Origin: Paracoccaceae bacterium | GTDB taxonomy: Bacteria; Pseudomonadota; Alphaproteobacteria; Rhodobacterales; Rhodobacteraceae | DNA: 40,354 bases | Assembly (NCBI GenBank): GCA_014879735.1 | Contig: JACSRN010000086.1 | Span: 1 to 40,354, forward strand | Direction: 5' to 3' | Made by a program: the position numbers and the translations under genes | Shown: piece after piece, positions 1 to 40,354 of the stretch | How the letters are laid out: each line of letters starts with the position of its first letter | Numbering within the stretch: the first letter of the stretch is position 1 | Notes under the pieces: generated by a model | What the model was told of the DNA's origin: nothing | Seen by the model: only the letters and a program-made list of their open reading frames with translations | Database searches by the model: none

Positions 1-73
1 CAAAAGCACCAAACCCTCCCAGCATGACCACCACAGACAAAACGAAAAACCCAACAACCAACCCGCACGCGAA

Positions 74-102
74 TTGACTTTTATATGGTCCGACCATATT
101 GT
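74..102 (+). promoter_or_regulatory. Sigma-70-like promoter for the cupin gene
   Basis: A TTGACT -35 box (74-79) and a TATTGT -10 box (97-102) are separated by exactly 17 bases, close to the housekeeping consensus. The spacer and -10 box hold the perfect operator at 83-99, so a bound repressor would block RNA polymerase directly. The first gene downstream is the cupin at 177. The stretch before position 74 is AC-rich and shows nothing I can name. Confidence 0.6.
83..99. promoter_or_regulatory. FadR/GntR-type operator, perfect inverted repeat
   Basis: ATATGGTC-C-GACCATAT is a perfect palindrome of 8-base arms around one central base. The TGGTCnGACCA core is of the kind bound by FadR-subfamily GntR regulators. 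Degenerate copies occur at 5289, 5344, 8744, 8783 and 8882, in front of the other transcription units of the same catabolic island. The likely binder is the FCD regulator encoded at 8966-9709 (inference). Confidence 0.7.
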
Positions 103-176
103 GTTTCGGGTGTCCCGTCAATCGAAAGCTGCAGGCGTGACAGCCTAATGCTTTGCTCCAACAGGATAGTGAGGTC

Positions 177-593
177 ATGGATATCATCCGAAACGCTGCC
201 ACCCCGTCGTCGTCAGCCCCGCCGGCCTATTTCACCGGCCGGGTCCGCATCGATGCACCGTTCCGCTGGGCCGAGCCGTCCCGGCTGGGCGGTGCGATCG
301 TCACCTTCGAACCCGGCGGCCGGACCGCCTGGCACACCCATCCCCTTGGGCAGACCCTGATCGTTCTGTCCGGCCGGGGCTGGGTCCAGCGCGAGGGCGG
401 ACCCCTCGAGACGGTGACGCCCGGCGATATCGTCGGCTTTGCCCCGGGCGAGCGGCACTGGCATGGTGCCACCGACACGACGGCCATGTCGCATCTGGCG
501 CTGTCCGAAGCGCTGCACGGCAAGACGGTGGAATGGCAGGAAAAGGTGACGGAGGCCGAGGTTGCCGAGGCGGTCGCGCGCAGCGCGGGCTGA
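177..593 (+). CDS. Cupin-domain protein
   Basis: A 138-residue single-domain cupin. The beta-barrel metal motif is clear: a GGRTAWHTHPLGQ segment carrying two His, followed by Gln and then, in the second cupin motif, PGERHWHGA with its His. It resembles the small cupins annotated as mandelonitrile-lyase-like or carboxymuconolactone-decarboxylase-associated, which can be enzymes or sugar/acid isomerases; the reaction here cannot be told. The ATG at 177 is preferred over an in-frame TTG at 153 because AGGA (163-166) sits about 10 bases upstream of it. It has its own promoter with a perfect copy of the island's operator, so it is probably co-regulated with the catabolic operon that converges on it from the other side. 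No signal peptide, so cytoplasmic. Confidence 0.85.
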   Translation: MDIIRNAATPSSSAPPAYFTGRVRIDAPFRWAEPSRLGGAIVTFEPGGRTAWHTHPLGQTLIVLSGRGWVQREGGPLETVTPGDIVGFAPGERHWHGATDTTAMSHLALSEALHGKTVEWQEKVTEAEVAEAVARSAG

Positions 594-650
594 GGCCACC
601 GCAAGACGCCGGCCAGAAGGGGCCAACCGCGCCTGTCGGTCGGCGCCATC

Positions 651-1394
651 TCAGCCCATATAGGCGCCGCCCGACACGATGATCGTCTCGCCCGTGACGA
701 AGCTTGCCGCATCAGAACAGAGGAAGGCCGCGACGCTGGCCACTTCGGATGGCCTGCCGCAGCGCGCCAGCGAGATGGTCTTCAGCACCTGCTGGCCGGC
801 CGGCGAGGTGATGAACCTGTCGACCATCGGCGTTTCGATCAGGCCCGGAGAGATCGCATTCACCCGCAACCGGGGCGCCAGCTCGCGCGACAATCCGCGG
901 GCCAGCGCCAGAACGCCACCTTTCGAGGCACCATAATGCACCTGTCCTGATGTGCCGCCGGTATGGGCTGCCACCGACGCGACCATGACGATCGAGCCGC
1001 CGTCCGGCATCTTTGGTGCAGCTTCGCGCAGCAGAAAGAACATTCCGTCCAAATTGACGGCCATCACGCGCCGCCAGGCCTCATCCGTCATCTCGAGAAA
1101 CGGCTGCTGCTGGTAGATGCCGGCGCAGCATATGATCTGGTCGATGCTCCCGAAGTGCGAGGCCGCAAGACCGGCAACGTCGCGCGCGCTGTCGGGCGAG
1201 GCGGCATCGTAGCGGACGGCAAGCGCCCGGGTGCCGAGCGCATCAATTTCCCGCGCAATGGCGGCCGCCGCATCGATGTTGATGTCGGCCAGAACCACAT
1301 TCGCACCGCAGTCGTGGAAATAGCGGGCGCTCGCGCTACCGATGCCGCTGCCCGCCCCGGTGATCAGTGCGGTTTTTCCTTTGAAGTCGAACAT
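651..1394 (-). CDS. SDR family NAD(P)-dependent oxidoreductase
   Basis: A 247-residue classical short-chain dehydrogenase, the usual family length. The cofactor motif TGAGSGIG is at residues 12-19, Asn114 is present, and the catalytic Ser140, Tyr154 and Lys158 (YGASK) are all in place. The usual NNAG structural motif reads CCAG (89-92), a mild variant. Asp37 after the second strand (VVLADIN) suggests NAD+ preference. The ATG at 1394 was chosen because GGAAGGA lies a proper distance upstream; a longer frame reaches 1481 but the extra residues are Arg-rich and non-homologous. It is the last gene of the five-gene minus-strand operon, 49 bases after the Gfo/Idh gene. It probably oxidises a hydroxyl on the catabolised substrate; which one is unknown. 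Confidence 0.9.
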   Translation of the reverse strand: MFDFKGKTALITGAGSGIGSASARYFHDCGANVVLADINIDAAAAIAREIDALGTRALAVRYDAASPDSARDVAGLAASHFGSIDQIICCAGIYQQQPFLEMTDEAWRRVMAVNLDGMFFLLREAAPKMPDGGSIVMVASVAAHTGGTSGQVHYGASKGGVLALARGLSRELAPRLRVNAISPGLIETPMVDRFITSPAGQQVLKTISLARCGRPSEVASVAAFLCSDAASFVTGETIIVSGGAYMG

Positions 1395-1443
1395 TCCGGC
1401 AGGTCCTTCCCAGGGTGATCGGCTGTGGTTTCGGTTCGGCCGC

Positions 1444-2580
1444 TCAGGCATCGAGCGGGCGGTTCGGCGCATCGACCGCAAGCCTGCGCCCCTCGGCCGA
1501 TGCCCGGGTTATGGTTTCGAGGATCCGATGCAGTTCCACCGCATCGTCGAAGGTCGGGGCGGTGCGTGTTCCATTCCGGATATCGTCGGCCATCCGGGCA
1601 TAAAGGCGGCCGACATTCGCGGGGTTGATGTTTTCAGCCCAGGGACCGGCGGTATATTCGACGGGTACCTCAAGATCGCGCCAGGCTCCGTCCTGGCCCT
1701 GCCCGCCCTGCAGTTGCAGGTCCACCTGCTGCGTGCCGCCGTGCAGCCCGGTGATGCGCAGGTCGCCGTCGGTGCCGTTGATCTCCCAGCACAGGCCCTG
1801 ACCATCGCGCGGCATTCCGCCCCGGTAATGCATCGTCAGCAGGATGCCATCCCCGACCCTGGCCTGCACCGCAACCTGATCGGGCGTGTCGAAGGGCACC
1901 ATCGCGCCGGTTTCGGGCAGCAGGATGGTCTTGCGCCGATTGTCGACCACGGCGGCAACTTCGCTGATGTCGCCCAGGACATCGCGTATTGCCGCCAGGG
2001 TGTGGCCGATCGGGATGGTCAGCATCGAGGCGCCATTGCGGTTGTCGAGCAGATAGCCGCGGGCCGCCGCATCGTCATGCACCGGCCCCCAACTGCGGCC
2101 GCGTGCCGTGACGGTGGAGGACAGCACCCGCCCGACATAACCGTCGCGCAGCAGATCGCGGACATAGCGGATCACCGGCGAGACACGGGCCTGCGTGCCG
2201 GCTATGCCCAGCACGCCCGCGTCCCGTACCATGCGCGCCATCTCCTGCCCTTCGGCAAGTCCGTTGCCCAGAGGCCATTCGCAATAGACATGCTTGCCGG
2301 CCACCGCCGCCGCCCGGACCAGGCCGAGGTGATAGGGCACGCGAACAGTGACGGAGATCATGTCGATCTCGGGCGAGGCGGCCATGGCCTGCACATTCTC
2401 GAAAGCAAGCGGAATGTCGCAGGCCTCAGCCGCGCGCTGTGCGCTTGCCAAAGAGGTATTGGCGACGCCCATGATCGCGAAACGGTCCGACAGCAGCCGA
2501 AGCGCTGGAATATGCGATCGTGCGGCCCAGCTCTTGCCGGGCTGCAGCCCGACAAATCCGACACGGATCTTGCTGCTCAT
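1444..2580 (-). CDS. Gfo/Idh/MocA family oxidoreductase
   Basis: A 378-residue NAD(P)-dependent dehydrogenase. The N-terminal Rossmann fold begins with VGFVGLQPGKSWA and carries the family's EKP-like motif as CEWPLG near residue 100, with the Lys replaced by Trp. That Lys normally assists catalysis or cofactor binding, so the enzyme may be atypical, closer to Gal80-like members. The C-terminal half is the mixed alpha/beta substrate domain. An AGGAG Shine-Dalgarno overlaps the stop codon of the upstream thiolase gene (9-base gap), indicating tight coupling. Family members oxidise sugars, inositols and related polyols. Here it sits with CoA-dependent enzymes, so the substrate may be a sugar-acid-like ring, which is only inference. 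Confidence 0.85.
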   Translation of the reverse strand: MSSKIRVGFVGLQPGKSWAARSHIPALRLLSDRFAIMGVANTSLASAQRAAEACDIPLAFENVQAMAASPEIDMISVTVRVPYHLGLVRAAAVAGKHVYCEWPLGNGLAEGQEMARMVRDAGVLGIAGTQARVSPVIRYVRDLLRDGYVGRVLSSTVTARGRSWGPVHDDAAARGYLLDNRNGASMLTIPIGHTLAAIRDVLGDISEVAAVVDNRRKTILLPETGAMVPFDTPDQVAVQARVGDGILLTMHYRGGMPRDGQGLCWEINGTDGDLRITGLHGGTQQVDLQLQGGQGQDGAWRDLEVPVEYTAGPWAENINPANVGRLYARMADDIRNGTRTAPTFDDAVELHRILETITRASAEGRRLAVDAPNRPLDA

Positions 2581-2589
2581 CTCTGTCTC

Positions 2590-3756
2590 CTAGCGCCTGC
2601 GCTCAAGGATGCTGACGTAGTTGGCCACCGCCGCACCGCCCATGTTGAAGATGCCACCCAGAACGGGATCGCGCAGTTGCATCTCGCCGGCCTCGCCGCA
2701 CAATTGCATCGCGCTTAACACATGCATCGAGACCCCGGTGGCGCCGATCGGGTGGCCCTTTGCCTTCAACCCGCCAGAAACGTTCACCGGCAGGCGGCCA
2801 TCTGGCATCGTCCAGCCTTCCCGCAGGGCCATTGCGCCCTTGCCTGGCGGGGTCAGGCCCATGGCTTCGTATTCGATCAGTTCGGCGATGGTGAAGCAGT
2901 CATGGGTCTCGACGAAGGACAGATCGTCCAGCGCGATCCCGGCCTGCTCCAGAGCTCGCCGCCAGGCGACCGAGCACCCCTCGAAACCCACGATGTCCCG
3001 CCGGGACATCGGCAGAAAGTCCTGGACATGTGCATTGGCGCGGAACCGGACGGCGCGGGGCGCCGTCACGGCCGCGTCGTCCGACATCAGCACGACGGCC
3101 GCCGCACCGTCGGAGACAAGCGAACAATCGGTCCGTTTCAGCGGCCCGGCCACGATGGGGTTCCGGTCGCTCAGCGTCCGGCAGAATTCATATCCCAGAT
3201 CCTTGCGCATCTGGGCATAGGGGTTGCGGCACCCGTTGCGGTGGTTCTTGGCCGCGATCATCGCCAGCGCGTCGGACTGGTCGCCATAGCGCTGGAAATA
3301 GAGATCGGCGATCTTGCCGAAGACGCCGGCGAAACCGCCCGGGGTATCACCATCCTCGGGCAGATAGGACGCCCGCAACAGGTTCTCGCCGATCTGAGGG
3401 CCGGGCGTGGTCGTCATCTGCTCGACGCCGACCACCAGCACGATGCGCGCCCGCCCGGCCTCGATCGACTTGATCCCCTGCGCGATCGCGGCCGAGCCGG
3501 TCGCGCAGGCGTTCTCGACCCGGGTCGCCGGCGTGAAGCGGAAGGCGTCGTCGGCCTGCAGCACCAGGGCGGCCGTGAAGTCCTGACGCGAGAATCCGGC
3601 ATTGAAATGCCCAAGCAGAATCTCGTCCACATCTTCGGCCGTGATGCCGGCATGGGCCAGCGCCTCGCGCGCCACGCGAACCACCAGGCTTTCGACCGTC
3701 TCCGCATCATGTCTGGCAAAGGGCGTATGCGCCCAACCCGTGATATTCGCTGCCAT
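2590..3756 (-). CDS. Thiolase family protein (SCP-x-like acetyl-CoA acyltransferase)
   Basis: A 388-residue thiolase-fold protein. Cys84 in the ENACATG motif is the acyl-accepting nucleophile; His285 (VETHDCF) and His335 (KGHPIGATG) complete the usual His residues. The second catalytic Cys found near the C-terminus of biosynthetic and degradative thiolases is absent: the equivalent stretch is FNMGGAAVANY. That pattern is typical of the SCP-x/non-specific lipid-transfer thiolase subgroup, many of which cleave branched or unusual beta-ketoacyl-CoAs or act with a DUF35/OB-fold partner; no such partner is visible here. AAGGAC precedes the ATG. Third gene of the operon, 33 bases after BKACE. Likely role: thiolytic release of acetyl-CoA or propionyl-CoA from the pathway's ketoacyl-CoA. 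Confidence 0.87.
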   Translation of the reverse strand: MAANITGWAHTPFARHDAETVESLVVRVAREALAHAGITAEDVDEILLGHFNAGFSRQDFTAALVLQADDAFRFTPATRVENACATGSAAIAQGIKSIEAGRARIVLVVGVEQMTTTPGPQIGENLLRASYLPEDGDTPGGFAGVFGKIADLYFQRYGDQSDALAMIAAKNHRNGCRNPYAQMRKDLGYEFCRTLSDRNPIVAGPLKRTDCSLVSDGAAAVVLMSDDAAVTAPRAVRFRANAHVQDFLPMSRRDIVGFEGCSVAWRRALEQAGIALDDLSFVETHDCFTIAELIEYEAMGLTPPGKGAMALREGWTMPDGRLPVNVSGGLKAKGHPIGATGVSMHVLSAMQLCGEAGEMQLRDPVLGGIFNMGGAAVANYVSILERRR

Positions 3757-3789
3757 GTGTTGTCCTTGTCGGTTGGGGCTGCGGGCCGA

Positions 3790-4716
3790 TCAGAAGTTAA
3801 CCTTGTCGCCACCTTTCAGCGCCAGGATTTCGCGGGCTTCATCCGGGGAGGCAATTTCCAGTCCCATGCCTTCGATGATGCTGCGCACCATCCGCACCTG
3901 TTCGGCGTTGGACGTGGCCAGCCGCCCCGGCCCGCCCCAGAGAGAATCCTCCAACCCGACCCGGACGTTGCCGCCCATTGCCGCGGCGATGGCCGCGACC
4001 GGCATCTGATGGCGGCCCGCCCCCAGTACCGACCAGGTGTAGTCGGATCCGAACAGCCGGTCGGCGGTGCGTTTCATGTGATAGACATCGTCGGCATGTG
4101 CGCCGATGCCGCCAAGCAGGCCGAAGACGGTCTGGATGAACAGCGGCGTCTTCACCAGCCCGCGATCAAGAAAATGCCGCAGGGTGTAGAGATGAGCGGT
4201 GTCATAGCATTCGAATTCGAACCGGGTGCCGCTTTCCGACAAGGTGGCCAGGGCATATTCTATGTCGGCAAAGGTATTCTTGAAGAACAGGCTGCGCGAG
4301 GCCTCCAGCGCCCTCGGCTCCCAGTCGAACTTCCAGTCCTTGTAGCGCGCGACCATCGGGAACAGGCCCAGGTTCATCGTGCCGATGTTCATCGACGCAA
4401 CCTCGGGACGGTAGGCCGCCGCCGGGCCGACGCGCTCTTCGACCGGCAGGAACGGAGAGCCGCCGGTGGTGATGTTGACGACCGCATTGCAGCGCTGCTT
4501 GATCAGCGGCAGAAAACCCGCGAAGGCCTCTACCGTCTGCACCGGCTCGCCGGTTTCGGGGTTGCGCGCGTGCAGGTGGATGATGGCGGCGCCTGCCTCG
4601 GCGGCGCCCACCGCCGCATCGGCAATCTCCTGCGGCGTGATCGGCAGGTGGGGCGACATGGTGGGCGTATGGATTGCCCCTGTCACCGCGCAGGTGATGA
4701 TGACTTTTCTCGGCAT
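3790..4716 (-). CDS. Beta-keto acid cleavage enzyme (BKACE, DUF849)
   Basis: A 308-residue TIM-barrel protein of the BKACE/3-keto-5-aminohexanoate cleavage family. Family members use Zn2+ to condense a beta-keto acid with acetyl-CoA, yielding acetoacetate and a new CoA ester. The Zn ligands His47 and His49 are visible in IIHLHARNP, and the late acidic segment VRVGLEDSLWGG matches the third ligand region. The ATG at 4716 has a strong GGGAGAA Shine-Dalgarno; a longer frame upstream begins with low-complexity Arg-rich sequence and is rejected. Second gene of the operon, after MaoC. Substrate class within BKACE (carnitine-derived, 5-hydroxy-3-oxohexanoate-like and so on) cannot be set by eye. Its presence implies that the pathway generates a beta-keto acid. 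Confidence 0.9.
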   Translation of the reverse strand: MPRKVIITCAVTGAIHTPTMSPHLPITPQEIADAAVGAAEAGAAIIHLHARNPETGEPVQTVEAFAGFLPLIKQRCNAVVNITTGGSPFLPVEERVGPAAAYRPEVASMNIGTMNLGLFPMVARYKDWKFDWEPRALEASRSLFFKNTFADIEYALATLSESGTRFEFECYDTAHLYTLRHFLDRGLVKTPLFIQTVFGLLGGIGAHADDVYHMKRTADRLFGSDYTWSVLGAGRHQMPVAAIAAAMGGNVRVGLEDSLWGGPGRLATSNAEQVRMVRSIIEGMGLEIASPDEAREILALKGGDKVNF

Positions 4717-4788
4717 GATAGTTCTCCCTCGGCGCGTTGCCCTGCGGCGCCGGACGTGTCGTCCCACCCCTGGGCGGGGCTGCGCCGT

Positions 4789-5241
4789 TCAGGGCCTGCC
4801 CATCATCAGCGCCGGGCGCTTGCAATGCGCGACGAGTTCGCCCTTCTGATTGTAGGCCCTGTGCAGGAAGGTCACGATGCCCTGGCCCGGTCGCGACTTG
4901 CTCTGGCGTTTGTCCAGCACCTCGGTTTCCGAACGCAGCGTGTCGCCATGGAATACCGGCAGCGGGAAGCGGCACTCCTCGAAGCCCAGGTTCCCGACGG
5001 TGGTTCCAAGCGTGGTGTCGCCCACGGTCAGCCCGACCATCAGGCCCAGGGTGAAGGCGCTGTTTACGATGCGCTGCCCGAAGGGGGTGTGGTTGCGGCA
5101 GTAATCCTCGTCGATATGGATCGCCGCGGGGTTGCAGGTTGCCGTGGAAAACCAGACATTGTCGGCCTCGGTCACGGTGCGGCGCACGCTGTGCCTGAAC
5201 ACTTGTCCCACTTCGAATTCTTCATAGTACAAGCCGGCCAC
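4789..5241 (-). CDS. MaoC family dehydratase
   Basis: A 150-residue single hot-dog protein. The R-hydratase-type signature is TATCNPAAIHID, in which the Asn/His pair stands in for the catalytic Asp/His of hydratase 2 enzymes, followed by PFGQRIVNSAFTLGL. Similar proteins hydrate enoyl-CoAs, including mesaconyl-CoA-type substrates. The start is a GTG at 5241 with GGGAGGAA immediately upstream. It is the promoter-proximal gene of the operon running down to 651, and an operator-like repeat lies about 50 bases upstream at 5289-5305. It probably adds water to an unsaturated CoA intermediate before oxidation and thiolytic or BKACE cleavage. Confidence 0.87.
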   Translation of the reverse strand: MAGLYYEEFEVGQVFRHSVRRTVTEADNVWFSTATCNPAAIHIDEDYCRNHTPFGQRIVNSAFTLGLMVGLTVGDTTLGTTVGNLGFEECRFPLPVFHGDTLRSETEVLDKRQSKSRPGQGIVTFLHRAYNQKGELVAHCKRPALMMGRP

Positions 5242-5288
5242 GTCCGTTCCTCCCGTACTGCGCCTCCTGGTCGGGGATCGGCAGCATT

Positions 5289-5305
5289 AAATGGTCTGGC
5301 CTTAT
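5289..5305. promoter_or_regulatory. Operator-like inverted repeat upstream of the MaoC operon
   Basis: ATGGTC-T-GGCCTT, an imperfect copy of the TGGTCnGACCA operator at 83-99, lies 48 bases upstream of the MaoC start. On the minus strand a TTGACC -35 candidate (about 5327-5332) lies upstream, which would place this repeat at the -10/start region. Confidence 0.5.
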
Positions 5306-5343
5306 TTTTGCCTGCTCCAAAAGCGATGGTCAAGGGCGAATAG

Positions 5344-5360
5344 TAATGGACTGACCAATT
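5344..5360. promoter_or_regulatory. Operator-like inverted repeat upstream of the amidohydrolase
   Basis: TGGAC-T-GACCA, an imperfect copy of the island operator, lies 52 bases upstream of the amidohydrolase start. With the repeat at 5289 it gives the 170-base divergent intergenic region (5242-5411) one site per transcription direction. I see no convincing -35/-10 pair for the plus-strand gene. Confidence 0.5.
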
Positions 5361-5411
5361 TATGACGATAGAGTTGCGCCAGATGCCGATACTCGAGGAG
5401 GAGGCCATCCC

Positions 5412-6410
5412 ATGACATCAATTCCCTCGGCCGCGGAGATCCGCGAGCCCATCCTGCTACCCGATCTGCCGATCATCGACTCGCATATCCATCTGTGGGA
5501 CTGCGCGGGATACTCATTCTTTGCCGCAGATTTTCTGGCCGACATTGCGCGGGGGCACCGGGTCGAGGCGAGTGTCTACGTCGAATGCGGCATGGCCTAT
5601 TCGGCAGATCCGCGGCCGGGGTTCGCGCCGGTCGGGGAAACCGAATATGTGCACGACCAGATTGCCGAGGGTGCAAAGATCAATCCCGATCACCGGCTTG
5701 CGGCGGGCATTCTGGGCTGTGTCGACCTGCTGCTGGCCGAAGGTGTCGGCCCCGTGGTCGAAGCCCATGTCGCGGCCGGCCGGGGCCGGTTCAAGGGCGT
5801 CCGGTCGCGGGTGGCATGGGACGCCGATCCCGTCGCGGGCTATGGCGAGACCGGCTATTATCCCGATGCCAATGTGGTGAACGATCCCCGCTACCTGGCC
5901 GGGGCGAAGTGCCTTCTGGATATGGGCCACACGCTGGAGATCTGGGCGCTGCACCCGCAGATGGACGCAATCCGCAGCTTCGCGGCAAAGATCCCCGACC
6001 ACAGGATCATCGTCAACCACGTCGGCGGGCCGATCGGCGTGGGCCGATATGCCGCGGACCGCGCGGGGGTATTCCGGGACTGGTCTGCGGCGATCCGCCG
6101 GCTGGCCGAGTTGCCGAACGTGCAGATGAAGATCGGTGGCCTCGGCATCACCCGCATGGGGTTCGATTTTCCGGGTGGACAGGCCAGCTCGTCCGACCAG
6201 CTTGTCGAGGCCTGGGCGCCCTATGTGGCAACCTGCATCGATGCCTTCGGGCCGTCGCGCTGCATCTTTGGCAGCAACTATCCCGTCGACCGCCGTGTCG
6301 CCCCCTATGCCATCCTGCTCAACGCCTACAAGAAGATGCTGTCGGGCCTGAGCGCCGGCGAGTTGGCAGCCGTCTTCGCGGAAAACGCCCGGGCCTGCTA
6401 TCGGCTTTGA
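5412..6410 (+). CDS. Amidohydrolase family protein (lactonase-like)
   Basis: A 332-residue TIM-barrel metal hydrolase of the amidohydrolase-2 group. The metal-binding DSHIHLWD motif holds His25 and His27; IIVNHVGGP supplies a later His; and FGSNYPVD near the C-terminus carries the conserved Asp. This arrangement matches L-fuconolactonase and 4-sulfomuconolactone-hydrolase-like enzymes that open lactones; amide or decarboxylation chemistry is also known in the superfamily. A strong GAGGAGGAGG lies 7 bases before the ATG. It is transcribed divergently from the MaoC operon with an operator copy in its upstream region, so it is probably in the same regulon. Cytoplasmic, no signal peptide. Confidence 0.85.
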   Translation: MTSIPSAAEIREPILLPDLPIIDSHIHLWDCAGYSFFAADFLADIARGHRVEASVYVECGMAYSADPRPGFAPVGETEYVHDQIAEGAKINPDHRLAAGILGCVDLLLAEGVGPVVEAHVAAGRGRFKGVRSRVAWDADPVAGYGETGYYPDANVVNDPRYLAGAKCLLDMGHTLEIWALHPQMDAIRSFAAKIPDHRIIVNHVGGPIGVGRYAADRAGVFRDWSAAIRRLAELPNVQMKIGGLGITRMGFDFPGGQASSSDQLVEAWAPYVATCIDAFGPSRCIFGSNYPVDRRVAPYAILLNAYKKMLSGLSAGELAAVFAENARACYRL

Positions 6411-6419
6411 CGGCAACAC

Positions 6420-6444
6420 CACGCGCCCGGGTTGCGGGCGCGTG
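6420..6444. terminator. Hairpin between convergent genes
   Basis: A perfect 10-base stem (CACGCGCCCG / CGGGCGCGTG) with a 5-base loop lies between the amidohydrolase stop and the convergent TRAP permease stop. No strong T-run follows on either strand, so rho-independent termination is plausible but not certain. Confidence 0.55.
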
Positions 6445-6477
6445 CTGCTCTTGTCCGGGCGATTCCAGGTGCTGGCG

Positions 6478-7755
6478 TCAGCCGGTGAACATCAGGCACA
6501 GATCGGGAAAGGCGATCAGCAGGGCCAGCACCACCAGTTCGGTTCCGACGAAGGGCAGGACGCCCACGAAGTTCGAACGAAGGTTGGTCTTTGTCGTCGC
6601 AGATACAACGAATGTGACCAGTCCCAGTGGTGGTGACACAAGACCGATTTCGGCGGTCTTGATCATGATCACGCCCCACCAGATCGGGTTGTAGCCAAGG
6701 CCGACCATCAGCGCCGTCGTGATCGGCGCGGTCAGGATGATGATCGCGCCCTGATCCATGAAAGTGCCCAGGATCAGATAGACGAACACCACCGCCAGCA
6801 TCACCACCGTCGGCGAAAGACCGGCATCTGCAATCCAGGCCAGCAGCGCATTGGTGAATTGCGAGAACGAGATGAAATAGCCCAGAAGATGCGCGCCGAA
6901 GATGATCGTCATGATCATCGTGGAAATGCGCAGCGTGCCGCCCACCGCATGGGTGAAGTCGGGCCACGACATCCGCCCCATGCCAAGGGATATCAGAAGC
7001 GCCCCCAGCGCCCCCAGTGCCGAGATTTCGGTCGGCGTCGCGACCCCGCCATAGAGGCCGAACATGATGACCACGATCAAAAGCACCATCGGCCAGACGC
7101 GCCCCTTGCTCTCGGTCGATGCGGCCTGCTCTTCCTGCGTCGGATCCGGGCCCAGCTCCGGCTTGAGCTTCAGGGTCAGCCAGATCGTCATGATATAGCC
7201 GCCGGCGGTCAGGATGCCCGGGATGATCCCGGCCATGAACAGCTTGCCGACCGAGGTTTCCGTCATCACCCCGAACAGTACGAACGCGACCGAGGGCGGA
7301 ACCAGGATTGCCAGGGTTCCGGCAATGGCGATCGTGCCGACGGCAAAGGATGGTGCATATCCCGCCCGCATCATCGCGGGATATGAGGCCCGCGCGAGGC
7401 TGGCCGCCGAGGCTGCACTGCTGCCGGTCGCTGCGGCATGAACCGTCCCGGCAAGGATGCAGGCCATCGCCAGCCCGCCGCGGATCTTCCGCAAGAGACG
7501 ATTGCAAGACAGCAGCAGATCTTCGGCCACCCGGCCGCAGGCCAGGAACTCAGCCATCAGAACGAACATGGGAATGGTCAGCATCAGGCTGTTGGCCGTG
7601 GTCTCGTGCACCACCGAGGTCATCAGCGCGAAGACCGAACTCCACGGCACCAGCATCGGCAGCGAAATCACGCCGGCAATGCCGAGCGCATAGCCGATTG
7701 GAATGCCGACCAGCATCAGCGCCAGCAGGATAAGGGTTCCGAGCGCGATGATCAT
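6478..7755 (-). CDS. dctM: TRAP transporter large permease (DctM-like)
   Basis: A 425-residue integral membrane protein of the DctM family, the ion-coupled translocation subunit of TRAP transporters. Length matches the family. About 12 strongly hydrophobic segments are visible, starting with MIIALGTLILLALMLVGIPI; family landmarks include the Gly/Ala/Ser-rich stretch AATGSSAASAASLARASYP and GTFMDQGAIIILTAPI. Its ATG overlaps the DctQ stop by 4 bases. The natural third partner, the periplasmic DctP binding protein, is not encoded in this window. Likely substrates are carboxylates or sugar acids feeding the adjacent catabolic enzymes. Confidence 0.93.
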   Translation of the reverse strand: MIIALGTLILLALMLVGIPIGYALGIAGVISLPMLVPWSSVFALMTSVVHETTANSLMLTIPMFVLMAEFLACGRVAEDLLLSCNRLLRKIRGGLAMACILAGTVHAAATGSSAASAASLARASYPAMMRAGYAPSFAVGTIAIAGTLAILVPPSVAFVLFGVMTETSVGKLFMAGIIPGILTAGGYIMTIWLTLKLKPELGPDPTQEEQAASTESKGRVWPMVLLIVVIMFGLYGGVATPTEISALGALGALLISLGMGRMSWPDFTHAVGGTLRISTMIMTIIFGAHLLGYFISFSQFTNALLAWIADAGLSPTVVMLAVVFVYLILGTFMDQGAIIILTAPITTALMVGLGYNPIWWGVIMIKTAEIGLVSPPLGLVTFVVSATTKTNLRSNFVGVLPFVGTELVVLALLIAFPDLCLMFTG

Positions 7756-8306
7756 GCGATATGCCCCTCGTTCTCGGGATCGGCGTGAAGGTCAGCGGCC
7801 GGGCCGATGGCCGTCAGGAACAGGCGCGCGGCCAGCAGCGTCAGGCCGATCGGCACCCAGATCCACGACCAGGAAACCGGCCAGTCGATCACGCCCATGA
7901 TCACATCGCCATTGACGTAGGTTTCGTACCAGTGACGCGCCGTCAGCCAGGCCATCACGCCGATATAGGTGCCGCTGGCAACCAGGCCGACGCGCAGGAT
8001 AAGGTCGCGCGTGCCGCGCGGGACGATGCCAAACAGCATCGTGATGCGGATATAGCCGCCGGTCCGGAAACCCCAGGCCAGTGGCAGCGCAATCATCGAC
8101 ACCATCAGGTACTTCTCGGTGACATGGTAGTTGAACGAGATCGGTGCGTTGAACCCATAGCGCAGCAAGGCGTCCGCAGAGGTCATCACCATGGCGATCA
8201 GCATGGCCGCGCCGCCAATCGCCGCGGCCGTGACCTCGGCTATGCGCAGAGGCCTGTCCAGCACGCGGAAGACGCCTACACCCGGCGAGGGCTTTCCGCC
8301 GCTCAT
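7752..8306 (-). CDS. dctQ: TRAP transporter small permease (DctQ-like)
   Basis: A 184-residue membrane protein with four predicted hydrophobic helices (around IGGAAMLIAMVMTSADALL, YLMVSMIALPLAWGF, VGLVASGTYIGVMAWL and WIWVPIGLTLLAARLFL). This is the DctQ topology. The family's RY motif appears as LLRYGFNAPISF after helix 1. The ATG at 8306 is preceded by GCGGAAAA; the frame stays open upstream to 8384, but the added residues look non-coding. It is the first gene of the TRAP unit, with the operator-like repeat at 8744-8758 upstream. Confidence 0.88.
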   Translation of the reverse strand: MSGGKPSPGVGVFRVLDRPLRIAEVTAAAIGGAAMLIAMVMTSADALLRYGFNAPISFNYHVTEKYLMVSMIALPLAWGFRTGGYIRITMLFGIVPRGTRDLILRVGLVASGTYIGVMAWLTARHWYETYVNGDVIMGVIDWPVSWSWIWVPIGLTLLAARLFLTAIGPAADLHADPENEGHIA

Positions 8307-8743
8307 TTTTCCGCATCCCGGCCAGATGCGGGACGGTTCGCCGCGCCTTTGCACATCTGCAGCCCGGCAAGCGCCTTCCGGCAACCCTGGTTCTGTCGCA
8401 CGATCAATCCTCCCATTTGGTTGCGGCTGTTGCGGCAGGCAGAGCGATCACGTTCCGCTGGCCCGTAGCCCCCTTCGTTTGCCGGAGATGCCCGGCCAGA
8501 TGCCCCTGCCCCCTCCGCCAGAAGCGGACTATTCCTGACCGCAACGGCAAAGTCAATAATTGGTAAGGCCATTTTGGAACCCCGATCGGATCCCGCCTCG
8601 ACGGGGAAGTCCCGGTCGCTGCCGACCGGGAGTCGGGCCCCTGAGATTCTTCAAACCTCGCTCTGGCATGGGTCCCTCCCCTGCTGCCTTTCCGATCGCG
8701 CCGTTTCTGCCCCGGGTTCCCGGGAGGCGGCGATAACATCTCG

Positions 8744-8758
8744 GTTGGCCTGACCATA
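8744..8758. promoter_or_regulatory. Operator-like repeat, TRAP side
   Basis: TGGCC-T-GACCA, one mismatch from the perfect TGGTCnGACCA core. It is the copy nearest to the TRAP genes in the control region, although 430 bases of leader separate it from the DctQ start. Confidence 0.55.
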
Positions 8759-8782
8759 TAGCAATGCGGAAGGAAGTCAATA

Positions 8783-8797
8783 AAAGGTCAGTCCATT
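8783..8797. promoter_or_regulatory. Operator-like repeat, centre of the control region
   Basis: AGGTC-A-GTCCA; read on the minus strand it is TGGAC-T-GACCT, the same variant core as at 5344. It lies 39 bases from the 8744 copy, roughly four helical turns, which would allow cooperative binding on one DNA face. Confidence 0.5.
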
Positions 8798-8881
8798 AAT
8801 TGACCCGTGCCGGCGCGACCGGGATGCTGCAACATTCTTGCGGGCCGGCGAGTTTTCACTTCTTTGCCGACCAATCCAATG

Positions 8882-8896
8882 ATAGGTCAGTCCTTA
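8882..8896. promoter_or_regulatory. Operator-like repeat upstream of the gntR gene
   Basis: AGGTC-A-GTCCT, an imperfect copy about 70-80 bases upstream of the regulator start. It is consistent with autoregulation. Confidence 0.5.
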
Positions 8897-8965
8897 TGCC
8901 CATGCTGGAACGACGGACCAGAAGCGGTGCAGCAACGGCGATGCGGTTGAAGGAGAGCCGGGAAG

Positions 8966-9709
8966 GTGAGCCAGATGAATGATGAGGATGCGATAGACTT
9001 CGAGGTGGGCGCGCGTCCGGCGGCTCTGGCGGAAATCCTTCAGGCAAAGATCATGAGCGGCGCGCTGACCGTGGGCGATTCCCTGCCGGCCGAACGCGAT
9101 CTGATGACGCTGTATTCCATCAGCCGGGCCACGGTGCGCGAGGCGCTGCGCATTCTGGGCGCAAAGGGGCTGATCGAAGTCAAGCGCGGCCGCAAGGGTG
9201 GATCCTACATCTCGGCGCCGACCGGCGCTGCCATCAGCCAAAGCCTCGATCTGTTCATTCAGGGTCACGACATCCGCTTCGTGGATCTGCTGGCCGTTCG
9301 CGAGGCGATCGAGCCGGTCGCGGCGCGACAGGCCGCCCTGCAGCGCCTGCCGGAAGACCTGGCCGATATCGACCGTCTGCTGGTCCGCCAGGATGAACTG
9401 GTCGAGGATATCCAGGCCTTCAGCCAGCTGAACGTGGAATGGCATCTGGCCATTGTCCGGGCCAGCCACAACCCGCTGTTTCTTACCTTCATGACGTCGA
9501 TTTCCTCGGCGCTTTACTCGGCGACGAACCGTGAGGAATTCAACCTCGAAACCCGCAGGATCGTGATGAAGGCGCACCGCAAGATTTCCGAGGCGATCAA
9601 GGCTGGCGATGCAGATGCCGCCCTGCGCCGCATGAAGCGGCATGTGACCTCTTATGCCGAGGAACTGGACCTTGGCCGCCCGACGCCACATCTGGGTACT
9701 GCCGAGTGA
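8966..9709 (+). CDS. GntR/FadR-type (FCD) transcriptional regulator
   Basis: A 247-residue regulator with an N-terminal winged helix and C-terminal FCD effector domain. The DNA-binding part shows LPAERDLMTLYSISRATVRE and then the wing GLIEVKRGRKGG. The FCD domain carries the metal/effector His set in NVEWHLAIVRASHNPLF and, later, MKAHRK and MKRHV. FCD regulators bind organic acids or their CoA esters and usually repress. The start may be the GTG at 8966 (AAGGAG 10 bases upstream) or the ATG at 8975 (GGAAGG 8 bases upstream); the difference is three residues. Six inverted repeats of the type bound by this family lie before it and before every other unit of the island, so it is very likely the local regulator. 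Confidence 0.92.
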   Translation: MSQMNDEDAIDFEVGARPAALAEILQAKIMSGALTVGDSLPAERDLMTLYSISRATVREALRILGAKGLIEVKRGRKGGSYISAPTGAAISQSLDLFIQGHDIRFVDLLAVREAIEPVAARQAALQRLPEDLADIDRLLVRQDELVEDIQAFSQLNVEWHLAIVRASHNPLFLTFMTSISSALYSATNREEFNLETRRIVMKAHRKISEAIKAGDADAALRRMKRHVTSYAEELDLGRPTPHLGTAE

Positions 9710-9773
9710 CGGCGGACCCGGCTGTCGGGCCAGGCTGTGATCGTATCTTCACATCCTTCCCGCCGCCCTGCGG

Positions 9774-10238
9774 TCAGGTGACGGCCCGATCCGCGTCATT
9801 CTGATGCGCATCCGCGCCGGCCAGGGCATGCTCATGGGCGCAAAGTGCATGATTGCCCAGAGTCTCGATGACACGACAGTCAGAGATGGTGCCGTGACCG
9901 CATTGGATCACCATCCGCTCAAGTTCGTCCTGCAATGCCTGAAGCCGCGCAATGCGGCGCTTTACATCCAGTAGCTGGCGCCGAGCGATGTTGTCGGCCG
10001 CCGCGCAGGGCAGATCCGGCCGGTCCGACAGGCTGAGCAATTCGCGGATCGCATCCAGCGTGAAGCCCAGATCGCGGGCATGCCGGATGAAAGCAAGCCT
10101 TTCGCGGGTCTGCGAACCATAGAGCCGCTGGTTGCCGGCGCTGCGCTCGGCTGCGGGAAGAAGGCCGATCTGCTCGTAATATCGGATGGTTGGAACCTTC
10201 ACGCCGACCGTCTCGCTCAGCTTTCCGATGCTCTGCAT
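9774..10238 (-). CDS. MerR family heavy-metal regulator (CadR/ZntR-like)
   Basis: A 154-residue MerR activator. The N-terminal helix-turn-helix and wing are seen in VKVPTIRYYEQIGLLP and NQRLYG, followed by a long dimerisation helix. The metal-site Cys residues of the CadR/PbrR/ZntR group are in DLPCAAADNIARRQL and, after the helix, CGHGTISDCRVIETL. The tail is His/Asp-rich (HALCAHEHALAGADAHQ), as in CadR proteins that bind extra metal. It is divergent from the P-type ATPase gene with a 92-base gap that holds the MerR promoter. The expected role is to activate ATPase expression on Zn(II), Cd(II) or Pb(II) excess; the exact metal is not decided by sequence alone. Confidence 0.92.
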   Translation of the reverse strand: MQSIGKLSETVGVKVPTIRYYEQIGLLPAAERSAGNQRLYGSQTRERLAFIRHARDLGFTLDAIRELLSLSDRPDLPCAAADNIARRQLLDVKRRIARLQALQDELERMVIQCGHGTISDCRVIETLGNHALCAHEHALAGADAHQNDADRAVT

Positions 10239-10248
10239 GAAATATTCC

Positions 10249-10280
10249 TTGAAGCTCTAGTTGCTAGAGGGATTAACACT
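10249..10280 (+). promoter_or_regulatory. MerR-type promoter and operator for the metal ATPase
   Basis: A TTGAAG -35 box (10249-10254) is followed by an inverted repeat CTCTAG-TTG-CTAGAG (10255-10269) and a TAACAC/AACACT -10 candidate at 10274-10280, giving a 19-20 base spacer. An over-long spacer filled by a dyad is the hallmark of promoters activated by DNA distortion by MerR proteins. It lies between the divergent regulator and ATPase genes. Confidence 0.75.
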
Positions 10281-10330
10281 CCGAATCGATGGAAACAAGC
10301 GGCTGGACGAATCCGGGCGGGAGATTTGAG

Positions 10331-12613
10331 ATGAGCAACGCCACAAGACGCGAATGGACCGTCAGCGGCATGGATTGTGCGGCCTGCACGGTGAAAGTAA
10401 CCCGGGCGGTGGAACACCTGCCGGGGGTCAGCGAAGTGAAGGTCGCCCTGATGAGCGAGCGGCTGTCGCTGACGCTGGCACCGCAGACCACCGATCCCGG
10501 CCAGATCGAGGCGATCGTCAAGCGGCTGGGCTTCGACATCGCGCCGCGAACCGGCGGCGGGCCGGCGGCCAGCGCCCGGGCCACGGGGCCTGGTGCGCCG
10601 GGCCATGGGCAGAGTCACGGGCCGGGCTGTGCGGACCATGATCATTCCGGCCATTCCGCCGCCTCGGGCACCGCAGCAAGGCAGGATGCCGGGCATGCCA
10701 GCCCCGGTCATGTCCATGATGACCCGGCGGATCGTGGCAAGCCCTGGTACCGGACAGCGAAAGGCCGGCTGGTGATCTTCACCGGCCTGCTTCTGGCGTT
10801 GGCCTGGGTTTTCAGCGCGCTGGCCTCGGCGACATGGGGTTACTGGGCCTTCACCCTCGCCTGCCTGATCGGTCTTGCTCCCGTCGCGAAACGGGCCTGG
10901 GAGGCGCTGCGCCTTGGCCAGCCCTTCACCATCGAAAGCCTGATGACCGTCGCAGCGGTTGGCGCGCTGTTCATCGGCGCGGCGGAAGAGGCGGCGCTGG
11001 TCGTCTTCCTCTTTGCGGTGGGCGAGGTGCTGGAAGGTGTTGCCGCAGGCAAGGCGCGCGACGGGATCCGGGCGCTGGCAAAGCTGGTGCCCAAGACAGC
11101 GCTGCTGGAAGAGCATGGCAAGATCCGTGAAGTTCCGGCCGAAAGCCTGCAGATCGGTCAGCAGGTGCTGGTCCGCCCCGGCGACCGCATCCCCGCCGAC
11201 GGCGAGATTGTCGAAGGGACCGGCGGCATCGACGAAAGCCCGGTGACGGGCGAAAGCGTGCCGGTGACGCGCGGCCCCGGCGCGGCGGTCTTTGCCGGTT
11301 CGATCAACACCGAGACGGCGCTGCGTATCGTCGTGACGCGGGCTGCATCGGACAATACGATCAGCCGGATCGTCAGGCTGGTCGAAGAGGCCGAAGACGC
11401 GCGGGCGCCGACCGAACGCTTCATCGACCGCTTCTCACGCTGGTACATGCCCGTCATTGTTGCGGTGGCGGCGCTGGTGATCCTGGTGCCGCCGCTGGCC
11501 ATGGGTGCCGACTGGGACACCTGGGTCTATCGCGGCCTTGCGCTGCTGCTGATCGGCTGCCCCTGCGCCCTGGTGATTTCGGTCCCGGCCTCGATCGCCT
11601 CGGCATTGTCGTCGGGGGCAAGAAAGGGGCTGCTGATGAAGGGGGGCGCCGTGATCGAGGCGACCGCCCGGGTCAGTCGCATCACCTTTGACAAGACCGG
11701 GACGCTGACCCATGGCAAACCGGACGTGACCGATATCGTGACGGTGCCGGGCGTTGCGGAAAGCGAACTTCTGGCGGTGGCGGCCGGGGTGGAAACCGGA
11801 TCCGGCCACCCGCTGGCCCAGGCTATCCTGCGCTGCGCCGCGCAGGCCGGGATCGAGGCCCTGCCCGCCTCCGACGCCCGCATCCTGGTTGGTCGGGGTG
11901 TCGTGGCGGAGGCAGGCGGCGCCAAGGCCTGGGTGTCCTCGCCCCGGCATGCCATGGAGGTGGGGGGGATCGACCCGGATCATATCGCCCGTGCGACCGC
12001 ATTGGAGGCGCAGGGCAAAACCGTGGTTGCCGTGTTTCGGGCCGGCCGGCCCCTTGGCCTGATTGCCCTGCGGGATGAGCCGCGCGGGGATGCCGCCGAT
12101 GCGATAAGCCAGATCAAGGCCATGGGCATTTCACCCGTCATGCTGACCGGCGACAATCCTCGCACCGCAGCGGCCATCGCCGGTCAACTCGGCATGGAAT
12201 ACCGCGCCGAGATGATGCCCGAAGACAAGATGGCTGCAATCCGCAACATCGGTGAGCAGGGTGACGTCATGATGGTCGGCGATGGCATCAACGATGCACC
12301 GGCACTGAAACAGGCAGCGGTGGGCGTTGCCATGGGTTCGGGCACCGATGTGGCGCTGGAGACCGCGGATGCGGCCATTCTGCGCGACCGGGTGGCCGAT
12401 GTGCCGGCGCTGATCCGGCTGGCGCGCGCGACAATGCGCAACATCCGCCAGAATGTGACGCTGGCGCTCGGGTTGAAGGCGGTGTTCCTGGTGACGTCGG
12501 TTCTGGGCATCACCGGACTTTGGGTCGCCATTCTGGCCGATACCGGCGCAACCGTTCTGGTCACGCTGAATGCGCTGCGCCTGCTGCGCTATGATCCGGC
12601 AAGGACGGCCTGA
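10331..12613 (+). CDS. P1B-type heavy-metal-exporting ATPase (Zn/Cd/Pb)
   Basis: A 760-residue inner-membrane metal pump. An N-terminal HMA domain carries GMDCAAC (Cys16, Cys19); a His-rich linker follows (segments such as GHGQSHGPGCADHDHSGH and HVHDD). The transmembrane metal site is Cys410-Pro-Cys412, the phosphorylated aspartate is Asp454 in DKTGTLT, and the hinge motif is GDGINDAPALK. The CPC motif with a late-helix Asp (VAILADTGATVL) fits the ZntA/CadA P1B-2 class that exports Zn(II), Cd(II) and Pb(II) using ATP. The ATG at 10331 is chosen for GGGAGA 6 bases upstream and because the HMA domain starts just after it; an upstream in-frame ATG at 10289 would lie within the promoter region. 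Controlled by the divergent MerR gene. Confidence 0.95.
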   Translation: MSNATRREWTVSGMDCAACTVKVTRAVEHLPGVSEVKVALMSERLSLTLAPQTTDPGQIEAIVKRLGFDIAPRTGGGPAASARATGPGAPGHGQSHGPGCADHDHSGHSAASGTAARQDAGHASPGHVHDDPADRGKPWYRTAKGRLVIFTGLLLALAWVFSALASATWGYWAFTLACLIGLAPVAKRAWEALRLGQPFTIESLMTVAAVGALFIGAAEEAALVVFLFAVGEVLEGVAAGKARDGIRALAKLVPKTALLEEHGKIREVPAESLQIGQQVLVRPGDRIPADGEIVEGTGGIDESPVTGESVPVTRGPGAAVFAGSINTETALRIVVTRAASDNTISRIVRLVEEAEDARAPTERFIDRFSRWYMPVIVAVAALVILVPPLAMGADWDTWVYRGLALLLIGCPCALVISVPASIASALSSGARKGLLMKGGAVIEATARVSRITFDKTGTLTHGKPDVTDIVTVPGVAESELLAVAAGVETGSGHPLAQAILRCAAQAGIEALPASDARILVGRGVVAEAGGAKAWVSSPRHAMEVGGIDPDHIARATALEAQGKTVVAVFRAGRPLGLIALRDEPRGDAADAISQIKAMGISPVMLTGDNPRTAAAIAGQLGMEYRAEMMPEDKMAAIRNIGEQGDVMMVGDGINDAPALKQAAVGVAMGSGTDVALETADAAILRDRVADVPALIRLARATMRNIRQNVTLALGLKAVFLVTSVLGITGLWVAILADTGATVLVTLNALRLLRYDPARTA

Positions 12614-12636
12614 TCGGGCACCCGCAGCAAAGGACG

Positions 12637-12654
12637 GGGCCGCTCCGGCGGCCC
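12637..12654 (+). terminator. Possible hairpin after the metal ATPase
   Basis: GGGCCGC-TCCG-GCGGCCC, a perfect 7-base stem with a 4-base loop, lies 23 bases after the ATPase stop. No T-run follows, so intrinsic termination is uncertain. Confidence 0.3.
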
Positions 12655-12838
12655 ATGCGGCAGAACCCGCCCGTTTCCCGCAGGCCTCGCCGCGCGCCGG
12701 CCAGCACATGGCGGGAATCGGCCCGTCGCTGCCGGTCACGGCGCGGCATGGGGTCTTGAGATCGCAATCGTCTGAAGTGCTTGATGGAAAGGGCTGTCGT
12801 CTCTAAGGTTTCAACCCAAGAACGATCTTAATGATTCG

Positions 12839-12859
12839 TTCGTTTTGCATTGCAACGAA
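12839..12859. promoter_or_regulatory. Palindrome upstream of the molybdenum dehydrogenase operon
   Basis: TTCGTT and AACGAA arms are separated by 9 bases, and within them lies the perfect 11-base palindrome TTGCATTGCAA (12845-12855). It sits about 35-55 bases before the first gene of the operon, in a locally AT-richer stretch. It looks like a repressor site of TetR-type size, but no regulator gene adjoins it, so the assignment is only structural. Confidence 0.4.
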
Positions 12860-12892
12860 ACTATCAAGTCTCTGATCGTGAGGTGCGCTGTC

Positions 12893-15694
12893 ATGTCGCA
12901 GAATCGGGCGCTATGGACGCGCCGTCGTGTTCTTGTCGGGGCGGCTGCGGCGGGCGCCATGACGGTGGCCCTTCCGGTCATTGGCCGGGGGGCGGGTGTC
13001 GAAACCACGATGCCTGATGCGCCCGGCTGGACGGACGGTGCCGGCAACATGCGTTATCGTATCGACGCGCATGCCAAAGTTACCGGCGCCAAGGTCTTTC
13101 CCCGCGACATCCGCGGGCGCGACATGCCCGGCTGGCCTGCGGAAACGCATCACGCGATGATGTTGTTCGCAACCGACGCCACCCATGTATTCGAAGGGAT
13201 CGACCTGTCGGCGCTGGGTCAGGATTTTCAGCCCGACCGGATCGTCCTGGCCGAGGATCTCGCCGCCGCGGGGTTGGCGGCCACCGGCTTTTTCGCCAGC
13301 AATCTCTTCGCCACCAAGGGCGCTGTGGCGGACTTTCTGGGTCAGCCCGTCGCCATGCTGATCTATGCCGATTTCAACAGGTTCGCGACGGCCCGCTCTG
13401 CCCTGACCGCGGAGACCAAGGTTGTGAAATATGGCGCGGAAAGCCCGGCACGGGCCACCAAGCCCTACGGCGCGGGGCGTTATACCCGCGTTGCCGGCGA
13501 GAATCCGGCAGGCCCCGACCAGTATTCGGTTATGCTGGCGGGGGGCGTTTCGCCCCAATCCTATGATGCCGCCTTCAATCCGGTCTGGTCTGAACCGGCG
13601 GCCGATGGCGATGCGGCGGCGCAAGCCGCCTATCACGGCGCGGCCATCCGTCAGGCCCTGGCCGAAGGCAAGCTGGGCAAGACCTATGCGCAGTCGTTCC
13701 AGACCCAGTCGATAGAACCGATGTTCATGGAGCCCGAAAGCGGGCTGGCCTGGTATGACGCCGCCTCGGGCCGGCTGTCGATGGTGATCGGCGTCCAGTC
13801 GCCCGACCTGTCGGTGCAGGGCATTGCCGGCATGGTCGGAAAGGCGACGGATGGCTTCAAAGTGACCGAGATCGATGGCCAGTTCCTGTTCATGGGCGGC
13901 AGTTTCGGCGCCAAGGACCATACGATCTTCCCGCTCTATGCCGCGCTGGCCGGACTGTTTGGCGGCGGCAAGACGGTGCGCCTGGCTTTCAACCGTTTCG
14001 AGCAATTCCAGTTCGGCCTGAAACGCCACGCCTTCCGCGTCGACAGCCAGCTTGGCGTCGACCCCGCAACCGGCGGTTTCACCGCCTTTGTCTGCGATGT
14101 TGATGCCAATGGCGGCGGGGTTGCCAACCTGTCAGGCGCGATTGCCGGTGTGGGGGCGGTGGCCTCGAGCGCGATCTACTACATGCCGCAAAGCGATGTG
14201 ACGACGGTTGCCCGCCAGTCCATCGCCGTCACCGCAGGCTCGATGCGCGGCTTCGGCTCGATCCAGACGATGACGGCCATGGAGGTACTGGTTGACCAGG
14301 TGGCCCGCGACCTTGGCATGGACCCTTTCGAAATCCGCCAGACGAATACGCTGCAGACCGGCTGGCTGACCCTGACCGGGAACCCGACCAACGGCGCCAA
14401 TCGGACGCCGGAGGTGCTGGCGGCGATGGAAAAGGCCGCGCTCTGGGCCGATCGCGCCGCCGACAAGGCCGCCTATGAGGCGGCGAACCCCGGTTTTGCC
14501 TATGGCGTGGGTGTGGCCTGCGTGATGAAGAAATATGGTGGCGGCGTCGACAGCAGCCTTGGCACCGTCACGCTGGCGGCGGATGGTGGCATCGCAGCCA
14601 ATTGCGGCGCTTCGGAAATGGGAACCGGGGTCGCCACGGCCGTTGCCAGGCGGGTGGCTGATCACCTTGGCCATCTGCCCGATCAGGTGCAATTGACCGC
14701 CCGCGGCCTTTGGGATGACTTGCAACTGGTCGCGGCGGACAACCCCTGGGGCATCAGCCAGGCCGACCAGGATGCGCAATCGGCCAATCCGCGCTGGACG
14801 CTGGTGATTGATGCCGAGACCACGGCCTCGAACGGCGCCTCTGCTTGTACCCAGGCCCCCGACATCGCCGCCTGGGTTGTCCTCAGATGTGGCCTCTGGC
14901 CTGCCGCGCGCGCGATCTGGTCGGACGGCGCCTTTGGCGGGCAGTCCTCGGGGCAGTTCGTGACCTTTGCCGACCTGCGCTGGGTCGATGGCCGGCTGAC
15001 CGCCAAGGGCATGCAGCCGCTGACCCTTGAGCAACTGGCCGAACGGGCGCATCGCGACGGGCTTGTCACTGGCGCGATGGCGCATGGTGCCAACCGCTGG
15101 ATGTGGTCGACCGCGCAGTTCACCGTGAACGACGACAGTTTCGAGGTGCCGATCGACGCGCTGGCCATCCGCCGTGGCGGCAGCGAGGACTGGGAACTTC
15201 TGGATCGCGACAAGGTGACGTTCCCGGCCGCGGTGACTGAACGGATCGGGGCCAGCTACTTCAGCACCTGTGGCGCTGTGGTGGCGATGGGCGTTGACCG
15301 CATTTCCGGCGAAACCCGGCTTCTGGCGGTGCATCAGGTGCTGGAATGCGGCCGGGTGCTGGTGCCCGATATCGTGCAGGGCATGACGGAAGGCGGCATT
15401 GCCATGGGCGTGGGGCAGGCATTGTACGAGGACCTGCCGCTTTACGAGGATGGGCCGGGCAATGGCACCTGGAACCTGAACAGCTACCGGGTGCCGATGT
15501 CGGCCGATCTGCCGCTGGACCGGATCACCGTCGAGGTGCTGCCGCCGCTCAGCGAGACCGATGCGCCGAAGGGCATGGCCGAGCTAGTGATGATCCCGGT
15601 CGTTCCGGGCATACTCAATGCAATCTGCGATGCAGTGGGCGCGCGGGTCCTTTCGCTGCCTGCCACGCCACAGAAGATCATGGAAGCGCTCTGA
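12893..15694 (+). CDS. Molybdopterin-binding subunit of a periplasmic aldehyde/isoquinoline-type dehydrogenase
   Basis: A 933-residue xanthine-oxidase-family large subunit of the IorB/AldH type. It opens with a Tat signal (TRRRVLVGAAAAGAMTVALP), so the complex is exported folded to the periplasm. Molybdopterin contacts are visible as MGGSFGAKD and GSMRGFGS, with GASEMGTG further on. The catalytic Glu is at about residue 897 in KGMAELVMIPVVPG. The ATG at 12893 is supported by GAGG 9 bases upstream and gives a normal Tat n-region. The [2Fe-2S] subunit gene starts 1 base after the stop, then cytochrome c: the layout of acetic-acid-bacterial AldFGH-like dehydrogenases. The substrate could be an aldehyde or an N-heterocycle. 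No XdhC-type maturation gene is adjacent. Confidence 0.88.
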   Translation: MSQNRALWTRRRVLVGAAAAGAMTVALPVIGRGAGVETTMPDAPGWTDGAGNMRYRIDAHAKVTGAKVFPRDIRGRDMPGWPAETHHAMMLFATDATHVFEGIDLSALGQDFQPDRIVLAEDLAAAGLAATGFFASNLFATKGAVADFLGQPVAMLIYADFNRFATARSALTAETKVVKYGAESPARATKPYGAGRYTRVAGENPAGPDQYSVMLAGGVSPQSYDAAFNPVWSEPAADGDAAAQAAYHGAAIRQALAEGKLGKTYAQSFQTQSIEPMFMEPESGLAWYDAASGRLSMVIGVQSPDLSVQGIAGMVGKATDGFKVTEIDGQFLFMGGSFGAKDHTIFPLYAALAGLFGGGKTVRLAFNRFEQFQFGLKRHAFRVDSQLGVDPATGGFTAFVCDVDANGGGVANLSGAIAGVGAVASSAIYYMPQSDVTTVARQSIAVTAGSMRGFGSIQTMTAMEVLVDQVARDLGMDPFEIRQTNTLQTGWLTLTGNPTNGANRTPEVLAAMEKAALWADRAADKAAYEAANPGFAYGVGVACVMKKYGGGVDSSLGTVTLAADGGIAANCGASEMGTGVATAVARRVADHLGHLPDQVQLTARGLWDDLQLVAADNPWGISQADQDAQSANPRWTLVIDAETTASNGASACTQAPDIAAWVVLRCGLWPAARAIWSDGAFGGQSSGQFVTFADLRWVDGRLTAKGMQPLTLEQLAERAHRDGLVTGAMAHGANRWMWSTAQFTVNDDSFEVPIDALAIRRGGSEDWELLDRDKVTFPAAVTERIGASYFSTCGAVVAMGVDRISGETRLLAVHQVLECGRVLVPDIVQGMTEGGIAMGVGQALYEDLPLYEDGPGNGTWNLNSYRVPMSADLPLDRITVEVLPPLSETDAPKGMAELVMIPVVPGILNAICDAVGARVLSLPATPQKIMEAL

Positions 15695-15695
15695 G

Positions 15696-16211
15696 ATGGC
15701 CCGTATTTCCATCACCGTGAACGGCACAGCGGCGGAACCTCACGACGTTCCCGATCAACTGCCGATGGTCGACTATCTGCATGACTATCTCGGCCTGACC
15801 GGCACGAAGTTCGGCTGCGGCATCGGCGTCTGCCATGCCTGCGTGGTCATCGTCGACAATCCCGACGGTACAAGCGAGACGCGCCGCACCTGTATCAGCG
15901 CGGCGTCGACCTTCGACGGGCTGTCGGTGCGCACGGTCGAGGGTCATGCGCCGGACGGCGCCCTGTCGCCGGTGCAGCTGGCCTTCGTCGAGCATTTTGC
16001 CTTCCAGTGCGGCTATTGCACGCCGGGGTTCGTCAATGCGGCCACGGTCCTGGTCGAGCGGCTTGCCCGCGAACCCGTCGCCCGCGATGCGGTCGAGAAG
16101 GCGGTCCAGGACGGCATCGGCGATCACGTCTGCCGCTGCACCGGCTATGTCCGTTATCATCAGGCGCTGCGCGACTACATCCTGTCGCAGCCGAATCTTG
16201 TCCAGGGCTGA
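15696..16211 (+). CDS. (2Fe-2S)-binding subunit of the molybdenum dehydrogenase
   Basis: A 171-residue small subunit with both clusters: a plant-ferredoxin-type N-terminal set (Cys41, Cys46, Cys49, Cys66; CGIGVCHAC) and a C-terminal all-helical set (Cys105, Cys108, Cys146, Cys148; QCGYCTPG and CRCTGY). It passes electrons from the molybdenum site to the cytochrome subunit. It has no signal of its own, so it presumably leaves the cell bound to the Tat-exported large subunit. It lies between the large subunit (1-base gap) and the cytochrome (12-base gap). Length and motifs are those of functional IorA/CoxS-type subunits. Confidence 0.92.
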   Translation: MARISITVNGTAAEPHDVPDQLPMVDYLHDYLGLTGTKFGCGIGVCHACVVIVDNPDGTSETRRTCISAASTFDGLSVRTVEGHAPDGALSPVQLAFVEHFAFQCGYCTPGFVNAATVLVERLAREPVARDAVEKAVQDGIGDHVCRCTGYVRYHQALRDYILSQPNLVQG

Positions 16212-16223
16212 GGGGTCATCACC

Positions 16224-17492
16224 GTGCGCGTTCTGGGAAAGCTTCTCGCTGTCGTCATCCTGCTGGGCGCGGCCTATGCGGTCTTTGCCTGGACCTGGGG
16301 CGTGCCGCGTGTCGCGGAACATCCGACCCTGACGGACGAAGAGTCTATCGCGCGCGGTAGATATCTGCTGGTCGCCGGGGATTGCATCAGTTGCCATACG
16401 GCACCCGGCGCGGCAACCCTGTCGGGAGGTTTTGAAGTCGCGTCGCCCTTTGGCAATATCGTGGCACCCAATATCACGCCGGCAAAGTCTGGCATCGCCG
16501 GCATGACGTCGGCCCAGTTCTACCAGATCATGGCCTATGGCGCGAACAGCATCTGGCATCCGCTCTATCCCGCGATGCCCTATACCTCGTTCCGGCTGGT
16601 CACGCGCGAGGACAGCGACGCCCTGCATGGCTATCTGATGAGCCTGCCGCCGGTCGAGAACGATGTTCCGCCGACAAGCCTGATGTTTCCGTTCAACATC
16701 CGGCCGGGCGTCTTTGCCTGGAACCTGCTGTTCGCGGATCGCGGAACTTTCGTGCCCGACCCGGCCAAGGACGAGGCCTGGAACCGCGGCGCCTATCTGG
16801 TGAACGGGCTGGGCCATTGTGATGCCTGCCATACACCACGCAACATGCTGATGGGCGAGAAGTCGGGCGAGGCGCTGAAGGGCGGGCGGCAGGGGGCGAT
16901 GATCGCGCCCGACATCACCGCCGACGGGCTGATCGCCCGCGGCTGGACCTTCGATCTGCTGGTCTCCTATTTCACCACCGGCAACGGTCCGCGCGCCTCT
17001 TCCTTCGGCGAAATGGCGCAGGTGATCCGCAACACCACGTCGCAGTTGACGCCCGAGGACCGCGCTGCCATGGCCAGCTATCTGTTCGATGGCAAATCTG
17101 CGCCGGCGGCCGAACCAGCCACGGACATGACGCTCGACGCGGCGGTCGGTGCGGGGTCGGATGGCAAGTCGCTTTATCTCGGCAACTGCGCGCTATGTCA
17201 CAAGGCCACTGGCGAGGGCATCGCGAACACCACGCCGCCACTTGCCGGCAACAGCACGGTCCTGCAGGCCGATGGCCGCAATCTGGTGGTCGTCACGGCC
17301 GATGGGCTTGCGGCGTCGCAGATGGTGCCCGGAACCGGGGTGGCCGCGCTGGGGCCGATGCCGGCCTTTCGCAGCCGCCTGACCCTGGCCGAAATGACCG
17401 CGGTTGCCAATTATGTCCGCACAACCTTTGGCGATGGCACCGTGCCGGAGCTGAGCGAGGAAGAGGTCAAGGCCATTCTCGACGGCAAGTGA
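16224..17492 (+). CDS. Membrane-anchored triheme cytochrome c subunit
   Basis: A 422-residue protein with one N-terminal hydrophobic helix (LLAVVILLGAAYAVFAW) acting as signal/anchor and three CxxCH heme sites: CISCH (54-58), CDACH (199-203) and CALCH (322-326). This is the usual triheme electron-transfer subunit of alcohol and aldehyde dehydrogenases, handing electrons to ubiquinone or the periplasmic cytochrome pool. Candidate distal Met ligands include the AMPY, GEMAQV and GPMPAF segments. The start is a GTG at 16224 with AGGGG 8 bases upstream. Last gene of the three-gene operon; a hairpin follows at 17512. Confidence 0.92.
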   Translation: MRVLGKLLAVVILLGAAYAVFAWTWGVPRVAEHPTLTDEESIARGRYLLVAGDCISCHTAPGAATLSGGFEVASPFGNIVAPNITPAKSGIAGMTSAQFYQIMAYGANSIWHPLYPAMPYTSFRLVTREDSDALHGYLMSLPPVENDVPPTSLMFPFNIRPGVFAWNLLFADRGTFVPDPAKDEAWNRGAYLVNGLGHCDACHTPRNMLMGEKSGEALKGGRQGAMIAPDITADGLIARGWTFDLLVSYFTTGNGPRASSFGEMAQVIRNTTSQLTPEDRAAMASYLFDGKSAPAAEPATDMTLDAAVGAGSDGKSLYLGNCALCHKATGEGIANTTPPLAGNSTVLQADGRNLVVVTADGLAASQMVPGTGVAALGPMPAFRSRLTLAEMTAVANYVRTTFGDGTVPELSEEEVKAILDGK

Positions 17493-17511
17493 ACGGCGGT
17501 GACGGACGCTT

Positions 17512-17550
17512 GGGCGCGCGCTTGCGGTTTTCCGCGCTACGCGCGCACCC
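17512..17550. terminator. GC-rich hairpin between convergent operons
   Basis: Two long, slightly imperfect arms (GGGCGCGCG...GCGG and CCGC...CGCGCGCACCC) surround a TTTT loop, located 20 bases after the cytochrome stop and 42 bases before the MbtH stop. It could end transcription from both sides; there is no flanking T-run. Confidence 0.5.
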
Positions 17551-17591
17551 CGCCATGACCGGCGCCACCGCCCGCCTGCCCCCGGGGGCGG

Positions 17592-17789
17592 TCAGGCCTC
17601 CCCCATGGCCTTGCGCAGCGAAAGCGGGCGCATGTCGACCCAGACCTCGTTGATGTGATCGAGACAGGCCTGCTTGCCGCCGGTGAACCCGGTGGCCGTC
17701 CAGCCCGCCGGCAGATCGCGCCCCGCCGGCCAGATGGAATATTGCTCTTCGTGGTTCATCACGACCTGATAGTCGGTGTCGGCGTTCAT
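17592..17789 (-). CDS. MbtH family protein
   Basis: A 65-residue MbtH-like chaperone with the family signature: NHEEQYSIWPAGRDLPAGW, then GFTGG, then a HINEVWVDMRPLSLR tail. These proteins bind NRPS adenylation domains and are needed for solubility or full activity of many of them. The ATG at 17789 has AAGGAG 7 bases upstream inside the end of the amidase gene, and overlaps the amidase stop by 4 bases (ATGA). It is the last gene of the NRPS operon. Its presence suggests that at least one adenylation domain of synthetases A-C depends on it. Confidence 0.95.
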   Translation of the reverse strand: MNADTDYQVVMNHEEQYSIWPAGRDLPAGWTATGFTGGKQACLDHINEVWVDMRPLSLRKAMGEA

Positions 17790-19174
17790 TCCGGGCTCCT
17801 TGCGGTTTGAAATAGGGTGAAGCGGTTTTGCCATTGCCGCCAGAGTGGCGGGCGATGCCGGTCGAAGATGGCCTCGATCCCGATGGCCAGGGCAAGCAGA
17901 TCGGCCTCGCCCCCGCGACGGCCAATGATCTGCAGCCCGACCGGAAGACCGTCGATCAGATCGACCGGCAGGACAACCACGGGATGGCCCGAAAGCGAGA
18001 AGGGCGTGGTGAAGCCAAGGCCGGCCTCCTGGTAGGGCAGGCGATGCGGCCCGGCGGGAATGCGGCGCGTTGCCAACGGATTGCGCGGCGGCGGCAGATG
18101 CGCGAACGCCGTCACGGCAGTGACCGGGCAGACCAGCGCATCGAAATGTTCGAGATGGCGGTCGATGCTGGCAATGGTCGCGGCGCGCGCCGCCACCGCG
18201 GGGGCGGCCGGTTTGCCCGCAAGGCCGCGCAGCATGGCGCGGCGCAGGGGACGCCCGCGCGCCGCCAGCGCCAGAAGGCGCAGCGCGGGCCGCTGCCAGG
18301 CGCGCAGATGCGGCGCCGACGCAGCCATCAGCAGGGTGCCATAGGCCTGCCATGCGGCCGGAAAGTCGAGCGACGCCGCCGCGCTGTGATGACCTGCAGC
18401 CGCAAGCCAGTCGAGCGCCCGGCACAACGCCTGCGCGGTGCGGGGACAAAGCGGCAGGTCTGCCCCGGTGATCTGACCCAGATGCAGCCTCGCGGCCTTG
18501 GCCGGCGGCACGGCAGCGCCGGTCAGCGCAGCATGGGCGGCGGCAAGATCGGTACAGTCGCGGGCGATGAAACCGCCGGACTGGAAGGGCGGCGGCGGCC
18601 CGTCGCCCAGTGGCGGGACATGTCCGGTCATGTCAAAGACTTCGGGCCCGGCCTTCAGCGCGGCCACGCCACAGAAGGCCGCCGGGATCCGCAGCGAACC
18701 GGCCAGATCGCTGCCAAGATCAAGCCGCGAAAGACCGGCAACAACGGCCGCGGCCCCGCCGCCGCCGCTGCCGCCCGGGGTGCGGTCGCCGTCCCATGGG
18801 TTCAGCGCGGTGCCGAAGACCGGGCTGATCGTCTGGATGTCGCCACAAAGCTGGGCGAGGTTGGTCTTGCCAAGGATCACCGCCCCCGTCCGGCGCAGTT
18901 GCGCGACCAGTGCGGCATCGCGGTCGGGCACATGATCCGACAGCGGCGGGTGACTGGCGGTGCTGCGCAGGCCCGCGGTCGCAAAACTGTCCTTCACCGT
19001 CACCGGCACCCCGAACAGCGGGCCGTCCGCCCCCGCGGTATCCAGCGGCGCGGCCGTGACCAGTGCTGCAAGCTGCGCAAGCACCACCTGCCGGGCCGCC
19101 ATGGGGCGGGCATGCAGCAGCCGGTCCCCGGCGGCACGGGCCGATGCGGCGAGCTGCGCAAGACTGTCGCTCAT
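17786..19174 (-). CDS. Amidase (amidase-signature family) in the NRPS operon
   Basis: A 462-residue amidase-signature enzyme. The Ser-cisSer-Lys triad is complete: Lys61 in VTVKDSF, Ser136 in PGGSGGGG and nucleophile Ser160 in GSDLAGSLRIPA; the 24-residue gap between the two serines equals that in well-studied members. No signal peptide or N-terminal helix, so cytoplasmic. It is coupled by 4-base overlaps to the type II thioesterase before it and MbtH after it, so it belongs to the biosynthetic pathway. It could hydrolyse an amide in the product or precursor, or, like the colibactin amidase ClbL, form a bond between two chains. Sequence cannot decide between these. Confidence 0.9.
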   Translation of the reverse strand: MSDSLAQLAASARAAGDRLLHARPMAARQVVLAQLAALVTAAPLDTAGADGPLFGVPVTVKDSFATAGLRSTASHPPLSDHVPDRDAALVAQLRRTGAVILGKTNLAQLCGDIQTISPVFGTALNPWDGDRTPGGSGGGGAAAVVAGLSRLDLGSDLAGSLRIPAAFCGVAALKAGPEVFDMTGHVPPLGDGPPPPFQSGGFIARDCTDLAAAHAALTGAAVPPAKAARLHLGQITGADLPLCPRTAQALCRALDWLAAAGHHSAAASLDFPAAWQAYGTLLMAASAPHLRAWQRPALRLLALAARGRPLRRAMLRGLAGKPAAPAVAARAATIASIDRHLEHFDALVCPVTAVTAFAHLPPPRNPLATRRIPAGPHRLPYQEAGLGFTTPFSLSGHPVVVLPVDLIDGLPVGLQIIGRRGGEADLLALAIGIEAIFDRHRPPLWRQWQNRFTLFQTARSPE

Positions 19175-19902
19175 GCGCCCAGCTCCCGCAGTCGGGCGGG
19201 AACCGCCAGCCCCGGCTCATGCAGGAAGAAATGCCCGCCGGGGAAAAGATGCATCTCGCCGGGGTGGCTGCTTTCGTCGAACCAGCGCGGCAGGGTCTCC
19301 AGCGGCACTTCGAGGTCATCCTGCGACGCGAAGACGTGAAGCGGCACCGGCAGGCGTGGCATGGTGCGGTAGACATACCCGTTCAGCATTGCAAAATCGG
19401 CGCGCAGCATGGGGGTCAGCAACCGCATCAACTCGTCATTGCCCATGACCTCGGGCGGGGTGCCGCCCAGATCGTTCAGCCGGCTGCGGAAGGCGCTGTC
19501 GTCAAGAAGGTGCAGGTCGTCGCGCTCCAGCGCCCCGGGCCAGCGGCAGCCGGAGACCACCATGAGATCGGGCCGTCGCAGGTGCATCATCGTGCAGATG
19601 CGCAACACTTCGAAGGCGAGAACCGCGCCCATCGAATGGCCGAAGAAGGCGAAATCCGCCGCGCCGGCATTGGCGGTGACGGCCGCAGCAATCTGCAGGG
19701 CGGCGGGGCGCATCTCGGTCAGCGATGGCTCTTTCAACCGCAGGCCGCGCCCCGGCAGGTTCACCACCGACAGCGCGGTGTCGGGTCCCAGCGCCCGGGA
19801 CCAGTCGATGAAGGCGGCGGGATTGCCGCCAAGATAGGGGAAGACATAGAGCCTGCGCCGCGCCTGCGGCTTGGGCACCTCCAGCAACCAGGGCGAAGCC
19901 AT
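19171..19902 (-). CDS. Type II thioesterase (GrsT/RifR-like)
   Basis: A 243-residue alpha/beta hydrolase. It begins with the family's YVFPYLGGNPAAF oxyanion segment, has the nucleophile elbow GHSMG, an acidic residue in FASQDDLEVP and the final His in FPGGHFFLHE, completing the triad. Stand-alone enzymes of this type clear mis-primed or stalled acyl groups from carrier domains. Its ATG shares one base with the stop of the ABC exporter gene (TGATG), and its stop overlaps the amidase start by 4 bases. It is separate from the two integrated thioesterase domains in synthetases B and C. Confidence 0.94.
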   Translation of the reverse strand: MASPWLLEVPKPQARRRLYVFPYLGGNPAAFIDWSRALGPDTALSVVNLPGRGLRLKEPSLTEMRPAALQIAAAVTANAGAADFAFFGHSMGAVLAFEVLRICTMMHLRRPDLMVVSGCRWPGALERDDLHLLDDSAFRSRLNDLGGTPPEVMGNDELMRLLTPMLRADFAMLNGYVYRTMPRLPVPLHVFASQDDLEVPLETLPRWFDESSHPGEMHLFPGGHFFLHEPGLAVPARLRELGA

Positions 19903-21506
19903 CAGGCGGCCTCCTGTTCCGGCTGCACGATCCTGCCATCGACCAGTTTCACCACCCGGTCGGCGCAGCCGAAATAGGCATCGTCATGGGTGATGACGAA
20001 GACCGCCTTGCCGCGTGCCTTCAGCTCGGGCAACAGTTCGGTGTAGAACACCGCCTTGAAGACCGGGTCCTGATCGGCCGCCCATTCGTCGAAAAGATAG
20101 ACCGGGCGGTCTTCGAGATAGGCCGAGACCAGGGCAAGCCGCTTGCGCTGGCCGGTGGACAGGCTGGTGGTGCTGAGACAGCCATCCCGCACCGTGACCT
20201 TGTGCGACATGCGAAAAAGCGCGATGAAATGGCGCGCTTTCGCCTCCATCTCCGGATCGTCGCTGCCCGGAAGCTGTTCGAACAGGTGAAAATCGGAAAA
20301 TACCGCTGAAAAAATCTGGCGATAGCTGGCCTGCATGGCCTCTGTTACCGGCAAGCCATCGACCTCGATCTTACCGCTTTCGGGGCGGTAAAGCCCGCAA
20401 AGCAGCATGGCCAGCGTGGTCTTGCCACTGCCGTTGCCACCCGCGGCGAAGACCACCTCGCCGCGCCGGAGGACGAGGTCGATGGGCCCAAGCGTGAAGA
20501 CGCCATCCTCGGCCTCGGTCATGTAGCTGTGGGTCACGCCGCACAGGACAATACGGTCCTGCAGCTGCAGCGGTGGCGGCAATGCGGCGGCGGGGTCCAG
20601 TTCGGCCTGCAGCTGCTCGATCCGGTCCAGCGCCACGACGGATTGGCGGATGGCCGGCAGGCTGATCATCACCTCACTGACCGGCCGCACGAGATAGAGC
20701 ATGAGAAGTACCGCCGGCAGCATATCGCGCATCGTCACCCCGGGCATGAGGAACAGCACGACGCCGATGACCAGATAGAACAGGCTGTTGCCGATATTGA
20801 CGACCCAGATATAGGACGACATCGCCCCGGCGTATTCGCGCGCCACCCGGGCGGCGGCGGGGCCAATCACCCGGTCGATGTAATGCGCGCCGCGCGGGCC
20901 GTTGAGCTGCAACTCCTTCGCGCCTTCGATCAGGGCGCGCTGCCGGGTATAGAGTTGGTCGATCTCTTCCCGCAGCCGGAAAATTCGGGCAATTGGCCGA
21001 CGCTCGGCCAGTTTGAACAGGCCGGCCCCGATCAGCAGACAGGCAAAGACGGCGACGCAGATCTGCCAATCGACCCAGGCGAGATAGGCGAAACAGCCAA
21101 AGACCAGCAGCAGATTGCCGATCAGGAGCGGCACCAGTTGAACCGCATTCACGAAAGTATCCATGTCGCGGGTCAGGATGGTCAACAGCGGCTGGCGCCC
21201 GATCTGCTGCAGCCGGATCTGGGGCGTGGCCAGCAACCGCCGCGCCAGGGCAAGCCGCATGCCCAGCAGCACCCTTTGCGTCAGCCGGATCAGCCAGACT
21301 TCCGAGAATACCCGCAGCGTGAAATGCATCGCGGCGGCAGCGAAAAAGGCCACCGCCAGCACGGCGCTCCGGCTGTCTGCCTCCAGTGCGCGGCTGATCA
21401 CGATGGCCATGATCGCAGCCCCCGCCCCGCTGGCAAGGCTTGCCAGGACCGACAGCGCGGCCCCGCCGGGCTCGGCCCGGAACAGCGTGACCAGCATGCG
21501 GTTCAT
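19902..21506 (-). CDS. Cyclic peptide export ABC transporter (PvdE/SyrD-like)
   Basis: A 534-residue fused ABC exporter: six hydrophobic helices in the first ~300 residues, then a nucleotide-binding domain with Walker A (GGNGSGKTT), signature LSTGQRKRLAL, Walker B with VYLFDEW and the switch ITHDD. The LSTGQ signature and FDEWAADQDP are characteristic of the PvdE/SyrD/cyclic-peptide transporter group. It acts in the inner membrane and probably exports the peptide or its precursor to the periplasm. The ATG at 21506 overlaps the phosphopantetheinyl transferase stop by 4 bases; longer in-frame starts would run within that gene and give an Arg-rich non-homologous extension. Confidence 0.93.
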   Translation of the reverse strand: MNRMLVTLFRAEPGGAALSVLASLASGAGAAIMAIVISRALEADSRSAVLAVAFFAAAAMHFTLRVFSEVWLIRLTQRVLLGMRLALARRLLATPQIRLQQIGRQPLLTILTRDMDTFVNAVQLVPLLIGNLLLVFGCFAYLAWVDWQICVAVFACLLIGAGLFKLAERRPIARIFRLREEIDQLYTRQRALIEGAKELQLNGPRGAHYIDRVIGPAAARVAREYAGAMSSYIWVVNIGNSLFYLVIGVVLFLMPGVTMRDMLPAVLLMLYLVRPVSEVMISLPAIRQSVVALDRIEQLQAELDPAAALPPPLQLQDRIVLCGVTHSYMTEAEDGVFTLGPIDLVLRRGEVVFAAGGNGSGKTTLAMLLCGLYRPESGKIEVDGLPVTEAMQASYRQIFSAVFSDFHLFEQLPGSDDPEMEAKARHFIALFRMSHKVTVRDGCLSTTSLSTGQRKRLALVSAYLEDRPVYLFDEWAADQDPVFKAVFYTELLPELKARGKAVFVITHDDAYFGCADRVVKLVDGRIVQPEQEAA

Positions 21507-22177
21507 GCCGGGCCCCGGACGCAAAGGGTGGTGCAGCCCTGCGGCCCCAGATGCCAGAACACCGTCTCCCCCTGCCCTGCCCATGCCAGATGCAGCCGGT
21601 CCGGCGCCCAGCCGGCCAGAGTGACCTCGTGAAAGTCGAGCATGCGCCCGGCTTCGGCGGCAATCGCCTTGTAGAAGGCCTCCTTGGCGGAAAAGACCAC
21701 GGTGAGAAAGTGCCCGAAAGCCATGCCCGCGGGTTGTGCCGCAGCATCGCCGGGCGCAAGAATCTCGCGGGCCAGTGCCGGGGCCTCGGTCTCGGGGATC
21801 GGCTGCTCGCAATCGACGCCCAACTGCCGGAAAACCCGCGAGGCTGCGGCCACGGCGCGGCGGTCGTCATGGCTTATCGACCCGGCGATGCCCGGGGGCC
21901 AGACCGGCGCGCGGCCCTGCCGGCCGAGCATTTCCGGCGCGACCAGCCGCCGCAACACATGTGCCGCAGCCAGCCGCCCGGCAAGATATTCGCGCCGTCG
22001 CTTCGGCACGGCGCCGGCCAGATCATCGGGCAATGCGATGTGAAAGGTGCCCTCCGGCCCGATCGTGCAGGCGGACAGCCCGGTGGGGTTGGACGGCAGC
22101 GCGTCAAGCGCCAGCTCTGCCCAGAGCAGGCTGGGCAGCGCGAACGGGCCGGAGGTGGAGATGCCGATGTCGATCAT
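21503..22177 (-). CDS. 4'-phosphopantetheinyl transferase (EntD/Sfp-type)
   Basis: A 224-residue enzyme that attaches the phosphopantetheine arm of CoA to carrier-domain serines, turning apo-synthetases into active ones. Family marks: RRREYLAGRLAAAHVLRRL (CoA phosphate binding), GSISHDD, the Mg-binding pair Asp and Glu in GVDCEQ, and FSAKEAFYKA. It is the EntD-like subgroup, typical of siderophore and peptide clusters. The coding frame overlaps the methyltransferase before and the exporter after by 4 bases each. It presumably serves the seven or so carrier domains of synthetases A-C. Confidence 0.94.
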   Translation of the reverse strand: MIDIGISTSGPFALPSLLWAELALDALPSNPTGLSACTIGPEGTFHIALPDDLAGAVPKRRREYLAGRLAAAHVLRRLVAPEMLGRQGRAPVWPPGIAGSISHDDRRAVAAASRVFRQLGVDCEQPIPETEAPALAREILAPGDAAAQPAGMAFGHFLTVVFSAKEAFYKAIAAEAGRMLDFHEVTLAGWAPDRLHLAWAGQGETVFWHLGPQGCTTLCVRGPA

Positions 22178-23442
22178 GATGCAAGCAGATACGGGAAGGC
22201 CGGGGTCGTAAGCAACTGGCGCAGCCGGGTTATCTCAGCCTCTCCCGGCAACGGGCCAAGATGGGACAATACCTCGGCCATGCTGCGGCTGCCGTCGCAG
22301 GCCTGAAACACGGCGCGCACCTGCGGGTCGGCCGGCACTGCCGGCGCCGGCAGGCGGGTTCTGCGCGGGCTGGATGTGTAGCGGTCATCCGCGCCCAGGA
22401 CATGGATCTGCGTATCGCATTGGGCGGGGCGGAACCGCCGGCCCAGGAAATCGGCATTCACCTCGTCGCGGCTGCGGCGTGCGGGGCCATGGCCAAGATA
22501 GAACCACAGCATCGGTGCGCGCTCCTGCATCAGCAGATTGGCCACCTGCCACCGCGCCAGATCGTCAAGCCGCCCGAAGGCGGTGGCAGCGGTGCCGTAC
22601 AACGGCGGCTCCCATGAAAAATCGCCCGAGATCTTGTCGAACTGATTCAGGCAGGGGTGCAGCAACACCAGACCGGCCCCGCGACATAGCGCGGCAAGGG
22701 TTTCAACGGTATAGCTGAATTCCACCGGCTGCAGCAGTGAATCGGCAACGGCGGGTTCGGGCAGACCCCGTTGCCGGGCCAGAAAATCGGCCATGCTGCC
22801 CGGCAGGGCAAAATCGGCAACCATTTCCAGCGCCATCGGCAGTTCGGCCTCGACCAGCCCGCCACGGCCGTGCGTGCCGGACAGCAGGCGGATCGCTTTC
22901 TGGAACGCGGTGGTCTGAATGCGGTGATAATAGTTGTAGACCATCAGTTCCATCACGCCGCCGGGTTTCAGCGCGCGGGCCAGATGGGCCAGTGGCCGGG
23001 CCGGATCGGCATTGTGATGGATGACGCCGGTGCAGATGATGTGATCAAAGGCTGCAACATGATGCGGCGCGTTCAGGCTGGCCTGCTCCAGCCGCAGATT
23101 GGTCAGCGCCAGATCACGCGCCGAAGCCTCGGCCACGGCCAGCGAGCGTTCCGAAAGATCGGTCCCCAGCACCCGCGCGCCGGGAAAGCGCAGCGCCGTG
23201 ATGACAGCCTGATTGGTGCCGCAGCCGGCCACCCAGATATCGCCGTCCGGCGGCACCGCACGGCCGTCGAAATCGCCCGCCTCCTGGCACAGGAAGCGGG
23301 GGGCGAAGGCCGGGTCGCGATATTGCGTCAGGCTCGGTGCCCGCCAGGGATAGTTGAAGCGGCCATAGAATTCGGCATTGATCCGGTCGATCTCGGCGGC
23401 ATCAAGGTTTTCTGCGGCGTTGAAGGAAAGATAATCTGTCAC
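22174..23442 (-). CDS. SAM-dependent methyltransferase with C-terminal extension
   Basis: A 422-residue protein. Residues about 60-200 form a class I methyltransferase: DIWVAGCGTNQA (motif I), GTDLSERSLAVA (acidic ribose-binding residue), FDHIICTGVIHHNADP (motif IV region) and LKPGGVMELMVY. About 220 further residues follow, including a small helical terminal unit (VRAVFQACDGSRSMAEVLSHL) that I do not recognise. The start is a GTG at 23442 whose GTGA overlaps the stop of synthetase C by 4 bases; longer in-frame starts lie wholly inside synthetase C. It may methylate an N, O or C of the peptide or polyketide portion, or a carrier-bound intermediate. The target is unknown. Confidence 0.85.
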   Translation of the reverse strand: MTDYLSFNAAENLDAAEIDRINAEFYGRFNYPWRAPSLTQYRDPAFAPRFLCQEAGDFDGRAVPPDGDIWVAGCGTNQAVITALRFPGARVLGTDLSERSLAVAEASARDLALTNLRLEQASLNAPHHVAAFDHIICTGVIHHNADPARPLAHLARALKPGGVMELMVYNYYHRIQTTAFQKAIRLLSGTHGRGGLVEAELPMALEMVADFALPGSMADFLARQRGLPEPAVADSLLQPVEFSYTVETLAALCRGAGLVLLHPCLNQFDKISGDFSWEPPLYGTAATAFGRLDDLARWQVANLLMQERAPMLWFYLGHGPARRSRDEVNADFLGRRFRPAQCDTQIHVLGADDRYTSSPRRTRLPAPAVPADPQVRAVFQACDGSRSMAEVLSHLGPLPGEAEITRLRQLLTTPAFPYLLAS

Positions 23443-26400
23443 TCGGCGGCGGTCCTGTCGGCCTGGATCATCAGACGCGCGATCCCGGTGGCCAGCGTGG
23501 TGGCCTGGGCACCCTGCAGGATGCCGAAGTGATCGGTATCGAGATGATCGGTCACAAGTCCCGGCAGCAAGGCCTCCCATGCCGCATGCCGTTCGGCGAG
23601 GCTGCCCTGGTCGCGGGCCAGCCACAGCCTGGCGGGCAGGGCGACGGGGTGTCGGGGCGCATAGCTTGCAAGCGCCCGGCAATTCCGTGCCCAGACCCGG
23701 CGCAGCGCCTGCAGATAGGGTTGGCTGGCCGGATCGGTACCATCCGCAAGGCCAAGCGCGCGGCGGCAGGCGATCTCGGCCAGAAAATCCCCCTCGTCCA
23801 CCGGCGCAGTCTGATGCGGCGCCGGCGGGTCGATCAGGACAAGGCCCAGCACCCGACCGGGAGCCTGGGCCGCCATCTCATAGGCCAGCACCCCGCCATA
23901 GGACCAGCCGCCCAGCCAGACCGGCCCCTCGGGCAGCCGCGCCAGAAGGGCCGTGGCCTGCGCCCGCAGACCGGCTTCGGACAGGCCGGCATCCTGCAGC
24001 GCCGGATCCTCCAGCGCCAGGATCGCCACGCCGTTGCGCATCTCCTGTGCCAGCCGCCGGTATGATGCCACATCGCCCCCGACCGGATGCAGCAGAACCA
24101 GCGGCGGCATGCGGCCCGGTCGCAGGCTGACCGCGCCGCCGTTTGCCGCGGCGGCGGCATGCGGGGCGGCCAGCGCCAGGGCCAGGTCGTTCAGGCTCAG
24201 CCGGCCCGACAGCAGCGCTGCGGGCGGTTTCCGGCCCAGCCGCCGCTCCACCTCGTCCAGCAGGTCGAGCGCAAGCAGCGAATCGCCGCCCAGATCGAAG
24301 AAGGACGCTTCGGGATCGACGCTCTGTTGTCCCAGGAACCCGGCGAATATCTGCGCCAGATCGGCGGTTGCGGTCGCGGTGGCAAGTGGCAGGTCGGGCA
24401 GCGGATCCAGCTGCATTGGCAGGTCGGGCGGCAGGGGCGCGACCACCAGTTGCGGCAGGCCAAGCGCAATGGCGCGGCGCAGGACGCGCATGCCTTCCTC
24501 CACCGTGATCGATTGCGCGTCGAGCCGGCGGGCAAGATCAGCCATCCGCCCGCCCGCCGCCCGAACTTCGGCCGCCATGCCGATGCCGCGCCAGGCGGGC
24601 CAGGCGACCGAGATCACCCGCGGCCCTTCGCCCTGCGGCAGGCTGTCGGCGAAGGCGTCGAGCCAGGCATTGGCGGCGGCGTAATCCGCCTGTCCCGCCG
24701 CGGCCTGATGGGCCGACAGCGAAGAGCAGAGCAGGATGAACCCGTCGGTCAGCGGCGCCAGGTGGCGCAGCAGTGCCAGGGCACCGCTGCGCTTGGGCGC
24801 CAGCGTCGCGGCAAAGCCTTCGGGCTGCATCAGGGGCAGCGCCCGTCCGCCCGCGAGGCCGGCCGCATGGATGATACCGGCCAGCCGGGTACCGCTGCCG
24901 GCCAGATCGGCGGCCAAAGCCGCCAGAGCGGCGGGGTTGGTGACATCGGCGCGCAGATGGCGGATGCCGGCCCCCCCGATCCCGGCGCCGCGCCGCGACA
25001 GCAGCAGGACATTGCGGGCCGGATCGGCGGCGATCGCCTCGGCCATGGCTGCCGCAATCCCGCCACTGCCGCCGGTGATGAGATAGGTTCCGGGCGGCAG
25101 ATCGGCCTCCGCTCCGGTCCATGTCGGCGCCGGTGCCGGGGCAAGGGTTGCTTCGAACACCCGGCCGGCGCGCAGGGCGACAAGCCGGAAGGGCGCGGCA
25201 TCGGCGACCGGCAGCTGCCCTGCTGCGGCCGCATCGACGAGGCCGGTCCGCAAGCCCGGCAGTTCTGCCGCCGCCGCGCGCAAGAGGCCCGCCAGCATGG
25301 CCCGGTCGGGATCAATGGTGCCTTCCGGACCGAAGGCGCCATTGACCTGTACCCAGAGCATCGCCCCCGCATCGCGCAGCCGCCGGCCGTCCTGCCCCAG
25401 CAGAGCAAGCGTTGCAGCAACGGGATCGGCGGTGTCGCGCAGGTCAAGTACCAGCTCGGCGCCTTGCGGCAGGACCCCGGGCAGCGGCGCATGGGCGGCA
25501 AGGATTTGCCGGTCCGCCGCAACGGACGGGCTGCCGCAGCGCCGCCAGATCGGTTGCAGGAACCAGTCGTCGAAAGCCTGTCGCGCAGTCTGCACCGCCG
25601 GACTGCCCGACAGCAGGGGGTGGATATAATCGCGGCAATCGAAGCTGTAGGGCGGCAGATTCCAGGCCGCACCCGGCTCTGCTTCGGGCAGGGCTGCCAC
25701 CGCCAGCCCGTCGCACCAGGCGCGGGCCAGATCGGCGGCAGCGCTGGGGGCCGGGCCGGCTTTTCGGCCCTTAGCCCGGGGCGTCGCGAGGTCGAGCGCC
25801 GCCACCGCCGCTTCTGCGCTGGCCGCAACCACCGCCGCGCGCCAGGGCAGCGCATCGCGCAAGCCGCGCCGCAAACCGGCCGCCGTTGCGGCAAGATCGC
25901 CCCCCGCCGCCAGATGATCGGCCACGGCCATCAGCCGCGCCCGCAGCGCCGGCTCGGAATGGGCGGCGAAAAGCAGCAGGTGGTCGCGTGCGGGATCGCG
26001 CCGGGCCTTGCCCTGCCCATGGGTCGGGGCCGGCCCGACAATCACATGGGCATTTGTCCCGCCGATGCCGAAGCTGGAAATACCGGCCAGCGGCCGGTCG
26101 GCGGGCCATGGTCGGGCAACCGATGCGACGGTGAAGGGCAGGCGAGCGAAATCCAGCGCCGGATGCGGCACGGCAAAGCCATGGGTCGGTGGCAGGCTGT
26201 CCTGCATCCGGCCCAGGACGGTACGGATCAGCCCCGCCACGCCGGCGCCCGATCCCAGATGGCCGATCTGGCTTTTCACCGAGCCGAGCCCGACCGCGCC
26301 CGCCGGTTGCCCGTCGAAGATTGCCGCCAGCGCCTCGACTTCAATCGGGTCGCCCAGGGCCGTGGCGGTGCCATGCGCCTCGACATAGCCGATGTCGCCG

Positions 26401-29400
26401 GGCGCGGCCCCGGCGGCGGCCAGTGCCGACGCGATCACCGCCTGCTGTCCCTGTACCGAGGGCGCGGCGAAGCCGACCTTGCGCCGGCCGTCGTTGTTGA
26501 CCGCGCTGCCCTCGATGATCCCGAGGATACGGTCGCCCGCCGCTTCGGCCGCCGCCAGCGGTTTCAGCACCACCAGACCCCAGCCACTGGCCGGAACCGT
26601 ACCGCTGGCCCGGTCGGAAAACGGCGCGCAATGGCCATCGGCGGAATAGATATGCCCGGCCTGATGCGCATAGCCGGACGCGGCTTCGAGATCGACGGCA
26701 ACGCCACCGGCGATGCAGGCGGCGGCCTCGCCCCGCTGCAGAAGACCACAGGCCTGGTGCACTGCAACCAGCGAGCTGGAACAGGCGGTCTGCACGGTCA
26801 GCGCCGGGCCCCGCAGGTCGAGAAGATGGGCAATGCGGGTTGCGAGGAAGTCCTTTTCATGGATCATCGCCAGCGCCTGGTCCGGAATATCGGCATCGGG
26901 ATGCCGTAGAAGCCCGCGGTAATAGCTGCTTTCGCTGCTGGACAGGACAAGGCCGATCTGCGGGTGCTGCGCGGGATCGATGCCGGCGTGATCCAGCGCC
27001 TGGACCGCCCCCATCAGCAGATGGCGTTGCTGGGGGTCCATCAGCAGGGCATCGCGGGCGGTCAGCCCGAAACCGGCCGGATCGAAGGCTGCCGCACCGT
27101 CCAGCATGGCGACAGCATTCACATGGCCGTCGTGTCGGGGCGGCGCGATGCGGATGGCCTCGGCCCCCGACTGGATCAGCGACCAGTAGGCGGCAAGGTC
27201 GGCAGCGCCCGGCAGGCCGACCGCCATGCCGATGATCGCGATCCGGCCATCTGCCGGGGCTGCCTGGCCGTGGGTGGGGGGGGCCGACGCCGGTTGTGGC
27301 ACCCTGATCCGGTCGATATGCGCGGCAAGTTCGGCCAGCGTCGGGAAGCGGAAAAGATCGACCATGGTGAGCGTTGGGGCCAGATCGCGCAATTGGCCAT
27401 GCATCCGCATCAGCGCCAACGATCCCGCGCCCGCATCGAAGAAATGCAGATCCGGCGGGATGTCCTGCCCCAGCACCTCGGCAAAGACCCGGGTCAGATG
27501 CGCGATGGTTCCTGCGGCTGCAGCCGGGTGCTGCGGCGGAAGTATCCCCACATCCGGCAGTGCCGCGCGGTCCACCTTGCCCGAGGGCGACAGCGGCAGG
27601 CTGGCCTCGGCAAGGATTCGGGCCGGACGCAGATGGGCCGGCAGGGTCGCGGCCAGTTCCGCGGCCAGCGCGGCCCGGTCCACGCTGGTCGGGGTGACGA
27701 AGGCCACCAGATGTTCCCCCCGCGCCACAACCGCCGCTGCCGCGACATCGGGCCGCCGCAGAATGGCCGCCTCGACCTCGCCCGGCTCGATCCGGTAGCC
27801 CTTCAGCTTGATCTGGTCGTCGGTGCGACCAAGAAAGACCAGATCGCCCGACTCGAGCCGCATCGCCAGATCGCCGGTGTGATAGCTGACCTCGCCCTGT
27901 GAATCGGGGCGGAAGCGTTCGGCCGTCAACTCGGGGCGGTGCAGATAGCCGGGGGCCACACCGAAGCCGCCGATCACCACCTCGCCGGCCACGCCGGTGG
28001 CAGCCGGGCTGCCATCGGGGCGGCGCACCGACAGACGCATCCCCGCGATGGCGCGGCCGATCGACATGGCGCCACCATGCGCCGGAACATCGCCGCGCCG
28101 TGCCCAGGCGGTGGCACAACCCACCACCGTTTCCGTAGGCCCGTATTCATTGACCACCGCGGCCCCCGGCAGCAGATCCAGCAGCCGTGCCACGGTCGGC
28201 GCCGGCAGTTGTTCACCCCCCACGACGAACAGGTGCGGTGTCGCCGCCTGCCGCCCGCCGGCATGGGCCAGCAGCGCCGCGACATGCGACGGCGTGATCT
28301 TGAAGAGCAGCGGCTCGGCGCCGAAGGCCAGTTCGGCCAGTGCCGGGATCAGCTCGCCTGCGACGACATCGACCCGGCGCCCTGCGGCCAGCGGCCCGAG
28401 AAGCGTCGTCACCGTGGCGTCGAAATTCAGCGAGGTGCCGACAATGCCAGCCACGAGCGGCCCGCTGGCGAAATAGGCTGTGGCAACGTGGTCAAGATAG
28501 TTGCCCAGCCCGCGATGCGACACAGGCACGCCCTTGGGTCGGCCGGTCGAGCCCGAGGTGAAGATGACATAGGCGATCCGGTCCGGATCATGAGGTGGCA
28601 GCGGGGCAGTCCCCTCGCCTTCGGGGGGGTGGCAGGTCACATGCGCGGGCAGTGCGCCGCTGCCATCGCTCATCACATGGGCAATGCCGGTATCGGCGAT
28701 GGCGATGGCCAGCCGCGCCGCCGGATAATCCGGGTCGAGCGGGACATAGGCCGCCCCGGCCCGCAGGATGCCCAGAACCGCCGCGACCATGGCAATGCCC
28801 GGGCGGAGCGAGACCCCGACCGGATCGCCGGGCTGCACCCCCGCCGCCAGCAGCCGCGCGGCAATGCCCTGCACGCGCCGGTCAAGCCCGGCGCGGCTCA
28901 GGCTTTCGCTGCCATGCTGCAGCGCAATGGCCTGCGGATCCGCCTGCCGGTCGGCCTCGATCCGCGCCAGCAGATCGAAGGTGGGCTGCAGGTCGGCGAC
29001 GGTGGCCGCATCTGCCGCCAGGGCCTGCAGCACCTCTGAATAGATCAGCGCCATCCGCCGGACGAAATTGGCGTCGAAGCGGGTCAGATCATGCTCGATC
29101 TGGCAGGCAAGGCCATCGTCCTCGGCTGTCACGAACAGCGTCAGCGGAAAGCGCGGCACCACGCGGTCGGGGAAACGGAAACGGGCGTCGAGACCGGGCA
29201 GGCGGTAGTCGGTGTTTTCCAGAACGAACATCGTGTCGAACAGGCCGCCCCGCTGCCCGGCCGTGCGCAGATCCTCGACCATATGGTCATAGGCCAGATC
29301 ATACGCGGCACGCATGGTGCGGATCTCGGCACCGGCACCGGCAAGCCAGTCGTCCAGGCGGGCCGCGGGATCGACCTGAAAGCGGCACAGCTGGGTGTTC

Positions 29401-31838
29401 ACGAACATGCCGACCGTGGTTTCGAAACCCGGTGGGCGCAGGCCGACGGGTAGGCCGATCGACAGGGTCCGCCCCAGCCCCATGCGCCACTGGCACAACG
29501 CGAATCCCGCCAGCAACAGCGAGAACAGCGTCTGCCCTCGCCGGGCCGCCGCTGCCTGCAGATGCCGGGCCAGCGCCGGCGGCAGGCGGAAGTGATGCAG
29601 CCGCCCGGTCGGCCCGGCGGGGGCATAGAAGGCTTCGGCCTCGGGTTCCGGTGCAGCCAGCAGATCGGCCAGGCGCGATTGCCGTGCCGCGGCATAGCTG
29701 GGGCTGGCAAAGCGTTCGGCCTGCAGCGCCGGATAAGCGGAATAATCGCCCGCCAGGCCGGCGGGTGCCTGGCCGCGATACAGCGCGGCCAGATCGGCAA
29801 GCAGCAGATTCAGCGCGGCACCGTCCACCACGATGTGATGGAACAGCAGCAGCAGGCTCTGCCCGGTCACGGCGGCCCGCATCAGACAGCCGGAACCCAG
29901 ATCGAAGGGCACGGCGAAGAAATCGGCCGGGTCCGCGACCTCGGCCAGTGGCAGCGGCCCGGGGGGGGCGATGCGAACCGTCAGCCCCTGTTCCGTCTCG
30001 GCAAAGGTCGATCGCAGCGCGGCATGGCGGGCCAGCAGCCGGGCCAGCGCCAATTGCATCGCGGCCCGGTCGATGGTGGCGGCAAAATCGAAGCGCAGCG
30101 GGATGGAATAGGCGGTCGAGCCCGGCATCGCCTGTTGCAACAGCCAGAGCCGACGCTGTTCCGCCGCCGCGGGATACTGCGCCCGTGGCGCAGGCGGCGG
30201 CACGGTGACGAGCGGTTGTGCCCCGGCCAGAACCTCGTCCAGCGGCTGGTCGGACAGCAGGGCCTCAAGGCTGACCCGCCGCCCCTGGGCCCGCAGTTGC
30301 AGCACCAGGCGCGCGGCAGACAGGCTGTCGCCCCCCTGGGCAATGAAGCTCTCTCCCGCGGCGGGCAGCGGCTCCGCCAGCAGCGCGTTGCGGTCGGTCT
30401 TGCCATTCTGGGTCAGGGGTATCCGGCTGCGCAGATCAAAACGGGCGGGCAGCATATATGCGGGCAACCGCAAGGCCAAAGCCTGGCGCAGCGTCGACGC
30501 CGTGTGGTCTTGGGCCACGACATGCGCCACAAGCTGGCCTTCGCGCAGCAACACCGCCGCCTGATATACGCCGGGCAGCGCCAGAAGCTGGGCCTCGATC
30601 TCGGGCAATTCGATGCGCTGGCCGCGCAGCTTGACCTGATCGTCCAACCGTCCGCCGCATTCGACCGATCCGCTCACGATCCGGCCCTGATCGCCGGTAC
30701 GGAACATCCGCTCGCCCCCCGGCCCGGGCTGGAACCGCGCTGCGGTTTCCGCCGCACGCCCCAGATACCCGGCGGTCAGCCCAGGGCCGCCGAGCCAGAT
30801 CTCGCCCCATTCGCCATCGGGCACCGCGGCGCCCTTGCGCTGGATCAGCACAGAGGTCGCGCGCAGCGGCCGGCCCACCGGCACCGTGGCCGGATGGTCC
30901 GCGCCGGCCCAGAGCAAAGGGTCGATCCGGTGCCAGAGCGCGAAGGTGGTGCATTCGGTCGGCCCGTAGCAATTGGTCAGGCGGCAGCGGGTGCCGGCGT
31001 TCGCAGCCAGCAGGCGGTGCAGCAGCGCCGCATTCGCCTGTTCGCCGCCAAACAGCACATCGGTCAGCCCGAGCAGCGCATCCGGACGCTCGCTGGCCAT
31101 GAGGTTGAAATAGGAGGTGGTCAGGAAGGCGGTCGTCACCCCATCCGCCACCAGGCGGTCCGCGAAACGGTCAAGGTCAAGGACCTCTGCCTCGGCAAAG
31201 GGCACCAGAGTGGCCCCGTTCAGCAAGGCACCCCAGATCTCGAAGCTGAGCGCATCGAAGGCCGGGTTGGCCAGATGGGCGATGCGCGACTGCGGGCCGA
31301 TCTCGCAATATTCCGGATGCAGGGCCATGCGCAGGATGCCCGGCGCGGCGATGGGCATGACCTTGGGTTGCCCGGTGGTGCCCGAGGTGTGGAAAAGACA
31401 GGCCGGCTGATCGTCAGCGCCGGAAAAAGGCGGTGACGCCTTGTCCCTGGCAATCTCATCCGCCGCCCCGTCGGTGCAGCCCGCCTCCACCACCCGCCAC
31501 GGACCTTCGGGCACCGGACCCAGCCCGGCATCCGACAGGATCAGCGCCGCCCCGGCCTGGTGCAGCAGGGCGGACAGTCGCGCGGCCGGCTGTGCCGTTC
31601 CCAGCGGAAAGAACACGCCGCCGGCCTTCAGCACCCCCAGAATGGCGGTGATCAACCGGGTCGAGCGCGCCATGCGCAGCGCCACCACCTGGCCGGGCTG
31701 CAACCCTGCCGTCCGCAATTGCCGTGCGGCCCGGTCGGACGCGGCATCGAGTGCGGCATAGCTTGGCCCGCCAAGAATGGCGGGATGATCGGGCGCGCGG
31801 GCGACAACCGCCTGGAAGCCGGAAATCAGCGCATTCAT
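23439..31838 (-). CDS. Hybrid NRPS-PKS synthetase C (A-PCP-C-A-ACP-KS-KR-ACP-TE)
   Basis: A 2799-residue megasynthase. Domains: A1 (1-490; pocket code read as DAFFLGCTFK, Ile/Val-like), PCP1 (Ser505, seemingly without helix 1), C (545-950; HHIVVDG at 667-673), A2 (955-1430; code read as DATKVGEVGK, Asn favoured over Asp), carrier (Ser1473), KS (1530-1940; Cys1686, His1822, His1860), KR (2100-2460; TGGSGGI at 2255, Ser2373, Tyr2386, Asn2390), ACP (Ser2520), TE (2575-2795; Ser2646 in GWSYGG, Asp2670, His2770). No AT: the KS-AT linker runs straight into the post-AT linker LPPYSFDCRDY. With A1 at the very N-terminus and a TE at the end, it can be a complete assembly line. The predicted product is an aliphatic-Asn unit extended by one reduced C2 unit. 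The start overlaps the stop of B by 4 bases. Pocket codes were aligned by eye. Confidence 0.95.
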   Translation of the reverse strand: MNALISGFQAVVARAPDHPAILGGPSYAALDAASDRAARQLRTAGLQPGQVVALRMARSTRLITAILGVLKAGGVFFPLGTAQPAARLSALLHQAGAALILSDAGLGPVPEGPWRVVEAGCTDGAADEIARDKASPPFSGADDQPACLFHTSGTTGQPKVMPIAAPGILRMALHPEYCEIGPQSRIAHLANPAFDALSFEIWGALLNGATLVPFAEAEVLDLDRFADRLVADGVTTAFLTTSYFNLMASERPDALLGLTDVLFGGEQANAALLHRLLAANAGTRCRLTNCYGPTECTTFALWHRIDPLLWAGADHPATVPVGRPLRATSVLIQRKGAAVPDGEWGEIWLGGPGLTAGYLGRAAETAARFQPGPGGERMFRTGDQGRIVSGSVECGGRLDDQVKLRGQRIELPEIEAQLLALPGVYQAAVLLREGQLVAHVVAQDHTASTLRQALALRLPAYMLPARFDLRSRIPLTQNGKTDRNALLAEPLPAAGESFIAQGGDSLSAARLVLQLRAQGRRVSLEALLSDQPLDEVLAGAQPLVTVPPPAPRAQYPAAAEQRRLWLLQQAMPGSTAYSIPLRFDFAATIDRAAMQLALARLLARHAALRSTFAETEQGLTVRIAPPGPLPLAEVADPADFFAVPFDLGSGCLMRAAVTGQSLLLLFHHIVVDGAALNLLLADLAALYRGQAPAGLAGDYSAYPALQAERFASPSYAAARQSRLADLLAAPEPEAEAFYAPAGPTGRLHHFRLPPALARHLQAAAARRGQTLFSLLLAGFALCQWRMGLGRTLSIGLPVGLRPPGFETTVGMFVNTQLCRFQVDPAARLDDWLAGAGAEIRTMRAAYDLAYDHMVEDLRTAGQRGGLFDTMFVLENTDYRLPGLDARFRFPDRVVPRFPLTLFVTAEDDGLACQIEHDLTRFDANFVRRMALIYSEVLQALAADAATVADLQPTFDLLARIEADRQADPQAIALQHGSESLSRAGLDRRVQGIAARLLAAGVQPGDPVGVSLRPGIAMVAAVLGILRAGAAYVPLDPDYPAARLAIAIADTGIAHVMSDGSGALPAHVTCHPPEGEGTAPLPPHDPDRIAYVIFTSGSTGRPKGVPVSHRGLGNYLDHVATAYFASGPLVAGIVGTSLNFDATVTTLLGPLAAGRRVDVVAGELIPALAELAFGAEPLLFKITPSHVAALLAHAGGRQAATPHLFVVGGEQLPAPTVARLLDLLPGAAVVNEYGPTETVVGCATAWARRGDVPAHGGAMSIGRAIAGMRLSVRRPDGSPAATGVAGEVVIGGFGVAPGYLHRPELTAERFRPDSQGEVSYHTGDLAMRLESGDLVFLGRTDDQIKLKGYRIEPGEVEAAILRRPDVAAAAVVARGEHLVAFVTPTSVDRAALAAELAATLPAHLRPARILAEASLPLSPSGKVDRAALPDVGILPPQHPAAAAGTIAHLTRVFAEVLGQDIPPDLHFFDAGAGSLALMRMHGQLRDLAPTLTMVDLFRFPTLAELAAHIDRIRVPQPASAPPTHGQAAPADGRIAIIGMAVGLPGAADLAAYWSLIQSGAEAIRIAPPRHDGHVNAVAMLDGAAAFDPAGFGLTARDALLMDPQQRHLLMGAVQALDHAGIDPAQHPQIGLVLSSSESSYYRGLLRHPDADIPDQALAMIHEKDFLATRIAHLLDLRGPALTVQTACSSSLVAVHQACGLLQRGEAAACIAGGVAVDLEAASGYAHQAGHIYSADGHCAPFSDRASGTVPASGWGLVVLKPLAAAEAAGDRILGIIEGSAVNNDGRRKVGFAAPSVQGQQAVIASALAAAGAAPGDIGYVEAHGTATALGDPIEVEALAAIFDGQPAGAVGLGSVKSQIGHLGSGAGVAGLIRTVLGRMQDSLPPTHGFAVPHPALDFARLPFTVASVARPWPADRPLAGISSFGIGGTNAHVIVGPAPTHGQGKARRDPARDHLLLFAAHSEPALRARLMAVADHLAAGGDLAATAAGLRRGLRDALPWRAAVVAASAEAAVAALDLATPRAKGRKAGPAPSAAADLARAWCDGLAVAALPEAEPGAAWNLPPYSFDCRDYIHPLLSGSPAVQTARQAFDDWFLQPIWRRCGSPSVAADRQILAAHAPLPGVLPQGAELVLDLRDTADPVAATLALLGQDGRRLRDAGAMLWVQVNGAFGPEGTIDPDRAMLAGLLRAAAAELPGLRTGLVDAAAAGQLPVADAAPFRLVALRAGRVFEATLAPAPAPTWTGAEADLPPGTYLITGGSGGIAAAMAEAIAADPARNVLLLSRRGAGIGGAGIRHLRADVTNPAALAALAADLAGSGTRLAGIIHAAGLAGGRALPLMQPEGFAATLAPKRSGALALLRHLAPLTDGFILLCSSLSAHQAAAGQADYAAANAWLDAFADSLPQGEGPRVISVAWPAWRGIGMAAEVRAAGGRMADLARRLDAQSITVEEGMRVLRRAIALGLPQLVVAPLPPDLPMQLDPLPDLPLATATATADLAQIFAGFLGQQSVDPEASFFDLGGDSLLALDLLDEVERRLGRKPPAALLSGRLSLNDLALALAAPHAAAAANGGAVSLRPGRMPPLVLLHPVGGDVASYRRLAQEMRNGVAILALEDPALQDAGLSEAGLRAQATALLARLPEGPVWLGGWSYGGVLAYEMAAQAPGRVLGLVLIDPPAPHQTAPVDEGDFLAEIACRRALGLADGTDPASQPYLQALRRVWARNCRALASYAPRHPVALPARLWLARDQGSLAERHAAWEALLPGLVTDHLDTDHFGILQGAQATTLATGIARLMIQADRTAAE
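28543..28577. repeat. 35-base exact direct repeat, copy 1 (A3 motif of C-A2)
   Basis: These 35 bases recur exactly at 37202-37236. Both copies encode the VIFTSGSTGRP part of an adenylation domain. The identity goes down to synonymous positions, which suggests duplication or gene conversion between the A domains of synthetases C and A. Confidence 0.85.
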
Positions 31839-34800
31839 TTCGCCCCCTCCGGCGGCATCAGCCGCCCATCCAGCACCTGCGTGATGATCCGCCCGATCCG
31901 CGCCACATCAGCGCCTTCCAGCAGGGTGGAATGGTCCCCGCCGGTGATCTTGAACAGGAACGGCCCCTGCGCCCGCAACTGCCAGAAGAAGCGCAGCAGC
32001 CGCAGCTGCATGCGGTTGCGTCCGGCAATGGCCTGCACCAGCACGATCCGGCCGCGGGTGCTGCGGAACTCCCACCGCCGCGAACACAGCGTGTTGTGAT
32101 TGTAAAGCGCGTGATACTGCGCAACCTGCGCATCGTCGATGCCGGGATACATGCCGTTATAGGTGATCAGCTTGTGGCGGAATTCGTCGGCATCCGAGGT
32201 GCGGTCATCCTGCCGGATCGCCGGATCGTCGCTGCCCATGGCATCGAGAAGCACGGCGGTCACATGGGTGATGCCGCGCCGCTCCAGCCGCCGCACCATC
32301 TCGAAGGCGACAAAGCCGCCGAACGATGCGCCGGTCAGCACACAGGGACGATCAAGCAGGTGTTCGACAAGGCCGATGTAATGGTCGGCCATCGCGCCGA
32401 TGTCGGGCAGAAAGCCGTCGTCGGGGTCAACCCCTACCGATTGCACCCCCCAGACGCCCAGATGTGCCGGCAGCGCGCGCGCCAGCGACAGATAGCCATA
32501 GGCCGTTCCTCCGGCCGGATGGATGCAGATGACATGGGCCTTGCCCTTGCCCGGCCGAAAGCAGACCGGATTGACCGATTGGCTGCGCCCGCGGCCCTCG
32601 CGGAGCAATGCCGCCAGCGCCTCGATGGTCGGGTTGGCGATGATCTCGGTCGTGGCCAGCGCGGTGCCGAAGGCCGCGTTGATCTGGTGGATCGTCTTGA
32701 TCGCCGAGAGGGAATTGCCGCCGATATCGAAGAAGCTGTCGCGCAGCCCGATATCGGGATGCAGCAGGACCGAAGACCAGATGTCGTAGAGCCGATGTTC
32801 GATCGCATCGCGCGGGCTTGCGGTATTCACCTGCCGCAACCCACCGCTGTCAAGCGCGGCCAGCGCCCGGCGGTCGACCTTGCCACGTTCGGTCAGCGGC
32901 AGATCGTCAAGCCAGACAAAGCGGTCGGGCAGCATGTAGCTGGGCAGCACCCGCGCCAGCGCCTTCTGCGCCCGTTCCTGCAGGCTGTGGCGGTCCTGTC
33001 CCACCTCGGCCACGGCAAAGGCCACCAGCCGCTTGTCGCTGCGCGTCGCCAGGTCGACAAAGGCCGCGCGGATGCCGGGCTGACGCAACAGTTCCGCCGC
33101 CACCTCCTGCGGTTCGATCCGGTAGCCGCGAATCTTTACCTGAAAGTCGTTGCGGCCCAGGCAATCAATCAGCCCATCGGGGCGCCACCGCGCCAGATCG
33201 CCGGTGCGGTAGAGCATTTCATGCCCGGGCGTGGCGAAGGGATTGGCGACATAGCGCTCGGCGGTCAGTTCGGGCCGGTTCACATAGCCGGGCCCGACAT
33301 AGGGACCTGACAGGCACAGCTCGCCCACGATGCCCTCGGGCACCAGATGGCCGCGGGAATCGAGGATATAGCAGTTGGTATTGCTGTTCGGCCGCCCGAT
33401 CGGTGGCGGTTCGGTATCTGCCGGCCCCAGGACGTGATGCACGGTGAAGACCGATGCCTCGGACGGGCCGTAGATGTTCAGCAGCGGCAGACCGCGGTCG
33501 CGCGGCAGGCAATAGCCCTGCAATCGGTCACCGCCGGTGCAAACCCATTCCACCGATGCCGGCAATTGCAGACCGGCCGCGCACATCGCCTCCATCAACC
33601 CGGTCGGCAGCCAGAAATGCGTGGGCTGCATCCGGTCCGTTGCGGCCTGCAACAGGTCGCGGTCGCGCAGCACCGCATCCGACTGGAAACCGAGCGTGCC
33701 GCCCACCGTCAGCGTCGGCCAGATTTCCCAGATGATCGCGTCAAAGGCCGGGTTGGCCGAGACGGTGTGAACCGAGCGGCTGGTGATGGCGCAAAGCCGG
33801 GTCTGGAACAGGCAAAGGTTGTAAAGGCCCAGATGCGTGTTCAGCGCACCCTTCGGCTGGCCGGTGGTGCCGGAGGTGAAGACGATATAGCTGATCTCGC
33901 CCGGCGGAAAGTCGGGATCGGCCGGACTTTCATCACGCCAGCCGTCATCCAGGTCGATGGCAATGGCACCGGAAAGCGCCTGCGCCGCCGCTTGCGCCGA
34001 GGTGGTCAGAACCACCCGCGCGCCGCAATCCTCCTGCATGCGGCGAATCCGCTCCGGCGGGGTGTCGACCGGCAATTGCGCCGGTGCGGCGCCCGCCTTG
34101 TTGGCTGCCAGCAGGGCGATCACCATTTCCGCGCAACGGCCGGTGGCAATGCCCACCGGCGCATCGGCGCAGAGACCCAGCCGATGAAGATGCCGCGCCA
34201 GCCGGTTGGCTGCGGCATTGATCTGGCCATAGGTCAGGCGCCGGTCGCCCTCGATCACGGCCAGCGCGTCGGGGGTTTCGCGCGCCCACCGTTCGAACTG
34301 GCGGAAAGGTTCCGGCGGGTCGGTCAGCGGGATGATTTCGCCCCGGCCCATCTCCAGCAGGTTTGCCGCCTCGGCCGGCGAAACCACGGGCAGATCGCCA
34401 AGCCTGGTGTCTGGTGCGGCCGCCAACCCCTCCAGCAGCGACAGGAAACCCCGGTTCAGCCGCCCCACGCCTTCGGCGGTAAACAGATCGGTCGCATAGG
34501 ACCAGTCCAGATGGATCGTGTCATCGCCGTCCAGAACCGCCAGCGACAATTCGTATTTCGCCGGGGTCACATCGGTTTCCAGCGTGCGAAACTGCAGCCC
34601 GGCGGGCGCGGGCGCGGCCGGTTCGGGCCGGGTGAGCGAGAAGGCCAGTTGCACCAGCGGTGCGCAGGACAGGCTGCGCGGCGGGTTCAGCCGCTCGACG
34701 ATCAGTTCGAACGGCAGATCCTGATGCGAGAAGGCTTCGGTCACGCCACGGGCGCATTCCTGCAGGAAGGTGCGGAACGACAGGTCCGCCGCGGGCCGGG

Positions 34801-35881
34801 CGCGCAGCGGCACGGTATTGACCAGAAATCCCACCAGCGATTTCAGTTCGGCCCTCTCGCGCCCGGCGACGGGCGTGCCGACCACCAGGTCTTCCGCCCC
34901 GGACCAACGGTGCAGCAGCGCGACATGGGCCGCATGCAGTAATGTAAAGAGACTGACGCCTTCGGCACGCGCCAGGGCGCGCAGGCGGTTGGCCAGGCCC
35001 GGATCGAGCCGCGCCGCCAGCCGCGCGCCGGTGCTGCCGATCACCGGCGGACGCGGCCTGTCGGTCGGCAGGTCATGAACATCGGGCACACCGTCCAGCG
35101 CGGTGGCCCACCAATCGGCCAGCGCTTTGCCGCGCCGGTCGAGCAGGCGCCGCTGCCACCGGGCATAATCGGCAAACTGCAGCGCCGGAGGCGGAAGTGC
35201 CTCGCCAGCATAGAGACGCGCCAGATCGTCAAGCAGGACCGCATTCGACCAGCCGTCTGTGGCGATGTGATGCAGCGTCAGGAACAGCACATGCTCCGTT
35301 GCGGCAAGCCGCACCAGGCGCGCCCGCAGCATCGGTTCCGCCGACAGGTCGAAGCGATGCTGCGCCTCTTCCCGGCCAAGATCGACCAGCCGCACGGCGG
35401 CTGCGGGATCCTCCGACAGGTCGGTGAAGCGCAGGTCGACCGGGGCGGCAGGCAGCAGGTGCTGCATCGTGCCCTCGGCGGTATCGCGAAACACCGTGCG
35501 CAGCGCCTGATGGCGTTCGACCAGCCCCGACACTGCCCGCCCCAGTGCCGCGCCATCGAGCCGGCCCGAAACGGCCAGCGCCATCGGCACGGCATAAAGC
35601 CCCGCCGCCGCCTCCATCTGCTCGATCACCCAGAGCCGCGATTGCGAGAAGGCGAGCGGCTCGTTCCCGGCGGGCGGGCCGGGCAGGATGGCGTCGTCCT
35701 GCGCCGCCGCATCCTCGGCCAGGCGGGCCAGCCAGTCGATGATCGCCGGCTTCTGCATGCGGATGCGGTCCAGCAGGGCGGGCGGTACGCCGCCACGGGC
35801 GGTGACGGCCAGCGCACCGTCCTTCAGCCAAATGCGGATCCCGGCACCGTGAGCTTCGCGCAGGATATCGGCGATGGTCAT
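31835..35881 (-). CDS. NRPS synthetase B (TubC docking-C-A-PCP-TE)
   Basis: A 1348-residue single-module terminating synthetase. Residues 1-52 are a TubC-type N-terminal docking domain (ILREAHGAGIRIWLKDGAL). C domain 75-500 has FSQSRLWVIEQ and HHIATDG (204-210), an LCL-type look. A domain 520-1010 has FTSGTTGQPKG and Lys1001 in the A10 motif; its pocket residues read about DAWFVTIVFK, which I cannot match to a known amino acid. The PCP serine is Ser1057 (FDIGGNSL). TE 1110-1345 carries Ser1186 (TGASFGG), Asp1213 and His1317 (GGDHSTLL). It overlaps synthetase A upstream and C downstream by ATGA. It should receive a chain from A by docking and release it by hydrolysis or cyclisation. Confidence 0.95.
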   Translation of the reverse strand: MTIADILREAHGAGIRIWLKDGALAVTARGGVPPALLDRIRMQKPAIIDWLARLAEDAAAQDDAILPGPPAGNEPLAFSQSRLWVIEQMEAAAGLYAVPMALAVSGRLDGAALGRAVSGLVERHQALRTVFRDTAEGTMQHLLPAAPVDLRFTDLSEDPAAAVRLVDLGREEAQHRFDLSAEPMLRARLVRLAATEHVLFLTLHHIATDGWSNAVLLDDLARLYAGEALPPPALQFADYARWQRRLLDRRGKALADWWATALDGVPDVHDLPTDRPRPPVIGSTGARLAARLDPGLANRLRALARAEGVSLFTLLHAAHVALLHRWSGAEDLVVGTPVAGRERAELKSLVGFLVNTVPLRARPAADLSFRTFLQECARGVTEAFSHQDLPFELIVERLNPPRSLSCAPLVQLAFSLTRPEPAAPAPAGLQFRTLETDVTPAKYELSLAVLDGDDTIHLDWSYATDLFTAEGVGRLNRGFLSLLEGLAAAPDTRLGDLPVVSPAEAANLLEMGRGEIIPLTDPPEPFRQFERWARETPDALAVIEGDRRLTYGQINAAANRLARHLHRLGLCADAPVGIATGRCAEMVIALLAANKAGAAPAQLPVDTPPERIRRMQEDCGARVVLTTSAQAAAQALSGAIAIDLDDGWRDESPADPDFPPGEISYIVFTSGTTGQPKGALNTHLGLYNLCLFQTRLCAITSRSVHTVSANPAFDAIIWEIWPTLTVGGTLGFQSDAVLRDRDLLQAATDRMQPTHFWLPTGLMEAMCAAGLQLPASVEWVCTGGDRLQGYCLPRDRGLPLLNIYGPSEASVFTVHHVLGPADTEPPPIGRPNSNTNCYILDSRGHLVPEGIVGELCLSGPYVGPGYVNRPELTAERYVANPFATPGHEMLYRTGDLARWRPDGLIDCLGRNDFQVKIRGYRIEPQEVAAELLRQPGIRAAFVDLATRSDKRLVAFAVAEVGQDRHSLQERAQKALARVLPSYMLPDRFVWLDDLPLTERGKVDRRALAALDSGGLRQVNTASPRDAIEHRLYDIWSSVLLHPDIGLRDSFFDIGGNSLSAIKTIHQINAAFGTALATTEIIANPTIEALAALLREGRGRSQSVNPVCFRPGKGKAHVICIHPAGGTAYGYLSLARALPAHLGVWGVQSVGVDPDDGFLPDIGAMADHYIGLVEHLLDRPCVLTGASFGGFVAFEMVRRLERRGITHVTAVLLDAMGSDDPAIRQDDRTSDADEFRHKLITYNGMYPGIDDAQVAQYHALYNHNTLCSRRWEFRSTRGRIVLVQAIAGRNRMQLRLLRFFWQLRAQGPFLFKITGGDHSTLLEGADVARIGRIITQVLDGRLMPPEGAK

Positions 35882-38800
35882 AGCAGGATGGTCTCCGTCT
35901 CGGCGGTTTCGTCTTCGGGCTGGGGGGCCGGCATCGCCATGGCATCGGCGGCGACAGCCAGCGCCGCCACGGTCGGATCGGCCAGGAACAGGCGCAGCGA
36001 CAGGGTCACACCCATCTCGCGCTGGATCTCGGCCAGCAGGCGCAGCGCCAGGATAGAATGGCCGCCGATGGCGAAGAAGCCATCCGTGACCCCGATCTGC
36101 GGCTGACCCAGCAGCCGCGCCCAGATCGCGGCGATGGTGGCCTCTGCCCGGCTGCGCGGTGCGACAAGGGCGCGCGGCGCTGCGGCGGGTGCGGGCAAGG
36201 CGCGGCGATCGACCTTGCCGTTGGCGGTGACGGGCAGTGCCGCCACCGGCACGATGACCGCGGGCAGCATATGGGCAGGCAGGCGCCGCGCCAGGGCGTC
36301 GCGCAGCGCGTCGGGGTCGTGGATCCCCGCCACCCAGGCCAGCAGCCGCGTGGTATGATCCGGCCCGGTCTCCGCCATGACCACCGCCTGATCCGCGCCT
36401 TCAGCCCTGAGCGCGGCCTCCACCTCGCCGGGTTCGACGCGGAAGCCGCGAATCTTCACCTGGTCGTCGGCCCGGCCGAGGTAATCCAGCGCGCCATCGG
36501 GCCGGAAGCGCGCAATGTCGCCGGTGCGGTACATCCTTGCGCCGGGCGGGCCGAAGGGATCGGGCAGAAAGGCGGCGGCGGTCAGGCCCGGGCGCCCGAC
36601 ATAGCCCCGCGCCAGGGCAATGCCGCCGATGTAGAGCGCACCGCTGACCCCGGGCGGGACCGGAACCAGCGCGGGATCCAGCACATACATCCGCACATTG
36701 GCAATGGCATGGCCGATGGGCACCTGATCGCCGGTGTCGTCGGGCGTGCAGGTCCAGGCCGTGACATCGACTGCCGCCTCGGTCGGACCATAGAGGTTGT
36801 GCAACGCCACCCCGGGATGGGCGCGATGGAATGCTGCCTGGGTGGCCCGCGGCAGCGCCTGGCCCGAACAGACAACCATCCGCAGCGAGGACAGCGCCCC
36901 GGACCCGGGCGCCCCCCGGTCGAGGAAGGCCTCAAGCATCGGCGGTACGAAATGCAAGGCCGTCACCGCCTCTCGCCGGATCAGCGCTTCCAGATAGGCC
37001 GGGTCGCGATGTCCCTCGGGCGCGGCGATGACCATGGTTGCGCCGATCATCAGCGGCAGGATCAGTTCCCAGACCGATACGTCAAAGCCCAGTGGCGTCT
37101 TCTGCATCACCCGGTCCGCCGGTCCCAGCCCATAGGCCTCGGCCATCCACAGCAGCCGGTTCACGATGGCCCGATGCGGCACCGCCACGCCCTTCGGCCG
37201 CCCGGTCGAGCCCGAGGTGAAGATGACATAGGCGATATCGTCCGGCCGGCCCAGCGGTGCGGGATCGCTGGCGGGAAGATCGGCCGACTCATGATCTAGG
37301 CCGATCAGCATGACCTCCACCCCGGGCAGATCGGCCAGATGCGGCTGCGCAAGAACCAGCCGGGGGGCGGCATCCTCCAGGATCATCGCAAGGCGCGCAG
37401 GCGGGTAGTCCGGCGGCAGCGGCACCCAGGCGCCACCGGCCTTGAGAATGGCCAGGATCGCCACGATCATGTCGAAGGACCGCTCCACCGCCAGCCCGAC
37501 CCGGCTGTCCGGCCCTACGCCGCGCTGCCGCAGCGCATGGGCCAGCCGGTTCGCACGTTCGTTCAGCGCGCGAAAGCTCAGGCCTTCGCCGCCGAAGCGC
37601 AGTGCCGTGCGGTCGCCCTCGATGGCGATCCGGGTCTCGATGATCTGCGTCAGGGTCAGGCCGCCCGCGGCATATTGCTTTCCGGTGCGGTTCCAATGGT
37701 CAAGCTGCGCCAGATCGGCCACAGGGATCGGCAGTGCCGCCTGGTGGCAGGCATCGGGGTCGGCCAGCATGGCCTGCAGGATCGCGCCGTAGCTGTCGGC
37801 CATGCGTTCCACCAGATCCGCATCCAGCCGTGCCGGATCAAAGGCAAAATCGACCTGCAACCCCTGCAAGCCCAGGACCGCATTCACCCCGAGCGCAAAA
37901 TTCGTCGCCTCGAAGGCCGTCATGTCGCGCAGCGCCGGTGCGCCATCGGTGCCCTTGGCGCCCTGCAGCGCGTCATAGACATGGAAGTGGATGAAGTTGA
38001 AAATCACGTCAAAGGGCGGCACATGGCCGTTTTCTTCCACGATCTGCGCCAGCGGGTAATGGCGGTGCGCGGCAAGATCCAGTTCGGCGCGGAATGTCGC
38101 CCGGGCCAGGTCGCGCCAGCTTTCGCTGCCCAGCCGCAGGCGGATCGGCAGGGTATTGAGGAACAGACCCAGCACCTTCTCGCTGTCGCGCGCCTCGGGG
38201 CGGGTGTGGGTGACAAGGCCGGTCGTCACATCCGTGGCCCCGGCCCACAGCGCCAGCATCCGCATATGCGCGGCCAGCAACAGGCTGCGCAGCGGCAGGC
38301 CAAGCGCATCGGCCAGGGCCTGAAGCCCGGCCTGCACCCCGGACCCCGGGCGCAACTGCACCCGGCGCGGCGTACCGGCCGGACCGGCAAGCGGTGGCGG
38401 CAGGCGCAGCACCTCGGCACCCTCCAGCAGCGCGGCCCAGAAGGTGCGGGCCCTGTCCGATTGCAGCGCGGCCTGTTCGGCGGCGGCAGCCAATGCGGGG
38501 GTGCAGGCCAGCGGCGTGGCATCCGGCCGCTGCCCGGCCCGGACCTGACGCCAGGCCTGCATCAGCTCCACCTGCATGGCGGCCACGCTCCAGCCATCCA
38601 GGATTGCGTGATGGAACCCCAGGGTGATCTGCAGATCCGCCGGTCCGCGGCGATGCACCATAAGCCGCAGCAGCGGCGGCCGCGCGACGTCGAAGGGGCG
38701 GGCCTTTTCGGCCGCGATGGCGGCGGCGATCACCGCTTCGGCCGCAGCTTCGCCGATGGCCGACAGATCCTCGGTTGCCAGCGGGATTTCCGCCCGCGGG

Positions 38801-40354
38801 TGTATCTTCTGCTGCGGCCCGGTGGCGACCTGCAGATCAAAGCTGCTGCGCAGCACCGGATGCCGCGCAACCAGCGCTGCCAGCGCCGCACGAAAGGACG
38901 GCTCGTCCCATTCCAGCGCCAGGCGGAAGCTGAATACGTCATGATAGACCGCGGCAGAGGCGGAAGCCTCGCCATGAAACAGCATGCCCAGTTGCAGCCG
39001 CGTCATCGGCCAGCCGGTGTCGGAAGGCATCGGCAGATCGGCGGCGGCCGGCAGCACCGCGACCGGGCCTGCCGCGGCCAGCGCGCGGATGGTCTGGTGT
39101 CGAAAGATCGCTTCGACCGTGATGGGCAGGCCGATGTCCGCGGCCTGCGCGGCAAGGGTCACGGCGCGCATGGAATCCCCACCGCTGGCAAAGAAGTTGT
39201 CGGTGGCTCCGACACGTTCACGACCCAGCACCCCGGCCCAGATTGCCGCCAGCGCGATTTCGACATCCCCCTCGGGCGCCACGAATTCCGGCGATGCCGG
39301 GGCGGGATCGGGATCCGGCAGCGCCGCTGCATTTACCTTGCCATTGGTGGTCAGCGGCAGATGCGCAACCGCGACGAAGGCGGCCGGCAGCATGTAATCC
39401 GGCAGATTCTGCGCCAGCCCGGCCCGCAGCAGCGCCGGGTCCAGCCCCGAGACATGCCAGGCCACCAGCCGGTCGCCGCGCAGCCGGACGCAGGCGCCAG
39501 AAACCCCCGGCAAGGCGGCCAGCGCTGCCTCGATCTCGCCGGTCTCGATGCGGAAGCCGCGCAGCTTTACCTGTGCGTCGGCGCGCCCGACATAGTCGAA
39601 CCCGCCATCGGCCCGCTGCCGCGCCACATCACCAGACCGATACATCCGCGCGCCCGGCCTCCCCCAGGGGTCGGGCACGAAACGCTCGGCAGTCAGCCCG
39701 GGCCGGTTCAGATAGCCGCGCGCCACGCCCGGACCGGCGACGCAGATTTCACCGGGAATGCCCACCGGCACGGGGTGCAAGGCATCGTCCAGCAGCCGCA
39801 GCCGCAGGTCGGGCAGCGCAATGCCGATATCGGCCGGCAGCGGGTCCTCGGCGGTCAGCTCCAGATGGGTCACATGCACCGTGGTTTCGGTGATGCCATA
39901 CATGTTCACCAGCCTTGGCCGGCGGTCGCCATATTGCGCGAACCAGGGGGCCAGGGCCGCACGGTTCAGCGCCTCGCCGCCAAAGATGACATGGCGCAAC
40001 GCCAGGACGGGCGGCACCGCCTGCCGGGTGCAATGGGTGGCCAGCTGCTGGAAGGCCGAGGGGGTCTGGTTCAGCACCGTCACGCCTTCGCGCACCAGAA
40101 GGGCCGCAAATTCCGCCGGATCGCGGGTCACACCGCGCGGCACGATCACCAGCCGCCCGCCATGGATCAGCGCCCCGAAGATTTCCCAGACCGAGAAGTC
40201 GAAGGCAAAGGAATGGAACAGCGTCCAGACATCCTCGCTGCCGAAGGCGAACAGCGGCGCCGTGGTGACAAAGAGCCGGGCCACCGCCTCATGGGTTATG
40301 GTTACGCCTTTTGGTTTTCCTGTGGAGCCGGAGGTATAGATGACATATGCGGCG
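35878..40354 (-). CDS. NRPS synthetase A, 5' part outside the window (A-PCP-C-A-PCP)
   Basis: 1491 residues are visible; the gene continues past the right edge, which cuts A1 at its A3 motif (YTSGSTGKPKG). Numbering from the edge: A1 to about 345, pocket code read as DFWNIGMVHK, matching threonine; PCP1 with Ser394 (ASGGDSM); C domain about 445-885 with HHAILDG at 581-587 and an N-terminal MTRLQLGMLFH; A2 about 895-1390, code read as DVWHVSLVDK, matching serine; PCP2 with Ser1433 (IGGHSIL). The protein ends in an acidic tail rich in Glu and Thr, suited to bind the TubC domain of B. No TE or epimerase is present. A preceding C domain is expected upstream. Coding starts in the window at 40353; the true start and operon promoter are not visible. 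Confidence 0.93.
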   Translation of the reverse strand, partial: AAYVIYTSGSTGKPKGVTITHEAVARLFVTTAPLFAFGSEDVWTLFHSFAFDFSVWEIFGALIHGGRLVIVPRGVTRDPAEFAALLVREGVTVLNQTPSAFQQLATHCTRQAVPPVLALRHVIFGGEALNRAALAPWFAQYGDRRPRLVNMYGITETTVHVTHLELTAEDPLPADIGIALPDLRLRLLDDALHPVPVGIPGEICVAGPGVARGYLNRPGLTAERFVPDPWGRPGARMYRSGDVARQRADGGFDYVGRADAQVKLRGFRIETGEIEAALAALPGVSGACVRLRGDRLVAWHVSGLDPALLRAGLAQNLPDYMLPAAFVAVAHLPLTTNGKVNAAALPDPDPAPASPEFVAPEGDVEIALAAIWAGVLGRERVGATDNFFASGGDSMRAVTLAAQAADIGLPITVEAIFRHQTIRALAAAGPVAVLPAAADLPMPSDTGWPMTRLQLGMLFHGEASASAAVYHDVFSFRLALEWDEPSFRAALAALVARHPVLRSSFDLQVATGPQQKIHPRAEIPLATEDLSAIGEAAAEAVIAAAIAAEKARPFDVARPPLLRLMVHRRGPADLQITLGFHHAILDGWSVAAMQVELMQAWRQVRAGQRPDATPLACTPALAAAAEQAALQSDRARTFWAALLEGAEVLRLPPPLAGPAGTPRRVQLRPGSGVQAGLQALADALGLPLRSLLLAAHMRMLALWAGATDVTTGLVTHTRPEARDSEKVLGLFLNTLPIRLRLGSESWRDLARATFRAELDLAAHRHYPLAQIVEENGHVPPFDVIFNFIHFHVYDALQGAKGTDGAPALRDMTAFEATNFALGVNAVLGLQGLQVDFAFDPARLDADLVERMADSYGAILQAMLADPDACHQAALPIPVADLAQLDHWNRTGKQYAAGGLTLTQIIETRIAIEGDRTALRFGGEGLSFRALNERANRLAHALRQRGVGPDSRVGLAVERSFDMIVAILAILKAGGAWVPLPPDYPPARLAMILEDAAPRLVLAQPHLADLPGVEVMLIGLDHESADLPASDPAPLGRPDDIAYVIFTSGSTGRPKGVAVPHRAIVNRLLWMAEAYGLGPADRVMQKTPLGFDVSVWELILPLMIGATMVIAAPEGHRDPAYLEALIRREAVTALHFVPPMLEAFLDRGAPGSGALSSLRMVVCSGQALPRATQAAFHRAHPGVALHNLYGPTEAAVDVTAWTCTPDDTGDQVPIGHAIANVRMYVLDPALVPVPPGVSGALYIGGIALARGYVGRPGLTAAAFLPDPFGPPGARMYRTGDIARFRPDGALDYLGRADDQVKIRGFRVEPGEVEAALRAEGADQAVVMAETGPDHTTRLLAWVAGIHDPDALRDALARRLPAHMLPAVIVPVAALPVTANGKVDRRALPAPAAAPRALVAPRSRAEATIAAIWARLLGQPQIGVTDGFFAIGGHSILALRLLAEIQREMGVTLSLRLFLADPTVAALAVAADAMAMPAPQPEDETAETETILL
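37202..37236. repeat. 35-base exact direct repeat, copy 2 (A3 motif of A-A2)
   Basis: Second copy of the repeat at 28543-28577, same orientation, inside the serine-predicted adenylation domain of synthetase A. The right edge of the window falls in the same motif of a third A domain but with quite different synonymous codons. Confidence 0.85.

Follow-up and report, generated by a model that had tools for sequence, protein, structure and literature searches.

Two synthetase lines with a thioesterase each

The window analysed here, 40,354 nucleotides that form the whole of contig C186 in a Paracoccaceae genome (G000), carries an operon in which two NRPS lines each end in a thioesterase (TE), raising the question of whether two separate products are made or two halves of one. 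The initial annotation read genes A and B (line 1) and gene C (line 2) as two complete, self-contained lines. Domain calls and A-domain codes identify gene A (35878–40353; minus strand, as for every feature below) as the 3′ part of an NRPS with the order A-T-C-A-T, in which the partial first A domain has a Thr code (DFWNIGMVHK) and the second a Ser code (DVWHVSLVDK). Gene B (31835–35881), the last module of line 1, comprises a TubC-like docking domain, which scores just under Pfam's cut-off, followed by C-A-T-TE, with the A-domain code DAWWCGIVFK. Its TE (31886–32542) has the triad Ser1186/Asp1213/His1317, kept in all 12 aligned proteins, the window's included, as well as in a first alignment of five.

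Gene C (23439–31838) is an A-T-C-A-T-KS-KR-T-TE hybrid. Its first A domain (A1, 30354–31829; DAFFLGCTFK) is predicted to be of Ile/Val type, DAFFLGVTFK being reported to go with Ile/Val (PMC2533009), and its second (A2, 27543–28973; DATKVGEVGK) of Asn type, a published prediction for this code (PMC3547906). Alignment shows the active-site residues Cys1686, His1822 and His1860 in the KS (25956–27248), Ser2373 and Tyr2386 in the KR (24429–25097), and the triad Ser2646/Asp2670/His2770 in the TE (23484–24110), which is likewise kept in 12/12 aligned proteins, including the window's, and in the first alignment of five. Gene C is without an AT domain, a feature the initial annotation passes over, and the GHSxG AT motif is absent from the gap between KS and KR. 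AT-family matches elsewhere were restricted to a single 363-residue frame in genome G101 and, in both the window genome and G100, one short frame plus one match within a long PKS frame. The A/B, B/C and C/methyltransferase junctions are each a 4-bp overlap. Much of the initial annotation is borne out by these data: full-triad TEs close both genes, gene C is coupled to gene B and starts with an A domain, and the codes give Thr, Ser and an unknown X for genes A and B, and an aliphatic and an Asn-type residue for gene C.

The claimed completeness was not confirmed, as gene A is cut by the contig end inside its A domain and its 5′ part lies outside the window. Contig C14 opens with exactly the 69 bases with which gene A begins at the contig end (40286–40354), and its own last 69 bases are identical to the end of contig C160. 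On the strength of these identities, the upstream part of line 1 very probably lies on C14 and C160, split by a duplicated T-C-A stretch that was left unassembled and of which 40286–40354 would be the edge; the shared contig ends suggest the order C160, C14, C186. The same kind of break in line 1 occurs in Gemmobacter lutimaris, with 127 identical bases at the contig ends. The middle of line 1 is absent from the assembly, a point that counts against the ester-joined reading proposed below.

With C160 and C14 included, line 1 has eight amino-acid A domains and starts with a fatty-acyl-AMP ligase (FAAL). The top match of its first 671 residues (L009:11987-14000) is PRK05691, a general NRPS/PKS model (487 bits), followed by several fatty-acyl-AMP ligase models (≤371 bits), all below the models' full-length cut-offs. 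A FAAL and a carrier precede the first C domain in the window genome, G100 and G101, the order found in FAAL-started lipopeptide synthetases. Rather than a self-contained Thr-Ser-X line, genes A and B appear to be the last part of a lipid-started line of eight modules. Substrate guesses for the second A domain of C160, the second and third of C14, and that of gene B are tentative, and no conclusion rests on them.

Kinship with detoxin/rimosamide-like pathways

We sought homologues of gene C by KS-to-TE alignment (E 1e-200) in samples of 385 and 394 genomes, a strict threshold and a sampling at which distant relatives may have been missed. The set examined numbers 12, the window included, with an Asn-type A2 in four (G000, G100, G101 and G602) and a Pro-type A2 in eight (four streptomycete loci, G225, G272 and the Serratia plasmids AGR_495 and pQC19). 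The label detoxin/rimosamide-like (DRL) was given to homologues by architecture and is confirmed by a TauD gene in the locus for six of the eight Pro-type members, namely the four streptomycete loci, G225 and G272. GSCFA and PipF-like genes are also present in five of these six (not in L063), and these loci are therefore genuine DRLs. A serrawettin-like single-module logic was considered for the Serratia pair and dropped when TauD and GSCFA turned up in the streptomycete loci; thalassospiramide, zeamine and laxaphycin, also considered as models, were dropped because their architecture differs.

Several features place gene C among the DRL core synthetases. Its KS falls within a DRL-type clade with support 100/100 (11- and 12-row sets, each against 19 other KS rows), in trees built without sequences from chemically characterised DRL clusters. 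All 12 gene C-type proteins have the A1 code DAFFLGxTFK and keep the T, C, KS and TE catalytic residues; the KR, also present in each, keeps Ser and Tyr in 12/12 and Asn in 10/12. The KS/KR motifs of str1176, cattl, mirab and G272 depart slightly from the search patterns, with catalytic residues kept except for the KR Asn in cattl and mirab. The window thus shares with DRLs the AT-less hybrid, the preceding C-A-T-TE gene, the KS grouping and, by code prediction, a Val/Ile first residue. It does not share the Pro second residue (also a code prediction), TauD, or GSCFA/PipDFG genes beside the hybrid. According to published DRL work, a TauD-like dioxygenase occurs in all known DRL clusters, and the acetylation genes GSCFA/PipDFG are not in every published one.

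The layout that the initial annotation called unusual is in fact already described for DRL pathways, in which the first of two TEs is reported to make the joining ester (PMC12828459, PMC9503745, PMC12911931). A described cluster built in this way and needing both TEs for one product, which the annotation had set against its own reading, does exist, although the lines there are joined by an ester and do not form one collinear line. Deletion of the PipB TE, or its Ser-to-Ala change, is reported to abolish full-length products while both halves pile up, and the PipC ACP is reported to be loaded by FabD (PMC12828459). In the proposal for miramide, MirG (C-A-T-TE) passes its chain to a MirE-bound precursor (PMC9503745), and raising pppDEF in Pseudovibrio is described as giving more joined product.

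A single joined depsipeptide is the most likely outcome here, because the first TE in published DRLs esterifies the peptide onto the β-hydroxyl of the second line's product, and we consider it quite likely that the window's two lines converge in this way on one ester-joined lipodepsipeptide of DRL type. On line 1 (C160, C14, genes A and B), the FAAL would load a fatty acid, and the chain would grow to an acyl-octapeptide carried by gene B's final T domain. Gene C would couple an aliphatic residue, Ile/Val, with one of Asn type, lengthen this by C2 from a malonyl unit that FabD would most likely load in trans, and reduce the ketone to a β-hydroxyl. The gene B TE would then take the acyl-octapeptide as an acyl enzyme and transfer it to this hydroxyl, and the gene C TE would release the joined product or its free half; ester transfer and FabD loading are proposed here by analogy with published relatives. 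Against this reading stand the missing TauD and an A2 that is not of Pro type.

The initial annotation had left the choice between two products and two halves joined later, and homology to DRL two-TE pathways favours joining over separate products. With two independent products, the gene B TE would hydrolyse or cyclise the lipo-octapeptide and the gene C TE would release a separate dipeptidyl β-hydroxy acid. Both triads are intact, Ser and Thr side chains would be available for cyclisation, free halves are reported from relatives (PA and PC in Pseudovibrio, 1a and 3b in Pseudomonas), and a Microbulbifer relative is described as yielding only the unjoined peptide despite its hybrid gene, which counts against joining. 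However, a C-A-T-TE gene precedes the gene C-type gene in all 12 cases, across alpha- and gammaproteobacteria and streptomycetes, including those in which line 1 has just one module (annotated loci L055 and L064 and both Serratia plasmids). Such constant adjacency would be unnecessary if the two products were unrelated. The gene B TE, moreover, groups with the TEs of C-A-T-TE genes preceding other gene C homologues, B-type and C-type TEs parting 11 versus 11 with support 98/96; a PDB comparison of both TEs returned distant TEs only, none named as a DRL TE. We therefore regard two independent products as improbable, and hydrolysed halves are most likely side products of the joined depsipeptide.

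A single linear A-B-C line, with a gene B TE that is inactive or passes its chain to gene C, would suit the translational coupling in that order, but gene C opens with an A domain and lacks a C domain to receive an upstream chain, and the gene B triad is intact, so that, as originally argued, we judge such a line very unlikely. Joining through an amide to the N-terminal amine of the gene C product, which by architecture is free (no C or FAAL lies ahead of A1), is scarcely credible given the ester to the β-hydroxyl in characterised or proposed relatives and the hydroxyl-making KR in every homologue.

Among described systems, the pseudotetraivprolide cluster pipA-H of Pseudomonas entomophila (PMC12828459) resembles the window in its peptide NRPS with an ester-forming TE, its AT-less NRPS/PKS hybrid with its own TE, its Ile/Val first residue and its use of FabD as trans-AT. 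As described, it differs in its tetrapeptide arm, Pro in the hybrid, PipE dioxygenase and PipDFG acetylation, whereas the window has eight modules with a FAAL, an Asn-type code, a methyltransferase and no TauD. The pseudovibriamide cluster pppA-P of Pseudovibrio (PMC12911931, PMC11796379, PMC10616845) is also alphaproteobacterial, with TEs in modules 7 and 10 and, like the window cluster, a PPTase and a type II TE among its core genes; it is plasmid-borne, as the Gemmobacter lutimaris cluster is likely to be, but its reported product has a ureido heptapeptide arm and a prolyl dipeptide in the hybrid part. Streptomyces miramide, rimosamide and detoxin clusters (PMC9503745) share the C-A-T-TE gene beside an AT-less A-T-C-A-T-KS / KR-T-TE unit, and are described with a short arm (≤3 A domains in actinobacteria) and a Pro-derived, TauD-hydroxylated and acetylated detoxinine. 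Chitinimide (chm, Chitinimonas koreensis; PMC8302735) matches the eight A domains of the peptide arm and the hybrid core gene (chmD), but is reported to have a ureido linkage in the arm and a TauD-like gene (chmJ). The FrsA TE of FR900359 (PMC7794379), of type I, links what two NRPS lines make through intermolecular transesterification, as proposed here; the likeness is one of mechanism only, its cyclic depsipeptide core coming from another NRPS.

A proposed Asn-type branch

The A2 code is of Asn type in the window and its three closest kin (4/4) versus Pro type in all eight other homologues, and the four Asn-type genes group together in the DRL KS tree. G602 belongs to the window's family, and Gemmobacter lutimaris and Frigidibacter are Paracoccaceae. 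Of the four genomes, three have the FAAL start; in the other, the beginning of the line was not observed. Whole-genome searches of G000, G100 and G101 gave no PF02668 (TauD) match, and the one match in G602 lies on a contig other than the cluster's. By tblastn, TauD, GSCFA and PipF-like queries had no match in the cluster loci of G000, G100, G101 and G602; one GSCFA protein each is encoded in G000, G100 and G101 away from the cluster, and in G101 it shares a contig with the FAAL gene at a distance of about 79 kb. Lack of TauD is not confined to the Asn type, since TauD was also absent from the incomplete gene table of AGR_495 and from tblastn searches of four stretches spanning that record, and from the 42 kb of pQC19 examined by tblastn.

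The Asn-type code, lack of TauD, methyltransferase after gene C and lipid start look new relative to known DRLs; searches of an open-access library found no Asn-type or FAAL-started DRL, which is no proof of absence in print. With 36% identity to the Serratia homologue across its full length and a deep position in the tree, gene C could have changed in function, a further point against the ester-joined reading. We lean towards a separate DRL branch of Paracoccaceae and their kin, making lipidated octadepsipeptides around an asparagine-derived γ-amino-β-hydroxy acid in place of detoxinine, with dioxygenase and acetylation lost (or never there) as proline went and the methyltransferase tailoring the core. 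DRL products are reported to protect Bacillus from blasticidin S, and these compounds may, by analogy, be a new antibiotic-antidote chemotype, perhaps held at the membrane by the lipid. A puzzling two-TE operon would thereby become legible as convergent assembly, and the DRL family of natural antibiotic antidotes would gain a branch that is Asn-type, TauD-less and lipid-started. Since this branch keeps the joining TE and the Ile/Val residue but departs from the Pro-derived core, it could serve to test which part of a DRL activity needs, and which acceptors ester-forming TEs tolerate.

The stand-alone methyltransferase (22174–23442), whose GTG start overlaps the gene C stop, adjoins gene C in all four Asn-type clusters. 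Beyond it lie genes for a 4′-phosphopantetheinyl transferase (21503–22177), a cyclic peptide-type ABC exporter (19902–21506; TIGR01194, above cut-off), a stand-alone, type II-like thioesterase (19171–19902), an amidase-signature enzyme present in three of the four Asn-type clusters (17786–19174) and an MbtH-like protein (17592–17789).

Two thioesterases and a probable joined-peptide product

The domain order and the intact catalytic triads of both thioesterases (TEs) bear out the layout described in the initial annotation, namely two non-ribosomal peptide synthetase lines, A-B and C, within a single operon, each with a TE of its own. Domains run docking-C-A-T-TE in gene B (31835-35881, minus strand) and A-T-C-A-T-KS-KR-T-TE in gene C (23439-31838, minus strand), which has no AT domain; a GHSxG motif sought in the KS-KR gap of gene C-type proteins was found in none of the 11 tested. 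Both triads (Ser1186/Asp1213/His1317 in gene B, Ser2646/Asp2670/His2770 in gene C) are kept in 12/12 aligned proteins, the window's own included, and 4-base stop/start overlaps occur at the A/B, B/C and C/methyltransferase junctions. As for the choice between two separate products and two halves joined together, homology with detoxin/rimosamide-like (DRL) biosynthesis, which already explains the two-TE layout in principle, favours joined halves; the accompanying view that line A-B is whole within the window fell, gene A being truncated.

Whole-length gene C homologues are present in Gemmobacter lutimaris (74% identity in the best segment) and Frigidibacter sp. SD6-1, on two Serratia plasmids, and on Streptomyces and Streptantibioticus plasmids; at a strict threshold, two other genomes in a class sample of 385 and one other in a family sample of 394 have a homologue. 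All 12 gene C-type genes examined, including the window's, share an identical domain order and a C-A-T-TE gene directly before them, and their proteins keep the catalytic residues of T, C, KS and TE along with the KR Ser and Tyr (12/12), the KR Asn being kept in 10. Six loci, four from streptomycetes and those of genomes G225 and G272, carry a TauD dioxygenase gene, five of them together with GSCFA and PipF-like genes, all three described as DRL family hallmarks (PMC12828459, PMC9503745, PMC8302735). The peptide lines of G225 and G272 have seven modules, like that of pseudovibriamide. Against 19 other KS rows, the gene C KS was placed in the clade of these homologues (support 100/100), in a comparison set of genome homologues with no chemically characterised DRL cluster sequence among its rows. 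B-kind and C-kind TEs split 11 against 11 (98/96); this tree drew program warnings about three long terminal branches, of which two belong to outgroup rows, and about a questionable joining of long branches inside the set.

On each of the two conjugative Serratia plasmids, the DRL-like cluster consists of two genes (C-A-T-TE and hybrid, Pro-type code; L044:15808-28931 and L045:9219-22341), annotated simply as non-ribosomal peptide synthetases. The 80-kb G. lutimaris contig C9 (L027, L047-L049) has both ends inside the cluster and holds one gene of ParA type and one, borderline, of ParB type, so that a circular plasmid of some 90 kb or larger is the probable location of this cluster.

Proposed joining of the two halves

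In Pseudomonas, removing the PipB TE or exchanging its Ser for Ala is reported to abolish formation of the full-length compounds, with both halves building up instead, and primary-metabolism FabD to load the ACP of the AT-less hybrid (PMC12828459). The joined product of Pseudovibrio is described as rising with more hybrid enzyme (PMC12911931, PMC11796379, PMC10616845), and in the miramide pathway, transfer of the chain from the C-A-T-TE line to a carrier-bound precursor has been proposed (PMC9503745). By homology, we infer that the gene B TE would transfer an acyl-octapeptide onto a beta-hydroxyl that the gene C KR generates, with FabD supplying malonyl loading in trans to this AT-less enzyme. 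FabD fits as the AT source: the Frigidibacter genome has a single AT-family match (a 363-aa frame), and the window's own genome and that of G. lutimaris each have one short frame and another match within a long PKS frame. The expected compound is an N-acyl-octapeptide in ester linkage with an Ile/Val-(Asn-derived) gamma-amino-beta-hydroxy acid, in which residues of line 1 (the line ending in genes A and B) besides the Thr- and Ser-coded ones are weakly assigned.

Probable course of line 1 beyond the contig end

The window spans the whole of contig C186, one of 201 contigs in the assembly, which leaves gene A (35878-40353, minus strand) truncated. The first 69 bases of gene A are identical to the start of contig C14 (8,590 bp), and C160 closes with the last 69 bases of C14. 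The most economical path runs C160 - repeat - C14 - repeat - C186, in which a single T-C-A stretch would occur two times and have been omitted by the assembler; the G. lutimaris assembly breaks likewise, its ends sharing 127 identical bases, which supports this order. Line 1 would then read FAAL-T-C-A-T-C-A-[T-C]-A-T, then C-A-T-C-A(MT)-[T-C]-A-T-C-A-T, then C-A-T-TE, where the bracketed parts are deduced and could hide more; eight amino-acid A domains are seen. The first domain best matches a general NRPS/PKS model, followed by fatty-acyl-AMP ligase (FAAL) models, all under the full-length cut-offs of those models, and the order FAAL-T-C is present in the window's own, G. lutimaris and Frigidibacter genomes.

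The repeat edges (window 40286-40354; 1-69 and 8522-8590 of L008, on C14; 19931-20000 of L009, on C160) have ~50% GC inside a ~70% GC gene, which suggests that the duplicated stretch is a module piece recently acquired and duplicated. In Frigidibacter (L050, 3-8087, minus strand), the first elongation module has no A domain (FAAL-T-C-T-C-A) and the frame is open; this module would be either loaded in trans or skipped.

The Asn-type branch

The first A domain of gene C-type genes carries the code DAFFLGxTFK in all 12 cases, and DAFFLGVTFK is paired with Ile/Val in PMC2533009. The second is Pro-type (DVQ...) in the eight Serratia, streptomycete, G225 and G272 genes, and Asn-type (DATK[VI]GEVG) in the four from the window, Gemmobacter, Frigidibacter and family genome G602; the window's code is likewise predicted as Asn in PMC3547906. 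In the KS tree, a single branch parts Asn-type from Pro-type (98/94), and the four Asn-type KS form a fork (91/82) inside the DRL clade.

TauD is said to be in all DRL clusters (PMC12828459). Searches of the whole genomes of the Asn-type strains found none in three of four, and in G602 one, on a contig other than the cluster's. Because of this outcome, we file the window's cluster as a variant working like a DRL, not as a strict-sense detoxin/rimosamide cluster. No TauD was seen in the stretches searched of the Serratia plasmids, which are Pro-type, and this counts against a simple story of TauD loss with the Asn-type code. In all four Asn-type clusters a methyltransferase gene directly follows gene C, with PPTase, exporter, stand-alone TE and MbtH genes; three have an amidase, the window's copy (17786-19174) being a conserved amidase-signature enzyme whose substrate may be, for example, the side chain of Asn or the joined product. 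Within the open-access literature searched, this Asn-type, lipid-started branch appears new.

Oligopeptide ABC importer operons are common. One such operon (SBP_bac_5, permeases, oligo_HPY ATPase), followed by an M24 peptidase gene, lies before the FAAL gene on C160 (L009:5286-11818). Peptide importers are described as suspected targets blocked by DRLs (PMC12828459). A similar importer adjoins the gene C homologue of G272 (contig C11; L061:3015-8566), but in Gemmobacter the FAAL gene is preceded by genes of a different kind of ABC system.
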